Source: Pseudidiomarina aquimaris
GTDB lineage: Bacteria > Pseudomonadota > Gammaproteobacteria > Enterobacterales > Alteromonadaceae
Assembly (NCBI RefSeq): GCF_003987395.1
Contig: NZ_PIPT01000007.1
Location: forward strand, 1-64,000
Reading direction: 5' to 3'
Length of the DNA: 64,000 nt
In this document: positions 1-64,000 of the stretch, one piece after another
How the letters are laid out: each line of letters begins with the position of its first letter
Numbering within the stretch: position 1 is the stretch's first letter
The notes under the pieces: generated by a model
Database searches by the model: none
What the model saw: only the letters and a program-made list of their open reading frames with translations
What the model was told of the DNA's origin: nothing
Translations under genes and position numbers: made by a program

Positions 1-101
1 AAAAGCCTCTTCAAGTCGCCCATCTTGAAAGTGTCCACTTCCCCTAAACTGACACAGACTTAATTAGAGTTTTCTGAGATGATAACCCTCAGAAGACGAA
101 A

Positions 102-371
102 ATGAAAAAATCAAAATTTAGCGAAACGCAGATTGTTTCGATCCTTAATGAAGCAGAGCAAGGTCGCAAGGTTGAAGAGATATGTCGCAAACATGGTATT
201 AGCTCTGCGACATATTATAACTGGAAGTCGAAGTATGGCGGTATGAGTGCCTCCGATCTGAAGCGCATTAAAGAGCTTGAAGAGGAAAACGCCAAGCTCA
301 AGCGGATGTTCGCCGATGTGAGTCTTGAGAATCAAGCGATTAAGGAACTTTTTTCAAAAAAGGGCTGGTGA
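102..371 (+). CDS. IS3-family transposase OrfA
   Basis: This 89-residue protein is the DNA-binding half of an IS3-family transposase. Residues 1-50 form a helix-turn-helix of the HTH_Tnp_1 type, with the usual spacing around EEICRKHGISSATYYNWKSK. Residues 55-85 are a leucine-zipper-like coiled coil ending in the family's typical Lys-rich tail. The length is normal for OrfA. The stop lies just after an A6G run, where ribosomes of such elements shift -1 to make the OrfAB fusion. Because orfB is cut off here, no active transposase is expected. Confidence 0.85.
   Translation: MKKSKFSETQIVSILNEAEQGRKVEEICRKHGISSATYYNWKSKYGGMSASDLKRIKELEEENAKLKRMFADVSLENQAIKELFSKKGW
356..362 (+). promoter_or_regulatory. 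Programmed -1 frameshift slippery site (A AAA AAG)
   Basis: The heptamer A AAA AAG lies in the correct phase with orfA (zero-frame codons AAA at 357 and AAG at 360). This is the canonical slip site of IS3-family elements. A -1 shift here reads GLVTDEKRDCAAFLV, a typical OrfB N-terminus, before the element breaks off. It is now a relic because the downstream frame is truncated. Confidence 0.7.
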
Positions 372-522
372 CAGACGAGAAGCGAGACTGTGCTGCCTTC
401 CTGGTTAAATTTGGCCTTTTTGAGTTTCAAAAACTGACCTTTCCGCTGAAATAACACCATATTTTCAATGAGATTTCTTTTTTTGTGACAGGCCCCGCGA
501 GGGCGAAGCTTTGAATTCAAAA

Positions 523-1005
523 TTACAGCACTACACTTTGGAGTAAAATATTGTCCTTACAGGTAGTTTCGAGCTTTGTCCTCGTGCAGCTTCTAAAACT
601 TTTAATAAACTCGGTTATCAATACTTTATCATCAGAGGACATAGAAATATTGAGATCAACGGACGGGACTCTGCTGTCCGCTGGCTCGATCAAAATTCGA
701 TGATGTTGGTTATCAACTTTCAACGCTGAAACTAAATAACCATTGACACTCTCTTTTGAAAGATAGGCTCCTTCATAATCAAAAGAAGCAGGGTGATACC
801 CCAAATAAATATTAACCTCATCTTCACTACTAAGTTTTATTTCATAAAAGCTAAAGTCCACTTGAGAAGTATACTTATACTCATCACCAGATTTCATTCC
901 AAAGCAAGCTGTCCCGATGAAGACATTACAATAAGGATACAGCTTAGCGCTCGCACAAGTAGAGGCAGTCATCAAAATTAAAATTGACGCGAAAAGACTT
1001 TTCAT
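523..1005 (-). CDS. Small secreted protein of unknown function, candidate immunity protein
   Basis: The product is about 160 residues. It begins with a clear Sec signal peptide (MKSLFASILILMTASTCASA) followed by a Cys-containing mature part (YPYCNVFIGTACFG, plus two more Cys near the C-terminus), which suggests disulfides in the periplasm. I chose the ATG at 1005 because AGAGG lies 7 bases upstream and overlaps the alternative ATG at 1020. No family is recognised. It sits directly downstream of a likely displaced Rhs toxin tip (1064-1237). In Rhs loci that position is normally held by the cognate immunity gene, so immunity is an inference from position only. Confidence 0.6.
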   Translation of the reverse strand: MKSLFASILILMTASTCASAKLYPYCNVFIGTACFGMKSGDEYKYTSQVDFSFYEIKLSSEDEVNIYLGYHPASFDYEGAYLSKESVNGYLVSALKVDNQHHRILIEPADSRVPSVDLNISMSSDDKVLITEFIKSFRSCTRTKLETTCKDNILLQSVVL

Positions 1006-1063
1006 AACTTTACCTCTCATTCTTTGCCCAATTCACATGACTCTTTATAGCTTCTTTAATATT

Positions 1064-1237
1064 TCAACTATTTGGTTGCGCCGGACTAAAATGCAGACTT
1101 TCTGACCAATATTGTCCACTTATACGGATATAGTATGCTCGACTGTCTTGTCCATATGTCGCAGCTTTATCTTGTTTACTAGTATGTTTGTAGTCTCCAA
1201 ATTGATCGCCCCTGTAGCTCTCCGTCTCGGGGAGCAG
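1064..1237 (-). pseudogene. Probable displaced C-terminal tip of an Rhs-type toxin (fragment)
   Basis: On the minus strand an open frame of about 57 codons without a start codon runs from the stop of the upstream small membrane gene to a TGA at 1066-1064. It encodes a protein-like tail containing GQDSRAYYIRISGQYWSES. It lies between two immunity-like genes on the same strand, as expected for an orphan toxin tip left behind when a new Rhs tip was inserted upstream. The family is not recognised, and a short open frame can occur by chance, so this call rests mainly on arrangement. Confidence 0.4.
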
Positions 1238-1528
1238 TCATTTTTTTGTTCGAAAGATCTTACTGATCAATTTGACATCTAATATACAGGCAATAGCTAC
1301 ACCAAAAATGTACGAAAGCCAATAAGTATTGGTGGTTAGTGACTCAATTTTAAGAGCTACAAGGAATTGCTCAGAAAGACCTATAAGAGCAGACAAGCAC
1401 CAAGTTAGAATCAAAAAGGCTAGGGAGAAAATTGAATCGTCGTACTGCATTTCAGTAACCTTGACAATGTAACTACCGATCGCGCCGAAAGCTGTTAATA
1501 ATGTTATCGGATACCTTAAAATTCTCAT
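1238..1528 (-). CDS. Small membrane protein, candidate immunity protein of the Rhs tip
   Basis: This 96-residue protein has about three hydrophobic segments (residues 5-22, 34-52 and 68-88) and a basic C-terminus (KIFRTKK). It would be an inner-membrane protein. Its ATG overlaps the stop codon of the upstream Rhs fragment by four bases (ATGA), so the two are translationally coupled. In polymorphic-toxin loci the gene right after the Rhs C-terminus encodes the immunity protein, and membrane immunity proteins often protect against toxins that act in the periplasm or membrane. No sequence family is recognised, so the role is inferred from linkage. Confidence 0.6.
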   Translation of the reverse strand: MRILRYPITLLTAFGAIGSYIVKVTEMQYDDSIFSLAFLILTWCLSALIGLSEQFLVALKIESLTTNTYWLSYIFGVAIACILDVKLISKIFRTKK

Positions 1529-3057
1529 GGTTTTTCAAACTCTTTTTTATCGAGTGGCTTGTCATACCCTGGTGTCGATACGGTAGGGGTAGGCGGAGTT
1601 GCTCCAACTGCCTTCAAGATTCCTGAAACATAAGAATTTGAGTTATTGCCCTCTTCCGAACTACTCGGGAAAAAGTCATAGTCAGCCTTATCGTCATAAT
1701 TTCCATCTAACTCGAAAAGTTTATCAATAAACTCATCTTCATTCTTAAACGAGCTAGGAACCTTAACATCTAAGCCGCCAGAGTGAGGTGCAGCATCTGC
1801 CTCTCTATTGATATTACTAACTAAATTTTCACCCAGAAATCCTTCTGGGCCTGCTCCTAATGTGGCATATCTTTTTCCATCAGAGTCAAAATTTGAGAAT
1901 ATGCTTTTATCTAATCCGTTCTGGTTGTCAGGTTTTATTCTGATTAAGGTATGAGAGTGGCCGAAGGCTACTTCATGCCATTGTACTTTAATCTCTCTAC
2001 CATCAGGGTCAGTATACTTATATGGGTTGTTATTCGCATAGGTATAACGATTAAACCCTTGAACACCTTGGAGGCTTACTAGGTGACCAATAGAGCCAAC
2101 GGGATCATTGCTGTAAAACCGCCCAATCACTGGATCATAGTATCGTGCCTGCATATAACTCAAGCCGGTCGCATCATCTTTAATATGCCCGGTAAAGCCA
2201 GCTAAGTCTTGATTGGCAGAGACGTCATTAAGTGCTTCGCCGTAAGGCGTGTAGGCTTCCTGCCAGAGGATCGCACCGCTGCTGTCCGTTCCACTTTGCG
2301 CACTACCAAGGCTGTCGTGATGTAAATACGTCACGGCGTTATTGGTAATGCGTGCTAACGTGCCCTGTGCCCCGTGAATGTAATCCGTACTTTTGCCAGC
2401 ATCGCGTTTATCGACATACACTAGCTGGCCGGCTTGGTCGTAGACGTTGTATATCGTCGCGCCATTTACAGTTTGTTTGACGCGTTTAAGATTGCCATCG
2501 TAAACATAGTTGCCGCTACTACTGCCACTAACGCCAATAGGCTGGTTCTCAGCATCATAGCTAAACTGCAAGGCGCCGGCGGCGGTGACATTGCCGCGAC
2601 TGTCGTAGCTAAAGCTGCGCAAGCCAGAAGCGCCAGAGTCGTCACTTGTCACTAAGCGGTTCACGCTATTGTAGCTCAAGCCGACCGTACGCGAACCGAG
2701 CTGTTTCTGGCGCAGGTTACCTAGGGCATCGTAGGTATAGCTGCCACTTCCCCACAGACCACTGGCGCTAACCAAGCGACTGAGTCCGTCATAGCTATTG
2801 GCGCGTGAATTGCTCGGCACCGCGGCGTCGGTCAGTTGGGTTAAGTTGCCTCGCGCATCGTACGTCATGGACTGGTCAAGCGCGATCTGTGCGCCATCGC
2901 TTACATAAAGCTGCTGCGGTAAGCCGCGTGCATTCAGTGCTTGTGTAAACTGATGACCGTTAGCGTAAACAGCCTGAGCTAGACTGCCGTTCGCATGATA
3001 ACTCATGCTTGAAGCCAACAGTGCGCCGTTATTGCGCACCGTTAAAGGGCGACCCAA
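1525..3057 (-). CDS. Rhs protein C-terminal fragment with variable toxin-like tip
   Basis: The 510 residues carry YD/Rhs repeats (YDARGN, YDALGN, YDSRGN, YDAEN) and then the Rhs core ending in YMQARYYDPVIGRFYSNDP. After the conserved DPDG boundary a tip of about 155 residues follows with HEVAFGHSHTLIRI, ATLGAGPEG and NSNSYVSG; the His and NSNS blocks could be catalytic, but the tip is not assigned to a toxin family. Full-length Rhs proteins exceed 1000 residues. Here the frame is open only to about 3096 and has no ATG, only a TTG at 3057, so the N-terminal cage and any secretion domain are missing. It is an orphan or silent rhs cassette unless recombined. Confidence 0.8.
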   Translation of the reverse strand: MGRPLTVRNNGALLASSMSYHANGSLAQAVYANGHQFTQALNARGLPQQLYVSDGAQIALDQSMTYDARGNLTQLTDAAVPSNSRANSYDGLSRLVSASGLWGSGSYTYDALGNLRQKQLGSRTVGLSYNSVNRLVTSDDSGASGLRSFSYDSRGNVTAAGALQFSYDAENQPIGVSGSSSGNYVYDGNLKRVKQTVNGATIYNVYDQAGQLVYVDKRDAGKSTDYIHGAQGTLARITNNAVTYLHHDSLGSAQSGTDSSGAILWQEAYTPYGEALNDVSANQDLAGFTGHIKDDATGLSYMQARYYDPVIGRFYSNDPVGSIGHLVSLQGVQGFNRYTYANNNPYKYTDPDGREIKVQWHEVAFGHSHTLIRIKPDNQNGLDKSIFSNFDSDGKRYATLGAGPEGFLGENLVSNINREADAAPHSGGLDVKVPSSFKNEDEFIDKLFELDGNYDDKADYDFFPSSSEEGNNSNSYVSGILKAVGATPPTPTVSTPGYDKPLDKKEFEKP

Positions 3058-3097
3058 GCCATCGTTGCTAAGTTTTATTGTTAATTTATTTGGTAAC

Positions 3098-3504
3098 TAA
3101 CGTAACAAGTAACATCACAAAAAAACAAATCAACTGTTGATTCACACTTGGTAGGATTTTTTTACCTCAAGACTCAGGTTTTAGGTCGATGATTGAGATT
3201 TTTTGTCGCAAGGCAAAGGTCAAAAATAGTGGGTTATAGGGGAGGTGTTCTGTGACCAGTTTTGTCGTTAAATGGTCTCAAAAGGACGAATATTTTATAG
3301 AAAGAAAAAACAGCAACACCATTTGAGCCCCTACCACGCCCAGCTTTGTCAATTTACCACGGTAACGGTGACTGCCCTCCGGAGGCAGAGGCCGCAGGTT
3401 CCTGAAAGTTCAAGAAGAAGTGTTAGAGATGTGTTTTATTGACATTGCGTAGAACCATGGATACTTTAGCATTTCAACTAATTTTTAACAGGTAGTTTAC
3501 CTAG
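3098..3504. other. Non-coding stretch at accessory/core boundary
   Basis: About 400 bases without a convincing gene on either strand. The only recognisable content is the 32-bp tRNA-Arg(CCG) fragment at 3370-3401. The promoter of the following secreted-protein gene presumably also lies near its right end. I see no integrase gene, inverted-repeat terminator or repeat array here. Confidence 0.5.
3370..3401 (+). tRNA. Partial tRNA-Arg(CCG): anticodon arm to start of T arm (remnant)
   Basis: The 32 bases contain a perfect tRNA anticodon arm: stem CTGCC/GGCAG, 7-base loop CTCCGGA with anticodon CCG. A variable loop and the start of a T arm (GCAGGTTC) follow. This matches the corresponding part of gammaproteobacterial tRNA-Arg(CCG) as I recall it. 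The acceptor stem, D arm and the rest of the T arm are absent, so it is not a functional tRNA. Such fragments are typical attachment-site duplications left by integrative elements that target tRNA genes. Confidence 0.65.
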
Positions 3505-4272
3505 GTGTCTGCTTACTATAATAAACATTATCTTATCTTAGCTGCTGGGCTATTATCCTTCAGCTTGAAAACCCTTGCATCTCCGCTATTCAACGTTGCA
3601 GACCAAGTACAACCAGCGTCAAAAGTAGTTAAAGTGGTGACGATGACAAATGGGAAGTGGGGCTTACAGTTTAATGCTGATCCTAATCGCGCAACCGAAA
3701 CAACTGACGCTAGCCTGAGTCAAAAAATAGACCTGTACGAACTTGCCACCTACAGAAATACACCAGAACAATTTCCGTTGGATCTGGCGGAGGTCGTTAG
3801 CTATTACTATGCGTCTGAAACTCATCATTTTACATTAGCGATGAGATACCCGGATAGCGAATCTGAACTTGAGCAAATCATCTATGACTTCTGTATTTAC
3901 GACCTCGATCCAGCCGCAAAAACTCAGCTCTTTTGCAAATCCATGCATGTGCGCGTTAGCAAAGCTGAATTCATGAAATTATTAAAACAGTTCGGGGTCG
4001 ACTACAAGGTCGTTAGTGGCAGCGTTTCAAAAAAAAAGTTAAACGGCCAAGATGAAGCACTAGAAAGCACTAGCATAACTCCTTTATTTTTTACGGAAGG
4101 GGACGACAACACTACTCCACCAAGTGAAGAGGATCCGCTTCAAGACTATATTGACCAGCTAATGGAGGAGTTAAGAGAGCTTTGCGAGCCAGAGCTGTGC
4201 ATAGGGTACGGTTATGCCTTCACGAATAATAACCCGACGGGGACTACAGAGCTATTGAATAAGCTGTTATGA
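3505..4272 (+). CDS. Secreted protein of unknown function
   Basis: The 255-residue product begins at a GTG and has a Sec-type signal (hydrophobic stretch at residues 10-22, probable cleavage after LAS near residue 26). The mature part is rich in acidic residues and has four Cys (near residues 129, 144, 228 and 233), which suggests a periplasmic or exported protein. An acidic linker follows residue 195. I recognise no domain. It stands alone between the accessory region and the oxygenase gene on the other strand. Confidence 0.6.
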   Translation: MSAYYNKHYLILAAGLLSFSLKTLASPLFNVADQVQPASKVVKVVTMTNGKWGLQFNADPNRATETTDASLSQKIDLYELATYRNTPEQFPLDLAEVVSYYYASETHHFTLAMRYPDSESELEQIIYDFCIYDLDPAAKTQLFCKSMHVRVSKAEFMKLLKQFGVDYKVVSGSVSKKKLNGQDEALESTSITPLFFTEGDDNTTPPSEEDPLQDYIDQLMEELRELCEPELCIGYGYAFTNNNPTGTTELLNKLL

Positions 4273-4369
4273 GGTTGGGGTCGTTAAGTTGTCTCAACAA
4301 GCGTGTCGCGATTCAATGGAATAAGCAAAGAATGCTCAACGCAGGTAAAAAGCGAGCAGACTCAAGCTC

Positions 4370-5419
4370 TCAAACCCGACACTCGTCACAGATATCAGCG
4401 GTAGGCAATTGTGCGAAACTTTTCGCTAGGAGGTGACGCAATGGTTTGTCGCAGTAGTGCTTTTTGGTCACATGCGGGTGCGAGCGTAGGCGCCCTTTTA
4501 ACACGTTATTCCCTACGTCTGTCAGCAACGGATTGTTGGGGTCAATCGTCGGGCCCGATGCACGCGTTTTAAGTTCCGCTGGAAGGCTGAGCACCGGCAC
4601 TGTTGCCGAAAGCTGCGCCGCCATAAAGAAGGCAATCGAATAACGCTCAACGCCTTGGGTAGGACTTTCCACTTTGTGGTTAGTGGCTTTTAAGAAACCA
4701 TCGGAGGCCAGCTCTAGGAGCTCGCCAATATTGACGACAAGCGCGCCAGGAATAGGTTTCACGTCAATCCAATCGTTACCACGCTCCACCTTCAGGCCAC
4801 TCTGGCCGTCTTGCATGACTAAGGTCAGATAACCTGGATCTTTGTGCGCGCCCACCCCTTGCTGAACAGCTTCTTGGGCTGGATAGCGGATAAGTTTGGC
4901 ATGAGTATAGGGTTGCTCGCCGATGGTCGCATCGAGCGCGTTACGTTCAACACCCAACGACTCGCAGAGCTTCTGAAGTAGATTTACGGTGATGTGACTC
5001 ATGTCCTGCTGAAGCTGTAAAAGCGCAGGCTTGAGTGCTGGCATTGCGGTTGGCCACACATTGGGACCGATAAGTTTTTGCCACGGATAGCGCAGATCTT
5101 TCGTCGCCAGCGCTGGCTCTTCATTCATCCAATCAAATTGCTCGCGAGCATCGAGTCGACCTGCGGTCATCTCACTACCGACCGCGTTATAGCCGCGAAA
5201 ATGCGGCGAATGAATCATATCAACTTGCTGCTTGTCAGCATTTGAAAGCTGAAAGAACTCTTTGCTGAGCGTAAGGTACTGCTGCTGTTGATCGCTGTCC
5301 AGGCCGTGATCAACAAGATAGAAGAAGCCCACCTCACTTGCGGCATAACGCAATTGCGCCAGCCCTTCAGCAGAATCCAGCGATGTCATTGAAATAATCG
5401 GTAATGTCGCAGCGTGCAT
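4370..5419 (-). CDS. 2-oxoglutarate/Fe(II) oxygenase, isopenicillin-N-synthase-like family
   Basis: A 349-residue non-haem iron oxygenase with the N-terminal DIOX_N region (YLVDHGLD) and a C-terminal 2OG-FeII_Oxy jelly roll. The iron triad is visible as H-x-D in GAHKDPGYLTLV and the distal His in ATNHKVESP. The co-substrate-binding Arg-x-Ser is in ERYSIAFF. The length is normal for the family. The isopenicillin N synthase label describes fold only; there are no NRPS or beta-lactam biosynthesis genes nearby and the substrate is unknown. It is a stand-alone gene. Confidence 0.85.
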   Translation of the reverse strand: MHAATLPIISMTSLDSAEGLAQLRYAASEVGFFYLVDHGLDSDQQQQYLTLSKEFFQLSNADKQQVDMIHSPHFRGYNAVGSEMTAGRLDAREQFDWMNEEPALATKDLRYPWQKLIGPNVWPTAMPALKPALLQLQQDMSHITVNLLQKLCESLGVERNALDATIGEQPYTHAKLIRYPAQEAVQQGVGAHKDPGYLTLVMQDGQSGLKVERGNDWIDVKPIPGALVVNIGELLELASDGFLKATNHKVESPTQGVERYSIAFFMAAQLSATVPVLSLPAELKTRASGPTIDPNNPLLTDVGNNVLKGRLRSHPHVTKKHYCDKPLRHLLAKSFAQLPTADICDECRV

Positions 5420-5538
5420 AAGCGCTCCTATCGTTGCCTGTCGTCACGTATCATTTCGTGACGCATCTCACTATAGGCCGCTGCGGGCAATTTATGAACG
5501 AACCAATCTTTCTAACTTAGATTGTTTCGCTATAGCGC

Positions 5539-6282
5539 TTACCAGTAGTGCTCTACCGTGACATTCCCCGGCTTACGCCGTAAGTTTTTCGGTAAGCCTT
5601 TATCGGCGAGTACCTGCTTCGCGTCGCGGATCATGTCGGGATTGCCGCAAAGCATTACCTGAGCATTTGTATCCAACTTGTCGCCGAGCGCTTGCTCGAG
5701 TTGGCCATCAAGGATCAATGCCGGGATGCGACCACGCAATGCCCCCGTCGAATCCTCGCGGCTGACGACAGGTTGGTATGAGAGCTGCCCTGGGTGCGCG
5801 GCTACCCAATCGAGGATTTGCGCTTGATAGGCTAAATCGTTGGCGTAACGGACGGCGTGGATCAGGTGAATACGTTTAAAGCGCTCATACGGGATTTTCG
5901 TGCTAAGCATCGATAAATATGGGCCAATCCCGGTACCGGTAGAAATAAGCCACAAACTGTCGCCTTCCGGCACTTCGTTTAGCGTAAAAAATCCAGTTGG
6001 CGGCTGACTGACTTGAATTTCTTGCCCAGCGCGCAAGTCATGCAACTTAGGTGAAAACTCACCGTCATGCACACGGTTCACTAAAAAGTCGAGAATCGGT
6101 TCTTGCGGGCCGTTGACCAGTGAGTAGGCGCGCTGGAAGCGTTGCTCGCCCTCCTGCAGGCCTAAACGTACAAATTGCCCGGCGATGAACTCAAAAGGTT
6201 CAGGAACCTTGACGCGCAGGCTAAAAAGCTCGTTATTCCACGCATAGTTCTCAACGACTTCGCCAGTCATCCATTGGGCCAT
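5539..6282 (-). CDS. fpr: Ferredoxin/flavodoxin-NADP(+) reductase
   Basis: The 247-residue protein matches the length of bacterial Fpr. It has an FAD-binding beta-barrel with the RAYSLVNGP motif (RxYS) and a NADP-binding domain beginning at LISTGTGIGPYLSML. It ends in an aromatic residue (VEHYW), as is common in this subclass. It transfers electrons between NADPH and ferredoxin or flavodoxin in the cytoplasm and is often linked to oxidative-stress defence. It is transcribed alone, divergent from the lipoprotein gene at 6363. Confidence 0.9.
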   Translation of the reverse strand: MAQWMTGEVVENYAWNNELFSLRVKVPEPFEFIAGQFVRLGLQEGEQRFQRAYSLVNGPQEPILDFLVNRVHDGEFSPKLHDLRAGQEIQVSQPPTGFFTLNEVPEGDSLWLISTGTGIGPYLSMLSTKIPYERFKRIHLIHAVRYANDLAYQAQILDWVAAHPGQLSYQPVVSREDSTGALRGRIPALILDGQLEQALGDKLDTNAQVMLCGNPDMIRDAKQVLADKGLPKNLRRKPGNVTVEHYW

Positions 6283-6362
6283 GTTTTCACCTTTTGTGTT
6301 TCGTGTATCACTGAGCTAACTTTATTGATAGAGTACGCTTTTCTTTAATTCGGGGCTAGGTT

Positions 6363-7019
6363 ATGCGCGGGAAAATATGGCTAGTTGCAGTGTTAACTAG
6401 CATTGCCATCAGTGGTTGTGGTGAACAGCAAAACCGTTCAGTGGTGCGCTATTCGCAACCGCAAGTGTGCGAGTTTGCCGACACCTTAGCGGCCCTCGAT
6501 AGCGCGCAGCCCGATCCGAAGCAAATGCGCTTTTTAAATGAAACGTGGCGTAGCCTCGACCGCGAAGATCGCTTTCGCCCAGACGAAAAACGTGTCGCTG
6601 CCGAGCGTATGCAAGCACTCAATTATTACTTAGCGCAAGACACCTTACAGTTATTGGACAAAGTGCTGGGGATTACCGCAGAAACCTATGAAGAAATAGA
6701 AGCTCTACGCAGGTTTTCCAGCAACCCCAAAGAAATGAAAGTGCCTGATTCGATGATTCGTAATTACCGCAATGCGGTCCAAGCCTGTTGCGCCGATGCC
6801 GTGAGTCGCAATGCGACCGCGTTGTTGCGTGCCGACAAAGAATCGGGGTTATATGCAGTCGGCCGCCGCGCGTATTTTATGCAGCGCGACGTCAATGCCT
6901 TGCTCGATAGCGAACTTACGTTTGCCGACTATCGCCAGAAAATTGCCGCTGCCGCAGCGAAATTACCACCGGCGCCAGAGTTGCAGCTCAGTGCTGATTG
7001 GGTCACTTGCCGCAACTAA
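6363..7019 (+). CDS. Lipoprotein of unknown function
   Basis: The 218-residue product has a short signal with lipobox ISGC near residue 19, so it should be a lipid-anchored periplasmic protein. The mature part is mainly helical, with two adjacent Cys (QACCADAV, around residue 140) and a further Cys at the extreme C-terminus (TCRN). I do not recognise the family. It is convergent with ubiK, two bases away. Confidence 0.7.
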   Translation: MRGKIWLVAVLTSIAISGCGEQQNRSVVRYSQPQVCEFADTLAALDSAQPDPKQMRFLNETWRSLDREDRFRPDEKRVAAERMQALNYYLAQDTLQLLDKVLGITAETYEEIEALRRFSSNPKEMKVPDSMIRNYRNAVQACCADAVSRNATALLRADKESGLYAVGRRAYFMQRDVNALLDSELTFADYRQKIAAAAAKLPPAPELQLSADWVTCRN

Positions 7020-7021
7020 AA

Positions 7022-7273
7022 TTAATCTTTGCTATTCGCGTCTTGCTGCAGCTGCTGGATCTGCTGCTCTAACTGCTCTACGCGTTGACGCAAGCGCAAC
7101 AAAAGTTGCTGTTGGACGTCGAGCTCTTCGTGGGTGACCACGTCGAGTTTACCTAATTGCTGCTGCAGAATCGTTTTAATCCGCTGCTCTATGTTGCCAG
7201 CGAAGTCTTTTACGCCAGACGGAATGCTGTCGTTGATTTGCTTGGCGATGTCTTCAATTTTTTTCGCATCCAT
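7022..7273 (-). CDS. ubiK: Ubiquinone biosynthesis accessory factor UbiK
   Basis: An 83-residue protein of the BMFP/YqiC family. The N-terminal half is an amphipathic helix (IEDIAKQINDSIPSGVKDF) and the C-terminal half a coiled coil built of Leu/Gln heptads. UbiK binds UbiJ and assists the late, oxygen-dependent steps of ubiquinone synthesis in the Ubi complex. Length and both segments fit the family. The gene stands alone upstream of rep on the opposite strand. Confidence 0.88.
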   Translation of the reverse strand: MDAKKIEDIAKQINDSIPSGVKDFAGNIEQRIKTILQQQLGKLDVVTHEELDVQQQLLLRLRQRVEQLEQQIQQLQQDANSKD

Positions 7274-7402
7274 TTCAAACTCCTAGGGCGAATGTCGGAA
7301 TAGTCTTTTAGCTTAGCAGGAGTTTGCGCTAAAATCTGCTGTTCTGTCGTTCAGCCACTAGGCTCTGTTGATAACCTTCTGTTGATAACCCAAAGGAACC
7401 TC

Positions 7403-9415
7403 ATGCAGCTTAACCCGCGCCAGCAAGAAGCCGTGCAAGCCATAAGCGGCCCCGTTCTCGTATTAGCCGGCGCTGGTAGCGGTAAAACGCGGGTGATCAC
7501 CGAAAAGATCGCTTATTTAATTACCAAGTGTAATTACCAAGCACGCCATATTGCTGCGGTCACGTTCACTAACAAAGCCGCGCGCGAGATGAAAGAGCGC
7601 GTGGGACAAACGCTCGGACGTCAGTATACTCGCGGTCTTACAGTTTCAACGTTTCACACACTTGGTCTCAGTATCATCCGCAAAGAAGTGGGGCAACTGG
7701 GGCTTAAGTCAGGTTTTTCGTTGTTCGACGATCAAGATTCTTTTGCACTGTTAAAAGCCCTGACTGAACCTGAACTTGATGGCGACAAAGAGCTATTGAA
7801 GCGCTTGCAAAGCACCATCAGCAACTGGAAGAACGCAATGTTGTCGCCGCAGCAGGCGCTGTCGCACGCGAAAACGCCCGACGAAGAAGAGTTCGCTGAA
7901 TTCTATCGTCGCTATCAGCAGAACATGCGCGCCTGCAATGCGCTCGATTTCGATGATTTGATCTTGCTGCCGACCCAATTACTCGCCAGCAACGAGCATT
8001 CGCGTCAGCGCTGGCAGAAGAAGTTTCAATATCTGCTGGTGGACGAATATCAGGATACCAATACGTCACAGTATCAATTGGTGAAGCTGCTCGTCGGTGA
8101 GCGTGCTCGTTTCACTGTGGTAGGTGACGACGATCAGTCCATTTATTCATGGCGTGGCGCACAGCCACAGAATCTCGCGCTGCTGCAAAAGGACTTTCCC
8201 AGCCTGCAAGTTATCAAGCTAGAGCAAAACTACCGCTCACACGGGCGCATTCTTAAAGCCGCAAACATTCTCATAGAAAACAATCCGCATGTGTTTGACA
8301 AAAAGTTGTTCTCTGAAATGGAGTATGGGGTGCCATTACGGGTCATTTATGGCCGCAATGAAGAGCATGAAGCCGAGCGTGTGGTCGCTGAAATCGTCCG
8401 CCGTCGCTTCTTAGAACGCACGCCTTATTCGCATTTTGCTGTGCTCTATCGTGGCAACCATCAGTCGCGAATTTTTGAAAAGGCACTGCTTACCAACCGC
8501 ATTCCGTATCGTATGACTGGCGGTCAGAGTTTCTTCGCGCGTGCTGAAGTCAAAGATATCATGGCGTATTTGCGACTATTGATGAACCCAACCGATGACA
8601 CCGCCTTCATCCGTATCGTCAATGTTCCTAAGCGTGGCGTCGGTCCGCATACGGTCGAACGTATTGGCGAGTTGGCTCACGAGCTGCACTGCAGTTTACT
8701 TGAAGCGGCGCAGCACCAAGCGCTGAAGACCCGCCTTGGTAGCCGCGAGTATCAGTCTGTGCAGCTTTTCACGCATTTGATGGGGCAAACAGCTCGCCGC
8801 TGTGACGATAATCGCGACGTGATGCCCGCGCTCTATCATCTAATCAAAGAGATCGGCTACGAAGAATGGCTCTACGAAGCAAGCCCTAGCCAAGCTGCCG
8901 CGGAAATGCGCTACAAAAATATCAGCGAGCTCTTACGTTGGGTGGGTGAGATGCTTAAGGGTGACGATGAGCATGACCCGCTCAATTTTGAGCAAGCTGT
9001 TGCCAAACTCTGTTTACGCGACCTCATGTCACGCAATGAAGAAGAAGATGTTGGCGATCAGGTGCAACTGATGACGTTGCATGCGTCCAAAGGCCTCGAA
9101 TTTCCTCATGTGTTTTTGGTCGGTATGGAGGAAGGTTTGCTCCCTCATCAATCCAGCATCGACGACAATATGGTCGAAGAAGAGCGTCGCCTGGCGTATG
9201 TGGGGATCACCCGCGCTCAACAGTCGCTGATTTTCACGATGGCGAAAGAACGCCGCCAATACGGTGACGTGATTCGCCCGGAACCCAGTCGTTTTCTGTT
9301 TGAGTTACCGCAGGATGACTTAGAGTGGGAAGGAAAAACACCCGTGACGGCAGAAAAAGAAGAAGAAACACGAGCGAGTGGTCTCGCTATGCTGCGCAGC
9401 GCCCTCAAAAATTAA
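7403..9415 (+). CDS. rep: ATP-dependent DNA helicase Rep
   Basis: A UvrD-family superfamily 1A 3'-5' helicase of 670 residues, the length of E. coli Rep. All motifs are visible: Walker A GAGSGKTRV, motif II DEYQDTN, motif III DDDQSIYSWRGA, motif IV EQNYRS, motif V MTLHASKGLEF and motif VI RRLAYVGITRAQ. I start at the ATG at 7403 (MQLNPRQQEAV), which has AAAGGA upstream and matches the Rep N-terminus, not at the TTG at 7382. Rep helps replication forks past bound proteins. The last four bases overlap the convergent gene at 9412. Confidence 0.95.
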   Translation: MQLNPRQQEAVQAISGPVLVLAGAGSGKTRVITEKIAYLITKCNYQARHIAAVTFTNKAAREMKERVGQTLGRQYTRGLTVSTFHTLGLSIIRKEVGQLGLKSGFSLFDDQDSFALLKALTEPELDGDKELLKRLQSTISNWKNAMLSPQQALSHAKTPDEEEFAEFYRRYQQNMRACNALDFDDLILLPTQLLASNEHSRQRWQKKFQYLLVDEYQDTNTSQYQLVKLLVGERARFTVVGDDDQSIYSWRGAQPQNLALLQKDFPSLQVIKLEQNYRSHGRILKAANILIENNPHVFDKKLFSEMEYGVPLRVIYGRNEEHEAERVVAEIVRRRFLERTPYSHFAVLYRGNHQSRIFEKALLTNRIPYRMTGGQSFFARAEVKDIMAYLRLLMNPTDDTAFIRIVNVPKRGVGPHTVERIGELAHELHCSLLEAAQHQALKTRLGSREYQSVQLFTHLMGQTARRCDDNRDVMPALYHLIKEIGYEEWLYEASPSQAAAEMRYKNISELLRWVGEMLKGDDEHDPLNFEQAVAKLCLRDLMSRNEEEDVGDQVQLMTLHASKGLEFPHVFLVGMEEGLLPHQSSIDDNMVEEERRLAYVGITRAQQSLIFTMAKERRQYGDVIRPEPSRFLFELPQDDLEWEGKTPVTAEKEEETRASGLAMLRSALKN

Positions 9416-11988
9416 ATCGCTTCCTGCTTCGCCCGAGCAGGTAACCATCTTGGCTCGCCTAACTCTTTACCTACACCAATTTGCACGCCGGCTTTGCGTA
9501 TGGCCGTTAATTGCGCCTGAGTATCGACCCCTGCCGCCGCTACCGTGATATCAAGTTCCTGGCAAAGGTTAACCACGTTGCGCACCATTACCCCAGCGCG
9601 CTCCGATGCTGCGGTTTCACTGACAAAGCGCGGATCAAGCTTGACATGCGTAAACGGATAATTAAGTAAATATTGCAAGGCTCCTGAACTACGACCAAAT
9701 TCATTCAAAGCGAGTCCTACGCCGGCATCGGCTAAGGTTCGCAAGGCAGTAAGTTGGCGTTTTGAATTGTCACTCAGCTCGGTCTCACTAAACTCAAATA
9801 CTAAGAGCTCTGGCCGTACGCCAGTCTTGCGGATGATTTCCAGTAAGGCTTTTACGTCCGCTAACTTATAAAGATGCTTGGTCGATAGACTGACGTAAAT
9901 GGGGATTTGCAGCTCTTCGTCACGCACGATTTCGCAGCAGCGCGTCAACATCCAATGGTCTAGCTGCAAGATCATGCCGGTTTTTTCCGCGACATTCAGA
10001 AAACTTTGTGCGGTAAGCAACTGCTCGCCACGTTGCCAGCGTACGAGCACTTCGCGGGCACGTGCTTGACGTGTCGACAGCGAGACTAAATCGAACTGCT
10101 GTAATACGAAGTCTTGGTCAAACTGCGCATGGCGTAATTCAGTTTCACGATGCAAAGAGGCAACGAGATCTTTGTGAATACTTTCGTCAAATACCACGTA
10201 TCGGCCACGCCCCATGCTTTTCGCTTGATACATGGCGGCATCAGCATCGCGCAATAAACGTTCGGCGGAATCGTTACGTGACTTGCACTCGGCAATCCCG
10301 ACGCTGGCACCGGAGTAATGCTCGGTTTCACCGAACACGAACGGCTTGCGCATATGTTCAATGATGCGGCTCGCAACTTCACGTGCGTCGTCCATGTGCC
10401 GTATGAGGTTCAGCAAGATAACAAACTCGTCACCGCCTAGTCGCGCTACTGTGTCGTTATCGCGCACGCACTCCCCGATTCGACGACTGGCTTCAAGTAA
10501 GAACTCATCGCCCGCAGAGTGTCCAAGTGAATCATTGATATCTTTAAAACGGTCAAGATCGACAAATAACACGGCAAAATTATGACTCGGGAAGCGCCGC
10601 TTCTGATTCAGCGCTTGCTGCAAGCGCTCAGTGAACATCGAGCGATTAGGTAAGCCGGTCAAGGTGTCATGATGCGCATCGTAAAAGAGCTTTTCTTCAA
10701 TCTTCTTACGGCGCTCAATTTCGTTGACTAACTCTTCGGTACGCTCTGCTACTTTCTTCTCGAGGAAGGCGTTCACGCGCTTCACTTCGTCGGCATTGCG
10801 GCGACGCTCTAGCGCAACAGCAACATGCTGGGAAACGAAGTTCAACACCTCAAGGTCATCTTGTTTGTAGTTGACCTCGTCTTTATAGGTTTGCACCGAT
10901 AGCACGCCTATCACTTCGTCATCGACCACCAACGGCGAGCCGAGCCATTGGGTCGGTCGGCTACCGTAGTATTTGGTTGGACCCTCAACTTCCCCGGCTT
11001 TGACTAACTTACTGTAAGCCGCTTCGTCAATGTAAGCCGGCTGTTGAGTTTTAATCACATACTCTGTCATTCCCTTGCCTAACGGGCGGCGATCCACAAG
11101 TTGCTGATCACGTTCGTCGACATAATATGGGAAGTGGATATGACGCCGATCGTCGTCTAAGAGCGCGACAAAAAAGTTGTCGTTGTTCATGAGCTTGCCA
11201 ATTTGCCCATGTAATTGCGAAAAGAACGTACTCATGTTTTCAGAGGTATTCGTTAACTCTGATATGGCGTACAACACCGCTGAAAGCTTCTCAGCACGTT
11301 TACGCTCTGCAATCTGCTCTTCTAAGTTGCGGTTAATGTCGCGTAAGTTTGCCGTTTGCCGATCAATCTCTTCGCGCATGAATTCACGTTGTTGGATACG
11401 CTCTAGGGCGTTAACGATATGCTGCGAGACGAACATAAACAGCTCTTTATCATTCGTCGTGTAGCCCACCTCTTCGGTGTAGCTTTGCACCACCATCGCA
11501 CCAATCACGCGATCTCCGCTGCGCAGTGGCACCCCTAACCAGTCGACCGGTGGTGAGCCTAAGTCGCGGATTTCGCCACGCTCAACCAGTTCATTGAAGT
11601 TTTGTTCACTTAACAAAAAAGGTTCACTGGTACGCATGACATAGCCAGTGAGCCCCTGCCGAAGAACCTCAGCGGGAAATTCCTCATCGCTTGGCATGGC
11701 GTCATACTCGTCAACAAAGTAGACAAAGCGCACGGTATCGTCGGCATGATCGTAGACGCAAACATAGAAGTTCTTTGCCATCATAAGTTCATCAATGATG
11801 GCATGTAACGCTGGGTAGAACTCAGACATGTCGCGTGCCGACGAGGCAAGTTCAGAGATTCGGAACAGTGCCTTTTGCACCACTTCAGACTGGCGATACT
11901 TCAGAGCAATGTTTTTCAGGCGTGCAACAGCCTTGCGCAGGCGCGCAATTTCAGGATTGGCTACTTTCTTCGTTTGGCTGTTGCTCAT
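9412..11988 (-). CDS. Double-GAF sensor with GGDEF and degenerate EAL domain
   Basis: A cytoplasmic signalling protein of about 858 residues. An N-terminal coiled coil leads to a GAF domain, a coiled-coil linker, a second GAF domain, a GGDEF domain and an EAL-like domain. The cyclase signature RLGGDEF is intact. The phosphodiesterase half is degenerate: EAL reads EVL (REVLVRW), the Glu/metal motif reads FEFSE, and the expected DDFG reads NEFG. It probably makes c-di-GMP and cannot degrade it, with the EAL-like part perhaps only binding ligand. The start was placed at the ATG at 11988; a TTG at 12048 is also possible. It overlaps rep by four bases at its 3' end. Confidence 0.85.
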   Translation of the reverse strand: MSNSQTKKVANPEIARLRKAVARLKNIALKYRQSEVVQKALFRISELASSARDMSEFYPALHAIIDELMMAKNFYVCVYDHADDTVRFVYFVDEYDAMPSDEEFPAEVLRQGLTGYVMRTSEPFLLSEQNFNELVERGEIRDLGSPPVDWLGVPLRSGDRVIGAMVVQSYTEEVGYTTNDKELFMFVSQHIVNALERIQQREFMREEIDRQTANLRDINRNLEEQIAERKRAEKLSAVLYAISELTNTSENMSTFFSQLHGQIGKLMNNDNFFVALLDDDRRHIHFPYYVDERDQQLVDRRPLGKGMTEYVIKTQQPAYIDEAAYSKLVKAGEVEGPTKYYGSRPTQWLGSPLVVDDEVIGVLSVQTYKDEVNYKQDDLEVLNFVSQHVAVALERRRNADEVKRVNAFLEKKVAERTEELVNEIERRKKIEEKLFYDAHHDTLTGLPNRSMFTERLQQALNQKRRFPSHNFAVLFVDLDRFKDINDSLGHSAGDEFLLEASRRIGECVRDNDTVARLGGDEFVILLNLIRHMDDAREVASRIIEHMRKPFVFGETEHYSGASVGIAECKSRNDSAERLLRDADAAMYQAKSMGRGRYVVFDESIHKDLVASLHRETELRHAQFDQDFVLQQFDLVSLSTRQARAREVLVRWQRGEQLLTAQSFLNVAEKTGMILQLDHWMLTRCCEIVRDEELQIPIYVSLSTKHLYKLADVKALLEIIRKTGVRPELLVFEFSETELSDNSKRQLTALRTLADAGVGLALNEFGRSSGALQYLLNYPFTHVKLDPRFVSETAASERAGVMVRNVVNLCQELDITVAAAGVDTQAQLTAIRKAGVQIGVGKELGEPRWLPARAKQEAI

Positions 11989-12136
11989 CGGCTTATTGCA
12001 AGCTCTTTGTTCGTTTTTTAATCTTATTTTATGTTTTTTTGTGAACAAACATTCCTTCGATTATATCTTTACATTTATTTACAAGAAAGCATTTTGCCGA
12101 GTTTTTCGCCATTAAGTTCGTTATACAACATGCACA

Positions 12137-12158
12137 AAAAAACCGCCGAAGCGGTTTT
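12137..12158 (-). terminator. Rho-independent terminator of the cytochrome c5 gene
   Basis: Read on the minus strand this is AAAACCGC, loop TTCG, GCGGTTTT followed by more T. This gives a strong stem with a UUCG tetraloop and a U tract. It lies about 30 bases past the stop of the cytochrome gene. Confidence 0.85.
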
Positions 12159-12185
12159 TGATGCATGATTTTGTCAATTTCAGCC

Positions 12186-12617
12186 CTAGATATCGGCAAT
12201 CATGTAGTCGATAGCAGCTTGAATTTCGTCATCGCTACAGTCACCACAGGTACCTTTCGGAGGCATCGCGTTATAGCCTTCAATGGCGTGCTTCAATACG
12301 GTATCCATGCCTTGTGCAAGACGTGGTTCCCAATCGGCTGCATTGTTAATTTTTGGCGCGCCCAAAACGCCGCCAGTATGACAAGCGGCACAATAAGTAT
12401 TATAAATCTGGTCACCCGAACGTGCGCCACCCGCGCTTGCACCACTGTCAGCGGTAGCTGCAGCGTCACCGGTACGAACTTGACCGATTGGCGCGATACG
12501 TTTTGCAATGTCTTCATTGCTATCTTGCGGTAACATAGTGGCACCCGCGCTGCCGACTACAAAGGCCATTGCAGCGGCGAGGAAACGACCCGATTTTACG
12601 ACTTTAAATACGTTCAC
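12186..12617 (-). CDS. Cytochrome c5 family protein
   Basis: A periplasmic or membrane-anchored class I c-type cytochrome. The haem site CAACH is present, and the distal Met ligand is likely in YNAMPPKG. The additional Cys pair (GTCGDCSDDE) is characteristic of cytochrome c5. An N-terminal hydrophobic segment (FLAAAMAFVVGSAGA) is a signal peptide or anchor, followed by a Gly/Ala-rich linker. The start is most likely the GTG at 12617, because AGGAG lies six bases upstream of it and inside the longer ATG frame (12635). It may donate electrons to terminal oxidases or nitrite/peroxide reductases. Confidence 0.88.
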   Translation of the reverse strand: MNVFKVVKSGRFLAAAMAFVVGSAGATMLPQDSNEDIAKRIAPIGQVRTGDAAATADSGASAGGARSGDQIYNTYCAACHTGGVLGAPKINNAADWEPRLAQGMDTVLKHAIEGYNAMPPKGTCGDCSDDEIQAAIDYMIADI

Positions 12618-12709
12618 AGTGGACTCCTGTTGCATATCGATGAGCTTGCACGCTCACAAAGTTGTTGCGATTATAGCCAGATTCCGTCCAAGGTTAAACA
12701 TTTCGTTGC

Positions 12710-13792
12710 ATGTCTTCTCCAGCAAATAATGATACGCGGAAAATTGCCCTTTTAGATCTCGATGCTTTTTTTGCCAGCGCCGAGGTTTTGCGTGACCCTA
12801 GTTTGCGCCACAAGCCCTTTGCGGTCGGGGGTGGCAGTGAGCGCGGAGTGGTTGCCACCGCGAATTATCTGGCGCGGCAATTTGGCGTGCGCAGTGCTAT
12901 GTCGGGTGCGCACGCGCGTCGCTTATGCCCACAGTTGCATTTTGTCGCCCCTGATCATCGCTATTACCGCGAATTGTCCAAACAAGTGCTCGCGGTCCTT
13001 CGTCAAGTTACCGAAATTGTTGAACCTGCATCGATCGATGAGTTTTATCTTGATTTAACCGACAACCAAGAATATCAAGGGAGTGCTTCGTTAACTATGG
13101 CAGCGATACGCGATCAGTTACGCGACATGGGGCTGACCGCATCCGCAGGGATTAGCTGCCAGAAGATGGTGGCAAAAATTGCCAGCGAGGAGCAAAAACC
13201 CGACGGCCAATTTGTCGTGCCTCCCGATCAGGTCGTTGCCTACCTTAGTCAGCTGAGCCTTAAGCGCATACCTGGGGTGGGTCCAAAGAGCCTTGAGCGT
13301 CTACAAAACGCCGGCTATTACCTCGGCAAAGATATTCAACAAGCCGACCTAACACGACTGCAGCGGTTATTAGGTGATAAGTCGGGTTGGTTACTGTATC
13401 AACGTTGCACCGGTAACGACCCACGCCCAGTGGTGACTGAGCGCACGCGCAAAAGTATCGGCTGTGAGGAAACCTTACGCCACGATTTTCAGCATTTACG
13501 TCAGTTAGAAAGCTTTCTCGATGAGGTGTTGCTTCCGCAATTGCAAAAGCGCGCGGGAAAAAGTCGCTGGCAAGACGTTTTGATCAAAAGTCAGACGGTG
13601 AAACTAAAGTTTAGCGATTTTCAACAAACCACCGTTTCCAAGACCGCTAAAACAGCCTCTCCGAGCTTGTTTTATCAGCTATTACGCGAAGCTTGGGAGC
13701 GCCGCCAGCAACGCGGCGTACGACTGATTGGGATTAGTATCACCCTACCCGACCCAGACGAGCAGTTACAGTTGGAACTTGAGCTTGATTAA
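12710..13792 (+). CDS. dinB: DNA polymerase IV (translesion)
   Basis: A Y-family DNA polymerase of 360 residues, close to the 351 of E. coli DinB. The catalytic acidic residues are in LDLDAFFASAE and ASIDEFYLDL. The helix-hairpin-helix thumb (KRIPGVGPKSLERLQ) and the little-finger domain (KSIGCEETL) follow. It carries out error-prone synthesis past damaged bases. The gene is monocistronic and its end overlaps the convergent PepSY gene by four bases. Confidence 0.95.
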   Translation: MSSPANNDTRKIALLDLDAFFASAEVLRDPSLRHKPFAVGGGSERGVVATANYLARQFGVRSAMSGAHARRLCPQLHFVAPDHRYYRELSKQVLAVLRQVTEIVEPASIDEFYLDLTDNQEYQGSASLTMAAIRDQLRDMGLTASAGISCQKMVAKIASEEQKPDGQFVVPPDQVVAYLSQLSLKRIPGVGPKSLERLQNAGYYLGKDIQQADLTRLQRLLGDKSGWLLYQRCTGNDPRPVVTERTRKSIGCEETLRHDFQHLRQLESFLDEVLLPQLQKRAGKSRWQDVLIKSQTVKLKFSDFQQTTVSKTAKTASPSLFYQLLREAWERRQQRGVRLIGISITLPDPDEQLQLELELD

Positions 13793-14838
13793 CGGTGCGC
13801 GCGACGACGCCACCAAAACCAAACGCCAGTTAACGGTAGCAGCATTAGCGCCAAACCACCTAACAACACCGCTGCTAACCAGGACCATCCCCCCACAGCT
13901 GCAATATGTAATGGATAGACCATTTGTGATAGCTGAAAACCCAATGACTTCGCCCGTACGTCATCAGCACTAACCAGCGAGCCCTGTGAGGCAAAAACTA
14001 AATAGCTACGACCATTCGGGTGCCATTCGTCGGCGTGTTGCAAGCGCATGCGGTAGTTGCCTTCCTCTGTGGGCGCTAGATAGACTAAGCGCGGCGTTTG
14101 CTGCGGCCAGAACTGGTTGGCAATCGCAAATCGTTGTTGCCAATTGGCCGCAGTCGTTTGCGGGAGTAGCTTTGCCTGCCGTGGCACGTTTTGCGGCACT
14201 TTCTGTGGCAATAACTGCGACAAGCCGGCGTTTACGGAGGCAGCGTACATAATTGCTGTGCCGGTAAGCAACAGCACGGCAATCGGCACCAGGAAAAGCA
14301 CGCCGCTACTGCGATGTAACTGCCACAAAGTCGCTATAAACTGTCGCTGTCCAGGTCGCACAAAACGTACGCTCAGAACGCGCCAGCTCCAATGACGCGG
14401 CCACCAGCGCACGACACCCGCAATCACTAATAGCAAGCTCAGCAACCCCAAGATGCCCATGATGTCTTTGCCAAGTTCGTGCAATAGCAAATGGTGGTGA
14501 AATTCGACCATCCATGACACCCAATCACCTAACTGCGGACGCGCGAGCAATTCCTTACCGGAGCCATCGAAATAGAAGGTCGTCCCGGCCCCATCCACCA
14601 CTTCGATCCATGGTTTGTCGGCACGCGGCAAATAAGCATAGCCTGCATCGAACCGATTAAAAACAGCAGCAGCTTCGGTTGCGGAGGGGATTTCAACAAG
14701 TCGCAGTTGCGGATACTGCAACTGTAAAAGTTCGGTCTTGTATAACAGCAAAGTGCCGGTCAAAGCGACCAGCACCATCCATAAAGCAAGGGAAAGGCCG
14801 AGCCACTTGTGCACTCGGCCAAAACCATGACGCCACAT
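13789..14838 (-). CDS. PepSY-associated TM helix protein (iron-uptake linked)
   Basis: About 349 residues with four transmembrane segments (near the N-terminus, around 120-145, 170-200 and 310-340) and periplasmic PepSY-like regions, typical of the PepSY_TM/PiuB family. Members often sit beside siderophore receptors and are thought to help release or reduce siderophore iron at the inner membrane. The ATG at 14838 shares its A with the TAA of the upstream TonB receptor gene, so the pair is an operon behind the Fur box at 17008-17026. The C-terminus ends in an Arg/His-rich tail. Confidence 0.82.
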   Translation of the reverse strand: MWRHGFGRVHKWLGLSLALWMVLVALTGTLLLYKTELLQLQYPQLRLVEIPSATEAAAVFNRFDAGYAYLPRADKPWIEVVDGAGTTFYFDGSGKELLARPQLGDWVSWMVEFHHHLLLHELGKDIMGILGLLSLLLVIAGVVRWWPRHWSWRVLSVRFVRPGQRQFIATLWQLHRSSGVLFLVPIAVLLLTGTAIMYAASVNAGLSQLLPQKVPQNVPRQAKLLPQTTAANWQQRFAIANQFWPQQTPRLVYLAPTEEGNYRMRLQHADEWHPNGRSYLVFASQGSLVSADDVRAKSLGFQLSQMVYPLHIAAVGGWSWLAAVLLGGLALMLLPLTGVWFWWRRRAHR

Positions 14839-16955
14839 TAGAATTGATAGCTCCAATTCACACTGACAGTCCGTCCACGACCAGCGAAGTTACGCGAATC
14901 AGGACCCACAGTTTGGGCGTAATAGGTGAAGTAAAATTCATCTAATAGGTTTTCGACGCCTACCGTGAACTGTCCGTAATCCATGGTCTCAATTAAGATT
15001 TGTGCGTCGAGCGTTTCATAGCCGTCAAAGTTGTTGATGGCTTGTGCGCCACTGTAAATGTCGCGGTCAAACAGCATGTTGTACTGCAAACGGCTGCTTA
15101 CTAAAGCGCCCCATTGCTGTTCCCAGAACAGGTTGGCGCGTTCAGGGGCAATGTTGCGACCACCTAATTCGGCGTCCACACGATCATCGCCATCACTGTC
15201 GTACTCACCATTGGTCTTGGCATAATTCACCCCAAAGCTGGTGTCTGGCGAATAGGCATAGCTTGCGCTCAGCTCGTAACCGTCGATCTCAGTGCGCTCA
15301 CGTTGCACACTGTAGAAGCCGTCGGCGTCTGCTTGTAAGCGCGCACCTAAATCTGAGTCGGACATAAAGTAACTCGCGCTGAAGGTCATTGCCGAGCTAC
15401 GGTACTCCACCCCTACTTCACGGTTATCCGCAATCACCGGTTGCAAATCAAGGAAACTGTTGACGCTCAAACCAGGCTCGCTGATACCACGCAGCACACG
15501 GCCTACGTCGGGCATGCTGAAGCCTTCTGAATAGCTAGCAAATACGCGCCAGTCGTTGCTTAGCTCATAGACGATGCCGGCATTAGGTAACAGTTCGTTG
15601 AACGATGGCTCACCGCCTTCGACAAAAACGCTGCCGTAACTTGCGAGGGTTGTGAAGTCATCGACATTCAGAGTGCCATCTTCATAGCGCAAGCCAGCAC
15701 TTAAAGTCAGGCCGTTGGCTTGGTAACGCACTTGCGTAAACGGCGCCCAGTTTTTGAAGGTTGTTTCTGGAACCCACTGGCGACCCGTCTGTGCCAGCTC
15801 TTGGAAGGTGGTGTCATTGAGGTAATCCAGCCCCGCGGTAACGTCAATCGGCGAGTCGCCAACATTGCGCCAGTTCAGGGTCAAACGCGAGCCGTACTTC
15901 TCGGAATCGTTGCGAGACTGATCAAACAAGTTTTCGCCGTACGCAGGGTCTTGGAAGGTACCATAGGTTCCACCACCATAGAGCGCAGAAAAGTCTTGTG
16001 AAAATAACTGCCAGTTGAGGTCAGCACCCAGTAAATTCGCATGGCGATAGGTTAAGGTGGCGGTGGTCACTTTGTTGCGTGGCGCATCTCCTGCGGTTGG
16101 TTCTGCCACAGAAATCGTCGGCTCACCGATTGCGCGGTCGCCACCGAGTGAAGAAAAGTCACCATTGCCTTCCATATTGAAGTGGTTCACCATCGCTTCG
16201 ATACTTTGCAGATCATCAATGCGGTAGCCCAACTTTGCAAAAACATCATAGCTTTCTGAGTCCATGGTATCGCCTTGCGCGGTATCCACACCGATAAAGT
16301 CGCCATTACCGTCGACATACATGCCAGTGCTACGCAATTGCACGCCAGCAACAGCAGAAACATCACCTGAGGCTGCACGAACGAGGTAGCCCGCGCGATA
16401 ACCTAAGCCGTCACTGGTTTCACTGGTGGGCGCAGTAAAGCCCGCGGTAACTTCGTGTTGCGCGCCTTGGGTTGCTGACTTGGTGATGATATTGATGATG
16501 CCACCACTGGCGCCCAAACCTTGAATGGCACTTGCACCGTGAATAATTTCGACGCGCTCAATCATCAGTGGATCGATCGTGTACGCTGCCCGTGAGCCGT
16601 TACGCAAAGGATTGGACTGTGGCACCCCATCAATTAAATACAACGGCTCGCGACCCCGTAAGGTTTCACCCGCGCTCGTTAGCTTTTGTCGCGACGGTGA
16701 AAATGCAGGAACTAAGTTACCCAAAACGTCAGACAGTGAGTCGGCACTGGCCAATTGTTGACGCAGATCTTCGCCATCAATCACGGTGACCGTTGCTGGC
16801 ACACTTGCCGCGGTCTGTTCGGTGCGGGTTGCGGTAATTTTGATCCGCTCATTGGCTTTTACCGGCTCACTGCTGGTTTGTGCAGCAGCTTGCGGAACGA
16901 AAACGGGGCTTGCCAATAAAGTGGCAATGGCCAGGCTCAGCAGAGATTTTTGCAT
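14838..16955 (-). CDS. TonB-dependent siderophore receptor
   Basis: An outer-membrane receptor of about 705 residues. It has a signal peptide (cleavage after AAA near residue 24), a plug domain (VTVIDGEDLRQQL through GGIINIITK) and a 22-strand-type barrel ending in the C-terminal aromatic VNWSYQF. I chose the ATG at 16955 because it directly precedes the signal peptide; the upstream extension is not signal-like. A Fur box lies about 50-70 bases upstream and a PepSY iron-uptake gene follows, so the substrate is probably a ferric siderophore. The exact ligand cannot be read from sequence. Confidence 0.88.
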   Translation of the reverse strand: MQKSLLSLAIATLLASPVFVPQAAAQTSSEPVKANERIKITATRTEQTAASVPATVTVIDGEDLRQQLASADSLSDVLGNLVPAFSPSRQKLTSAGETLRGREPLYLIDGVPQSNPLRNGSRAAYTIDPLMIERVEIIHGASAIQGLGASGGIINIITKSATQGAQHEVTAGFTAPTSETSDGLGYRAGYLVRAASGDVSAVAGVQLRSTGMYVDGNGDFIGVDTAQGDTMDSESYDVFAKLGYRIDDLQSIEAMVNHFNMEGNGDFSSLGGDRAIGEPTISVAEPTAGDAPRNKVTTATLTYRHANLLGADLNWQLFSQDFSALYGGGTYGTFQDPAYGENLFDQSRNDSEKYGSRLTLNWRNVGDSPIDVTAGLDYLNDTTFQELAQTGRQWVPETTFKNWAPFTQVRYQANGLTLSAGLRYEDGTLNVDDFTTLASYGSVFVEGGEPSFNELLPNAGIVYELSNDWRVFASYSEGFSMPDVGRVLRGISEPGLSVNSFLDLQPVIADNREVGVEYRSSAMTFSASYFMSDSDLGARLQADADGFYSVQRERTEIDGYELSASYAYSPDTSFGVNYAKTNGEYDSDGDDRVDAELGGRNIAPERANLFWEQQWGALVSSRLQYNMLFDRDIYSGAQAINNFDGYETLDAQILIETMDYGQFTVGVENLLDEFYFTYYAQTVGPDSRNFAGRGRTVSVNWSYQF

Positions 16956-17007
16956 GATCAGGAATCCTATTGACGCAAATTTGATTCTTGTGAAAAGAAA
17001 GTGCGCC

Positions 17008-17026
17008 AATGATAACGATTCGCATT
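17008..17026 (-). promoter_or_regulatory. Fur box upstream of the siderophore receptor
   Basis: AATGATAACGATTCGCATT is a 19-bp imperfect palindrome close to the Fur consensus GATAATGATAATCATTATC. It lies 53 bases upstream of the TonB receptor start. Repression of the receptor-PepSY operon by iron-loaded Fur is expected. Confidence 0.75.
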
Positions 17027-17078
17027 TATAGATCAATACCTAAATAGGAATAGTTTTTATTTACTTTTGGGCTAGAAC

Positions 17079-17924
17079 TTATTTAGTGTCCAACAGATTG
17101 TGTGAGTTCATGCTTTCTTCCAGCAACGCATCCACCTTAAGAGCCTGACACATCTGTACGTAAAGCACATGACATAAATGCTGCATACCAAGTTGCATAA
17201 GCACGCTGTCGGTGCGCACGTGCGTGTCGCCACCTAAGGCGAAGATAGGAATGTCGGCGAGGATACTCGTGGGGTTATTACCGTAGCGCGTCAATGAGAT
17301 GACCTTGGCACCTTTACTCTTGGCTTGGCGCACTATTTTCAAAATGTCGCTATTTTGCCCGCCATCGGAGACCACAAATAAGACGTTGCCCTCACTCAAT
17401 GTGGTCGCCATTTGGATTTGCAGCGCAGGATCGGTGCTGCTGAGCGTCACCTTGCCCATTTGCATCAGACGTAGAACAAAGTCCTTAGCAACAATCGCTG
17501 ACTTGCCAAATCCCGCCACTTGAATGGTCTCGGCAGCAATGAGTAATTTCAGTGCGTGTTGAAGCTTTTCTGTCTCATTTAGGTCAGCGACGCCTTGCAA
17601 TACGGCATAGGTGGCGTCACGCAGTTCGCGGAAAGAAGTGGCGATAGAGCGCTCTTGGGAGGGGTGACTTGTGACCCTTCGCTGTTGACTCGAAGCTGAA
17701 ATCACCGCTTCATTCACCGCAAATTTAAGGTCAGGATAACCGCGGTAGCCTAATTTTTGGCTAAACTTAACCACACTTGATTGGCTGACACCGATGGCAT
17801 CAGCTAATTGTTGCGACGAGTAGTCGCGTAATAAATGCGTGTTATCGAGAATAAAATCAGCTAATTTGCGTTCTATAAGCGACATATCGTCACGCATGGC
17901 GCGGATTTTCAGTAAACAAGACAT
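17079..17924 (-). CDS. RpiR/MurR-family transcriptional regulator (first copy)
   Basis: A 281-residue repressor-type protein. Residues 1-77 form the HTH_6 domain (QQLADAIGVSQSSVVKFSQK) and residues 115-255 a SIS phosphosugar-binding domain (VAGFGKSAIVAKDF, VVSDGGQNSDILKIVRQAK). RpiR-family SIS domains sense sugar phosphates; MurR senses MurNAc-6-P. It is divergent from the stem-peptide operon starting at 18044, with an operator-like palindrome between them, so it probably controls that operon. It is paralogous to the RpiR gene at 47985. Confidence 0.88.
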   Translation of the reverse strand: MSCLLKIRAMRDDMSLIERKLADFILDNTHLLRDYSSQQLADAIGVSQSSVVKFSQKLGYRGYPDLKFAVNEAVISASSQQRRVTSHPSQERSIATSFRELRDATYAVLQGVADLNETEKLQHALKLLIAAETIQVAGFGKSAIVAKDFVLRLMQMGKVTLSSTDPALQIQMATTLSEGNVLFVVSDGGQNSDILKIVRQAKSKGAKVISLTRYGNNPTSILADIPIFALGGDTHVRTDSVLMQLGMQHLCHVLYVQMCQALKVDALLEESMNSHNLLDTK

Positions 17925-17964
17925 AGGCGCACGCTTATCTTCATAATCTATGAAAGTCGGTAGA

Positions 17965-18000
17965 CCATATTGAATAATTTATTACTCGTTGGCAATATGG
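17965..18000. promoter_or_regulatory. Operator region between RpiR gene and nhaC-like operon
   Basis: The 8-bp arms CCATATTG (17965-17972) and CAATATGG (17993-18000) form an inverted repeat. Just inside it lies GAATAATTTATTA (17972-17984), an 11/13 match to the core of the palindrome that recurs across this window. The position between divergent genes suits an autoregulated RpiR operator. Confidence 0.55.
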
Positions 18001-18043
18001 TCAGCAAAAATCCACCTACAACTACAAAACCAAGGTTGCTTTT

Positions 18044-19417
18044 ATGAGCTGGATGTCCGTGCTACCCCCATTGGTAGCAATTATCGTGGTGTTCTGGCGC
18101 AAAGAGGTTATTGTCGCTCTCTTGCTTGCCATTGTTACCTCCGAACTACTTTTAACCTGGCAAGGCGGTGAACCGTTAATCTACACGTTTGTGGCCACGA
18201 TTGAACGCATTATTTCGGTGTTTGGCTCAGCCGGCAATACCCGCATTCTCATCTTCAGTCTGATGGTGGGGGCTCTGTTAGCCTATATTCGCGAGTCCGG
18301 CGGTGTCGCTGCAACCGTTGAAGCCTTATTAGCGAAAGGCTTAGGCCGCACCAAGCGGTCAGCGAGCTTAATGACGGTATTTACCGGCATTTTTGTGTTT
18401 ATCGAATCGAACCTAAGCGTTCTGACCGCTGGTATTTTGTCGCGCGGTCTATTTGAAAAACTGGGCATGAGCCGTGCACGCTTGGCTTACATTATCGATA
18501 GCACCAGCGCGCCGATTTGTATTTTGATTCTGCTCAATGGTTGGGGTGCTTACATTCTGGGCATGCTCGATCAACAAGATCTGCCTGGTTCAAGTGTGAG
18601 CACCTTGTGGAGCACCATCCCATTTAACTTCTATGCGTTAGTCACCCTCATCATCGTGTTCTACACCGCCTTTAGCGGACGCGTGCATGGACCGCTACGC
18701 AAGACCGAAGAAAAGCCTGTCGAGCATAAAGATATTCCGGAACATGTGCCAAGCAACAGTAAAGCGCGCTATATGCTCGTACCACTTACCGTGATGGTGG
18801 TCGGTATGGTCGCCTTCATGTTCGGTACCGGCGGTGGCGATATCACCCAAGGTGACGGTTCTAAATCAGTGCTTTACGCAACAGTTCTGGCCTGTGTGGT
18901 GGCTTATTTTATGCTGATTTTCAGCCGCCGTAATACGCACCAACAGCTGGTTGATATTGGCTTCAAAGGCATGAGTGAATTGCTACCGCTGGTGTCTATC
19001 GTGCTGTTGTCACTTGCGCTTGGCGCCAGCTTGCGTGAACTAGGCACAGGTGTATTTTTGGCGGGCTTAGTCGGTGAATTCTTACCGTTATTCTTGATTG
19101 CGCCGATGCTATTCATTGCCGGCGCGCTGATTTCCTTCACCACCGGCACCTCTTGGGGTACTTTCGCTATCTTGATCCCAATTGCGGCACCGATGATTCT
19201 CGCACTCGACTTACCAGCGCCATTGTTGCTTGCGGCAGTGCTGGGTGGCGGTGTCTTCGGTGACCATTGTTCACCTATCTCAGACACCACCGCAGTTTCG
19301 GCGTTAGCCTCTGGCTGCGACTTGCTGGAACACGTGCGTACCCAGTTACCTTACGCGCTCACCGCTGGCACGATCACGCTGGTGCTGTACGTGGTGACTA
19401 GTCTTATCATGATTTAA
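18044..19417 (+). CDS. NhaC-family Na+/H+ antiporter-type transporter
   Basis: A 457-residue inner-membrane protein with about 11-12 hydrophobic segments and the NhaC-family signature region around TTGTSWGTFAILIPIAAP and GDHCSPISDTT. Members exchange Na+ for protons, malate/lactate or amino acids. It is the first gene of an operon with a serine hydrolase, alanine racemase, NlpC/P60 peptidase and dipeptide epimerase. A role in importing peptides or amino acids released from peptidoglycan therefore fits better than pH homeostasis, but this is inferred from context. Confidence 0.82.
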   Translation: MSWMSVLPPLVAIIVVFWRKEVIVALLLAIVTSELLLTWQGGEPLIYTFVATIERIISVFGSAGNTRILIFSLMVGALLAYIRESGGVAATVEALLAKGLGRTKRSASLMTVFTGIFVFIESNLSVLTAGILSRGLFEKLGMSRARLAYIIDSTSAPICILILLNGWGAYILGMLDQQDLPGSSVSTLWSTIPFNFYALVTLIIVFYTAFSGRVHGPLRKTEEKPVEHKDIPEHVPSNSKARYMLVPLTVMVVGMVAFMFGTGGGDITQGDGSKSVLYATVLACVVAYFMLIFSRRNTHQQLVDIGFKGMSELLPLVSIVLLSLALGASLRELGTGVFLAGLVGEFLPLFLIAPMLFIAGALISFTTGTSWGTFAILIPIAAPMILALDLPAPLLLAAVLGGGVFGDHCSPISDTTAVSALASGCDLLEHVRTQLPYALTAGTITLVLYVVTSLIMI

Positions 19418-19432
19418 CGAGGGGCTTACGAT

Positions 19433-21046
19433 ATGCCATTGGTTATGCGCAAACAAACAAATAGCAAACGAACGCTGCTCAGTAGCTTAGCTCTCGGTAT
19501 TGGGCTGGTGTTAAGTACCACAGCGAGCGCTGAACCTAGTAACATTTCCGCGGCGAAAATCGATGCCACTGCAGCGCGCGTCATGGATGCCTACACGGTA
19601 CCTGGCATGGTGGTTGGCATTGTTGAAGGCGATGAAGTGGTGTTTGCCGGTACGTACGGCGTGCAAGAGGTGAACAAACCTGCGGCAGTTACCGAGAAAA
19701 GCTTATTTAAGATAGCCTCGGTCACCAAGAACTTCACCACCGCCGCGCTCGCTTTGTTAGTCGACCAGGGCAAAATCAGCTGGGACGATCCTGTCATCGA
19801 CCATATTCCAGAGTTTCGTGTACAAGACCCTTGGATCACCCGCAACTTCACCATCCGCGACTTGCTGATCCATAAAAGTGGCTTGCAGCTTGGCGCGGGT
19901 GACTTAATGTTCTGGCCAACGCCAAATGACTTCACCCGCGAGGATATCCTCCAAGGACTTCGCTATTTGCCGATGGACGGTGGTTTTCGTACCCAATATG
20001 CCTACGACAATATCCTTTATGTGATCGCTGGCGAGCTGACCGAGCGCGTTACTGGACAGCGCTGGGAAACCTTCGTCGAGGAAAACCTCATGCGTCCGCT
20101 CGGCATGGAGTATTGCTTTGCCGGCCCCGTGCCTGACCAGTATAAAAAGCATATCGCACAACCCCACGGCTGGTTAAACGAAGAACCTACCGTTGTGCGT
20201 CGCGATTTTGCCGATGATTATCTGACTTCAGCGCCTGCTGGAGGCATCCGTTGCTCCCTGCAAGCCATGACCAAGTGGATGAAAATGCACAATGCGCGCG
20301 GTGCGTATGTGACCGCAGATGGCGAGCAGAAGCAGCTCATCAGTGCGAAGCAGCATGCTGAAATGTGGTCGCCACAGACCATCATGAACGTTGGTTCACG
20401 TGCGTACGAATGGGATAACACACATTTTGCGGCCTACGGTTTGGGCTGGCGCATGCATGATGTCGATGGCTTATTACGTATCCATCATACCGGTACGCTG
20501 CACGGTATGAACGCTTATTTATCGTTCTTCCCTGAGCTCGACACCGCTTTCTTGGTGCTGCTCAACCGCTCCCATAGCGATGCTCGCACAGCGATGATGC
20601 AAACCCTAATCAAGGCCTATACCGATGCGCCAGAGCGTGATTGGTTGGCAGTGGTGCAGGAATGGCGTGAGCAAGTCAGCCAGCGTCGTGCCGCATCATT
20701 CGAAGAGCCTGAAACCAGCGCCGTAACTGCAGAGCAAGCTGCTCGAGTGGTCGGTGAATATGTCGACCCCTGGTTCGGCCAAGTCAGTGTTACATGGCAA
20801 GATAACCAACTGCGTTGGACCTCGCATCGCTCAGAACGTATGGCGGGTGAATTATTCCATGTAAATGGTGATACTTTCGCTGCGCGTTGGGATGATCGTA
20901 CCCACCACGCTGATGCGTTCGTGCGTTTCACCAGTTCACTGCGCGGGGATATCGAAGGCATGCTGATGGCGCCGATTGACCCCGACGCTGACTGGAGTTT
21001 TAACTTCGACGATTTAGATTTTACCAAGCAAACCGCGGCTGAGTAG
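19433..21046 (+). CDS. Exported serine hydrolase, beta-lactamase/PBP family
   Basis: A 537-residue protein with a signal peptide ending in ASA near residue 33. The class C-type catalytic serine is in SVTK (S96-K99), the Tyr motif in YAYDN, and the third motif in HHTGTLHG. After residue 420 a DUF3471-like C-terminal domain follows (VGEYVDPWFGQVSVTW). Relatives are D-aminopeptidases, DD-peptidases or esterases. It is 15 bases downstream of the transporter gene and upstream of alr, so release of D-Ala from peptidoglycan peptides is plausible. It is clearly paralogous to the gene at 61671. Confidence 0.85.
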   Translation: MPLVMRKQTNSKRTLLSSLALGIGLVLSTTASAEPSNISAAKIDATAARVMDAYTVPGMVVGIVEGDEVVFAGTYGVQEVNKPAAVTEKSLFKIASVTKNFTTAALALLVDQGKISWDDPVIDHIPEFRVQDPWITRNFTIRDLLIHKSGLQLGAGDLMFWPTPNDFTREDILQGLRYLPMDGGFRTQYAYDNILYVIAGELTERVTGQRWETFVEENLMRPLGMEYCFAGPVPDQYKKHIAQPHGWLNEEPTVVRRDFADDYLTSAPAGGIRCSLQAMTKWMKMHNARGAYVTADGEQKQLISAKQHAEMWSPQTIMNVGSRAYEWDNTHFAAYGLGWRMHDVDGLLRIHHTGTLHGMNAYLSFFPELDTAFLVLLNRSHSDARTAMMQTLIKAYTDAPERDWLAVVQEWREQVSQRRAASFEEPETSAVTAEQAARVVGEYVDPWFGQVSVTWQDNQLRWTSHRSERMAGELFHVNGDTFAARWDDRTHHADAFVRFTSSLRGDIEGMLMAPIDPDADWSFNFDDLDFTKQTAAE

Positions 21047-21060
21047 GAACTGCATAACGC

Positions 21061-22164
21061 ATGAGTAATGGCTTACACTTTCGCCCAACACGGGCTGAAA
21101 TCGACACTGACGCGCTGCGTCACAATGCAACAATGGCTCGCAAACATGCGGGCCATTGTAAGTTAATGGGTGTGATTAAGGCGAACGGCTACGGTCATGG
21201 CGCTGTCGAAGTTGCCCATGCAATTAATGGCAGTGTTGACGCGTACGGTGTCGCCTTTATCGATGAAGCACTAAAGCTCCGTGATGCAGGGTTTATCCAG
21301 CCGATCGTGTTACTCGAGGGCTGCTTTTCTGAAGCGGAGTTGCCCGTGTGTGCGCATTACAACTTGCAACCCGTGGTGCACCAGCAGGCACAGCTGGACG
21401 CGATTTTAAATGCCCGGCTTGTGAAGCCTTTGGCGGTATGGCTAAAGGCGGACACTGGCATGCATCGCTTGGGTTTTGCGCCAGAGCAAATCGAAGCTGT
21501 CAGCAAGCAACTTGAGAACTGCCCGCAGGTCGGCAGTGTCACGGTCATGACCCATTTTGCCAATGCCGATCGCCATCAGCACCCGCTAAATGAGCGTCAA
21601 CTCGATCGCTTCAACGAAGTCTGTGCCCGCACCACTCCAGCTCGTACTCTAAGCGCCGCCAACACGGCTGCGTTATTAAGTAGTGCGCTTGATTTAGGCG
21701 ATAAAGCTTCGCAATGGTGCCGCACGGGTATCATGCTCTACGGCGTCGACCCTACCGAACAGCAAGAAGCGTTGCCATTATTGCCAGCCATGCGCTTGCT
21801 TGCGCCGGTCATGGCCGTGCGTGAAGTCGCCGCAGGCGAAGCCGTCGGCTACGGCAGTCAATGGGTTGCCACGCGGCCCAGTCGTATCGCCACACTCGCT
21901 ATTGGCTACGCAGATGGTTACCCACGTCATGCACCGAACGGTACGCCGGTATGGCTGAATGGCGTCGAAGTGCCACTCGCTGGGACTGTTTCGATGGACA
22001 TGATCACGGTTGATGTCACTGATTTAGAACACCTAGAGGTTGGCGATGAAGCGGAACTTTGGGGCCCTAACCTTGCCGTTGCTAAGGTGGCTGAGGCGAT
22101 ACGAACGATCACTTATGAATTATTAACGCGCGTCAGTGAAAGAGTTCCTCGCCACTATAAATAA
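21061..22164 (+). CDS. alr: Alanine racemase
   Basis: A fold-type III PLP enzyme of 367 residues that interconverts L- and D-alanine. The PLP lysine is in MGVIKANGYGHG (about residue 40), the second catalytic Tyr in AVGYGSQW, and the conserved LAIGYADGYPR and SMDMITVDV blocks are present. The length is standard. Its place between a serine hydrolase and a muropeptide endopeptidase suggests a catabolic alanine racemase that converts D-Ala from stem peptides, although a cell-wall biosynthetic role cannot be excluded. Confidence 0.92.
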   Translation: MSNGLHFRPTRAEIDTDALRHNATMARKHAGHCKLMGVIKANGYGHGAVEVAHAINGSVDAYGVAFIDEALKLRDAGFIQPIVLLEGCFSEAELPVCAHYNLQPVVHQQAQLDAILNARLVKPLAVWLKADTGMHRLGFAPEQIEAVSKQLENCPQVGSVTVMTHFANADRHQHPLNERQLDRFNEVCARTTPARTLSAANTAALLSSALDLGDKASQWCRTGIMLYGVDPTEQQEALPLLPAMRLLAPVMAVREVAAGEAVGYGSQWVATRPSRIATLAIGYADGYPRHAPNGTPVWLNGVEVPLAGTVSMDMITVDVTDLEHLEVGDEAELWGPNLAVAKVAEAIRTITYELLTRVSERVPRHYK

Positions 22165-22172
22165 TTTATGCC
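22158..22172. promoter_or_regulatory. Operator-like palindrome, upstream site of the NlpC/P60 gene
   Basis: TAAATAATTTATGCC matches the proposed GGAATAATTTATTCC site at 12 of 15 positions by my count. It straddles the alr stop codon and lies 18 bases from a second, perfect palindrome. Confidence 0.4.
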
Positions 22173-22189
22173 AAAATAGAGCATGCGTA

Positions 22190-22202
22190 GGAATATTATT
22201 CC
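22190..22202. promoter_or_regulatory. Perfect palindrome GGAATATTATTCC upstream of NlpC/P60 gene
   Basis: The 13-bp sequence GGAATA-T-TATTCC is an exact inverted repeat 36 bases before the start codon. It has the same GGAATA/TATTCC arms as the sites near the other peptidoglycan-catabolism genes, with a shorter centre. It is a candidate RpiR-family operator and suggests an internal promoter in this operon. Confidence 0.55.
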
Positions 22203-22238
22203 TTCATGAAGAATCAAACTGCTTGCTAGGGAGTTACT

Positions 22239-23681
22239 GTGAAGAAACTTGCACTCGCATTCGCCATCAGTCCGCTATTATTGGCCTGCAGCCAAGCAGA
22301 GCAAGCTGCGGTTAGCCAAAGCGTTGACACATCGGTCGCCGTCACTGCTGCCGAGACGCAGCAGTTGCCGAACTATTCCACTGATGTCATAGGGGTTGAG
22401 CAGCAGTACCTAGAACCGGAATTCTGGCTGCAGCGTCTCGAACAACCGCATGCATTGGTGATGACGGCTGACGAAATTTCCGACTTCAATGCGCGTTCGT
22501 ACCGCTTGCAAGACGAGATGGTGTATTTAACCGAGCAACCCACTGAGCTAACAGCCGCAGAACTCACTGCAAAAATCGATAGTATCAGCGGCTTGCCAAG
22601 CTACCCACGCCATTTTGCCGATGGTCGCCAAGCCACCGACGACGAATTAGCCGCCTATCGCAATGCCAGTAACTTCGCAGCGATTGCGGAGCGTAACCCG
22701 GTGCGCTTCGGTTTGGTCGTACAGCGCACCCCGATGCGTACGTTTCCGACATTAGACAAACTCTACAGCGAAGATCTTGATACCGACATTGACCGCTTCC
22801 AAGAAACCGGCGTGTTCCCTGGTATGCCATTAGCTATTTTGCATACCAGCAGCGACGGCGAATGGTACCTTGCGCAATCGTTCCATTACCTTGCTTGGAT
22901 TCAAGCCAAGCACGTTGCGCTGGGTCCACGTGAAGAAGTCTTAGCCTTCGCTGAAAAAGAACCATTTGCCGTGGTCACCGAAGCAAAAGTACATACTAAT
23001 TACACGCCAAGTATGCCGGCGGTATCCGAAGTTCAGCTCGATATGAGTACGCGTTTACCGTTACTAAGCGCCGAACAGACCGGCCATAACGTGCATGGAC
23101 AGAATCCATTCGCCAGCTATACGGTCGAAATGCCCATCCGTGATGCGAATGGCGAACTCGCCTTTACCCCAGCATTGATTCCGCGCCATAACGACGTCAA
23201 TGTCGGCTACCTGCCCTATACCGAAGCCAATGTAATCACCCAAGCCTTTAAGTTCTTAGGTGAGCGCTACGGTTGGGGACATGACTACAACGCCCGTGAC
23301 TGCACCGGCTTTGTGCTTGAAGTCTATCGCACCATGGGCATCGAAATGCCGCGTAATTCAAGCCAACAAGGCTATGGCGAGTATGGTCAAAATGTCGTTT
23401 ATGACGACAACAGCAGTAACGAAGAGAAACTGGCGCGCCTTGATAACGCGCACGTTGGCGACTTGATTTATCTACCCGGACATGTGGTCATGTATTTAGG
23501 TAAGTTAAACGGCGAACACTACGTTATCCATGACGTACACGGCCTCAGCTACACTGATAGCAATGGTGAGTATTACGAGGGCACCTTAAATGGTGTCTCA
23601 GTGACACCGCTCACAACCCTAGGCTTCGGCAAAAATGACACCTACCTTGATCGCATCTACGCAATCAAGTCGGTACGCTAA
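22239..23681 (+). CDS. NlpC/P60 endopeptidase lipoprotein with SH3-like domains
   Basis: A 480-residue lipoprotein (LLLAC, Cys 17). The middle part resembles bacterial SH3 domains (RNPVRFGLVVQRTPMRTFP, then HTSSDGEWYLAQSFHYLAWI). The C-terminal papain-like NlpC/P60 domain has the catalytic Cys in DCTGF (C355) and His in PGHVVMYLG (H415). Relatives such as YkfC and dipeptidyl-peptidase VI cut between gamma-D-Glu and diaminopimelate, releasing L-Ala-D-Glu. The next gene, 12 bases downstream, is the epimerase for exactly that dipeptide. The start is a GTG preceded by AGGGAG. Confidence 0.88.
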   Translation: MKKLALAFAISPLLLACSQAEQAAVSQSVDTSVAVTAAETQQLPNYSTDVIGVEQQYLEPEFWLQRLEQPHALVMTADEISDFNARSYRLQDEMVYLTEQPTELTAAELTAKIDSISGLPSYPRHFADGRQATDDELAAYRNASNFAAIAERNPVRFGLVVQRTPMRTFPTLDKLYSEDLDTDIDRFQETGVFPGMPLAILHTSSDGEWYLAQSFHYLAWIQAKHVALGPREEVLAFAEKEPFAVVTEAKVHTNYTPSMPAVSEVQLDMSTRLPLLSAEQTGHNVHGQNPFASYTVEMPIRDANGELAFTPALIPRHNDVNVGYLPYTEANVITQAFKFLGERYGWGHDYNARDCTGFVLEVYRTMGIEMPRNSSQQGYGEYGQNVVYDDNSSNEEKLARLDNAHVGDLIYLPGHVVMYLGKLNGEHYVIHDVHGLSYTDSNGEYYEGTLNGVSVTPLTTLGFGKNDTYLDRIYAIKSVR

Positions 23682-23693
23682 ACAGGACGCTTT

Positions 23694-24797
23694 ATGAAAA
23701 TTACCGATATCAAACTTGCTAAGTTACGCGTGCCGTTGAAAACGCCTTTTAAAACGGCATTACGCACCGTTGAATCCATTGAAGACATTGTGGTCATGGT
23801 ACATACCGATACGGGTCATGTAGGCTATGGCGAAGCGCCTGCCACTGCAGTAATTACCGGCGATACCCATGGTTCTATCATTGAAGCCATCGACCGTATT
23901 ATTAAGCCGAAAATCGTCGGCCAAGATGTCTCTGAACTCAACCACATCGTTGGTTTGATTCAAAACGGTATTATTCGTAACTACAGTGCCAAGGCCGCCG
24001 TCGAAATGGCTGTCTATGACCTCTGGGGCCAACTCTACGACGCCCCACTCTATAAAATGCTCGGTGGCGGCGTACCGACCATCTCAACCGACATTACGAT
24101 TAGTGTCGACTACATCGATAAGATGGTTGCCGATTCACTTGAAGCCATTGACCGCGGTTTTGAAACCTTAAAAATTAAGGTTGGCAAAGACATCGGTGTG
24201 GACATCGAACGCGTTAAAGCGATTTATGCTGCAGTCGAAGGCAAAGCGTTGTTGCGCCTCGATGCGAACCAAGGCTGGACGCCGAAAGAGGCGGTCTATG
24301 CGCTAAATAAGCTGGAAGACGCGGGCGTACGCTTGGAATTGGTCGAGCAGCCTGTGAAAGCGCGCGACATCGATGGCATGAAATTTATCACCGAGCGCGT
24401 TAATACCCCGGTCATGGCGGATGAAAGTAGCTTTGGCCCACGCGAAGTTATTGAGCTTATCAAGATGCGTGCTGCCGACATCATTAACATCAAGCTGATG
24501 AAAACCGGTGGTATTTCGAATGCAATTAAGATTGCCGACATCTGCTCTGTGTACGACATGCAGTGCATGATCGGTTGTATGCTGGAGTCGAGTATCAGCG
24601 TCTCTGCAGCGGTTCACTTGGCAGTGGCGAAATCGAACGTCATCACCAAAATCGATCTCGACGGTCCATCGTTATGCGCCTTTGATCCAGTTGAAGGTAG
24701 CGTGAAATTTAAAGAGTCGGAGATCTCAATCGCCGACGCTCCAGGCCTTGGCGTCCAGTCGGTTAAGGGTCTTGAGCCGATAAACCTAGAACGCTAA
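23694..24797 (+). CDS. L-Ala-D/L-Glu dipeptide epimerase
   Basis: An enolase-superfamily enzyme of 367 residues. The acid/base lysines are K162 in LKIKVGKD and K267 in INIKLMKTGG; the metal ligands are D190 (LRLDANQGW), E218 (VEQP) and D243 (MADESS). The DxD at 321-323 (KIDLDGP) binds the dipeptide amino group and is diagnostic of Ala-Glu epimerases. It converts L-Ala-D-Glu to L-Ala-L-Glu, allowing ordinary peptidases to complete stem-peptide breakdown. A 9-bp terminator hairpin lies 12 bases beyond its stop. Confidence 0.92.
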   Translation: MKITDIKLAKLRVPLKTPFKTALRTVESIEDIVVMVHTDTGHVGYGEAPATAVITGDTHGSIIEAIDRIIKPKIVGQDVSELNHIVGLIQNGIIRNYSAKAAVEMAVYDLWGQLYDAPLYKMLGGGVPTISTDITISVDYIDKMVADSLEAIDRGFETLKIKVGKDIGVDIERVKAIYAAVEGKALLRLDANQGWTPKEAVYALNKLEDAGVRLELVEQPVKARDIDGMKFITERVNTPVMADESSFGPREVIELIKMRAADIINIKLMKTGGISNAIKIADICSVYDMQCMIGCMLESSISVSAAVHLAVAKSNVITKIDLDGPSLCAFDPVEGSVKFKESEISIADAPGLGVQSVKGLEPINLER

Positions 24798-25200
24798 GGG
24801 CTCCCAGCAGCAGGGCGTAGCGCCCTGCTTTGCTGATCCAAACGATAAGCAGAAATTGCCAAAACCTTAAACGCAGCATACCGGCAATGAAAGTCAGCGT
24901 ATCGCCAATAAACGGTGCCCAGGCGAGTAGTAGTGACCATTTGCCATAACGCTCAAACCACCAATGCCCCCTTTCGAGTGACTTCCCTTTGAACGGGAAC
25001 CAGCGCCGCTCTTGGTAGTGCAATAAATACCGCCCCAAGCCGTAATTGACCACGCTACCAAGCGTATTACCCAGCGAAGCCACGAGCCAGATCAGCCAAG
25101 AGTTGTACCCAAGCTGCTGCGCCGTGACCACCAGGATCTCTGATTGCGCGGGCAACAAGGTGGCCGCTAAAAAGGCCACTGTGAACAAGCTCAGGTACAT
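24763..25200 (-). CDS. YqaA/DedA-like inner-membrane protein
   Basis: A 145-residue membrane protein of the SNARE-associated (VTT) fold as in YqaA. It has four to five hydrophobic segments and the conserved ASLGNTLGSVVNYGLGRY block, followed by a W-rich loop (ERRWFPFKGKSLERGHWWFERYG). DedA-superfamily members are linked to lipid carrier or phospholipid transport. It starts 9 bases after the S9 peptidase stop, so the two are cotranscribed. Its 3' end overlaps the convergent epimerase gene by 35 bases. Confidence 0.82.
   Translation of the reverse strand: MYLSLFTVAFLAATLLPAQSEILVVTAQQLGYNSWLIWLVASLGNTLGSVVNYGLGRYLLHYQERRWFPFKGKSLERGHWWFERYGKWSLLLAWAPFIGDTLTFIAGMLRLRFWQFLLIVWISKAGRYALLLGALSVLGLSAQDP
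24809..24829 (+). terminator. Candidate terminator after dipeptide epimerase
   Basis: AGCAGGGCG, loop TAG, CGCCCTGCT form a perfect 9-bp stem just past the epimerase stop, followed by only two further T. The hairpin lies inside the 3' coding part of the convergent yqaA-like gene. The weak U tract keeps the confidence moderate. Confidence 0.45.
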
Positions 25201-25209
25201 AACGGTACC

Positions 25210-27291
25210 CTAGTCCTTCTGGTAGCGCTTAAACCAAGCAAGGGTATGCTCGATTTTCGCCACAATGCGTGACGGCTTCGCGGTGACACCGTGGTAGGCA
25301 TCCGGCACGCGAACCATGACCGTTGGCACTTTTTGCAGTTGCAAGGCTTGATAGAACTGCTCGGTTTCGGCCATTGGCGTACGGCGGTCTTTCTCGCCTG
25401 TGAAGAGCAGCGTCGGTGTGGTGACATTGCCGACTAAAGACAACGGAGAACGTTTCCAATAGTGCGCCAAATCTTCCCATGGCATTGCTGGGAACTGATT
25501 CTGGATCTGTCCAATAGAGCTGTCGGCAGTCAGTGTTTTACTCACCCAGTTGATGACCGGATTGGTTGCTGCTGCAGCATTGAAACGGTCAGTTAAGCCA
25601 ACCGCATAAGCCGTGGCAATCCCACCAGCAGAGCCACCGGCAATGAAAAGATTATTCGGATCAGCGATACCCATCTCGATTAACTGATCAATGCCGGACA
25701 TGTGGTCGGCAAAATCGCGCTCTGAGGAATAGTGACCATCGAGCAGCATGGCAAAGTCTTTGCCATACGAGGTACTGCCGCGGTAGTTCACATACAGCAC
25801 CACATACCCTTCGGCGGCATAGCGCTGATGTTCTGCAGCAAAAAACGGTCCGTAGGACAAATGGGGTCCGCCGTGGATCTCAACCATGGTTGGGTAGCGC
25901 TTACCTTTCTCGTAACCTGGCGGCAAGATGTACCAGCCTTGAATTTCGGTACCATCAAACGAAGAGGTGTAGTTAATTTCACGTACTTCACCCAACTCAC
26001 GATACGCGAGCACATCGTCATTCAAACCGGTCAAAGTGCGTGCGGCGCCCTCATGCTGCACGGCAACGTTGGCAAGGTCGTAAGCTGAGGCTTGGGTATA
26101 GGCAACTGCGCCAGTATTGGCGGCGACTGAGTACATGCCCATGGTATACGGACGGCTAGCGTAGATACCGCCGACATCGCTCACGCGGGTACTGAGCTCA
26201 CCGGCTAAACTTACGTCAGCGACCTTGATACGCCCGCGATCGGCATATTGCACGGTCAGCTGGTCGCTGCCTACCCACTGTGGGCTTTCCAGTGAACGGT
26301 CAAAATCATCAACAATGGCTTCCACCGCACCCGAGCTCAACACCATACGGTGCAAGCTCGCATTGCGGTAGGGTTCCGCCGCATTGCTACCATGTAGAAA
26401 TGCTAACTGCGCGCCATCGGCCGACAGTGTGCTGGCGTATTCATCGCCCGGCCAGTCGGTGAGTTGCGTCAAACTATTATCGGCAAGGCTCACTTGCCAC
26501 AGGTCGCTTTCACGCGACTGATATTCCCAGTCCGTGTTGCGGTTGGCGCTGAAAACGATCGCCGAATTGTCAGCGAGCCACGTTAAAGGCCCGCGATGTT
26601 GAAAAGGCCCAGTGGTGACTTGCCGCGCGCTACCGCCTTCGCTTGGCACTACAAAGATTTGGCTATACGACGACGGCATCACGCCGCGACCATCACGTTG
26701 ATACAAAGTGCGCTCAACGACAATTGGCGCTTTGCCCCACTTGGCCTTTTCTGGCTTCTTCACTGACTTGACGCTTTTAGCGAAATCACTTTTCGGCTCG
26801 GGTACCGCCATCATAAAAGCCAATTGCTTGCCGTCACGCGACCAGGCTAATTGACTTGGGCTTTGCTGCACTTCAGTAACCGCCGCAGTGCGTTGCTCCT
26901 CTACCCAAAATACATGGATCTGATTGCGCCCAGAACGGTTTGAGGTAAACGCTAAGCGTTTGCCATCGGGGGACCAGCTTGGATTGCCATAACTGTGTTC
27001 ATCGGCGAACAGCGGCGTGTGTTGCCCCGACTGTGTATCGACTAACCATAGGCTACGTCGCGTGCCGTCAGTCATGATGTCAAAACTGTTGCGCACATAG
27101 GCGACATAACGGCCATCTGGGGAAATTTGCACATCATTGGCGAATTCTAGGGCGAAAATATCTTCCGCCTGCAGCTTACTGGTTACCGCAACAGTGTGAT
27201 CTGTAGTTGCCGCTGGTTCTTGTGCTAAAGCAGACGCGCTCGCCATGCTGCTGGCGAGCAAACTCAAAGAAAAGAAAAGTTTTGCATTCAT
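25210..27291 (-). CDS. Exported S9-family prolyl oligopeptidase/acylaminoacyl peptidase
   Basis: A 693-residue serine peptidase with a signal peptide (cleavage after ALA near residue 23). An N-terminal seven-bladed WD40/PD40-type propeller has repeats such as VQISPDGRYVAYVR and PSWSPDGKRLAFTSNR. A C-terminal alpha/beta-hydrolase domain follows. The nucleophile is in GGSAGG, the Asp in GEKDRRTP and the His in DAYHGV. The lengths are typical of exported Alteromonadales S9 peptidases. It digests short peptides in the periplasm and may also act on stem peptides, but I see no operator site upstream. Confidence 0.9.
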   Translation of the reverse strand: MNAKLFFSLSLLASSMASASALAQEPAATTDHTVAVTSKLQAEDIFALEFANDVQISPDGRYVAYVRNSFDIMTDGTRRSLWLVDTQSGQHTPLFADEHSYGNPSWSPDGKRLAFTSNRSGRNQIHVFWVEEQRTAAVTEVQQSPSQLAWSRDGKQLAFMMAVPEPKSDFAKSVKSVKKPEKAKWGKAPIVVERTLYQRDGRGVMPSSYSQIFVVPSEGGSARQVTTGPFQHRGPLTWLADNSAIVFSANRNTDWEYQSRESDLWQVSLADNSLTQLTDWPGDEYASTLSADGAQLAFLHGSNAAEPYRNASLHRMVLSSGAVEAIVDDFDRSLESPQWVGSDQLTVQYADRGRIKVADVSLAGELSTRVSDVGGIYASRPYTMGMYSVAANTGAVAYTQASAYDLANVAVQHEGAARTLTGLNDDVLAYRELGEVREINYTSSFDGTEIQGWYILPPGYEKGKRYPTMVEIHGGPHLSYGPFFAAEHQRYAAEGYVVLYVNYRGSTSYGKDFAMLLDGHYSSERDFADHMSGIDQLIEMGIADPNNLFIAGGSAGGIATAYAVGLTDRFNAAAATNPVINWVSKTLTADSSIGQIQNQFPAMPWEDLAHYWKRSPLSLVGNVTTPTLLFTGEKDRRTPMAETEQFYQALQLQKVPTVMVRVPDAYHGVTAKPSRIVAKIEHTLAWFKRYQKD

Positions 27292-27405
27292 AGGTCGCTC
27301 TCGTTGCCTGTTGATTTGCTTTTATTCGTATAGGACAGGTCATGAGCCTACCGAACAATCAGCGTTTTAGGCAACGAATAACGACCAAGGTGGCGAATTA
27401 AGAGT

Positions 27406-27906
27406 TTAATCGTCTTCTTTTTTGCGGGTCAGTTTATCGAGGTAGCCCATCGCGAAAGCCGACCCCACAAAAGTTAAGTGGATAATCACATACCACTTAA
27501 TTTTATCCGCATCGACATTATCGGCATTCATAAACACTTTGAGTAAGTGAATTGAAGAAATCGCCACTATCGACGCAGCGACTTTGTTCTTCAGGCCACC
27601 CGAGTCAATTTTACCAAGCCACGCGAGCTTCTCGGTATCACCGCCAATATCAAGTGTCGAGACGAAGTTCTCGTAACCACTGAGCATGACCATCACTAGC
27701 AATCCGCCTACCAAAGCGATATCTATTAACGTCAGAGTAAGTAAGATTAAGTCCACTTCCGGCATAGTGAAAATTAACGGTACGGCGTGAAAAAGTTCTT
27801 GGAAGAATTTCACGCCAAGCAGCATGACTGCCAAACTAAGGCCCAAATAAATCGGCGCCAGCAACCAACGTAAACTGTACATTAAATTTTCGACCAAACG
27901 TTCCAT
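27406..27906 (-). CDS. YqhA-family (UPF0114) membrane protein
   Basis: About 166 residues with hydrophobic segments near residues 12-32, 48-75, 105-125 and 140-155, matching the UPF0114/TIGR00645 family in length and in the block [12 protein letters not shown]. The ATG at 27906 is chosen because GGAG lies 6 bases upstream. Function is unknown in the family. It is monocistronic and divergent from cydA. Confidence 0.85.
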
Positions 27907-27988
27907 GCAAACTCCATCCAAACGTTAACAGGGTTGATACCGCTAGTGTAACGCCTTGCTGCGTGGCTGACGAGAGCTATTATCTCAA

Positions 27989-28011
27989 TTGCCATACTTA
28001 AGGTATGGCAA
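27989..28011. promoter_or_regulatory. 9-bp inverted repeat upstream of cydAB
   Basis: TTGCCATAC and GTATGGCAA are exact complements separated by TTAAG. The repeat lies about 100 bases upstream of cydA in the divergent yqhA-cydA spacer. It could be a regulator site or an RNA hairpin; it lacks a T tract in either direction. Confidence 0.45.
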
Positions 28012-28111
28012 CGCCTGAATAATAATCCTGCAAAAAATAAGGTTTGTACCTACAAATTTCCGACAGAGCCCCTACAATTAAGTAGTTCCTAAAATAACTA
28101 GGGGTTGTCGC

Positions 28112-29515
28112 ATGGTCGAAAGTCTTTTCTCCAATGCCGATGCACTGTTTTTAGCGCGCGTACAGTTCGCCTTCACAGTCGCATTTCACATTATTTTTCC
28201 TGCCTTTACTATTGGCATCGCCAGCTATCTCGCCGTACTCGAAGGGCTTTATCTCAAAACACGTAATCCGGTTTATCAAAAGCTGCTTCGTTACTGGTTG
28301 AAGATCTTCGCCGTAGCTTTCGGTATGGGCGTAGTTTCCGGCATTGTGATGAGCTACCAGTTCGGCACTAATTGGGCGGTATTTTCCGATAAAGCCGGTC
28401 CTGTAATCGGTCCATTGATGGGCTACGAGGTGTTGACTGCTTTCTTTTTAGAAGCGGGTTTTCTCGGTGTCATGCTGTTTGGTATGAATCGCGTCGGTGA
28501 AAAGCTGCACTTTTTCGCCACGCTTATGGTCGCCGTCGGTACCGCAATCAGCGCATTTTGGATACTGTCGGTCAATAGTTGGATGCAAACTCCAGCCGGC
28601 TACGCCATGAATGATGTCGGACAATTCGTGGTGGAAGATTGGTTCGCGGTGGTCTTTAACCCAAGCTTCCCCTATCGCTTAGCTCACATGCTATTGGCTG
28701 CTTACCTCACCACCGCATTCGTAGTAGGTGGAGTTGCCGCATGGCACTTGCTTAAAGAACGCAGCAATGCAGCGGCCCGCAAAATGTTCTCGATGGCAAT
28801 GTGGATGGCGATATTGGTTGCACCACTGCAAGTTTTCGTTGGCGACCTGCATGGTTTGAATACCCAAGAGCACCAACCGGCAAAAGTTGCGGCAATGGAG
28901 GGGCACTTCAAGAGTGAAACCCAAGCACCTCTCTATTTGTTCGGGATGCCGAATATGGAAACTGCGGAAGTCGACTATGCCATTAAAGTTCCAGGGCTCG
29001 CTAGTCTTATACTCAAACATGATGTCAATGCTGAAGTGACAGGCCTCGACGCCTTCCCACGTGAAGATTGGCCACCGGTACCTGTCGTTTTTTGGGCGTT
29101 TCGAATCATGGTAGGGCTCGGACTCCTCATGGTCGTGATTGGTATTTGGGCTGGGGTGCAACGCGCACGTGGCAAACTTTATGAGTCATCATGGCTGCAT
29201 AAATCAGCGCTGCTAATGGCACCCTCTGGTTTTATTGCCGTGATTGCCGGCTGGATCGTAACAGAGGTAGGCCGCCAACCCTGGGTTATCCAAGGTTTGT
29301 TACGTACTGAGGACGCCGCATCCCCTATCGCCGCAGAAGGTGTTGGCGGTAGCTTGCTTGCCTTCATCATCGTTTACTTTTTCGTCTTCGGTGCCGGTAC
29401 CTTTTACATTCTACGTAAGATGGCAGCAAACCCAGAGCAAGTACATATCCCTGACTATGCCAAACCTAAGCCGGTCGGCATGGCCGCTGAACGCCTTATG
29501 CACGAGGAGGACTAA
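28112..29515 (+). CDS. cydA: Cytochrome bd-type ubiquinol oxidase subunit I (CIO-like)
   Basis: A 467-residue membrane oxidase subunit that oxidises quinol and reduces O2. The haem-ligand His region is VAFHIIFPAFTIG. The highly conserved WIVTEVGRQPWVIQGLLRT block near residue 380 is present. The protein lacks the long Q-loop insertion of E. coli CydA (522 residues), placing it with cyanide-insensitive (CioA) oxidases. It is followed two bases later by subunit II. Confidence 0.92.
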   Translation: MVESLFSNADALFLARVQFAFTVAFHIIFPAFTIGIASYLAVLEGLYLKTRNPVYQKLLRYWLKIFAVAFGMGVVSGIVMSYQFGTNWAVFSDKAGPVIGPLMGYEVLTAFFLEAGFLGVMLFGMNRVGEKLHFFATLMVAVGTAISAFWILSVNSWMQTPAGYAMNDVGQFVVEDWFAVVFNPSFPYRLAHMLLAAYLTTAFVVGGVAAWHLLKERSNAAARKMFSMAMWMAILVAPLQVFVGDLHGLNTQEHQPAKVAAMEGHFKSETQAPLYLFGMPNMETAEVDYAIKVPGLASLILKHDVNAEVTGLDAFPREDWPPVPVVFWAFRIMVGLGLLMVVIGIWAGVQRARGKLYESSWLHKSALLMAPSGFIAVIAGWIVTEVGRQPWVIQGLLRTEDAASPIAAEGVGGSLLAFIIVYFFVFGAGTFYILRKMAANPEQVHIPDYAKPKPVGMAAERLMHEED

Positions 29516-29517
29516 GC

Positions 29518-30519
29518 ATGGATTACGCACTCATATGGGCTATTTTGATTTCAGTTGCGGTCTTCGCTTACGTTGCGTTAGATGGCTTTGACTTGGGCGT
29601 CGCCATGCTCTTCCCGTGGTTCAAAAAAGAGCAAGAGCGCGACATCATGATGAACACCGTTGCGCCGGTTTGGGATGGCAACGAGACTTGGTTAGTGCTC
29701 GGCGGTGGTGGGTTGCTGGCGGTATTTCCGTTGGCCTACGCCGTGCTTATGCCTGCACTCTATATGCCGGTAATTGCCATGTTATTGGGCCTTATTTTCC
29801 GCGGCGTTGCCTTTGAATACCGCTTTAAAACAAAGCGCGGCAAAGCAGTATGGGACTGGTCGTTTATTATCGGCTCGTTTGTTGCGGCCATGAGCCAAGG
29901 CATTATGCTCGGCGCCATGCTGCAAGGCATAAGCGTCGTCGACCGCGCGTACGCCGGCGGCTGGTTCGATTGGCTGACATGGTTCACAGTGTTCTGCGGT
30001 TTTGCCGTAGTTGTTGGCTACCTCTTACTCGGCGCCACATGGTTGGTGATGAAAACTGAAGGTTCACTGCAACAACGCGCCTACTCTCTAGCGTACAAAG
30101 CGGGCGTAGGCTTATTTGCTTGCATCGTGTTTGTTAGCTTATTCCTACCATGGCAAGACGCCTATATCTACGAACGTTGGTTTACTTTCCCGACCTCGAT
30201 TGGCTTGTGGGTCTTGCCGGTGTTATTGGTGGTGCTGACTATCGGGCTGTTGAACTCACTCACGAAGAAGCAGCAAGGACGCCCGTACCTATGGTCACTT
30301 GGCCTATTCCTAATTGCCTACAGTGGCTTCGCCGTCAGCATCTTCCCGTATTTGGTGCCACGCGAAATCACCTTGTGGGAAGCCGCAGCACCGGATAACA
30401 GCTTGGTGTTTCTGCTGGTCGGTGCCGCCGTCTTGTTACCGATCATCTTTGCCTATACCGGCTACACCTACTGGGTGTTCCGCGGCAAGGTTCGCGCTGA
30501 CTCGGGGTATCACGACTAA
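29518..30519 (+). CDS. cydB: Cytochrome bd-type ubiquinol oxidase subunit II
   Basis: A 333-residue subunit with about eight transmembrane segments and the family hallmark near the N-terminus (LDGFDLGVAMLFPW, then NTVAPVWDGNETWLVLGGG). It pairs with CydA to form the quinol oxidase. The spacing to cydA is 2 bases, and its TAA shares an A with the ATG of the small third gene. Confidence 0.93.
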   Translation: MDYALIWAILISVAVFAYVALDGFDLGVAMLFPWFKKEQERDIMMNTVAPVWDGNETWLVLGGGGLLAVFPLAYAVLMPALYMPVIAMLLGLIFRGVAFEYRFKTKRGKAVWDWSFIIGSFVAAMSQGIMLGAMLQGISVVDRAYAGGWFDWLTWFTVFCGFAVVVGYLLLGATWLVMKTEGSLQQRAYSLAYKAGVGLFACIVFVSLFLPWQDAYIYERWFTFPTSIGLWVLPVLLVVLTIGLLNSLTKKQQGRPYLWSLGLFLIAYSGFAVSIFPYLVPREITLWEAAAPDNSLVFLLVGAAVLLPIIFAYTGYTYWVFRGKVRADSGYHD

Positions 30520-30626
30520 TGACAAAACAAACATGGCAACGCCTCGGCTGGTTTCTGCTTTTTTGGCTCGCAGGCGTTGCCGCCGTCACTTCTGTCGGCT
30601 TACTTATTCGCTGGGTGCTGCTGTAG
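30519..30626 (+). CDS. DUF2474-type small subunit of the cyd operon
   Basis: A 35-residue single-helix membrane protein beginning MTKQTWQRLGWFLLFW and ending IRWVLL. It starts at an ATG whose A is the last base of the cydB stop. DUF2474 proteins regularly follow cioAB operons and are analogous to CydX, which stabilises the oxidase. Its last 23 bases overlap the 3' end of the convergent prephenate dehydratase gene. Confidence 0.82.
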   Translation: MTKQTWQRLGWFLLFWLAGVAAVTSVGLLIRWVLL

Positions 30627-31428
30627 GGTAGCTACCCAGCACCATTACCTTATTGCGTAGTTGTATGAGCGTTAGCGCGGCACGGATAGCGGTGTCGTCG
30701 CGGTGCCCCTCGCACTCGATGTAAAAGTGGTATTGCCCGAATTTCTGTCCGGTCGGACGCGATACCAATGAAGTTAAGTTCACGCGGTAAGCGGCAAACA
30801 CTTGCAGATGCTCGACTAACAAGCCTGGGTGATCGGTATCATCAATGATCAGTAACGAAGTTTTGTAATTCACGCCTGTTTTTGGCGCCTCATGTTCGTC
30901 GCGCGCCTCGCGCACAGCGACAAAGCGCGTTTCATTGTGCGCGTAATCGGTAATGTCATGTTCGACATGCGCAAAGTGATGCTCGCCAAGGCAATGTTCA
31001 GGCACAACAGCGGCTGCCGGCTCTCTACTTTGTTGCAGTAGCTGCAGCGCCTCACTGTTACTGGCGGTGTTCATGATCGGTACATTGTAACGGCCCAAAC
31101 AGTCACTACACTGCCCCTGCGCGACAAACTGTGCGTAGATTTTTTCCGGCTGAGCGTGATTCGCGACCAGAGAGAAGCGTACCGGAATACTCAGCTCACC
31201 GACAATCTCTAGCGGGCGTTTTACAAAGGTATCGATGACCGGCGAGACGACCCCTTCGACAATATTTTCAATCGGCACCACGGCCAGATCAGCATCCTGC
31301 GGCAAGGCTTTCAGCACCCGTGCCAGCGCGGGATAAAAAGCTAGCGTGTAATCGTTTAACTGCCGTCCAAATTCACAAGCGGCAAGTTCTGAAAAAGTGC
31401 CAGCGGGGCCCAATGTAGCAATGCGCAT
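30604..31428 (-). CDS. pheA: Prephenate dehydratase (monofunctional, with ACT domain)
   Basis: A cytoplasmic enzyme of 274 residues converting prephenate to phenylpyruvate for phenylalanine synthesis. The PDT domain starts with LGPAGTFSE and has the catalytic TRF motif (NETRFVAV). The C-terminal ACT domain (residues 190-265) has NLTSLVSRP where the Phe-binding motif is usually NLTKIESRP, so the conserved Glu is Val and feedback inhibition may be altered. The chorismate-mutase domain of E. coli PheA is absent. The ATG at 31428 is preferred over an upstream TTG. Confidence 0.88.
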   Translation of the reverse strand: MRIATLGPAGTFSELAACEFGRQLNDYTLAFYPALARVLKALPQDADLAVVPIENIVEGVVSPVIDTFVKRPLEIVGELSIPVRFSLVANHAQPEKIYAQFVAQGQCSDCLGRYNVPIMNTASNSEALQLLQQSREPAAAVVPEHCLGEHHFAHVEHDITDYAHNETRFVAVREARDEHEAPKTGVNYKTSLLIIDDTDHPGLLVEHLQVFAAYRVNLTSLVSRPTGQKFGQYHFYIECEGHRDDTAIRAALTLIQLRNKVMVLGSYPTAAPSE

Positions 31429-31488
31429 GAACAATCTCGTAGTTCGTTGAAGACTACCTCTTAAGGTAAACAGGAACGCTTAGGATTG

Positions 31489-33225
31489 CTAGTGTTGCGG
31501 CGCAAGCTTTTGCAGATAACGCTGCTTACGGCGGGGTTTAAGTTGGTGTAAGTCGACAATGAGTAGTGCATCGATACTATTATTGAAAGCTGGGTCGACA
31601 CTGAAACATGCAAACTGCACGCCACCCGGCTCGCAGAGTTCACTGTACTGTTTAAACAGAGGCGGGAGCTTAACGCCTAAATGTTGCAGCTCTAACTTTA
31701 GTGTTTGCAGATCGAGTGCATAATCACGGTGCTCGAAAAGCGCTGCCAGCCATTGCTCTTCTTCCGACGTATAGATAAACGGCTGATTAGGCGTTGCAAC
31801 CTCTTGCAACGGCGGGAACCATTGTTGATAAAACCACACGATCATGGCCTGCGCGGCGCGCGGAAACTCGCCAGACAAACTTACCGGCCCAAAAAGGTAA
31901 CGCACTCCGGAATGCTTTTGCACATAGGCACCAATGCCTTGCCACAGATAGTCCAAACTGTAGCGGTTACGGTATTGCGGCTGTATGAAACTGCGCCCCA
32001 ACTCCATACCTTGGGCAAGATAGCGTTCCATGGTCGGCTTAAACTGGAATAAGCTCGCCGTATACAAGTTTTCAGCGCTTTGCTGAACCGCCATGCGTGC
32101 CACTGGCGCTAAGCGGTAGCTGCCGGCAATTTCCATGGCTTGCGCATCCCACAACAGTAGATGGCTGAATTGCACATCATAGCGATCAAGGTCGCGCCGT
32201 TGCCCCGTACCTTCGCCGATAGCGCGAAAAGTGAGTTCGCGCACCCGACCCAGTTCGCGCATGAGCGGACAGTCGCTGCGGTAATCGGTGAAATAGAGGT
32301 CTTTGCCATCTGGCGTTGTGACTAAATACTCACATTCGTGCAGGGCATCACGTAACGCCAAACGTGGTTCAGCAAGCGCAATGCCCTGCTCGGTTGGGAA
32401 CATGCCAGATTTACCACTACCAACCCGGTATAAATGTTTACGCAGCATATGGACGCGGTTTTTTAAGCTGAGATCGGTGCGATGATGATGGCGATAGGCA
32501 ATACAGCGACCAATCCGAAAATGCAGCACTCCAGCTCGCTGCCGGAACATTTCTTCCACCAGCAACAGCGTCGACAATGGCTTATACATCATCGATGACG
32601 CATAAAAACTCCAAGAGTTACGACCCTCCACATGAATTGGCAAAATCGGCGCTTGGGCTTTGTCGGCAATACGTAAGAAGCCACTTTCCCAGCGCGTATC
32701 GCGCACGCCCTGCGGACGCAACCGCGACACTTCACCAGCAGGAAAAACGATCACCGCCTTGTCCTCGGCCAAATGGTCGTGAATGGCTTTGATTTGCTGC
32801 CGTCCCGCTCGGCCACCCATATTCGTAATCGGCAAGAGCATGGGCCGCAGCGGCTCAAGGCTCCACAGCATGTCGTTCGCAATCACCTTCACGTCGGGTC
32901 GAACCTCAGCCACTAACTTTAACAAGGCAACACCATCTAGCGAGCCAATCGGGTGATTCGCAATAATGACGAGCTTACCTTGGCTGGGAATATGTTCACG
33001 TTCACGATCCGCTACAGTGTAACGAAAATCAAAATAGTCGAGCACTTGATCGACAAAGTCACGGCCACGCAAGTGCCCGTAGTCAGCAGTGAATTTACGA
33101 ATATCTTCAGCATGAAGAAGACGCTTAAGTAACTTGCTGACCGGACGTTTCAACCATGATTCCAGCGCCGGATGGTGAAATACCGGAGGTAATTTTTGTT
33201 GAATAAGTTGGTCAACATTTAACAT
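31489..33225 (-). CDS. Bifunctional PlsC-type / GNAT N-acyltransferase (OlsF-like)
   Basis: A 578-residue two-domain protein. The N-terminal half is a PlsC-like O-acyltransferase with ANHPIGSLDG and FPAGEVSR motifs. The C-terminal half (about residues 290-480) resembles the Acetyltransf_5/OlsB family, with VQFSHLLLWD, ELGRSFIQPQYR and YLFGPVSLS. This domain order is that of OlsF, which makes ornithine lipids from ornithine and acyl-ACP. Ornithine or another aminolipid synthesis is an inference from architecture. The gene is monocistronic. Confidence 0.78.
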   Translation of the reverse strand: MLNVDQLIQQKLPPVFHHPALESWLKRPVSKLLKRLLHAEDIRKFTADYGHLRGRDFVDQVLDYFDFRYTVADREREHIPSQGKLVIIANHPIGSLDGVALLKLVAEVRPDVKVIANDMLWSLEPLRPMLLPITNMGGRAGRQQIKAIHDHLAEDKAVIVFPAGEVSRLRPQGVRDTRWESGFLRIADKAQAPILPIHVEGRNSWSFYASSMMYKPLSTLLLVEEMFRQRAGVLHFRIGRCIAYRHHHRTDLSLKNRVHMLRKHLYRVGSGKSGMFPTEQGIALAEPRLALRDALHECEYLVTTPDGKDLYFTDYRSDCPLMRELGRVRELTFRAIGEGTGQRRDLDRYDVQFSHLLLWDAQAMEIAGSYRLAPVARMAVQQSAENLYTASLFQFKPTMERYLAQGMELGRSFIQPQYRNRYSLDYLWQGIGAYVQKHSGVRYLFGPVSLSGEFPRAAQAMIVWFYQQWFPPLQEVATPNQPFIYTSEEEQWLAALFEHRDYALDLQTLKLELQHLGVKLPPLFKQYSELCEPGGVQFACFSVDPAFNNSIDALLIVDLHQLKPRRKQRYLQKLAPQH

Positions 33226-33401
33226 AGCTACCTTTTACGCTGAGCGTTGTGAAACCAGTGATAGGCTGCCAACAATGCATGACAGTTCTGTGCAGAATGG
33301 ATGAATAGTTTGTGACAGACGAACGTTGAACCGAAACGCACATGACAGCGTTTTCATCTACACTGTTACCGTTAACTCATTCTTGCTTGGGAAATTACCG
33401 C

Positions 33402-34757
33402 ATGTCGACTTTACGCTTCATTACTCTATTGATCGCTACTGCGCTGTTTATCTCTGCTGCGCATGCGAAGCACATCTCTAACGCCACAACGCTGGTAGAA
33501 AATGTGAATGTTATTAGCTGGGAAGGTCGCCAAGCGAAAGTCCTGACCGAGCAGACGATCGCGATCCGCAATGGTGTTATTGTTGCGGTCGCTGCTGACT
33601 TGACGGCACCAGCTTTAGCGCGTGTGATCGACGGTAATAACGGTTACGTGATTGCCGGCTTTACCGAGATGCATGGCCACGTGCCCGCAGCCGTGAGCTT
33701 TGGCGGCATGCCCGAGCGCTATGCCGATGACATGCTGTACTTGTATATCGCCAATGGCGTGACCACTGTGCGAGGCATGCTAGGCTATACCAACCAGTTG
33801 CAACTGAAAGAGGACATCGCCACAGGCCAGCGCATGGGACCCACCTTAGTTCTCGCCGGACCGAGCTTCAACGGCACCACCGTCGAATCGCCAGAGCAAG
33901 CCGCACAACGGGTACAGGAACATGTCGCTGAAGGTTGGGACTTGCTGAAAATCCATCCCGGTCTAGCGTTAGAAGAATATCGCGCGGTTGCGGCGGCGGC
34001 ACGTGACAAGGGAATCGACTTTGCTGGGCATGTTCCTGTTGAGGTGGGCATCGACGTTGCCATGGCTGAAGGACAGCGAACCATTGACCACTTGGACGGT
34101 TATCTACGCTACGTTGACGCCATCGATCGTGCGATTACCGCAGAAGAGCTAAAACAATTAGTGGAGATGACGGTGACGAGCAACATGGCGGTGGTGCCGA
34201 CGCAAGCTCTCTGGGCGACGCTCATCGGCGCGGGCGATGCAGCAGAACTAGCTGCCTATCCTGAGCTCGACTTGGTGCCACAACAAGTGCGTGAAGGTTG
34301 GCTCAATTACTACCCCAGCCAAGGCTCGAGCTACTTCAACACGGAACACGCTGCCGTACAGCAAGAAAACCGCCAACGTCTGTTAAAAGCATTGCACGAC
34401 GGTGGCGCCACTATTGTTTTTGGCACCGATGCACCACAGCTGTTTAGTGTGCCCGGCTTTTCGATTCACCATGAAATTCGTTACATGCAAGATGCAGGTA
34501 TGTCGTTAGAAGCGATTTACTACACCGCAACCGCGGCTGCCGCTGACTACTTTGCCAAGAGCCATGATTTGAAGGTTGGGCACGTTGCGTCGGGTTATCA
34601 AGCGGACTTTATGTTGCTGCGCAACAACCCGCTGGAATCGGCAAATGCTCTACGCGAACCCACCGGCGTTATGGTGCGCGGTCAATGGCTTGACCGCGCC
34701 AGCATTGACGCAAAACTTAGCGAGATTCGCGCCGCTTATGCGGTTAGTCGAGATTGA
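33402..34757 (+). CDS. Exported amidohydrolase-family protein
   Basis: About 451 residues with a signal peptide (MSTLRFITLLIATALF...AHA). The metal-dependent amidohydrolase fold has a metal-binding motif in EMHGHVP, and later KIHPGL, DFAGHVPVEVG, TIDHLDG and FGTDAPQL. Family members include imidazolonepropionase-, prolidase- and dipeptidase-like enzymes; the substrate is unknown. The ATG at 33402 immediately precedes the signal peptide and has GGGA upstream. Its 3' end overlaps the convergent amidase fusion by 14 bases. Confidence 0.82.
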   Translation: MSTLRFITLLIATALFISAAHAKHISNATTLVENVNVISWEGRQAKVLTEQTIAIRNGVIVAVAADLTAPALARVIDGNNGYVIAGFTEMHGHVPAAVSFGGMPERYADDMLYLYIANGVTTVRGMLGYTNQLQLKEDIATGQRMGPTLVLAGPSFNGTTVESPEQAAQRVQEHVAEGWDLLKIHPGLALEEYRAVAAAARDKGIDFAGHVPVEVGIDVAMAEGQRTIDHLDGYLRYVDAIDRAITAEELKQLVEMTVTSNMAVVPTQALWATLIGAGDAAELAAYPELDLVPQQVREGWLNYYPSQGSSYFNTEHAAVQQENRQRLLKALHDGGATIVFGTDAPQLFSVPGFSIHHEIRYMQDAGMSLEAIYYTATAAAADYFAKSHDLKVGHVASGYQADFMLLRNNPLESANALREPTGVMVRGQWLDRASIDAKLSEIRAAYAVSRD

Positions 34758-37218
34758 GTACTGCTTCGTAGACACCGGTGATGACGCTGCCGTAATTGCC
34801 GGTTTCAAACTGCTTGCCAAGGAACTCATAGCCGTCACCTTCTTCGATGATTGGCGAATGTCGAGCGTTGGTCAGCAAGATGATGCCGAGGTCGAGGGCC
34901 GGGTCGATAACTGTAGCGGTGCCAGTCCAGCCGGTGTGTCCAAATGCTTCGTTGCTTGCGTAAGGGCCAAAGTGCCAGCGCAACTCGCCGTCGGCAGCAC
35001 GGCGCCAGCCTAAACCAAAGCTGCGGTCGCGCGCATGCGGTGCGGTGAAGATATCGAGCACACTGTTTTCAAATAGGTGCACGTTGCCATAACCGCCGCC
35101 GTTTAGCAGCGCTTGCACCAGTACGGCTAAATCTGGCCCCGTTGAGAACAAGCCCGCATGACCAGCAACGCCCTGCATTGAATAGAAAGCCTTCTCGTCA
35201 TGCACTTCGCCTTGCAATGTATAAGTGCGGATGCCCGGAAACTCGACACGCCCACCGCGGGTGTTGCCGTTCAGCTCAGTCGCCGCAAACTCACTTGGCA
35301 GACGTCCTTTGCGCAAAGGCGTAAACATCGTGTCGTGCAGGCCAAGAGGCGCGTAAATATGTTGTTCGACGTATTGGTCCAAAGGCACGCCTGCAATGCG
35401 CTCTATAATAGTGCCAAGTAACTTGAAGCCGGTATCGCTATAGGTCGCTTGCAGACCATTGCCGACCCGAAACGGTACCTTAGTGGCGAGCAAGCGCTGC
35501 GTCTTTTCTTTGTCACGCGAATAAAAGAGCTTGCCCAGTTTGTTCTCTGGATCGAAGAAGTGCACCTGCGGACCATAACCCGAGTGGTGGTTAAGCAAGT
35601 CACGCACCCGACGAGCTTCACGCCCTTGCCCGCGGTACTCAGGCAGGTAATGATAAATCGGAGCGTTAACATCAAGTAAGCCACGTTCAACGAGGTGCAT
35701 CATGGCCATTGCGGTGGCAAAGGACTTGGTGTTGGAAGCAATATCGAAGCCCGTTGCCAAGGTCATCGGTGTCGGCGCATCTAATAGCTCACCTTGTTCG
35801 TTGTAGCGTTTGGCGTAGCCATAAGCCGTTTGCTTAATAATTTTGCCGTCTTTGACGACCACCAAGACCGCCCCCGGAAAACCGTCGGCAATATCCTGTT
35901 CAATCAGCTCGTCGACTTTGCGAAAGGCGTTGCGGTACTCGGCCGTCGCATCTATCAATGTCGGGTAAGGGATCTGTACCCGAAGCTGCGATCCTTCTGG
36001 CTGTATCGATTGCACAAACAGCGTATTAAGCCCATCTTCGGTGCGGCGCTTAAGCGAATAGTTATAGGTTTTATCCCCTTGCAGCGGCGTCGCTAGGTTT
36101 AACGTCTCGCCATTAATTTGAATTTCGGCGATCACGTCCTGCTCAGCCGACAGCGTAATTTCGCTGCGACCTGCGTAGGCTTTGAAAGGTAATTTATCGT
36201 TGACCCACTCGCGGCTCGAACGCTGCTCCTCTGGCTCAGGAAAAACGGCATCGATTTGCCCGTGTTTAACCTTTGCAACCGTCGCAGGCTTCGCTTCGCT
36301 CTCTGCCGCACTCTCGGCTTGATAGCGTTGCCACAAGGGTTCAAGCTGCTTAGGGAAATAGCGTTCCAGCAGCGCAAACACGGCGGCTGTGGTTTGGCTG
36401 TCATTCTCACCGTTCACACTCCACGGCAAGAAGTGCATTTGAAAGGCTGACAATACGCTTCGCGTTTGTTCATCAAACACACCGGTTTCAGTCACGCCGT
36501 AGCCGTAGGTACGCATCGCTGCTTGCAGCAAGCCGATGTTTGCCGGCTGCTGATTAAACTGCCGCCAATAGCGCGCGAGGGTGTCTTGCTCATACCAAGC
36601 ACCGACGCCTTGCTGATAAAGCTGATACCAAGGGAAACGCGGACCTGGGTCATTTTTGCGCATGAAGGCGATATCAGAATGGCCGACGACAGCGGTGGGA
36701 TGAATATCTGGGTGACGCGCTAAGATCTGCTGCGACAACTCAATTACCGCCTCGATTTGCTCAGGATCGTAGTCAGGAAAGGTACAAAGCCGGTTCTCGC
36801 CATGTTCGGCACGCGTTGCCTGCTGACGAGTATCCCACTGACATTGCGGCACGTTGACAATTTCAATACCGATCGAGGTGTCGTTTAGCTCCGTACGCCC
36901 TTGCCAATAGGAATCACCGGCATGCCATGCACGTGCATGCTCGTCGACTAACTGAAACACCTTGATGTGGTCTTCTTGATAACTCGGATCTCCACGTTCG
37001 GGGACGAGGTAGTGCGAACTTAGCCCTTTCGGCTCCACTAAAGCGCGCACACTCTTTTCATAATCGATAGCGGTGTAGTGCAAAACTAACGACTTCACGC
37101 GTTGGCTTTGGTTAGCGGACGGCATTTGTTCGTAGTCAGTACTGCTACAACTGTTTAATGCCAGCGCTGACACGCTAGCCACAAGAGCTAATTTTAAAGG
37201 CTTCGATAACAACTTCAT
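34744..37218 (-). CDS. Lipoprotein fusion: AmpD-type amidase + PG-binding + PBP4B-like serine hydrolase
   Basis: An 824-residue lipoprotein (lipobox LNSC, Cys 24). Residues 40-205 are an Amidase_2 domain with zinc ligands H47, H180 and D190 (HYTA, VGHSDIA, NDPGPRFPW), which cleaves MurNAc-L-Ala. Residues 225-290 form a peptidoglycan-binding-1-like domain (YGYGVTETGVFDEQTRSVLSAF read in parts). Residues 430-815 are a class C beta-lactamase/PBP4B (YfeW)-like domain with SNTK (S495-K498), YSD (593) and HTG (761). The ATG at 37218 overlaps the halogenase stop (ATGA). Separate enzymes in most bacteria, these activities would strip stem peptides and D-Ala together in the periplasm. Confidence 0.88.
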   Translation of the reverse strand: MKLLSKPLKLALVASVSALALNSCSSTDYEQMPSANQSQRVKSLVLHYTAIDYEKSVRALVEPKGLSSHYLVPERGDPSYQEDHIKVFQLVDEHARAWHAGDSYWQGRTELNDTSIGIEIVNVPQCQWDTRQQATRAEHGENRLCTFPDYDPEQIEAVIELSQQILARHPDIHPTAVVGHSDIAFMRKNDPGPRFPWYQLYQQGVGAWYEQDTLARYWRQFNQQPANIGLLQAAMRTYGYGVTETGVFDEQTRSVLSAFQMHFLPWSVNGENDSQTTAAVFALLERYFPKQLEPLWQRYQAESAAESEAKPATVAKVKHGQIDAVFPEPEEQRSSREWVNDKLPFKAYAGRSEITLSAEQDVIAEIQINGETLNLATPLQGDKTYNYSLKRRTEDGLNTLFVQSIQPEGSQLRVQIPYPTLIDATAEYRNAFRKVDELIEQDIADGFPGAVLVVVKDGKIIKQTAYGYAKRYNEQGELLDAPTPMTLATGFDIASNTKSFATAMAMMHLVERGLLDVNAPIYHYLPEYRGQGREARRVRDLLNHHSGYGPQVHFFDPENKLGKLFYSRDKEKTQRLLATKVPFRVGNGLQATYSDTGFKLLGTIIERIAGVPLDQYVEQHIYAPLGLHDTMFTPLRKGRLPSEFAATELNGNTRGGRVEFPGIRTYTLQGEVHDEKAFYSMQGVAGHAGLFSTGPDLAVLVQALLNGGGYGNVHLFENSVLDIFTAPHARDRSFGLGWRRAADGELRWHFGPYASNEAFGHTGWTGTATVIDPALDLGIILLTNARHSPIIEEGDGYEFLGKQFETGNYGSVITGVYEAVLNLD

Positions 37219-38729
37219 GATGCTTGGCAATGTTTCCGAATAAAATCTGCATGACTCGGCAGCTGTGCCACCGACTGTTTAAAAACGCGCTGGATTGTTG
37301 TTAAGTGCTGCTGCATGGTGGCAGCCGGCATCTGCTGGGCGATAGGATGCACTTGCTCAGGAGTTAAACCCTGACCGTGGAACATCGAGAACCAGCTAAT
37401 TTCGTTAAAGAGTTCATTATTGCTGTTGCGGAAAATACTGGCATTTTCGCGATATAAGTCCAGCCGCTCTTGCAGCGAGTCTGGAATCTCCATATCGCGG
37501 CAATAACGCCAAAATTCTGAATCATCGCGATCCGTGAGTTTGTAGTGACACATGACGAAATCGCGAATATTGGTAATTTCTTCTGCGGTATAGCGGTTAA
37601 AAGCTTTGGCGCGCTCGGTCATGTTGCCACGCCCAGGTAACAAGCTAATCAGGCGCATAATTCCTGACTGAGTCAGTTGCAATCCGGTCGACTCAAGCGG
37701 TTCAATAAAACCTGCCGACAAACCAATGGAACATACGTTGTGCTTCCAGGCTTCATCGCGGCGCCCGTTGATCCAACGCAAGTGATTCGCTTTACTGTCA
37801 AAGTTACCGATGGTTTCGCGGAATTCACGCTCGGCTTTGTCACTTTCGGTGAAGCGACTGGAATAGACCCAGCCCTCACCAGTACGGTGCTGTAGCGGAA
37901 TCTTCCAGCGCCAGCCTTCGTGATGCGCAATCGAGCGGGTATACGGCAAGATATCATCCGCGTTATGTTTACCCGGTAACGCCACAGCGCTGTCACAGGG
38001 CATCCATTTGCGCCAATCGTGATAACTCACGCCTAAGGTGTCACCAATCAATAACGCTTTGAAGCCACTACAGTCGATGAAAAAGTCACCATTTACTTCG
38101 CCCTGCTTTTCTAATAGCAACGAGGCAACGTAGCCATTCGCGTGTCGTTTGGCCTCGAGCATGCGGTCTTCCAGCGCTACCACACCTCTTTGGGTCGCAT
38201 AGTTTTTTAGATAACGCGCGTAAGCGGCCGCGTCAAAATGGTAAGCGTACTTGATATGCCCCAGCGGGCTGCGTTTGTCCGCGATGGGGCGAGTAAATTT
38301 ATGCGCCAGCGCAGCGCTCCATTCGAGATTTAGCTCCGGTAGCGGAATAGCATTGTCGCTGCCCTGCTCGCGCTCATGGCGCAGGTAATAGTGATGAAAA
38401 GGCACGCCGTTCAAGGTCACTCCATAGGTGCCGAACGGATGCATGTATTCGTCGCCAATGTTTTGCCAATTTTCGAAGGCAATACCTAACTTAAAACTAC
38501 CGTGTGTCTCACGAATAAATTCGTTTTCGTCAATTTGTAGCAGCTGATTGAATTCACGGATCCCTGGAATGGTCGCCTCACCGACCGAAACGGTGCCAAT
38601 CGCAGTGGATTCAATCAAGGTGATTTTGTAATGCTGACGATCAAGGACCTTAGAGAGTGCTGCAGCGGTCATCCAACCGGCCGAACCGCCTCCAAGAATG
38701 ACGATGTGATAAGGCTGAGACATGGACAT
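37215..38729 (-). CDS. Tryptophan-halogenase-like flavoprotein
   Basis: A 504-residue FAD protein of the PF04820 family, with the FAD-binding GGGSAGW near residue 13, the conserved Lys in SFKLGIAFENW, and the WRWKIP halogenase motif. Biochemically characterised relatives chlorinate or brominate indoles with FADH2 supplied by a reductase. Many homologues, however, sit beside TonB receptors in carbohydrate-uptake loci of Alteromonadales, Xanthomonads and Caulobacter, where their substrate is unknown. Here it lies between a TonB receptor and a murein amidase fusion. No flavin reductase or secondary-metabolite gene is nearby. Confidence 0.85.
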   Translation of the reverse strand: MSMSQPYHIVILGGGSAGWMTAAALSKVLDRQHYKITLIESTAIGTVSVGEATIPGIREFNQLLQIDENEFIRETHGSFKLGIAFENWQNIGDEYMHPFGTYGVTLNGVPFHHYYLRHEREQGSDNAIPLPELNLEWSAALAHKFTRPIADKRSPLGHIKYAYHFDAAAYARYLKNYATQRGVVALEDRMLEAKRHANGYVASLLLEKQGEVNGDFFIDCSGFKALLIGDTLGVSYHDWRKWMPCDSAVALPGKHNADDILPYTRSIAHHEGWRWKIPLQHRTGEGWVYSSRFTESDKAEREFRETIGNFDSKANHLRWINGRRDEAWKHNVCSIGLSAGFIEPLESTGLQLTQSGIMRLISLLPGRGNMTERAKAFNRYTAEEITNIRDFVMCHYKLTDRDDSEFWRYCRDMEIPDSLQERLDLYRENASIFRNSNNELFNEISWFSMFHGQGLTPEQVHPIAQQMPAATMQQHLTTIQRVFKQSVAQLPSHADFIRKHCQAS

Positions 38730-38757
38730 ATCACCTGATTTATTGCGGCTAAAATAG

Positions 38758-38783
38758 CTGCGGCCAGCCGAAGCTGACCGCAG
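38758..38783 (-). promoter_or_regulatory. Intercistronic hairpin between TonB receptor and halogenase genes
   Basis: On the minus strand CTGCGG...CCGCAG form outer arms around a CAGC-TTCG-GCTG inner stem, with a two-base mismatch. The spacer is 91 bases. There is no long T tract, only CTATTTT. It could partly terminate transcription or protect the receptor mRNA 3' end, giving more receptor than enzyme. Confidence 0.55.
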
Positions 38784-38820
38784 TCTTCTTTCCTACTTAC
38801 TACAACTTAAGCTCTAACGC

Positions 38821-41697
38821 TTAGAAGTTGTAAGTCAACTGTAGGGTGTATGAACGACCACGCGGGTCGGCTACACGAGGGTCGAACGCTGCACCAGGCG
38901 AGTAGTCGTTCTGGTGTGCAGTGAACGGAGGATCGCGGTCAAACAAGTTCTTGATACCGAAGGTCACGTCCCAATCTTCCAACGCCATGTAACGCACGCT
39001 GTAGTTGTAGATCAGGTAGCTACCCACTTCACCGTCGTAGTACAACGGATCTGCTTCACCTGAACGTACTCCTGGTGGTGTCTCGTCGTCGTAGCTGTGA
39101 CGATAAATTTGCGTCAAGCTGTGCGCGAAGTCACCTTTCGCGTAGTTAAAGGTCACGGTGTGCTTCCAACGCAGTGGAATGTTACCGCGTGAGTGTGTAC
39201 CTACGAGGTTTTCGCCCCAAGGTGCGTTATCAAGTAGCTTCTTCTTATCTTCAATCAAGTAGCTACCGTTGAAGTTCACACTCCACAAGCCTTCGTTCAG
39301 CTCGCCATTGGCTTGCATACCCACTTCGATACCACTGGTTTGACGTTCACCGGCGTTAATGTAACGCGAGTCAATCGTCACCAAGTTGCCTTCGCTATCG
39401 CGAATGAAGTTATCTTCGAACAAGTCATAGTTCTCAAGAAGGTCACGGAAACCAGGGATCTGGATAGTGCCGTCGATGATGATTTCCCACCAGTCGATGT
39501 TCATTGAGAAGCTATCCGTTGGCGCATAAACCACACCAAAGCTTGATTGCTTAGACTCTTCTGGACCTAGGTCTTCTTTACCGCCAAATAAACGGGTTGG
39601 TTGAATTGGCGTATCACAATTTGGATCGCTTTGGTCAACTTCACCATTTGGACAGTCACGTGGATCGGCAAGATCCTGACCCGTGTACGGTTCTTCAGTT
39701 ACACCGTTAAAGAGTTGGTTGAACGATGGCGTACGGAAACCAGTGCTGTACGCACCACGAACCAAGATTTCATCAGTCGGTGTCCAAGTGAAGCCTACTT
39801 TCGGGTTGGTGGTACCACCGAAACCGTCATAGTGGTCATAACGTGCCGCTAAGTTCACTTCGAAGTCTTGTACTACCGGTACTAATGCTTCTACGAATAC
39901 AGCCTTAACAGTACGGTCCACATCGTCAAGCGCGTTAGCGTTGTCGAACGGAGCACCGTAAATGTCTGGGCGGTTTTCAGCGGCACGACGGTCGCCGTTG
40001 AACTCGTAACCTTCCTGACGGATATCAACACCACCAGCTACGAAGATGTTGTCGCCGCCAAGGCCTAAGTTAAAGCCTGAGTCACCGGTGATTGACGCAT
40101 CAAACTGAGTCAATGTTGTTTTACCGCCGTACAGCATAACGCCTTCAGCTGACGCAGCAGCGAGAGCTGCCATACCTGCATCTGACTGTGTCTGACTTGG
40201 CAATAAGAATGGGTTGATTGCACCGCTACCAATGCCCTGCGCAAGCAGTTCAGTGTAGTGGTAACCACCGCCGAGCTCTGATTCAGATTCGTTGGTCGCA
40301 TGACCTAAACCGACACGGTAATCCCAGAAGCCGATTTGACCTTCAACGCCCAACTGAATTTTCATTGCGGTCGTTGTGGTTTCGATTTCACGAGGACCAC
40401 AATCCATACAACGCCAACGATAAGCAATCGGCGCACCAATGTTTAATTGGTCAGCACCGTAGTAATCGCTAAGCGCATCAACGATGTAGTCGTATGACTC
40501 ACCGGTGCTTGGATACCAGCCTTGTGAACCGATTGACCAAGGCGTGATTTGGTTTGGTTCGAAGACTTTCTGTGAAGTCACTTCAGAGCCCATGATTTCA
40601 ACAAAACCTTCGGCACTGTCGCCAAGGGTCATTGTTGCACGGCCAACGAAGTCAACGCTATCAACTGGTTGTTGCAGTGCAGCAGCGCGAGGATAGTCCC
40701 ATGCACAGCTTACGCCTTCGTTACGCGCACGGTTCCAAAGTGCAGCGCCATCGTCATCCATGTTTGGATAGATGTCACAGCCTGGCATACCTGGTAACGC
40801 TAGAACGTTCAGTACATCGTTCGTTAGGCCCGTATTCGGGTTGATCAAACCAGTACCGATAAGGTTGTAGTTCGGACTTGTTGGATCATCACCACCTGGA
40901 CGGTTGTTCAGTGACGCAAATGGCGTACCACGCGTATCTGGCGATAGGCCGCGCTCAGGCTGGAAAGTGCTAGTGAAATCACGGTCAACACCACGCAGAA
41001 TTTCTGCCGTGCGGTAAGACAATGATGCCATCACGTTGTAACCATCTGAGTAAAGATCACCGGTACCCGCTAAGGCGTTAAAACGATAGATGTTACCGCC
41101 ACCTGCTTCAGTGTGATCGGCAAAAGCACCTAGTTGTGCGCCTTGGAAATCTTTCTTCAAGATGAAGTTGATAACACCACCGATTGCATCAGTACCGTAG
41201 ACCGCTGATGCACCGTCACGTAAAATTTCTACGCGCTCGATGGCTGAGAAAGGAATTGAGTTCAAGTCGACCGAACGACCTTTCAAACCGTGCGTCGCAG
41301 TACGACGACCGTTCAAAAGAACTAGGGTAGAACCGGCACCTTGCTGACGTAAGTTGGCGCTTGATGCACCGTTATTACCACGTTCTTCACCACTCACGAT
41401 ACCGGTGTTACTCGCCAAGTTATCGTTTGAGTTTGAAGCCACGTTCAACTGCAACATAAGTTGTTCAGCTGTGGTGATACCCTGGGCATCAATTTCTTCA
41501 CGCGAAATAACGGTCAGTGGTAAGTCACCTTCCATTGCTGTGCGCTTAATACTCGAACCCGTTACCGAAATGCGTTCGACTTTTTCTGCTTCTTCGTTTT
41601 GCTGTGTGTTCTCTTCTTGATCGACATCTTGCGCATAAGCGAGGCCGCTCATACTTGTCGTCAATCCCAGCACGAGTGCTATTTTATTGAGTTTCAC
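38821..41697 (-). CDS. Large TonB-dependent receptor, candidate importer of peptidoglycan fragments
   Basis: About 958 residues after choosing the GTG at 41697, which has GGAG nine bases upstream and directly precedes the signal peptide (VKLNKIALVLGLTTSM, cleavage after AYA). The plug starts at VERISVTGSSIKRT; the barrel ends with RGRSYTLQLTYNF. It belongs to the Asn-rich, loop-long type typical of carbohydrate or peptide receptors of Alteromonadales, unlike the shorter siderophore receptor at 14838. It is first in an operon with the halogenase-like gene and the amidase-PBP4B fusion and has an operator-like site upstream, so uptake of muropeptides or glycan fragments is inferred. No SusD-like partner is seen. 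Confidence 0.85.
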   Translation of the reverse strand: MKLNKIALVLGLTTSMSGLAYAQDVDQEENTQQNEEAEKVERISVTGSSIKRTAMEGDLPLTVISREEIDAQGITTAEQLMLQLNVASNSNDNLASNTGIVSGEERGNNGASSANLRQQGAGSTLVLLNGRRTATHGLKGRSVDLNSIPFSAIERVEILRDGASAVYGTDAIGGVINFILKKDFQGAQLGAFADHTEAGGGNIYRFNALAGTGDLYSDGYNVMASLSYRTAEILRGVDRDFTSTFQPERGLSPDTRGTPFASLNNRPGGDDPTSPNYNLIGTGLINPNTGLTNDVLNVLALPGMPGCDIYPNMDDDGAALWNRARNEGVSCAWDYPRAAALQQPVDSVDFVGRATMTLGDSAEGFVEIMGSEVTSQKVFEPNQITPWSIGSQGWYPSTGESYDYIVDALSDYYGADQLNIGAPIAYRWRCMDCGPREIETTTTAMKIQLGVEGQIGFWDYRVGLGHATNESESELGGGYHYTELLAQGIGSGAINPFLLPSQTQSDAGMAALAAASAEGVMLYGGKTTLTQFDASITGDSGFNLGLGGDNIFVAGGVDIRQEGYEFNGDRRAAENRPDIYGAPFDNANALDDVDRTVKAVFVEALVPVVQDFEVNLAARYDHYDGFGGTTNPKVGFTWTPTDEILVRGAYSTGFRTPSFNQLFNGVTEEPYTGQDLADPRDCPNGEVDQSDPNCDTPIQPTRLFGGKEDLGPEESKQSSFGVVYAPTDSFSMNIDWWEIIIDGTIQIPGFRDLLENYDLFEDNFIRDSEGNLVTIDSRYINAGERQTSGIEVGMQANGELNEGLWSVNFNGSYLIEDKKKLLDNAPWGENLVGTHSRGNIPLRWKHTVTFNYAKGDFAHSLTQIYRHSYDDETPPGVRSGEADPLYYDGEVGSYLIYNYSVRYMALEDWDVTFGIKNLFDRDPPFTAHQNDYSPGAAFDPRVADPRGRSYTLQLTYNF

Positions 41698-41844
41698 TTT
41701 GCAATCTCCGCTCGTTGTAAGAATCTGGTACGTATCGTCAGTACGTCTTCTTGTTATACCCCTCGCCGTCATCGACGAAGAATTACTACAACAGATGGTA
41801 GAACCATCAATATATTGAAAGTATCACATATTCTTATAATGTAA

Positions 41845-41859
41845 ATAATAAATTATTCC
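41845..41859 (-). promoter_or_regulatory. Operator-like site upstream of TonB receptor
   Basis: ATAATAAATTATTCC matches GGAATAAATTATTCC at 13 of 15 positions. It lies about 150 bases upstream of the receptor start. It is a candidate RpiR-family site. Confidence 0.55.
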
Positions 41860-42074
41860 AAGTAATTTTCTGTGCATTTTTTAGTCTTCGACTTGACCTC
41901 TCTGATGATACTAATGAATTTCTTCTTAAATTACCTTAACTTAAATAGTTAAAGCGAATTTGTTGCGGAATGTGACAGACATCAGTACACCGCTATGTAA
42001 AAAATTTATGCCTATAAAGTCTAACCAGCGCTCCGCTTATTACTCGCTGAAGAATAAGCACCCAACATTTCTAT

Positions 42075-42089
42075 GGAATAATTTATTTT
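42075..42089 (+). promoter_or_regulatory. Operator-like site upstream of nagZ-like gene
   Basis: GGAATAATTTATTTT matches GGAATAATTTATTCC at 13 of 15 positions, 73 bases before the start codon. It is a candidate RpiR-family site. Confidence 0.55.
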
Positions 42090-42162
42090 TTGTAAAAGCT
42101 CACGTACGATAGCTCTAGAATTTTACGTAACCTTTTTCCATCATCGAATAAAGAGTATAGCC

Positions 42163-43986
42163 ATGATTCGTCGTTTTGCCTTACTACTTAGCCTGCTTGC
42201 TTTGGTGTCATGTAGCCCTTCCGAAACCAGCTCGCCGGAGCAGCAGCGCCTGCAATTGGGACAGAAGCTGATGCTCGATTTTCGTTACTTTTGTAGTGAT
42301 GGAACGCCCAGCGACGAATGTAAAACGCCAGTTACTGAGTTGCCTGAAGAACTGGCTGAAGTATTGCGCAAGGGCAAAATTGGGGGGGTGATTCTGTTCG
42401 CTGACAATCTTCAAAATGGCGCGCAAATCGCAACGCTTATTGAAGACATGCAGACCGTGATGCGCGAAGCACAATTACCACCGCTCTTCATTGCCGTTGA
42501 CCAAGAAGGCGGCCGCGTTGCGCGACTTCCTGCCGATATTTCGACGCGCTTTGGCGGCAATATGGCCTTGGGTGCGAGTTATGCCGCACATGGTACAGAT
42601 TTGGCTGAGCAGGTTGCGGAAGGCATCGCTAACGAGTTGAGTATGCTTGGCTTCAACTTGAATTTCGCCCCCACTGTTGATGTGAACGTTAACCCTGAGA
42701 ATCCGGTAATTAATGTGCGTAGCTACGGTGAAGACCCTGCGATTGTTGCCGAGCTTGGGCAAACCACGGTGGCGACGCTACAACAGCATGGCATTATGAG
42801 TGCACTTAAGCATTTTCCTGGCCATGGCGACACCCATGTCGACAGTCATACCGGCCTGCCGCGCGTCGAGCACGATCGCGCAACCATAGACGCCGTTGAT
42901 TTAATGCCATTCCGTCGCATCATTCAAAGCGCGACGCCGCCAGCGATGGTGATGACGGCGCACATTCAGTACCCCGCCCTCGATGATACCAAGTTCACCG
43001 CCTCTAACGGTGAGCAAACCGTTGTGCCTGCGACCATGTCGCATAAGATCTTAACCGGCGTGTTGCGCGAAGAGCTTGGCTTTACCGGGGTTATCGTCAC
43101 CGATGCACTGGATATGGCCGGTGTTGCCCATTATTACGCGCCACTTCAGGCCAGTATCGCCACCTTTAAAGCCGGCGCTGATATCGCCCTTATGCCTTAT
43201 ACCATTCGTACGCCGGGTGACATTGAAGGGTTTTGGCAGTACCTCGCCGGACTGGAAGAAGCCGTCGCACAAGGCGAAATTGACACTGACAAGCTCGCTG
43301 CATCAGCGCTGCGCATTCGTCAGCTAAAGGCGCAGTATCGACTCGACGTTCCGTCTCGCACGACGCTCGCCGAGCGCATTGAAGCGCTCGAACAGTTGCC
43401 ACTTGCTGACAACCTGCAAACCGAACAAACCTTAGCTGACGCAGCAACAACGCTGGTTTATGACAACGGCGTGTTGCCGCTACAAGCTCAGCAATGGTAT
43501 GCCGTCATGCCTGATACTCTGCGCTGCCAAGCGTTTACCAACGCATTAGCGCAACAACGACCGCAGGTCACGAGTGAGTGTTTGAGTTTGGCCGAGCTAC
43601 CTGATGGACAACCTTGGTTAACATGGCCAGCGGACGCAGCAGTTGTCGTTGGTGATATCACACCACACCACAGCTTGGCTGAGATGGGGGGTATGGATGA
43701 TATAGCCAGTTGGCGTGATCGCCCAAGCAAGGCTGATCAGCATGCGTGGCTTCAAGAGTTACTAACCTTCACCAAAGCCCGCGAACAAACAACGATTTTT
43801 GTGGCGTTGCGTACGCCCTATGTGATCACAGACTTCCGTGCGGTCGCTGACGCCGCCATCGCCACCTATGATTACAGTGCAGCGCAGCAAGCTTCGGGTC
43901 AAGTAACCAGCGCCAGCTTCAACGCATTGGTAGAAACCCTATTGACTGGCAACGCTGCAGGCAGCTTGCCCGTTACCGTTGACTAA
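42163..43986 (+). CDS. GH3 beta-N-acetylglucosaminidase lipoprotein (NagZ-like)
   Basis: A 607-residue lipoprotein (lipobox VSC near residue 18) with a GH3 catalytic domain. The substrate-binding KHFPGHGDT begins at K216, followed by the D-x-H of VDSH, the His/Asp pair used by NagZ-type enzymes. NVRSYGEDP and VTDALDMAGV (catalytic Asp) are also present. NagZ removes GlcNAc from muropeptides; E. coli NagZ is cytoplasmic with 341 residues, whereas this one is exported and carries an extra C-terminal domain of about 200 residues. It pairs with the exo-muramidase NamZ encoded at 48830. Confidence 0.9.
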   Translation: MIRRFALLLSLLALVSCSPSETSSPEQQRLQLGQKLMLDFRYFCSDGTPSDECKTPVTELPEELAEVLRKGKIGGVILFADNLQNGAQIATLIEDMQTVMREAQLPPLFIAVDQEGGRVARLPADISTRFGGNMALGASYAAHGTDLAEQVAEGIANELSMLGFNLNFAPTVDVNVNPENPVINVRSYGEDPAIVAELGQTTVATLQQHGIMSALKHFPGHGDTHVDSHTGLPRVEHDRATIDAVDLMPFRRIIQSATPPAMVMTAHIQYPALDDTKFTASNGEQTVVPATMSHKILTGVLREELGFTGVIVTDALDMAGVAHYYAPLQASIATFKAGADIALMPYTIRTPGDIEGFWQYLAGLEEAVAQGEIDTDKLAASALRIRQLKAQYRLDVPSRTTLAERIEALEQLPLADNLQTEQTLADAATTLVYDNGVLPLQAQQWYAVMPDTLRCQAFTNALAQQRPQVTSECLSLAELPDGQPWLTWPADAAVVVGDITPHHSLAEMGGMDDIASWRDRPSKADQHAWLQELLTFTKAREQTTIFVALRTPYVITDFRAVADAAIATYDYSAAQQASGQVTSASFNALVETLLTGNAAGSLPVTVD

Positions 43987-45133
43987 GCTGTTCGCGCACA
44001 TGCGCCAACAGCGAATTGGCAACAGCGCCTAATTGCGGGAGCTGTTGCCATTTTAAACCAGTACCTGACACCTCTTCGAGTCCCTGCTGCCCCGTACTAT
44101 CACCTACGAATTCAAGCAAATAGCTTTGCTGGTGGTCAGGATCGCGGTTCAAGCAAACATCCACCTGATAGGGCGGATGCTCGCCATCGTCAATGGTGAG
44201 GTTACGAATTCTTATATCGACAAAGCCATCGCTCACGTTATCCGGAATTGCATAGTAATCGGCAAGGCTGTAGTCCTGATAAACACCGCTTAGCAACGCT
44301 GCTAAGCCCGCCTGTAAAGCCATAACATTGAGTCGGCGGGCGACTTGTCGACTTGGATCATCGCGGTGTTCGCCACTTTCAATAAGTATGGTACTGGCCC
44401 CCGTACCGGCAATGGCATCACCAAAGGAGCGCTGGGAGTATGTATCGTCGTAACGACCAATACCGTTTGGCAGCCAGTGCGACAAAACCTGTCGCATATG
44501 GGCGATAAGTTGCTTGGCCCGCAACCGTGCGCCATCCACATGTTTGTCCGGATGATAAGCCGGTGCTAGGAATGCTATGGTCGCGGGATCACCGCCCTCA
44601 CCTGCCGCATAGTAAGGGTTTTGGTCGTGCAAATTAAATGCCACCGATGGTTTCAAGGTCTGCACCTGTTGCCATAACAACCGGCCTTCTGGGGTTTGCT
44701 GCGCCAGCGCATCACGATTCATATCGATGCCCTGCGCGGTCTCGCGCGTGCCGGCTGCAGCCCCATCAGGGTTGAGCATCGGAATCACATGTAAAGTGAC
44801 CAGCTCCTGCCAATCCGCAGGAAGGTCTGTTGGCTGCTCATTAAGCAGTAATTGCAACCAGTCCAATACCGCTGCGGTCGCAGTCGACTCGTTGCCGTGC
44901 ATTTGCGTCCACGCCAACACCACCATCGGACCCTGACCTAGTGACAGCCTTCGAATCGGCGTGCCCAAGTACGAGCTACCAATCACTGTATGCGCCAACT
45001 GCTCATTTGCTGCCAGAGCGTCGAGAGCGGGTTCGATATCATTATAGGTGAGCTGGCGTTTAGCTAAATGCGGCCAACGTTCGGTGTGCCAACGTGACTC
45101 GAGTTCAGTAAAAGTTTGATTCGGATGAGGCAT
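43973..45133 (-). CDS. M14-family zinc carboxypeptidase, candidate muropeptide amidase
   Basis: A 386-residue metallopeptidase without a signal peptide. Zinc ligands are H79 and E82 (MHGNES) and H169 (FNLHDQN); NPDG (121), DMNRD (138) and the general base E252 (LIESGEH) complete the M14 active site. The cytosolic M14 enzyme MpaA cleaves gamma-D-Glu-diaminopimelate in imported murein tripeptide. The location among murein-catabolism genes makes a similar role likely but unproven. It starts 8 bases after the stop of the D-lactate dehydrogenase gene, so they are cotranscribed, and overlaps the convergent nagZ-like gene by 14 bases. Confidence 0.82.
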   Translation of the reverse strand: MPHPNQTFTELESRWHTERWPHLAKRQLTYNDIEPALDALAANEQLAHTVIGSSYLGTPIRRLSLGQGPMVVLAWTQMHGNESTATAAVLDWLQLLLNEQPTDLPADWQELVTLHVIPMLNPDGAAAGTRETAQGIDMNRDALAQQTPEGRLLWQQVQTLKPSVAFNLHDQNPYYAAGEGGDPATIAFLAPAYHPDKHVDGARLRAKQLIAHMRQVLSHWLPNGIGRYDDTYSQRSFGDAIAGTGASTILIESGEHRDDPSRQVARRLNVMALQAGLAALLSGVYQDYSLADYYAIPDNVSDGFVDIRIRNLTIDDGEHPPYQVDVCLNRDPDHQQSYLLEFVGDSTGQQGLEEVSGTGLKWQQLPQLGAVANSLLAHVREQLSQR

Positions 45134-45141
45134 AAAAATTC

Positions 45142-47865
45142 CTATGTCGATGCCGTTGAAGTGCTGAGCGCATCAAGCAAATAAGCGATATGGCGATACT
45201 GTACTTTGTTACTGCCCGCATGATGGCTCAAGCCGATCTCGCAGGTGCGGCTGTTACTTACCGCATGCTGACAGCCGGAGGGAACTTGTGCGGCTAATGG
45301 CGCTAATGCACTGGCATTCAGTTCTGGTTGGGTGAAGCCTTTGTCGCCAGCAAAACCACAACACTGGATCTGCTCGGGCTCAATCACTTGTTCACTGCAA
45401 AGGCGCGCGAGGGCACGCAAAGAGCTGCCCTGATCGAGGTGCCGGCTACTACAGGTGACATGCAGCAGCAGCGGCTCGTCAAGAGGCTTCAAGGTGAGCT
45501 TTTTGGCAACGTACTGCGCTAAATAAGTGGCCAGTTCATAGCTACGCAAGCCCTCAAGATCCTTGGCTTGCAATGCACATGGGCTGGCATCAAATAGCAC
45601 TGGATACCGCCCTTGCTCGCTATCTTTCCAGAGCAGCTCGCGCAACTCGCGTTGTTTCGTCTGCGCTTCCTGCGGATAGCCTTTGCTTAGGTAGGGCTGC
45701 CCACAGCAGGCACCGTTGGTGGGTGCAACTATAAGCTGAATACCCGCGCGGGCGCACAGGCGCTCAACTACCTGCGGTAACGGCTCTTGGCCATCCGTGC
45801 CGAAGACGCGATTTGGGCACGTGGTGAAATAAATAGCCTTTTCTGAGCTCTCGACTGTTCGCGTCGCTTCCGGCGCCTTGGCGACGGGCGGGAATGTGGG
45901 GCGGCGCTGCTGTAATTTGCTCAGCGGGCGGCCTGCCGCGAGTGCAAAGCGAGCAATCCTCTCAGCGCCCGCTTGATGCCCCGCTAGCCATTTTGCGACC
46001 CGCGGATGTCGCGCTTGTTCGGCGCGTAGTTCTTTTATCCACGCACCGGTGTCGATACCAACCGGACAGGCCGTTGCACAAAGCCCAGTTGCTGCACAGG
46101 AATCAATACCTAAATGCTGAAAATCCTTCGCAATCTCTTGCTGCTCTGCTGGCGGGCGTTGACTCGCGCGCCGCATCAAAGCAATGCGTTGGCGTGGGCT
46201 CAAGGTGTAATGCAACGACGGACACTGTGGTTCACAGAAACCACATTCAATACAAGCGTCGACAGTTTCATTGACCGGAGGCATGGCTTTTAAGTCGCGT
46301 AAATGCGCCTGTGGGTCGTCGTTTAAGATCACCCCAGGATTCAAAATACCTCGCGGGTCGATCAACGCTTTAATACGTTGCATGACCGCTAAGCCAGCAC
46401 CACCCCATTGTGCATAGAGATAGGGCGCCATATTACGCCCAGTGCCGTGTTCGGCTTTGAGCGTACCGGCAAAGCGTTCGGTAATAAGCGTACTCACCGC
46501 ATCCATAAATGCGGCATAACGCTCAACTTCCTGCGCGCTCGCGAAGCTTTGGGTGAAGACAAAATGCACATTGCCATCGAGCGCATGACCGAAAATAATC
46601 GCTTCAGCATAGCCGTGTTGATCGAATAACTGTTGCAGCGCATTGACCGCTTCCGGCAAAGCTTCAAGCGGAACTGCAACGTCTTCAATAATGACCGTGG
46701 TACCACTCGCCCTGACAGCGCCAACTGCTGGGAATAGCCCTTTACGAATTTGCCACAGCGCCTGACTGGTCACCGGATCGCTGCGCATCGGACAAAGCGC
46801 TGTGAAGTCCGCCAGCAAATGTTCCAGTTCTTGTTGCGCCTGTTGCAGCGCTGCTTCGTCATCACGTCCGAGGTCGATAAGTAATGCCACCGCGCCAGGT
46901 GGCGGCGTCAATTCGGTCAATTTTGCTAACAATGGCTGTACCGATAACAACGAGCGATCATCCATCAACTCAACGGCTTCGACGCCAAGCTGCTTCAGTG
47001 CGGGAATCACCGCACAGGCCGCATGACTGTCGGGGAATAAATACAAGCCGGTGGCACTCGCCTTTGGCACGGCAACCGTTCGGTAAGTGATGTCAGCGAT
47101 AAAACCTAGCGTACCCTCGGAGCCAATCAGCAAGTGGCACAGAATGTCGAGTGGATCGTGATAATCAAGTAACGCATTGAGGCCATAGCCCATGGTATTT
47201 TTCAGGCGGAACTGCGTGGCAATGGTGTGACTTAGCTCGTCGTCGTTACGTACCTGTTCGGCGAGTTCGGCTAGGCCCTGCAGTAATTCGCTGTGACTGG
47301 CACGAAAGGCTGCAACAGAGGTTTCATCCGTGGTGTCCACATAGGTGCCATCGGCTAAGACAAAACTAATCGCGGCTAGGGTGTGATAGCTATTATGCTT
47401 AACCCCGCAACACATGCCCGAGGCATTATTGGCGGCAATACCGCCCACTTGGCAGGTATTGATTGACGCCGGGTCTGGGCCTATTTTACGGCGGTAAGGG
47501 GCAAGCTTGTGATTGGCATGAGCGCCAATCACGCCCGGCTGCAGTTTGATTTTGTCGCCTTGTTCTAACACTTCTATTTGCTGCCAGTCGCGCGTGAGCA
47601 TCACTAGCACCGAGTCACTGATCGCTTGCCCAGATAGACTGGTCCCTGCCGCGCGAAATGTGAGTGGCACCTGATGTTCGCTCGCTAACCGCACCAACGC
47701 TTGCAATTCGCTCACTGTCGCTACCTGCACAACAAGCTGCGGCACCTTGTGGTAAAAGCTTGCGTCGGTACTGAACGCCAAGCGCTGACTTAACGAAGTG
47801 ATCATACGCGTCGACGGAAGAGTGTTCGCTAGTTGGCGTTGGAAGCTATCGAATGCTGTGCTCAC
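45142..47865 (-). CDS. FAD/Fe-S D-lactate dehydrogenase (Dld-II type)
   Basis: A 907-residue fusion. The N-terminal FAD_binding_4 domain (FRAAGTSLSGQAI, QVGGIAANNASGMCCG) and FAD-oxidase C domain (KAEHGTGRNMAPYL) are followed by a ferredoxin-like part with CIECGFCEPQCP and CAATGLCATACP, and two CCG domains (ACCGQP, CCGFAG). This layout matches the Shewanella Dld-II respiratory D-lactate dehydrogenase; a D-2-hydroxyglutarate specificity is the main alternative. In this locus D-lactate is the expected by-product of MurQ, so the enzyme would recover it as pyruvate and quinol. It diverges from the second RpiR gene. Confidence 0.85.
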   Translation of the reverse strand: MSTAFDSFQRQLANTLPSTRMITSLSQRLAFSTDASFYHKVPQLVVQVATVSELQALVRLASEHQVPLTFRAAGTSLSGQAISDSVLVMLTRDWQQIEVLEQGDKIKLQPGVIGAHANHKLAPYRRKIGPDPASINTCQVGGIAANNASGMCCGVKHNSYHTLAAISFVLADGTYVDTTDETSVAAFRASHSELLQGLAELAEQVRNDDELSHTIATQFRLKNTMGYGLNALLDYHDPLDILCHLLIGSEGTLGFIADITYRTVAVPKASATGLYLFPDSHAACAVIPALKQLGVEAVELMDDRSLLSVQPLLAKLTELTPPPGAVALLIDLGRDDEAALQQAQQELEHLLADFTALCPMRSDPVTSQALWQIRKGLFPAVGAVRASGTTVIIEDVAVPLEALPEAVNALQQLFDQHGYAEAIIFGHALDGNVHFVFTQSFASAQEVERYAAFMDAVSTLITERFAGTLKAEHGTGRNMAPYLYAQWGGAGLAVMQRIKALIDPRGILNPGVILNDDPQAHLRDLKAMPPVNETVDACIECGFCEPQCPSLHYTLSPRQRIALMRRASQRPPAEQQEIAKDFQHLGIDSCAATGLCATACPVGIDTGAWIKELRAEQARHPRVAKWLAGHQAGAERIARFALAAGRPLSKLQQRRPTFPPVAKAPEATRTVESSEKAIYFTTCPNRVFGTDGQEPLPQVVERLCARAGIQLIVAPTNGACCGQPYLSKGYPQEAQTKQRELRELLWKDSEQGRYPVLFDASPCALQAKDLEGLRSYELATYLAQYVAKKLTLKPLDEPLLLHVTCSSRHLDQGSSLRALARLCSEQVIEPEQIQCCGFAGDKGFTQPELNASALAPLAAQVPSGCQHAVSNSRTCEIGLSHHAGSNKVQYRHIAYLLDALSTSTAST

Positions 47866-47924
47866 AGGCGCTCCTGCATGAGTTTAAACTTGGGTTTTGC
47901 TATTCAGTCTAACTAGTTTATATT

Positions 47925-47939
47925 TGAATAAAAAATTCC
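47925..47939. promoter_or_regulatory. Operator-like site between dld and second RpiR gene
   Basis: TGAATAAAAAATTCC matches the proposed palindrome at 12 of 15 positions and sits midway in the 119-base divergent spacer. It could serve both genes. Confidence 0.45.
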
Positions 47940-47984
47940 GTTAGCTTTCGGATGCTAACGCTTGGACCCTAAAGGTGGGACACG

Positions 47985-48833
47985 ATGTCCGCATTTGCAA
48001 AAATTAAAGCCGTACAAAATTCTCTTTCCGCCAGCGAAGCTAAATTGGCGGCCTTTACCTTGGAATCGCCGAGCGCCCTGCGCGATTTATCCTCGCAACA
48101 ACTCGCAAGCACCGTTGGCGTGAGCCAGTCGAGTGTAGTGAAGTTCGCCCAAAAGCTCGGCTATCGTGGCTATCCAGCGTTCAAATTATCGGTCATTGAC
48201 GCGCTAAACAAAAAGGCCCACCAAAGCGCCCGATTGCACGGCGAAATTACGCTAGAAGACGATTTTAATGAGATGGCCGATAAACTCCTTGCCGGCAAAA
48301 TCAACGTCTTAAGTGAAACCCGTAACCTCAATGAAAAAGCCGCTTTTGCGCAAGCCGTGCGAAAGTTACTCGATGCGCAGCGTATTCTCATTTCTGGCAT
48401 TGGCGGCTCAGCTTTAGTTGCCAAAGACCTATCTTACAAGCTACAGAAACTCGGCCTGCACGCTATCGCCGACTCCGATAGCCATATTCAGTTAGCCAAT
48501 GCCGCGACCTTTAATGTCGGTGACGTCGTGGTTGCCATCAGCGAATCGGGTAGCACCCATGAAGTCACGCGCGTGGTCAAAGAAGCGCGTCGTCACGGTA
48601 GTAGCGTAATTAGCATTACCCGCTATGGCAAAACGCCGATAACTCAACTTGCCGACGTCAGTTTGTATTCGGTCGCTGAGAGCGAGCCGACACGTTTATC
48701 TTCAATTCATGCGCGTACGGCCCAGAACTTAGTCATCGACTTGTTGTTCATTGCGCTGATCCAAGCTTCTGAACTCGGTCGCGATACCCTCTCACGCACC
48801 AACCAAGCTTTTGCGCGATTGCGCAAAGGCTAA
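47985..48833 (+). CDS. RpiR/MurR-family transcriptional regulator (second copy)
   Basis: 282 residues with an N-terminal HTH_6 domain (QQLASTVGVSQSSVVKFAQKLG) and a SIS domain (ISGIGGSALVAKDL, AISESGSTHEVTRVVKEAR). It shares the recognition helix with the RpiR protein at 17079, which suggests both bind similar DNA. The SIS residues ESGST fit phosphosugar binding; MurNAc-6-P or GlcNAc-6-P is the likely effector given its neighbours. GGTGGGA lies upstream of the ATG. Its last four bases overlap the convergent namZ-like gene. Confidence 0.9.
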   Translation: MSAFAKIKAVQNSLSASEAKLAAFTLESPSALRDLSSQQLASTVGVSQSSVVKFAQKLGYRGYPAFKLSVIDALNKKAHQSARLHGEITLEDDFNEMADKLLAGKINVLSETRNLNEKAAFAQAVRKLLDAQRILISGIGGSALVAKDLSYKLQKLGLHAIADSDSHIQLANAATFNVGDVVVAISESGSTHEVTRVVKEARRHGSSVISITRYGKTPITQLADVSLYSVAESEPTRLSSIHARTAQNLVIDLLFIALIQASELGRDTLSRTNQAFARLRKG

Positions 48834-50020
48834 TCGTTATCTGGATATAGCAAATACGGCTGACGTTGCTGCTTAAATTGCGCTAAATCAGCCTGCCAAC
48901 TGGCACGAATTTCAGCCTCACTCTCCCCGGCAATAATCGCCTTGCGCAGCTTGTCGGTGCCGCTCAGCTTATCCATAAAATCGGGCGAGGTGAAAAAGTC
49001 ATCAGCTTGCCCTGCCGCTTTAAACGCTTGGTAGGCCTGAAGTAACGGCTTGAGATCGAAGCCTTGTATTTGACTGTTGCGAAGGTCTCGGCCTTGTAGC
49101 GATTCGCCTTCTAACTTAGGATTAGGCGCGCTGTTCGGCATGCTACGCGGACTGAACTGAAAGTCGCCCAACGCCACTTGATGATGCCCTAGCACTTGGA
49201 ACGGAAAGTCCGTGCCGCGGCCAATACTTACTGCGGTAGGCTCAAACAAACAGAGCGACGGATACAGCTGGATAGCCTGGGCATTCGGCAAATTAGGGCT
49301 TGGTGCAACAGGCAAGTCATACGCCATGTCGCGGCGATAATTGGTGACTGGGACCACCGTGAGGTCGAGTGCTGGTGCCTCGTTGATCCAGCCTTCGCCT
49401 TTAATCATTTGTGCCAGTTCGCCGACGGTCATGCCGTGTAACAAAGGTATCTCGTGCATACCGACAAAGGACTGAAACTGTTTTTCGAGCACCGGCCCAT
49501 CAACAAAAGCACCGTTTGGATTCGGACGATCCAGTACCAACATCTCGATACCTTGTTCAGCCGCCGCTTCCATCACGTAATGCATGGTGCTGATGTAGGT
49601 GTAAAAACGTGCACCGACGTCTTGGATATCAAAAACGATGGTATCGATGTCCGCTAACATCTCGGCGGTCGGCTTTTTGGTTTTGCCGTAAATCGACAAG
49701 ATCGGTAGGCCGGTACTGGGGTCAATGGCGTCATCAATGGTTTCTCCGGCGCCAGCATCGCCTCGGAAGCCGTGCTCGGGGGCCAGCACTTTGGTGACAT
49801 GGATATTTTGCGCGAGTAAATAATCCACCAAATGCTGGTCGTGGGCGCGCGAAGTTTGATTCACCACCAGTGCGACATTCTTGTCAGCCAGCTGAGGCAA
49901 ATAGCGCTCGGCTTGTTCAGCGCCTACCGTAAGCTGGGTATTTGGAGCCGACTGTTGAGACTGATCGGCACAAGCTGTGAGCGCCAGTGCAGCAACTAGG
50001 AGGGTCAACCAGCGTTTCAT
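48830..50020 (-). CDS. Exo-beta-N-acetylmuramidase NamZ-like lipoprotein (DUF1343)
   Basis: A 396-residue lipoprotein (lipobox LTAC near residue 17) of the DUF1343 family. Conserved blocks are [31 protein letters not shown] and DRPNPNG. The Bacillus member NamZ removes terminal MurNAc from the non-reducing end of peptidoglycan chains. With the exported NagZ-like enzyme it would shave glycan strands alternately to free MurNAc and GlcNAc. Its ATG overlaps the murQ stop by four bases, giving the order symporter-murQ-namZ in one transcript. Confidence 0.9.
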
Positions 50021-50949
50021 TGTTGCGACTCCACGGCGCGGCGCAAAAAGCCATGCTTTTCTTGTAGTAAGTTTTCAGCTTGTTCTGCTGGCAAACCAGT
50101 AAGAATCATTAAAATTGCTAACTTTGCACGATTATCGGCGCTTTTGAGTGCATTTTCGGCGACGTTGCGCTCGCATGAGGTGGCTTGCATAACAATTCTA
50201 ATGGCCCGCGCACGCAGTTTTTCATTACTAGCATTCACATCAACCATCAGGTTTTCGTAGGTTTTGCCTAAGCGAATCATGCTTGCGGTGCTCAGCATAT
50301 TTAGCACCAGTTTTTGTGCGGTACCTGATTTCATCCGCGTTGAACCCGTTAAGGCCTCAGGCCCCACCACCGCGCAAATACCTATTTTAGCGGTGGTCAT
50401 TAACGGCGAATTCGGATTACAGGTAATTGACGCAGTAGCGCAGCCGATGCTGTTCGCATACTCAAGTGCGGCCACAACATAAGGGGTGCGACCACTAGCC
50501 GAGAGCCCGACGAGTACATCATTGGCGCTTAAGTTCACAGCTTTTACATCGTTAACACCCGCTTCGCGATCATCCTCAGCACCCTCTACGGCGAATTGAA
50601 TCGCATGCTCACCGCCGGCGATAATCCCCTGCACCAAGTCATCAGGAACACTAAAGGTCGGCCGACATTCAACCGCATCAAGAATCCCTAAACGACCACT
50701 GGTACCAGCGCCGATGTAGAATAGTCGCCCGCCACTTTGCAACTTGTCGACGATGGCATCGACCGCTTGTGCGATTTGCGGGATCTGACTTGCAACGGCT
50801 GGGGCAACTTGAGCGTCTTCGTGATTAATCTTTCGGAGAATCGCCTCGCTCGACAATAAATCAATGTCGAGCGTGTCGGGATTACGCCCCTCCGAAACAA
50901 TACTGTTAAGTTGTGCCAACAGGTCTTCAGTTTTATTCATATCTTCCAT
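50017..50949 (-). CDS. murQ: N-acetylmuramic acid 6-phosphate etherase
   Basis: A 310-residue SIS-domain lyase that splits MurNAc-6-P into GlcNAc-6-P and D-lactate. The catalytic Glu region is [12 protein letters not shown], the sugar-phosphate loop [12 protein letters not shown], and [20 protein letters not shown] is the diagnostic C-terminal block. The length fits the family (about 300). A start at the internal Met 4 (50940) is possible. It begins 2 bases after the symporter gene. No MurP phosphotransferase is present, so MurNAc must be phosphorylated by a kinase. Confidence 0.95.
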
Positions 50950-50951
50950 GG

Positions 50952-52541
50952 TTATGCTTCACTTACTTTGCGCTGATTTGTTGGTGCCGTATTCGATTGA
51001 CTACCGGCCAAACAAATCAGCGTTGAAATTGCAGTACCGATCATCAATTGCCAGGTGAAACCAATATCGGTCACCCAGTCTGCCGGTAATAATAGTTGCT
51101 GCGTATACGGCTGCATCACTAATGGGACAAAGAAGCCAACAACGAGTGCGGTGGTTACCGAGCGACTACTGCCTCGTTTGCTAAACAGCGTGACAAAATA
51201 GACGCCAAGCAGACCGCTGTATGAGAACACCATCACGCTCAAGGCAAACTGCAGTAACGGGGTTTCGGTATATTGCTGCCAGTAATAACATAGGCACGCC
51301 ATCAGTCCGAGCGCAGCAGCGACCACCGCCATCCCCACGCGGCCCGCCTTCACATAGTGCTCGTCACTATACTGTTTACCTTTGCGTTGCTGCCACGGCC
51401 GGTAGATATCTTGAATCACCACACTCGACATAGAATTGAGACCTGAGTTAAGCGTCGACAATGCCGCGGCGATAATACCGATGGTCACCAAGCCACGCAC
51501 GCCCGCAGGGATTTCGGTCAATACGTAGTACATAAAAATAGTGACCGCTTCACCCGCAAAGGTCGGTACTGGACCGTCGGCTTGACCGCTCGCCATAATA
51601 TCGGGGCGCTGGTAATAGATGAACAACAGTAAACCGATGATAATAAACAGCAGCATCACCGGAATCACCATTACCACCGACATCAAGATAGCCTTGCTAC
51701 CCTCTTTAGCATCTTTACAGGTTAGCACCCGTTGGGTCATATCTTGGTCGAGGCCGAAAGCTGCAATGTTCAACAAAACAAAGCCGGTCAATACCGACCA
51801 AATATTGAATACCCCAGAGCTACTGAAATCCACGTTGGTATCAATCAAGGTCAGTTTCGACGGCTCGCCTGGCGCTGGATTTTGCAAAGCGCTCACCAGC
51901 TCACCGAAGCTTACTGGGATGGCATTGTAAAGCACGATTATTACAGCTATTGCAGCGCTTACGTATACCACAGCTTGCAACACATCCGAGTAAATAACCG
52001 TACGAATCCCGCCATACACGGTGTAAACGAGACCAATGAAGGTGAGTAACAAAGTAGCGGTGATGACGCTATCGGCATCAATATTGCCGAACAAGATCAT
52101 GGCCACCGCAATAGCCGCCATATACAGGCGCGCGCCGCTGGCAAATACCCGACCAAACAAATACATCAGCCCGGCTTCGCGTTTGGCTCGCTCACCAAAG
52201 CGTTGCTCAAGTAACTCGTAGACCGTGTAAACGCGCTGCTCGTAGAACTTAGGAATGAGAAATAGTGCGACAAACCCGACCGCAATAAACGCACCAATAT
52301 TGGTCGCCAAATAGGTGAGATCGCCGCGGTAGCCCTGATCAGGACCACCGAGGAACGTCGCCGCCGATTGCGAAGTGGCGAGCACCGAAATCGCCACCAC
52401 CCACATCGACATTTTGTTACCGCCAAGAAAGTAGTCTTGTGTCGAACTACTCTTACGATTAAACAACCAGCCACTACCCAGCAGCACTAAACCGTAAGCC
52501 ACAAAGACCAGAATATCGGCAAAGGAATATTGACCTAGCAT
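50952..52541 (-). CDS. SSS-family sodium:solute symporter, candidate MurNAc importer
   Basis: A 529-residue inner-membrane protein with about 13-14 transmembrane segments and the SLC5 signature ([23 protein letters not shown] in part, and [19 protein letters not shown]). SSS transporters bring in sugars, sialic acid or amino acids with Na+. It is the first gene of the symporter-murQ-namZ operon and stands where other bacteria have the PTS transporter MurP, so MurNAc is the best substrate guess. An operator-like site lies about 33 bases upstream. Confidence 0.85.
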
Positions 52542-52573
52542 CGTCCGTCGCTTCTTTGAGTCATCATACGCCT

Positions 52574-52588
52574 AAAATAAATTATTCC
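52574..52588 (-). promoter_or_regulatory. Operator-like site upstream of symporter-murQ-namZ operon
   Basis: AAAATAAATTATTCC matches the palindrome at 13 of 15 positions. Further GGAATA half-sites lie at 52606 and 52619. Proximity to the start (about 33 bases) fits a repressor covering the promoter or leader. Confidence 0.55.
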
Positions 52589-52623
52589 ACTACGAATGTA
52601 TATACGGAATATAAATTTGGAAT

Positions 52624-52650
52624 AAAAAGAGAGGGCTGCCCTCTCTTTTT
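52624..52650 (-). terminator. Terminator of the PBP-like lipoprotein gene
   Basis: AAAAAGAGAGG and CCTCTCTTTTT form a perfect 11-bp stem around GCTGC, ending in T on the minus strand. It lies about 30 bases past the stop at 52681 and separates that gene from the symporter operon downstream. The symmetry makes it potentially bidirectional. Confidence 0.8.
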
Positions 52651-52680
52651 ACGCTGGTGTGGGTTGCGGGCGCACATGGG

Positions 52681-53964
52681 TTAGGGGCGTTCGCTTATGA
52701 GTTGTTGGACGGTGCGGCGTAGCAGAGTCTCGAGTTTGGCACCGGCGTGGCCGACGTTGGCTTCGGTGTTTTCCGGTACGCTGGCTTGTGCGGCAACGGT
52801 GAACTCGCGGGTACCGTCAGCCAATGGTAGACAGATGTGGGCTAACGCTACGACTTCACTGGTGCCGCGGGTTTCACTTGGGCCTGCGCCAAGTTTATGG
52901 AAAATACGCCAATTGCCGTTAGTGGCGGTGTCGAGTGTCTCTTGCACGCTGAGGTCAGCCAGCTCTGGGTATTCAGCCTGCAACGCTTGCGCGACGGCGC
53001 GGTGCGGGGTTAGGCTTGCGCCCGCCATCATGCCCCCAGCATCTGCGCTATTCTCGCTGTGCCCAGGACCATAAAAGAGCATCATCACCGCGTCATCACT
53101 CAGTCCAGGCATACGCGTTGAAGGGACGCGTTTATGGGTCGCCAAACGCTTCAGAAACTCGGCGGAAGCGAGGGTCGTCATCGGTTTATTGCCAGTCAGG
53201 CCACACTCTTCACAGCGGTAGCTGAGTGCGCCCGGATCGCTATCGCGAGCAACAATTTGTGCACTGACGGAGCGCGAGGCCGTGCGCCAATAGGTATCAC
53301 TCGGAGCAAACGCAGAAGGTCCATAAGCACCGCGAAATTTCACTTCCGACTGGCCGATGTTGAGCCAGGCGTCATGAAATAATGCGGTCAAATAATCGCG
53401 CCCGGCGACATTGGCAAAATAATAGGCAATCGCGTTCGAGTTGCCGTCAGCAGCGCCAGAAGCCTCGTAGCTATGCACGCTGGTAATGAGATCGGCTAGC
53501 TTGACCTCACCCACGACTGTATCAGGCTGAGCGAAATTGTCGCTAAACAAAGACATCGCACCGGCATAGGCCATAATTTTTGAGGAGCTCCAAGGCTCAT
53601 AGAGATCATCGTGGGTTTCGTCGTTTGCGAGGTAGCGAAAGGCAAGCTCATCACCTTTTTGGGCATAATCAATCACCAACACCTTGCCGGCATCGTCACT
53701 GAAGTCAAAGTGCTCCCAATTATGCGCACTGCGCTCGACCCAGCCACGCTCACGCCCTACTTCACTAACAGTGGCATAGCGCGCGTCGGTTGCACTGATA
53801 TTAGGTGCGCAGGCCTGCCAACGCTGCTCAGCATTTGCCGGCTTCAATGGTGCTGCCCCCATAACCTGTTCGTAATAAGCAAGCCCCGTCGGCTCTTCGG
53901 CTGTGCAAGCAATGAGTGGCAGCAAAGCGCAGCAGCTTAAAACGTATTTTGTTGTTTTTTTCAT
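52681..53964 (-). CDS. Lipoprotein resembling class A beta-lactamase/PBP serine hydrolase
   Basis: A 427-residue lipoprotein (lipobox LIAC near residue 20). The central part looks like a Beta-lactamase2 fold: a SxxK candidate (SSSK in YEPWSSSKIMAY), a motif-2 region reading NSN instead of SDN (DGNSNAIAY), and a KxG candidate (FHKLGAGPSETRG). Motif spacing is plausible, but the altered second motif makes activity uncertain. Its gene is divergent from the nagK operon and shares its control region, so it may trim peptide from muropeptides. A non-enzymatic binding role is the alternative. The product family is not recognised with certainty. Confidence 0.65.
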   Translation of the reverse strand: MKKTTKYVLSCCALLPLIACTAEEPTGLAYYEQVMGAAPLKPANAEQRWQACAPNISATDARYATVSEVGRERGWVERSAHNWEHFDFSDDAGKVLVIDYAQKGDELAFRYLANDETHDDLYEPWSSSKIMAYAGAMSLFSDNFAQPDTVVGEVKLADLITSVHSYEASGAADGNSNAIAYYFANVAGRDYLTALFHDAWLNIGQSEVKFRGAYGPSAFAPSDTYWRTASRSVSAQIVARDSDPGALSYRCEECGLTGNKPMTTLASAEFLKRLATHKRVPSTRMPGLSDDAVMMLFYGPGHSENSADAGGMMAGASLTPHRAVAQALQAEYPELADLSVQETLDTATNGNWRIFHKLGAGPSETRGTSEVVALAHICLPLADGTREFTVAAQASVPENTEANVGHAGAKLETLLRRTVQQLISERP

Positions 53965-53992
53965 CGTTTGATTCCTTATTATTCCCAGATTA

Positions 53993-54007
53993 AGAATAAA
54001 GTATTAC
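53993..54007. promoter_or_regulatory. Operator-like site between PBP-like gene and nagK operon
   Basis: AGAATAAAGTATTAC matches the proposed palindrome at 12 of 15 positions. A TATTATTCC half-site lies nearby (53977-53985). The divergent spacer is 112 bases. Confidence 0.45.
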
Positions 54008-54076
54008 AAAACAGGTGGCAAAGTATGGCAGTATGTCTGCTATAACAAAACACGAACACTTAAAGAAAGATAGTTT

Positions 54077-54991
54077 ATGTCGCAGAAGAAATCGTCAGAG
54101 CCTACACCGCTGTATTTTGTCGGAATCGACGGCGGCGGCACCAAGTGTCGCGCCGAGCTCTATGACACAACAGGAAACCTGCTGGGTGCCGGTGTGGCGG
54201 GTGCTGCTAATATTGCGCGCAACGGCGACGTCGCAAGGCAATCAATTCTTGATTCAGTCAAGGCTGCTATCGAACACGCCAACCTGCCACCGGAAACACT
54301 GGCAAGTACGCTCGCTTGTGGCGGTTTCGCCGGGGCAAACTTGCCGTCAGCCAGTAATGCGCTGAAACAATGGCAGCATCCATTTCATAGCTTTTATTTC
54401 ACCTCTGACCTACACACCGCCCTCTACGGCGCCCACGACGGAGCGAACGGTGCAGTTCTCGTTATAGGTACGGGCTCTTGCGCCGCGGCACTGAAAGATG
54501 GCGAGCTGACACAGTTTGGCGGTCACGGCTTTCTACTTGGCGACAAAGGTAGTGGTGCATGGCTCGGCAAGCAGGCTGTAGTGCACACCCTCGAGGCTAT
54601 CGACGCTATCCAACCCAAAGGGCAACTGGCCGAGGCCGTTTGCGACCACTATCAAGCGCATAGCGCAACCGCTCTGGTCGACAAACTGAACCAAGCGAAT
54701 CCTGGCGTGTTTGGTGAACTTTGCCCGATCATTCTCGAGTTAGCCCATCATGCGGAGCCCACTGCGCAAGCGCTCGTAAAAGAGGGCTGTGAGTACCTTA
54801 GCGCAATCGCGCGCAAGGCAATACAACAGAGCAACGGCGCGCTCGTGCTGGCAGGTGGTGTCGCGCATGCCCTGCAACCGCTGCTCGATAGCGACGTTCA
54901 AGCAAAACTCACCAGTAGCACCCACGGGCCGGAATGGGGTGCCATCATGCTTTACCAGCATGGCGCATTTAACCAAGGAGCAAATGCATGA
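54077..54991 (+). CDS. nagK: BadF/BadG-family amino-sugar kinase (GlcNAc and possibly MurNAc)
   Basis: A 304-residue ASKHA kinase with phosphate-1 motif GIDGGGTKCRAELYD, phosphate-2 region VIGTGSCAA and adenosine motif LAGGVA. Homologues include Shewanella GlcNAc kinase and the Clostridium MurK enzyme, which phosphorylates both MurNAc and GlcNAc. Because this locus has murQ but no MurP phosphotransferase or AnmK, dual specificity would complete the pathway. It starts the operon nagK-nagB-II-nagA-nagP and overlaps the next gene by four bases. Confidence 0.85.
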   Translation: MSQKKSSEPTPLYFVGIDGGGTKCRAELYDTTGNLLGAGVAGAANIARNGDVARQSILDSVKAAIEHANLPPETLASTLACGGFAGANLPSASNALKQWQHPFHSFYFTSDLHTALYGAHDGANGAVLVIGTGSCAAALKDGELTQFGGHGFLLGDKGSGAWLGKQAVVHTLEAIDAIQPKGQLAEAVCDHYQAHSATALVDKLNQANPGVFGELCPIILELAHHAEPTAQALVKEGCEYLSAIARKAIQQSNGALVLAGGVAHALQPLLDSDVQAKLTSSTHGPEWGAIMLYQHGAFNQGANA

Positions 54992-55983
54992 CTGAGAGTC
55001 GTATGCAGATTGAGGCGCAAGCCACGCCTGCTATCATCCGTGCACAACTTGCCGCAAACGCACCGATTTGTGAACAACTTGGCGCTGAGTTGCGCCAACA
55101 GCCACCGACCGGGATCATGATGATCGGCCGCGGTACTTCTGACCATGCCGGGGTGTTTGCCAAATACCTCTTTGAAGTCGAAGCTCATACGCCGGTGTTT
55201 GCCGCCGCACCTTCGGTTGCGGGTGTTTACGATAGCCAGTTGCAACTTAACGGCTATCTGGCGATTTGCATCTCGCAGTCGGGACAAAGCCCCGACATCG
55301 TTGAGCAAGCGAAGCGCGCGAAAGCTGGTGGCGCACGTCTTGTTGCGATTGTGAATGTCACCGACTCGCCGTTAGCGCAACTCGCCGATACCGTGCTCCC
55401 CCTGCACGCCGGCCCTGAGCTGGCCGTGGCCGCAACAAAAAGTTACCTCGCCAGCCTGAGTGCGCTAAGCCAAATTTGCGCCTCTTGGCAGCAAGACCAA
55501 GCGCTAAAAGACGCGCTCAACGCACTGCCAGAGCAGCTCGAACAAACCCAACGTGCACCGGCTTGTCTTCACGCAGAGCAATTACAGGACTTGCGCCATT
55601 GCGTGGTGCTCGGTCGCGGCTTCGGTTATGCCATCGCGCGTGAAATTGCGCTCAAACTCAAAGAAGTGCTCGGCATTCACGCCGAAGCTTTCAGTAGCGC
55701 TGAATTTTTGCACGGCCCAGTAACACTGGTCGAGCGCCATCTCACAGTTTTCAACGTGCATATTCATGATGAAGGCAGTGACATGCACCGACGCCAGTTA
55801 GCCGATATCAAAAAACGCGGCGCACACCTGGTGCAAATGCCTGCCACCGAGACACTTCACCCGCGCCTGCAACCGCTTGCGGTAATGCAGCGCTTTTATC
55901 TTGATATTGAACACGCCGCGCGGCAGCTCGGACTGAATCCCGATGCACCGCCTGGCCTGAAAAAAGTAACGGAAACACACTAA
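54988..55983 (+). CDS. Glucosamine-6-phosphate deaminase NagB-II (SIS type)
   Basis: A 331-residue protein with two SIS domains (GRGTSDHAGVFAKYLFE, ISQSGQSPDIVEQAKRA, then GRGFGYAIAREIALKLKEV with SAEFLHGP). It resembles the isomerase half of GlmS without the glutaminase domain. The Shewanella NagB-II enzyme of this type converts GlcN-6-P to fructose-6-P and ammonia. It replaces classical NagB in Alteromonadales. It is translationally coupled to nagK (ATGA) and nagA (TAATG). Confidence 0.88.
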   Translation: MTESRMQIEAQATPAIIRAQLAANAPICEQLGAELRQQPPTGIMMIGRGTSDHAGVFAKYLFEVEAHTPVFAAAPSVAGVYDSQLQLNGYLAICISQSGQSPDIVEQAKRAKAGGARLVAIVNVTDSPLAQLADTVLPLHAGPELAVAATKSYLASLSALSQICASWQQDQALKDALNALPEQLEQTQRAPACLHAEQLQDLRHCVVLGRGFGYAIAREIALKLKEVLGIHAEAFSSAEFLHGPVTLVERHLTVFNVHIHDEGSDMHRRQLADIKKRGAHLVQMPATETLHPRLQPLAVMQRFYLDIEHAARQLGLNPDAPPGLKKVTETH

Positions 55984-57107
55984 TGTTTGTTTGCGACTAC
56001 GTACTTACGCCGCAGGGCTGGCTACACAATCAGCAAGTCATCCTCGAACACGGCCGCGTGAAAGCGATTCACGATGCGCCCGCACAGCACGACTTGCCGG
56101 TCTATCACGGCCGACTGGTGCCCGGTTTTATCGACGTGCAAGTCAATGGCGGCGGTGGTGTGCTGTTTAACCAAGAACGTACACCGAAAGCGCTGCAACA
56201 AATCATGGCCGCGCACCTGAAGTACGGCACGATCGGCATGATGCCTACGTTGATTACCGATAGTGTTGAGGCCATGCTCGACGCCGCCCAAGCGGTGAAA
56301 GATGCCAAGCAACAAGGCATCCCCGGTATTTTGGGTGTGCATTTCGAAGGCCCTTGGCTGAGCGTTAAGCGCAAAGGCGTGCACAGTGAAAAGTATATTC
56401 GTGAACCTAGCGACGCCGAACTCGCGCTGCTGACCGACCCTGAACTCGGGCTGGTCATGGTCACCTTGGCCCCAGAAACCGCCTCAACGCAGGTCATCAA
56501 AAAGCTGAGTGACGCAGGGATCAAAGTCTTCTTGGGTCACTCGGATGCCAACGCAGAGCAAGTTAACGAAGCGCTCGATGCCGGTGCTATTGGTTTCACG
56601 CACCTCTTTAATGCGATGTCGCAGTTGCACTCTCGAGCGCCAGGCATGGTCGGTGTGTGTCTTGCTCGCGACGCCTATGCCGGCCTCATTGTTGATGGCT
56701 ACCATGTCGACCCGCAGGCGTGCCAAATTGCCTTTCGTGCAAAAGGCAAACAGCAGATGATGCTGGTCACCGATGCCATGGCTTTGGCCGCAACCGAGGC
56801 AACCGAAGTGCCATTTTTTGACACTAAGATCCTCCGCGACGGCGACAAGCTAACAACGCCAGACGGTACCCTTGCGGGCTCCTGCTTAACCATGCTGGAC
56901 GCCGTTAAAAATACCGTCAACATGTGCGGCGTACCCCTCGCCGATGCTGTCGAAATGGCAGCGACGACCCCCGCAAAAATGCTTGGCCTCGAACATGAGT
57001 TCGGTTGTATCGCCGCCGGTCATGTCGCCAATTTCATGTTATTAGATGAACATTTAAACATTGCGCAGCTCTGGCTGCACGGTGAACCTACGCAACAGGA
57101 AGGGTAA
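55983..57107 (+). CDS. nagA: N-acetylglucosamine-6-phosphate deacetylase
   Basis: A 374-residue amidohydrolase that removes acetate from GlcNAc-6-P, the product of both the kinase and MurQ. Metal and catalytic residues are visible in HFEGPWLS, LGHSDANAEQ, FTHLFNAMSQ and VTDAMALA. The length is standard. It starts on the last base of the previous stop and is followed two bases later by nagP. Confidence 0.95.
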   Translation: MFVCDYVLTPQGWLHNQQVILEHGRVKAIHDAPAQHDLPVYHGRLVPGFIDVQVNGGGGVLFNQERTPKALQQIMAAHLKYGTIGMMPTLITDSVEAMLDAAQAVKDAKQQGIPGILGVHFEGPWLSVKRKGVHSEKYIREPSDAELALLTDPELGLVMVTLAPETASTQVIKKLSDAGIKVFLGHSDANAEQVNEALDAGAIGFTHLFNAMSQLHSRAPGMVGVCLARDAYAGLIVDGYHVDPQACQIAFRAKGKQQMMLVTDAMALAATEATEVPFFDTKILRDGDKLTTPDGTLAGSCLTMLDAVKNTVNMCGVPLADAVEMAATTPAKMLGLEHEFGCIAAGHVANFMLLDEHLNIAQLWLHGEPTQQEG

Positions 57108-57109
57108 CC

Positions 57110-58387
57110 ATGGCCACTTTTATTCCGATGCTCGTCATTGGCTTATTATTCTTTATTTTCGGTTTTGTGACCTGGCTTAACGGCGCTTTGATACCGTTTT
57201 TACAGATCATTTCTGACTTGAACGAGTTTCAGGCCTTGCTCATCGCCTTCTGTTTTTATATCGCCTACGTTGTCATGGCATTGCCGATGTCGTGGGTGCT
57301 TGACCGTACTGGCTACAAAAACGGTATGGTCGTTGGCTTAGCGCTCATTGGTTGCGGACTTTTGCTCTTCGTACCTGCCGCGCAAACCCATTACTTCAGT
57401 ATCTTTCTGCTGGCCCAGTTTGTTGTCGGTTCGGGTCTAACGATTTTACAAACCGCGTCGAACCCCTACATTGTGCGTATCGGTCCTCACGAATCCGCCG
57501 CCGCCCGTATCGCCATTATGGGGATTCTAAATAAGATAGCTGGCGTGATTGCGCCGGTCTTCTTTACTTGGCTAGTGCTGGCCGACTTTCCGAATGTCAC
57601 CGCCGCCAGCATTGCCGAGCTCAGCGCCAGCGAGCGCGCTGACCAAGTCGCGGCAATGGCCGCGAAGATCATTCCACCTTATGTTGGCATGGCCGTCGCC
57701 ATGTTTGTGCTCGCAGTCGCGTTTTTCATGGTGCGCCTGCCGAAAATAAAAGAGGAAGCGCCTTCGGGTGCTGCGGTACACGAGTCGGTTTTAAAATACC
57801 CACAGCTCGTACTCGGCGCGATCGCGCTGTTTTTCTACGTAGGTGTAGAAGTCATTGCCGGCGACACCATTGGAATGTATGGCTCGAAGTTAGGTCTGGC
57901 CAATTATTCCAGCCTGACCTCTTACGTAATGGCAGCCATGGTCGTCGGTTATGTGCTTGGCTTGATTCTAATTCCGCGCTGGCTCAGCCAACAGGGTGCC
58001 CTAACCGGCTCAGCGCTGCTTGGCTTAATTTTCACTGGCCTGTTGTTGATTAGCTCCGACGCCAGCACCACCATTGCCAGCGTATTGTGGGGCTGGAGCG
58101 GCGTACCGTTAGTGCCCGATTCTGTAGCTTTCTTAGCGCTTCTCGGCTTTGCCAATGCCATGGTGTGGCCAGCGATTTGGCCACTGGCGTTGGCTGACCT
58201 AGGCAAGTTCACCGCGCGTGGCTCAGCGATTTTGATCATGGGGATCGCCGGTGGCGCAATTTTACCGCTGGTCTATGGCGCCATGGCTGAAGGGCTAGGC
58301 AACAAAGGCGCGTACAGTTTATTGCTCGTTGGCTACCTTATAATCGGCTGGTACGGCATCAAAGGTCACAAAAAGCGCAGCTGGTAA
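57110..58387 (+). CDS. nagP: MFS N-acetylglucosamine transporter NagP
   Basis: A 425-residue major-facilitator protein with 12 predicted helices, of the FucP/GluP/NagP group (LNGALIPFLQIISDL near the N-terminus and QTASNPYIVRIGP in helix 4-5). In Shewanella and relatives NagP is the inner-membrane GlcNAc permease linked to NagK. Location at the end of the nagK-nagB-II-nagA operon strongly supports GlcNAc as substrate. Confidence 0.9.
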   Translation: MATFIPMLVIGLLFFIFGFVTWLNGALIPFLQIISDLNEFQALLIAFCFYIAYVVMALPMSWVLDRTGYKNGMVVGLALIGCGLLLFVPAAQTHYFSIFLLAQFVVGSGLTILQTASNPYIVRIGPHESAAARIAIMGILNKIAGVIAPVFFTWLVLADFPNVTAASIAELSASERADQVAAMAAKIIPPYVGMAVAMFVLAVAFFMVRLPKIKEEAPSGAAVHESVLKYPQLVLGAIALFFYVGVEVIAGDTIGMYGSKLGLANYSSLTSYVMAAMVVGYVLGLILIPRWLSQQGALTGSALLGLIFTGLLLISSDASTTIASVLWGWSGVPLVPDSVAFLALLGFANAMVWPAIWPLALADLGKFTARGSAILIMGIAGGAILPLVYGAMAEGLGNKGAYSLLLVGYLIIGWYGIKGHKKRSW

Positions 58388-58399
58388 CAACTTTTTACT

Positions 58400-58434
58400 G
58401 GGTGCTCCCGTCTTTCTTAAAAAACGGAGCACCC
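58400..58434 (+). promoter_or_regulatory. Leader hairpin that includes the Shine-Dalgarno of the metallopeptidase gene
   Basis: GGGTGCTCC (58400-58408) pairs exactly with GGAGCACCC (58426-58434), closing a 17-base loop with TCTTTCTTAAAAAA. The GGAG ribosome-binding sequence is in the 3' arm, 8 bases before the ATG at 58438, so a folded leader would hide it. Confidence 0.55.
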
Positions 58435-58437
58435 ACC

Positions 58438-59265
58438 ATGAATTTTCGCGTATTTCTAATCGTTTGCCTGAGTAGTCTACCCATTACGGTCGCCGCGCAG
58501 TCACCCGCATTTACCCTGCAAGGCAACACCATCCACGATTACCAACCGAGTTTAGAGCAGGCTAGCAAGCAACTTGCTCAACTACTCGCAATCGAGCCAA
58601 GTGAAATCCCCCACTTACAGATTGTGCTCAATAAGACCGCGACCGAGAATCAAAACTACCAACAAAATGCCCCAAGCGAGCCGCTCCTGATCTTGTCGGA
58701 AGATTTGCTCGAAAAGAAACAACGGGCAAACGAAACCATGGCCTCGGTAGTCGCTCATGAAGCATGCCATTTGTGGCTTATCGAACTCGCTAAGCAGCGC
58801 GGACTTGAACAAGTCAAACAAGGCTACCTGCCCAGCTATGGCCACAGTCAGTTCAATGATTGGTTTGACGAAATGGTTGCCGTAGCATGCGAGCAAGGCG
58901 CCCTCGCCGAGCAACGTCGGCAAGCCGACTTCAGCTTTATTCCTCTGGCCACTTACCTGACCCAAATGCATCCCGTGTACGAGCGCATGCAGGCGCAAAT
59001 TGCAGCGGCTGTTGCAGCCCAGAAGGCGAAAAAGAGTGGCGGCCAGAGCGTCGTCAAGTTAACCGTTGAAGATGAGAACTTTGCCGACTTTTATCGCCAG
59101 TCCGCCTATTTCGCCGAGTTTCTAATGCGTCAACCAGAACAAATTTCAATTGATAAATGGTTACACGTGGCGCAAGAAAAAGATCCCGAAATTATCGCGT
59201 CAAAATTGGGCTTCGAAAATCTAGCTAAATTTGAGCAGGCGTTTTATCAATTTATTCCGTGGTAA
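58438..59265 (+). CDS. Secreted putative zinc metallopeptidase (HExxH)
   Basis: A 275-residue protein with a signal peptide (cleavage after VAA near residue 18). VVAHEACHLWL contains the zincin motif HEACH, and a downstream Glu in WFDEMVAVACE is a good third ligand, as in gluzincins. The remainder is helical with no recognised domain. The ATG at 58438 is chosen because it begins the signal peptide and has GGAG upstream; an ATG-less extension to 58402 lies in the hairpin. It follows nagP by 50 bases but has its own structured leader. Substrate unknown. Confidence 0.72.
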   Translation: MNFRVFLIVCLSSLPITVAAQSPAFTLQGNTIHDYQPSLEQASKQLAQLLAIEPSEIPHLQIVLNKTATENQNYQQNAPSEPLLILSEDLLEKKQRANETMASVVAHEACHLWLIELAKQRGLEQVKQGYLPSYGHSQFNDWFDEMVAVACEQGALAEQRRQADFSFIPLATYLTQMHPVYERMQAQIAAAVAAQKAKKSGGQSVVKLTVEDENFADFYRQSAYFAEFLMRQPEQISIDKWLHVAQEKDPEIIASKLGFENLAKFEQAFYQFIPW

Positions 59266-59337
59266 GCTTTGTTAAATCGGGCCTTTCGGGCTATCCTTTC
59301 TCCATTATAAGAAGTAGAAAAAAGAGCCCGTGCGCCC

Positions 59338-60486
59338 GTGGAAATGCATCTGCCAACCCTGATCATTACAACCATTACCCTCAACGTCTTGTTGGCTGGG
59401 GTGATGTTTATTATTTATCAGGTCCGACGTTCGCAAAAAAGTTTTCTTACTTGGGCACTCGCTTGTGCGGTTTTTGCTGTTGCAGTTATGCTCACCAGCA
59501 TGCGCGCAATTGTTGATGACCAGCCTTGGTTAACTGTCTTTATGGCTGACCTTTGCATCATTTTTGCGCCATTACTGGCACTGCATGGACTCCGACAATA
59601 CCAAGTGCAAGGCCCAGTATCGTTGAAGCTGGTCGCACTGGTTATGAGTTACAGCGCCTTGCCGCTGGTCTATCTCTATACCTCACCGCTGCATGCTCAG
59701 ACTTTAACCGCAGTTATCACCGCTGCAATTTACCTCTTTGCTGCGGCCTATATGCTAACGATTAAGCAAGCGCCGGCACTTTCACGCAATGTCTTGTTTT
59801 TACTGTTTTTGCTGCATGGGGCGTTAATGCTCGGTATGGCAGGCATGCTGTTTCAGAATCTCGGCGCCAAACAGTTAATTACCGTTGAGCCGATTTTAAA
59901 ATTGATCCTCATTACTCACCTATTACTCACCACCGGTACCGTCACGCTGTTTCCGGTGTTTGCATTCGCTATGAGTGAGCGTCGATTACTTGAAATCGTC
60001 AACTTCGATGAACTTACCCAGCTTTATAATCGCCGTGCGTTCTTCGAACGCGGCAGTATGTTGCTGGCCAAAAACCGCGTACTGCGCAGACCTTTCTGTG
60101 TACTCATGCTCGACTTAGATCATTTTAAGGAAATTAATGACCGTTTCGGTCATGCCGCAGGTGATGCTTGCTTACGAGAAGTGGCCCGCATTATTCACGA
60201 AAGTGTGCGCGATAATGACGTTGCCGCGCGTATCGGCGGCGAAGAGTTTGCGTTGGCGTTAAGCGATGTCGATCGGAACCAGGCCGAACTCCTCAGCTAC
60301 CGACTCTGCCAACGAATTGCGCAGCAGGTGTTTGAGCACAATGACGAAAAAATAGAATTAACCGTCAGTATTGGCGGTATCTTCAGTATCTCCAGCCGTC
60401 GCGAACTCAGCGACTTGCTCAATGCCGCCGACTCGGCACTTTACGAAGCGAAGGCCGGCGGCCGCAACCAATTCAAATTCGCTTAA
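59338..60486 (+). CDS. Membrane-bound diguanylate cyclase (GGDEF)
   Basis: About 380 residues. Seven hydrophobic segments (residues 5-215) form an integral membrane sensor, followed by a GGDEF domain. The active-site motif is GGEEF (RIGGEEFALALS), and FDELTQLYNRRAF and DLDHFKEINDRFGH are canonical. An RxxD inhibitory site is not obvious upstream. It should make c-di-GMP at the inner membrane. A GTG at 59338 and an ATG at 59344 are both possible starts. Confidence 0.88.
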   Translation: MEMHLPTLIITTITLNVLLAGVMFIIYQVRRSQKSFLTWALACAVFAVAVMLTSMRAIVDDQPWLTVFMADLCIIFAPLLALHGLRQYQVQGPVSLKLVALVMSYSALPLVYLYTSPLHAQTLTAVITAAIYLFAAAYMLTIKQAPALSRNVLFLLFLLHGALMLGMAGMLFQNLGAKQLITVEPILKLILITHLLLTTGTVTLFPVFAFAMSERRLLEIVNFDELTQLYNRRAFFERGSMLLAKNRVLRRPFCVLMLDLDHFKEINDRFGHAAGDACLREVARIIHESVRDNDVAARIGGEEFALALSDVDRNQAELLSYRLCQRIAQQVFEHNDEKIELTVSIGGIFSISSRRELSDLLNAADSALYEAKAGGRNQFKFA

Positions 60487-60511
60487 ACTCTAAACGGTCA
60501 CAATTCCAGCC

Positions 60512-60545
60512 GATCGTGCATCTTGGTTAAAAAAGGAGCACGATC
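60512..60545 (+). promoter_or_regulatory. Leader hairpin abutting the start codon of the BNR lipoprotein
   Basis: GATCGTGC (60512-60519) is exactly complementary to GCACGATC (60538-60545), which ends right before the ATG. The loop contains TCTTGGTTAAAAAAGGA, with GGAG at the loop/stem border. Layout and loop sequence resemble the leader at 58400-58434. Confidence 0.55.
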
Positions 60546-61625
60546 ATGAAACACCTATGGAAAGCAGTTCTTTTCACAACGTTTGGTTTAACTGCTTGTG
60601 GCGGAGGCGGCAGCAGCACGCCACCTGATTCAGGAAACCCACCACCTCCGCCGGCAGGTTCCGCACTTCAAACCGAACTAAGCGGTACGCAAACGGTTGA
60701 GCTGCTGCAGCTTGATGGCGCTGCGCAGCTTGCGGCAACAACCAATGGCCTTTTATGGCGCGCCAACTCGCAAGCGACGTGGCAAACACGATCGCCAATA
60801 ACCGATCCCGTCACCGCACTCGCCATTATTGAGCAAGGCCATTATTTACTTGCGTTCGCCGGAAATGATAGCAGCCCAGCACGGCTCTTCAAAACCATTG
60901 ATGCAGGGCTGACATGGCAAGCGGTGAACCATAACTTTGGTGGCAACCAAGCCACGCCGATAAGAGGTCTTCAGTACGACGCGCTCTCCGACCAAATCTA
61001 TGCAATAGGTACAGACGCATTGGCAGTAGCCGATCGTAACGCTGAGAATTGGACACTTTTAGCTGGGCAGTGGGACACCTTTGGTACTGGGCTAAGCCTT
61101 TTACGCATCGACAGCATCGCTAACGTTATTTGGTACGGCGGACAAGGTGCCATTGAGAACGGCTTTCTCATACGTTATGACCGCGCCACAAGGGAGATAC
61201 AACGCTGGGATGATTTATTGCCCAATCCTTCGGTCTTCAAAGGGGGTCTCGTCCACCCCACCGATCAGGGTTTGATGTTGTTCAGTGGTGAAGGTGGCAT
61301 CGTTCGTAGCGACGATTATGGCGCTGAATGGACGCAGCCGCTTGGCGATGTAAATCACCGCTTCTATTTCGATATTGTGCTTGCGGAATCAGGTATACTT
61401 TATAGCGCTCGTTACGATAAAGGCTCACCGACACAAGAGCTGGTTGTCGAATGCAGCACCGACAACGGTATCACTTGGCATACCAACGACTTTAGTGACG
61501 AAACCAGCCATGGCGGCGTGAAAAGTCTGCTGCTCGTTGAAGATTCAAGTACAACCCGGCTCTATCTCGGCCTTTGGGATAATGGCATCAAGTCGGTCGA
61601 CATAAGTGATTTGCAGTGTAGCTAA
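60546..61625 (+). CDS. BNR/Asp-box repeat lipoprotein
   Basis: A 359-residue lipoprotein (lipobox LTAC near residue 18) with a Gly/Ser/Pro-rich tether (GGGGSSTPPDSGNPPPPP) and a beta-propeller-like domain. At least three Asp-box motifs are visible: TIDAGLTW, SDDYGAEW and STDNGITW. Such propellers occur in sialidases, sortilin-like and photosynthesis-assembly proteins. No catalytic residues can be assigned, so binding or adhesion at the cell surface is equally likely. Confidence 0.75.
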   Translation: MKHLWKAVLFTTFGLTACGGGGSSTPPDSGNPPPPPAGSALQTELSGTQTVELLQLDGAAQLAATTNGLLWRANSQATWQTRSPITDPVTALAIIEQGHYLLAFAGNDSSPARLFKTIDAGLTWQAVNHNFGGNQATPIRGLQYDALSDQIYAIGTDALAVADRNAENWTLLAGQWDTFGTGLSLLRIDSIANVIWYGGQGAIENGFLIRYDRATREIQRWDDLLPNPSVFKGGLVHPTDQGLMLFSGEGGIVRSDDYGAEWTQPLGDVNHRFYFDIVLAESGILYSARYDKGSPTQELVVECSTDNGITWHTNDFSDETSHGGVKSLLLVEDSSTTRLYLGLWDNGIKSVDISDLQCS

Positions 61626-61670
61626 AATAAAGTAGTCTAACTTTCTACTTTGGTTAAACAGGTAAAGCCC

Positions 61671-63215
61671 ATGGCTATCAAATTGTTACGTGTCCTGACA
61701 CTCTCGAGCGTTATTCTTTCTGTTGCCGCAGCACCGGCCACCACCTTCGCCCAATCAGCCGAGAGTATCCGCGCCAATGCCGAAGCAGTGCTTGATGCGT
61801 TCAAGGTACCCGGCATCGCCGTGGTCGCGGTGAAAGATGGTGAGGTGATTCTGGCTGAAGGCTTTGGTGTGCGCGATATCGCCAGCGGCGAGCCGGTCGA
61901 TGCCGATACTTTGTTCGGTATTGCATCAAATACCAAGGCGTTTACCAGTGCTGCCGTGGCAACTTTGGTCGAGCAAGGCAAACTCAATTGGGACGACAAA
62001 GTGATAGAATATATCCCTGAGTTTCGTCTTGCTGATGAAACCATTAGCGCCCGCCTCACCATTCGTGACCTACTCAGTCACCGCTCGGGCTTAGGCCTTG
62101 GTGCCGGCGACTTGATGATCTGGCCAAATACCGACAAAACCATCGATGATCTGCTCGAAGGTCTTGCCCATGTGCCAGTGGAGAATGATTTACGTCAGCA
62201 GTTTGCCTACAACAATTTAATGTTTGTCACCGCCGGTGAAGTGATTGCGCGAGTAAGCGGTATGCCCTACGGCGACTACATCACCCAAACGTTCTTACAG
62301 CCTTTAGACATGAACAACACCCGCGTCGGCTTTTCTAATATTCCTGCCGACAACGCTAACTTCGCTGTGGGCACTATTGAGTATGAAGGCGATTTGCATC
62401 GCTTCCCGCTCGACTATCTAGAAGACTTTAGCTCCGCTGGAGCTATGGCGAGCAGCGTGAACGACTTAAGTAAGTGGTTACTTACACAGTTAAATGGCGG
62501 CGAGGCTCCCAACGGCGAGCGCTTGTTTAGCCAAGGAACGCAAAATACCATGTGGAACGTTGCCACGCCATTACCGGCAGACAGTAATGCTGCGACCAAG
62601 TTTCGCGGTGTTGGCCTCGGCTGGTTTTTGAAAGACTACTACGGTGCTAAACACGTCTCACACAGCGGTGGCATCTTGGGCATGCTGTCACTCACTACGC
62701 TCATCCCAGAGCATAACTTTGGCATGGTTGTACTCAGCAACCAACAAGCCTTCGGTGCGCTCACGGTCGTCACCGAAGAAGCTCTAGAGGAGTTACTCGA
62801 TTTGCCTGACCGTGAGTGGCTCACGCAGATGCAGGGAATTCACCAAGATTTCATGGCAAGCAAAGCTGAGTTTGTGCTTGAGACACCGGAGCAAGTGCGT
62901 GAATCACTTGCGTTAGCCAGCTATGCAGGCACCTACAATGACCCTTGGTACGGAGATGTGAAACTACAGTTGGTTGATGAGGAATTACGCATCGATTTCA
63001 CCCACACCGAGCTATTAAAAGGCCGTCTCGAACACTATAACGGCGATACGTTCGTGGTCCGCTGGGATGAGCCGTTATTAGAAGCCGACGCCTTTATCGA
63101 CTTCGATGTGAGCCGCGACAACGCCGTACAGGGCGCACGTATGGAAGCGGTGACCGACTTTACCGACTTTAGCTTTGACTTTCATAACTTACGGCTCGAG
63201 CGCGTCGAGCCGTAA
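61671..63215 (+). CDS. Exported serine hydrolase, beta-lactamase/PBP family (paralogue)
   Basis: 514 residues with a signal peptide (cleavage after FAQ near residue 28). Motifs are SNTK for the catalytic Ser/Lys, YNN (QFAYNN) for the Tyr motif and HSGG for the third, followed by a C-terminal DUF3471-like domain (AGTYNDPWYGDVKL). It aligns along its whole length with the protein at 19433 (shared IRDLL, GLGLGAGDLM and C-terminal blocks), so the two arose by duplication. The ATG at 61671 is preferred to a TTG at 61650. No operator-like site is seen. Confidence 0.85.
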   Translation: MAIKLLRVLTLSSVILSVAAAPATTFAQSAESIRANAEAVLDAFKVPGIAVVAVKDGEVILAEGFGVRDIASGEPVDADTLFGIASNTKAFTSAAVATLVEQGKLNWDDKVIEYIPEFRLADETISARLTIRDLLSHRSGLGLGAGDLMIWPNTDKTIDDLLEGLAHVPVENDLRQQFAYNNLMFVTAGEVIARVSGMPYGDYITQTFLQPLDMNNTRVGFSNIPADNANFAVGTIEYEGDLHRFPLDYLEDFSSAGAMASSVNDLSKWLLTQLNGGEAPNGERLFSQGTQNTMWNVATPLPADSNAATKFRGVGLGWFLKDYYGAKHVSHSGGILGMLSLTTLIPEHNFGMVVLSNQQAFGALTVVTEEALEELLDLPDREWLTQMQGIHQDFMASKAEFVLETPEQVRESLALASYAGTYNDPWYGDVKLQLVDEELRIDFTHTELLKGRLEHYNGDTFVVRWDEPLLEADAFIDFDVSRDNAVQGARMEAVTDFTDFSFDFHNLRLERVEP

Positions 63216-63224
63216 GTTGTCGGG

Positions 63225-64000
63225 TTACTTATTGGCTGCGTTATAGTTTTCAACCCACTCAGCCAGTAGGCGCACACCATAACCATTACCACCGGCCGGA
63301 TGAATGCCATTCGCGCCGGTTGCGTAAGCGTTACCAGCCATGTCGATATGAATCCACGGGGTATCTTTGGCGAAGTGCTGCAAGAAGCGTGCACCTGCTT
63401 GCGCACCAGGTGAGCCGACGTTCTGTACGTCTGCTAACCAACTGTCGATGATACCGTCATAAGGGCCTAACGGTAGTTGCCAAACCAGCTCACCGGTGGT
63501 TTCGCCGGCGGTTTTCATTGCCTCAAGCAATGCTGAATGATCACTGAAGACCGCAGAATAATCAGTGCCTACCGCACCCACTTTTGAGCCGGTTAAGGTC
63601 GCGATGTCTGCAATCGCACGCGCTTTCAGCTGATCGCGTGCATACCAAATACCATCGGCGAGAATCAGACGGCCTTCAGCATCGGTATTCACCACTTCAA
63701 TGCGCGTACCGTCACCGGCAACTAAGACGTCACCTGGCAGGGTTGCACTACCCGAGATCAAGTTGTGCGACAAAGGTACCACGCCGGCAACGTTCACTTT
63801 TGCATCCTTACCTGCCAACGCCATCACCGCGCCCAGCACCGCAGCACCACCAGCTTTGTCGGTTTGCATGCGTACGATTGAACTGCCCGAGGTTTTCAGG
63901 TTGTAGCCACCCGTGTCAAAGGTATTGCCTTTGCCGACTAACGCAATAGGCGCTTCGTCGTTGCCACCTTGGTACTCAACCACCAACAAGTGAGCTTTGT
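63225..64000 (-). CDS. M17 leucyl aminopeptidase, partial (5' end outside the window)
   Basis: The C-terminal 258 residues of an M17 aminopeptidase; the frame stays open to the window end. Zinc-ligand blocks VGKGNTFDTGGYNLK and NTDAEGRLILAD are intact, as is QTDKAGGAAV. Family members cut N-terminal residues from peptides. It is convergent with the serine hydrolase gene, 9 bases apart. I cannot tell whether the missing part encodes a signal peptide; some Alteromonadales M17 proteins are exported. Confidence 0.88.
   Translation of the reverse strand, partial: KAHLLVVEYQGGNDEAPIALVGKGNTFDTGGYNLKTSGSSIVRMQTDKAGGAAVLGAVMALAGKDAKVNVAGVVPLSHNLISGSATLPGDVLVAGDGTRIEVVNTDAEGRLILADGIWYARDQLKARAIADIATLTGSKVGAVGTDYSAVFSDHSALLEAMKTAGETTGELVWQLPLGPYDGIIDSWLADVQNVGSPGAQAGARFLQHFAKDTPWIHIDMAGNAYATGANGIHPAGGNGYGVRLLAEWVENYNAANK

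What the first reader, a model, noticed from the sequence alone, without database searches (positions are those of the whole stretch)
17079..58387. Near-complete peptidoglycan scavenging system encoded by two gene clusters
Between 17 and 25 kb and between 35 and 58 kb the window encodes every step needed to live on peptidoglycan fragments: a TonB receptor, exported NamZ- and NagZ-type exoglycosidases, an amidase/PBP4B fusion, an NlpC/P60 endopeptidase, a symporter, kinase, MurQ, NagA, NagB-II, NagP, dipeptide epimerase, alanine racemase and D-lactate dehydrogenase. Pieces of this pathway are known in E. coli, Bacillus and Clostridium. An outer-membrane-to-glycolysis version with exported lipoprotein enzymes and TonB uptake in a marine bacterium looks little described. 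Family assignments are seen directly; the integrated pathway is inferred.
Basis: partly seen in the sequence, partly recalled or inferred. Interest (0 to 1): 0.85.

Follow-up and report, generated by a model that had tools for sequence, protein, structure and literature searches.

The report
One-regulon peptidoglycan-scavenging locus in Pseudidiomarina
A marine bacterium carries one co-inherited, apparently co-regulated set of genes that looks built for eating cell-wall fragments, made mostly of known enzymes but including a previously unrecognised family of secreted enzymes with a penicillin-binding-protein-like fold.

Summary
The gene list is real and the reading largely holds: MurQ, NamZ, B. 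subtilis-type NagZ, AmpDh3-type amidase/PBP4B fusion, NlpC/P60, dipeptide epimerase, Alr, NagK/B-II/A/P, SSS symporter and TonB receptor are present. (3) NamZ and MurQ are accessory (42 and 44 of 98 family genomes) while AnmK of own-wall recycling is in 98 of 98, which argues for catabolism. 'Every step' is overstated: this genome has no dedicated MurNAc kinase (NagK would have to be bifunctional), no endolytic enzyme was identified in the locus, and the peptide importer is unproven. A comparable murein PUL in a marine Bacteroidota is in print, so this is a new variant of a known kind.

The parts
17079..17924 (-). RpiR/MurR-family regulator paralogue (rpiR1), divergent from the first operon
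   Evidence: HTH_6 + SIS; NF008590 164 bits, below cut-off
17970..17986 (+). operator-like site between rpiR1 and nhaC
   Evidence: 20.0 bits; 1 mismatch to GGAATAATTTATT
18044..19417 (+). PF03553 (NhaC-type) transporter; candidate importer of murein dipeptide or another product (inferred)
   Evidence: PF03553 148 bits; near namZ in 12 of 30 relatives; an nhaC is also in the murein PUL of PMC10199937
19433..21046 (+). exported PF00144 + DUF3471 serine hydrolase (bla1)
   Evidence: near namZ in 6 of 30 relatives
21061..22164 (+). alanine racemase
   Evidence: TIGR00492 350 bits, cut-off 168
22157..22173 (-). weaker operator-like site at the alr/nlpC boundary (overlaps the end of alr)
   Evidence: 14.5 bits; 2 mismatches
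22239..23681 (+). lipoprotein SH3b + NlpC/P60 endopeptidase, gamma-D-Glu-diamino acid type
   Evidence: PF12913 + PF00877; best PDB match 3m1u 7.1e-21 with the Cys aligned
23694..24797 (+). L-Ala-D/L-Glu epimerase
   Evidence: best PDB match 1jpm, L-Ala-D/L-Glu epimerase, 4.8e-103
33342..34757 (+). exported amidohydrolase (peripheral, membership uncertain)
   Evidence: PF01979; no match in the 30 relatives
34744..37230 (-). lipoprotein fusion: AmpDh3/AmiD-type Zn amidase + PG-binding + PBP4B
   Evidence: PF01510, PF01471, NF002968 461 bits; PDB best 4bxd/2bh7; full-length fusion in 28 of 98 family genomes, 25 of them NamZ+
37215..38729 (-). PF04820 flavin-dependent halogenase-like protein next to the TonB receptor (peripheral: absent from the G026 block)
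   Evidence: PF04820 567 bits
38821..41772 (-). TonB-dependent receptor
   Evidence: PF07715 + PF00593; orthologues in 9 of 98 genomes, all NamZ+ (8 candidates scored per genome)
41844..41860 (-). operator-like site, TBDT/nagZ intergenic
   Evidence: 21.3 bits; core exact
42074..42090 (+). operator-like site, TBDT/nagZ intergenic
   Evidence: 21.3 bits; core exact
42163..43986 (+). lipoprotein GH3 NagZ, two-domain B. subtilis (YbbD) type
   Evidence: best PDB match 3bmx YbbD 2.8e-88, KHFPGHGDT aligned
43973..45133 (-). M14 zinc peptidase without signal sequence (MpaA-like role inferred)
   Evidence: PF00246; NF007897 24.5 bits, cut-off 157
45142..47865 (-). FAD/FeS oxidase, putative D-lactate dehydrogenase
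   Evidence: PF02913, PF01565, Fer4; within the fetched 40 kb in 12 of 30 relatives
47924..47940 (-). operator-like site, dld/murR intergenic
   Evidence: 17.6 bits; 2 mismatches
47985..48833 (+). MurR-like RpiR regulator
   Evidence: NF008590 243 bits, NF012026 184 bits, both below cut-off
48830..50020 (-). lipoprotein NamZ (GH171) exo-muramidase
   Evidence: PF07075 280 bits, PF20732 103 bits; 4jja 2.7e-106
50017..50949 (-). MurQ, MurNAc-6-P etherase
   Evidence: TIGR00274 419.6 bits; 1nri/4lzj 4e-105
50952..52541 (-). SSS-family symporter, putative MurNAc importer (MurT-like by family and neighbourhood; MurT itself not compared)
   Evidence: TIGR00813 202.8 bits; near namZ in 22 of 30 relatives
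52573..52589 (-). operator-like site upstream of the symporter
   Evidence: 21.1 bits; core exact; similar site upstream of SSS in 21 of 46 distinct relatives' regions
52681..53964 (-). founding member of a new secreted family: predicted serine hydrolase with PBP/beta-lactamase-like fold
   Evidence: no Pfam/NCBIfam match; AF2 pLDDT 92.6; Foldseek class A beta-lactamases 2.1e-7, prob 1.00; S126, K129, S176, N177, K357, G359 invariant in 56 sequences; 73 loci
53992..54008 (-). operator-like site between the new family gene and nagK
   Evidence: 17.8 bits; core 2 mismatches
54077..54991 (+). NagK-type BadF kinase; would also have to phosphorylate MurNAc if the pathway is complete
   Evidence: NF046058 295 bits, cut-off 370; the only match of the BadF kinase profile in this genome
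54988..55983 (+). NagB-II GlcN-6-P deaminase
   Evidence: NF046059 483.7 bits
55983..57107 (+). NagA GlcNAc-6-P deacetylase
   Evidence: TIGR00221 297.5 bits
57110..58387 (+). NagP-like GlcNAc MFS transporter
   Evidence: NF046060 490 bits, cut-off 625

Best explanation
This is one accessory locus for catabolism of external peptidoglycan fragments, split here by an 8-kb stretch of other genes (DedA and S9 peptidase to olsF) and probably controlled by MurR-like RpiR regulators through a shared palindrome (consensus TGGAATAATnTATTCCA). Proposed route: the TonB receptor brings muropeptides over the outer membrane (inferred). In the periplasm lipid-anchored NagZ and NamZ remove GlcNAc and MurNAc from chain ends; the amidase/PBP4B fusion, the new PBP-fold enzyme and NlpC/P60 strip and cut the stem peptides (specificities inferred from families; that of the new enzyme is unknown). 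MurNAc enters by the SSS symporter and is phosphorylated, here by the NagK-type kinase for want of another (inferred). MurQ splits MurNAc-6-P into GlcNAc-6-P and D-lactate; NagA and NagB-II lead to fructose-6-P, and the linked FAD/FeS enzyme oxidises D-lactate (inferred). L-Ala-D-Glu enters by an unproven carrier (NhaC-type candidate) and is epimerised; Alr handles alanine. Shown: genes, co-inheritance, recurrent order, operator-like sites. Inferred: the fluxes and the regulator-site pairing.
For: Family and structure assignments. NamZ in 42 of 98 and MurQ over its cut-off in 44 of 98 family genomes, both in 40, Fisher 2e-20; in 38 of 42 NamZ genomes murQ starts within 2 kb. Of 9 genera in which NamZ or MurQ varies, 6 have them present or absent together, and in 5 of these 6 the fusion follows (in g45 both genomes have only an amidase-half match); 3 genera have MurQ-only genomes. 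NlpC (cluster 1) and NamZ (cluster 2) are in the same 12 of 26 genomes of the genus. One 27-kb block in G026. Operator: 9 matches with up to 2 mismatches in the window against 1.15 expected, 0 of 100 shuffles reach 9; a matrix from SSS promoters of relatives puts its top 7 window sites (14 bits or more) in six intergenic regions of the locus, against a mean of 0.125 in 8 simulated windows; genome-wide 3 of 3 exact sites are in the locus. AnmK in 98 of 98 genomes and AmpG elsewhere in this genome point to separate own-wall recycling.
Against: No growth or expression data. No dedicated MurNAc kinase found in this genome. No endolytic enzyme was identified in the locus, so it handles fragments or free ends, not whole sacculi, unless others help. 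TonB receptor orthologues (E 1e-100 or better; only 8 candidates scored per genome) are in only 9 of 42 NamZ genomes, so the outer-membrane step is not a core part. The operator at up to 2 mismatches is hardly above the reversed-pattern control genome-wide (21 against 17), and 25 of 46 distinct symporter upstream regions lack a 13-of-17 match, G026 among them. The matrix sites were picked with a consensus that goes back to the window. Which of the two RpiR proteins binds was not tested. The 98-genome tests are not corrected for phylogeny beyond the genus contrasts. G067, NamZ+ and MurQ+, has no AmpG match, so in it the locus could have a recycling part.
Confidence: 0.77

Rival explanations
1. 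The locus mainly salvages the cell's own wall turnover products that escape AmpG, as argued for MurQ in E. coli and Gram-positives, rather than external peptidoglycan.
For: MurQ serves own-wall recycling in E. coli, S. aureus and B. subtilis (PMC5061867 passages). The same enzymes would act on self and foreign fragments, MurQ must also meet MurNAc-6-P made by AnmK, and one NamZ+ genome, G067, has no AmpG match.
Against: AnmK is in 98 of 98 family genomes and AmpG lies elsewhere in this genome, while MurQ is in 44 and NamZ in 42 of 98, and 14 of 26 genomes of the genus lack NlpC and NamZ. A TonB receptor with exported exoenzymes and a shared operator suits external substrate.
Confidence: 0.17
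2. Two neighbouring but independent functions: a GlcNAc/chitin nag operon and a murein-peptide operon, with MurNAc genes as a minor link.
For: Nag genes lie away from mur genes in most relatives (nagA, nagB and nagP within the fetched 40 kb in only 2 of 30).
Against: Congruence of NlpC and NamZ within the genus, operator-like sites at both operons and at nagK, and mixed operons in relatives such as newfamily-nlpC-epimerase-SSS-kinase-murQ-namZ.
Confidence: 0.04
3. An antagonistic or predatory wall-attack system, with uptake secondary.
For: Several exported wall-active hydrolases lie together.
Against: The sugar enzymes belong to exo-acting families, the enzymes look anchored to the cell's own envelope by lipobox-like N-termini, no secretion system or immunity gene was seen among the genes scanned inside the locus, and much of the locus is catabolism and transport.
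Confidence: 0.02

Closest known systems
Tannerella forsythia murT-murK-murQ operon with AmpG (PMC5790795, PMC7670621 passages; PMC10465942 outline and passages)
   Same: SSS-family symporter, BadF-family kinase and MurQ linked; Gram-negative scavenging of MurNAc
   Different: Here the in-operon kinase is absent (present in many relatives), AmpG lies elsewhere, NamZ, NagZ, NlpC, epimerase and a putative D-lactate oxidase are linked; host is a gammaproteobacterium
Bacillus subtilis murQRP-amiE-nagZ-ybbC(namZ) muropeptide rescue cluster (PMC5061867 passages)
   Same: MurQ, MurR-type regulator, two-domain lipoprotein NagZ and exported NamZ together
   Different: SSS symporter instead of PTS MurP; AmpDh3-type amidase fused to PBP4B instead of AmiE; peptide catabolism and TonB receptor added
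E. coli murR / murQ-murP-yfeW(PBP4B) divergon (PMC5061867 passages)
   Same: MurQ, RpiR regulator and a PBP4B homologue
   Different: PBP4B is fused to an amidase; no PTS in the locus; exported exoglycosidases added
Urechidicola symbiont murein PUL in Idas mussels (PMC10199937 passages)
   Same: Outer-membrane TonB uptake with murQ, nagB, epimerase, ampD, carboxypeptidase, nhaC, GH3 and GH171 in a marine bacterium; also a 'nis' sodium co-transporter, a name of the SSS family (recalled)
   Different: Bacteroidota with SusCD pairs, AmpG and DeoR; no operator described in the passages seen; inferred from a fragmented symbiont genome
B. subtilis ykf murein-peptide genes (recalled)
   Same: gamma-D-Glu-diamino acid endopeptidase plus L-Ala-D/L-Glu epimerase
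   Different: Joined here to aminosugar catabolism under one operator-like site
Class A beta-lactamases / penicillin-binding proteins (for ORF 52681-53964)
   Same: Fold by Foldseek (E 2.1e-7, prob 1.00) and SxxK, SN, KxG in order
   Different: No sequence similarity found by phmmer, profile or Pfam; about 430 aa, with an invariant CxxC between the second and third motif; TM over the query only 0.31-0.41; neighbourhood of murein catabolism

Membership tests
MurNAc catabolic locus (MurQ type) | MurQ etherase over curated cut-off | tested here: met
   TIGR00274 419.6 bits, cut-off 302
MurNAc catabolic locus (MurQ type) | MurR/RpiR regulator divergent or adjacent | tested here: met
   HTH_6+SIS at 47985-48833, best NCBIfam RpiR/MurR models though below cut-off
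MurNAc catabolic locus (MurQ type) | MurNAc uptake by a PTS MurP | tested here: not met
   no PTS domain among the scanned genes of the locus; SSS symporter instead; rest of the genome not searched for it
Tannerella MurTKQ operon | SSS symporter next to MurQ | tested here: met
   50952-52541 next to 50017-50949; TIGR00813 202.8 bits
Tannerella MurTKQ operon | kinase inside the operon | tested here: not met
   not in the window; only a NagK-type match in this genome at 152 bits, against 429-442 bits for in-operon kinases of G009, G054, G067
Tannerella MurTKQ operon | MurNAc specificity residues T94/S133/P134/L135 of TfMurK | tested here: inconclusive
   by register from the catalytic and GD aspartates the window has S109 and G147-G148-H149 (A4 numbering, start codon not counted; placed by hand, TfMurK itself not aligned over this loop); 8zo3, named MurNAc/GlcNAc kinase, has GGW. 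Compatible, not diagnostic
NamZ (GH171) | both Pfam domains and export | tested here: met
   PF07075 and PF20732; lipobox-like N-terminus by eye
B. subtilis-type NagZ | two-domain exported GH3 with His-Asp motif | tested here: met
   3bmx 2.8e-88, KHFPGHGDT..DSH aligned; the match covers residues 31-446, the far C-terminus not aligned
B. subtilis muropeptide rescue | AmiE-type amidase | tested here: inconclusive
   the amidase half is AmpDh3/AmiD type; the PBP4B half was not compared with AmiE
Murein-peptide module (YkfB/YkfC type) | SH3b-NlpC/P60 endopeptidase and L-Ala-D/L-Glu epimerase | tested here: met
   3m1u 7.1e-21, 1jpm 4.8e-103
Polysaccharide utilisation locus sensu Bacteroidota | SusC/SusD pair | tested here: not met
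   TonB receptor without any SusD match among scanned proteins
Penicillin-binding/serine beta-lactamase fold (ORF 52681-53964) | SxxK, SxN-like and KxG motifs in order | tested here: met
   invariant in 56 sequences, S126/K129, S176/N177, K357/G359; the second motif reads S-N, not a strict SxN; motif meaning recalled
Penicillin-binding/serine beta-lactamase fold (ORF 52681-53964) | fold | tested here: met
   pLDDT 92.6 model; 414 PDB matches at E 0.001 or better, of the 50 listed the best are class A beta-lactamases; TM 0.31-0.41 over the query, 0.45-0.60 over beta-lactamase targets, 0.27-0.43 over PBP3 chains, rmsd 6-14 A: same core, not a close match
Penicillin-binding/serine beta-lactamase fold (ORF 52681-53964) | acylation by penicillin or peptidase activity | not testable with these tools
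   needs protein

The most novel reading that the evidence does not exclude
Marine gammaproteobacteria have a dedicated, horizontally mobile or repeatedly lost peptidoglycan-utilisation regulon under MurR-like control of a TGGAATAATnTATTCCA operator. It includes a new family of secreted PBP-fold serine hydrolases and an amidase-PBP4B fusion that exist to eat walls rather than to build them, and in Pseudidiomarina a single NagK-type kinase has taken over MurNAc phosphorylation.
Probability: 0.55. Interest if true: 0.65.

Novelty: new variant of a known kind. Interest (0 to 1): 0.52.

Why it matters
Peptidoglycan is a nitrogen-rich pool in sea water and sediment (recalled), yet who takes it up with which genes seems poorly mapped. 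A marker locus, an operator-like motif and a new enzyme family make it possible to look for such bacteria in metagenomes, to predict regulon members and to test one pathway from outer membrane to glycolysis in culturable Alteromonadaceae. The new family also shows that secreted PBP-fold enzymes with no recognisable sequence signature remain unannotated.

Tried and rejected
Single-sequence AlphaFold2 of ORF 52681-53964 failed (pLDDT 34.1); only the 56-sequence alignment gave a usable model. Sequence searches did not see the fold (phmmer nothing relevant; profile against PDB best E 0.0097 to an unrelated protein; Pfam on 56 members without a consistent hit). The operator at up to 2 mismatches cannot be used genome-wide (21 against 17 for the reversed control). 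The two 1-mismatch sites outside the locus were looked at: C17:105016 lies upstream of another TonB receptor, C21:94015 among what read by eye like surface-polysaccharide genes; neither was taken into the regulon. The matrix has some circularity: the consensus used to pick the 11 training sites was first seen through the window's own intergenic regions; the training sites come from relatives outside the genus, though one of the eleven also occurs in two Pseudidiomarina loci. In one search, 8 of the 54 regions were the same genome met twice by two routes; one search recounts 46 distinct ones, 21 of them with a match. Kinase residues could not decide MurNAc specificity. I considered counting the S9 peptidase (25210-27291), DedA and cytochrome bd genes as members and rejected it: an S9 match near namZ in 3 of 30 relatives, only 1 of them over 35% identity and 60% coverage. 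Gene-content counts rest on 30 of the 41 other NamZ+ genomes (11 not fetched). Literature searches (open-licence PMC papers only) listed no paper on this locus in Alteromonadaceae. No paper was read whole: PMC10465942 was seen as outline and passages; PMC5790795, PMC5507952, PMC3022706, PMC10199937, PMC7670621 and PMC5061867 as passages; the rest only as listings. The NamZ founding paper was not in the listings and is recalled.

Full report
What is there. The window is contig C20:1-64000 of a 2.80-Mb, 99.99% complete genome. Named relatives of one of its proteins point to Pseudidiomarina: the closest hits, 87% identical, are P. homiensis and Pseudidiomarina sp. CB1. PDB sequence searches sharpen the assignments: NagZ is closest to the two-domain lipoprotein YbbD/NagZ (3bmx, 2.8e-88), the epimerase to the L-Ala-D/L-Glu epimerase 1jpm (4.8e-103; B. 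subtilis origin recalled), the NlpC/P60 protein to a putative gamma-D-glutamyl-L-diamino acid endopeptidase (3m1u, 7.1e-21), the amidase half of the fusion to AmpDh3 and AmiD, MurQ to HI0754 and a solved MurQ, and NamZ to 4jja.

One locus, not two. In the congener G026 the genes M14, bla1, alr, nlpC, epimerase, amidase-PBP4B, TBDT, nagZ, dld, murR, namZ, murQ, SSS, the unannotated gene, nagK, nagB, nagA and nagP form one block of about 27 kb; nhaC, rpiR1 and the halogenase were not matched in its 40 kb. Over 26 genomes of the genus, NlpC (cluster 1) and NamZ (cluster 2) are found in exactly the same 12 and missing from the same 14, 14-27 kb apart in 11 of the 12; in G113 they lie on separate contigs. 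In the sample of 98 family genomes NamZ is in 42, MurQ over its cut-off in 44, both in 40. NamZ-only: G018, G064; MurQ-only: G002, G065, G078, G088. In 38 of the 42 NamZ genomes a murQ starts within 2 kb. Of nine genera in which NamZ or MurQ varies, six have both or neither and three contain MurQ-only genomes; the fusion follows in five of the six, while in g45 both genomes have only an amidase-half match. The full-length fusion is in 28 of 98 genomes (G031 in two pieces), 25 of them NamZ+; outside are G002, G015 and G088. In 40 kb around namZ of 30 relatives (of 41), murQ is found in 28, nagZ 26, SSS 22, murR 19, a BadF kinase 16, nhaC 12, dld 12, amidase-PBP4B 11, alr 11, M14 8, nlpC 8, the new family 8, epimerase 7, bla1 6, nagA, nagB, nagP and TBDT 2 each, and the halogenase 1 (35% identity and 60% coverage, kinase any identity).

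A shared operator. Comparing the window's own intergenic regions showed a repeated GGAATAATTTATT. It has 9 matches with up to 2 mismatches in 64 kb against 1.15 expected, and none of 100 shuffles reached 9; one of the nine lies in a coding region outside the locus. In 11 Pseudoalteromonas loci it is a perfect palindrome, TGGAATAATATATTCCA, 24-27 bases before the symporter ORF. Of 46 distinct symporter upstream regions 21 hold a match of 13/17 or better, the 11 Pseudoalteromonas sites among them, and 25 do not; of mononucleotide shuffles 0.5% do. A matrix from 11 distinct sites of relatives outside the genus gives seven window sites of 14 bits or more, all in six intergenic regions of the locus (rpiR1/nhaC, alr/nlpC, TBDT/nagZ twice, dld/murR, SSS upstream, new family/nagK), against a mean of 0.125 in 8 simulated windows; the selection of training sites is partly circular (see Tried and rejected). 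In the whole genome the 3 exact sites are all in the locus and 4 of the 6 sites with at most 1 mismatch are; with 2 mismatches the pattern is near noise (21 against 17 for the reversed control). The binding protein is inferred from the two RpiR/MurR-type regulators, not shown.

A new enzyme family. The ORF 52681-53964 has no Pfam or NCBIfam match. It is in 16 of 98 family genomes, all 16 NamZ-positive (hypergeometric 1.8e-7, not phylogeny-corrected). A pattern-based scan of the collection of 84,980 species genomes found 73 loci (a floor), by their record titles in gammaproteobacteria (Pseudidiomarina, Alteromonas, Paraglaciecola, Bowmanella, Glaciecola, Pseudoalteromonas, Microbulbifer, Thalassotalea, and MAGs labelled Woeseiaceae, Kangiellaceae and Oceanospirillales). 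Within 10 kb, 41 of 73 have at least one of murQ, namZ, SSS, nlpC, epimerase, amidase-PBP4B, nagZ or M14 (murQ 36, namZ 35, SSS 32); 32 do not, and 20 of these 32 show at most a diguanylate-cyclase match besides it. With 56 sequences AlphaFold2 gives pLDDT 92.6 and pTM 0.91; Foldseek lists class A beta-lactamases first (E 2.1e-7, probability 1.00, 414 matches at E 0.001 or better), though TM over the query is only 0.31-0.41 and rmsd 6-14 A in the 50 rows listed. S126xxK129 at the start of a long helix, S176-N177 at the start of another, and K357xG359 on a strand are invariant, the order and placing of the three motifs of penicillin-recognising enzymes (recalled). I infer a secreted serine hydrolase acting on muropeptides; bond and activity are unknown.

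Catabolism or recycling. AnmK, the kinase of own-wall recycling, is in 98 of 98 family genomes (in G029 as a fragment at a contig edge). AmpG is found in 6 of 7 genomes tried, elsewhere in this genome and also in G070, the congener that lacks NamZ and MurQ; G067, which has both, gave no AmpG match. MurQ and NamZ are accessory. This argues for a separate catabolic purpose, although MurQ will also act on recycled MurNAc-6-P.

The gaps. Relatives carry a distinct BadF kinase mostly inside SSS-kinase-murQ-namZ operons (13 rows in A5); that it is a MurNAc kinase is inferred from its place. A profile of it scores 429-442 bits in G009, G054 and G067 but only 152 bits in this genome, on nagK, and finds no second kinase here. 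If the pathway is complete here, the NagK-type enzyme must act on MurNAc, as the Clostridium MurK does on both sugars (PMC5790795 passage). The residues named for Tannerella MurK (PMC10465942 passages) do not exclude it: small S109 before the catalytic Asp and G147-G148-H149 in the lactyl loop (A4 numbering), against GGW in 8zo3, named a MurNAc/GlcNAc kinase. No endolytic muramidase or transglycosylase was identified among the scanned ORFs of the locus. The dipeptide importer is unproven; the NhaC-type gene is a candidate because it recurs (12 of 30) and because an nhaC also sits in the murein PUL of PMC10199937. TonB receptor orthologues are in 9 of 98 genomes, all NamZ-positive (8 candidates scored per genome, so a floor); by the coordinates, 7 of the 9 lie within about 12 kb of an amidase-PBP4B match, two of these seven being matches to the PBP4B half only.

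What is known. E. coli murR/murQ-murP-yfeW and B. subtilis murQRP-amiE-nagZ-ybbC supply most parts (PMC5061867 passages), and Tannerella supplies the SSS symporter-kinase-etherase trio. The closest whole system seen is a 27-kb PUL of a marine Bacteroidota symbiont with SusCD, murQ, nagB, ampG, epimerase, ampD, dacA, nhaC, GH3 and GH171 (PMC10199937 passages). MurNAc utilisation was predicted from MurQ plus the GlcNAc pathway in mat bacteria (PMC5507952 passages). Hence: new variant of a known kind, with a new protein family and a testable regulon.

Noticed in passing
L175 (G000:C17:105016-105042): Two adjacent operator-like sites (1 and 2 mismatches) lie upstream of a second TonB-dependent receptor elsewhere in the genome (receptor read by eye); it may be another member of the regulon.
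   Followed up: partly
37215-38729: Halogenase-like flavoprotein (PF04820) between TBDT and amidase-PBP4B carries WRWKIP, the WxWxIP signature (recalled); a halogenase match beside the same TBDT recurs in G009 and L163, and a short one in L166, but not in G026. Role in murein use unknown.
   Followed up: no
54077-54991: The in-operon BadF kinase of relatives is missing in G000 and G026; G070, which lacks MurQ and NamZ, has no match of this kinase profile at all.
   Followed up: partly
43973-45133: The M14 peptidase reads as cytosolic in the window but starts with a signal-like segment (by eye) in G026, G097, G063 and G042, so its compartment may differ between relatives.
   Followed up: partly
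61650-63215: A further PF00144+DUF3471 hydrolase just outside the locus; it and the GGDEF protein 59338-60486 flank the nag genes in 8 other Pseudidiomarina loci too.
   Followed up: no
31489-33225: Bifunctional ornithine lipid synthase OlsF (802.8 bits, cut-off 620) in the stretch between the two halves.
   Followed up: no
1525-3057: RHS-repeat fragment.
   Followed up: no
L126, L131: In two MAG loci the new family sits beside two namZ-like genes (33-38%) and a murQ (50-53%), a divergent version of the locus.
   Followed up: no
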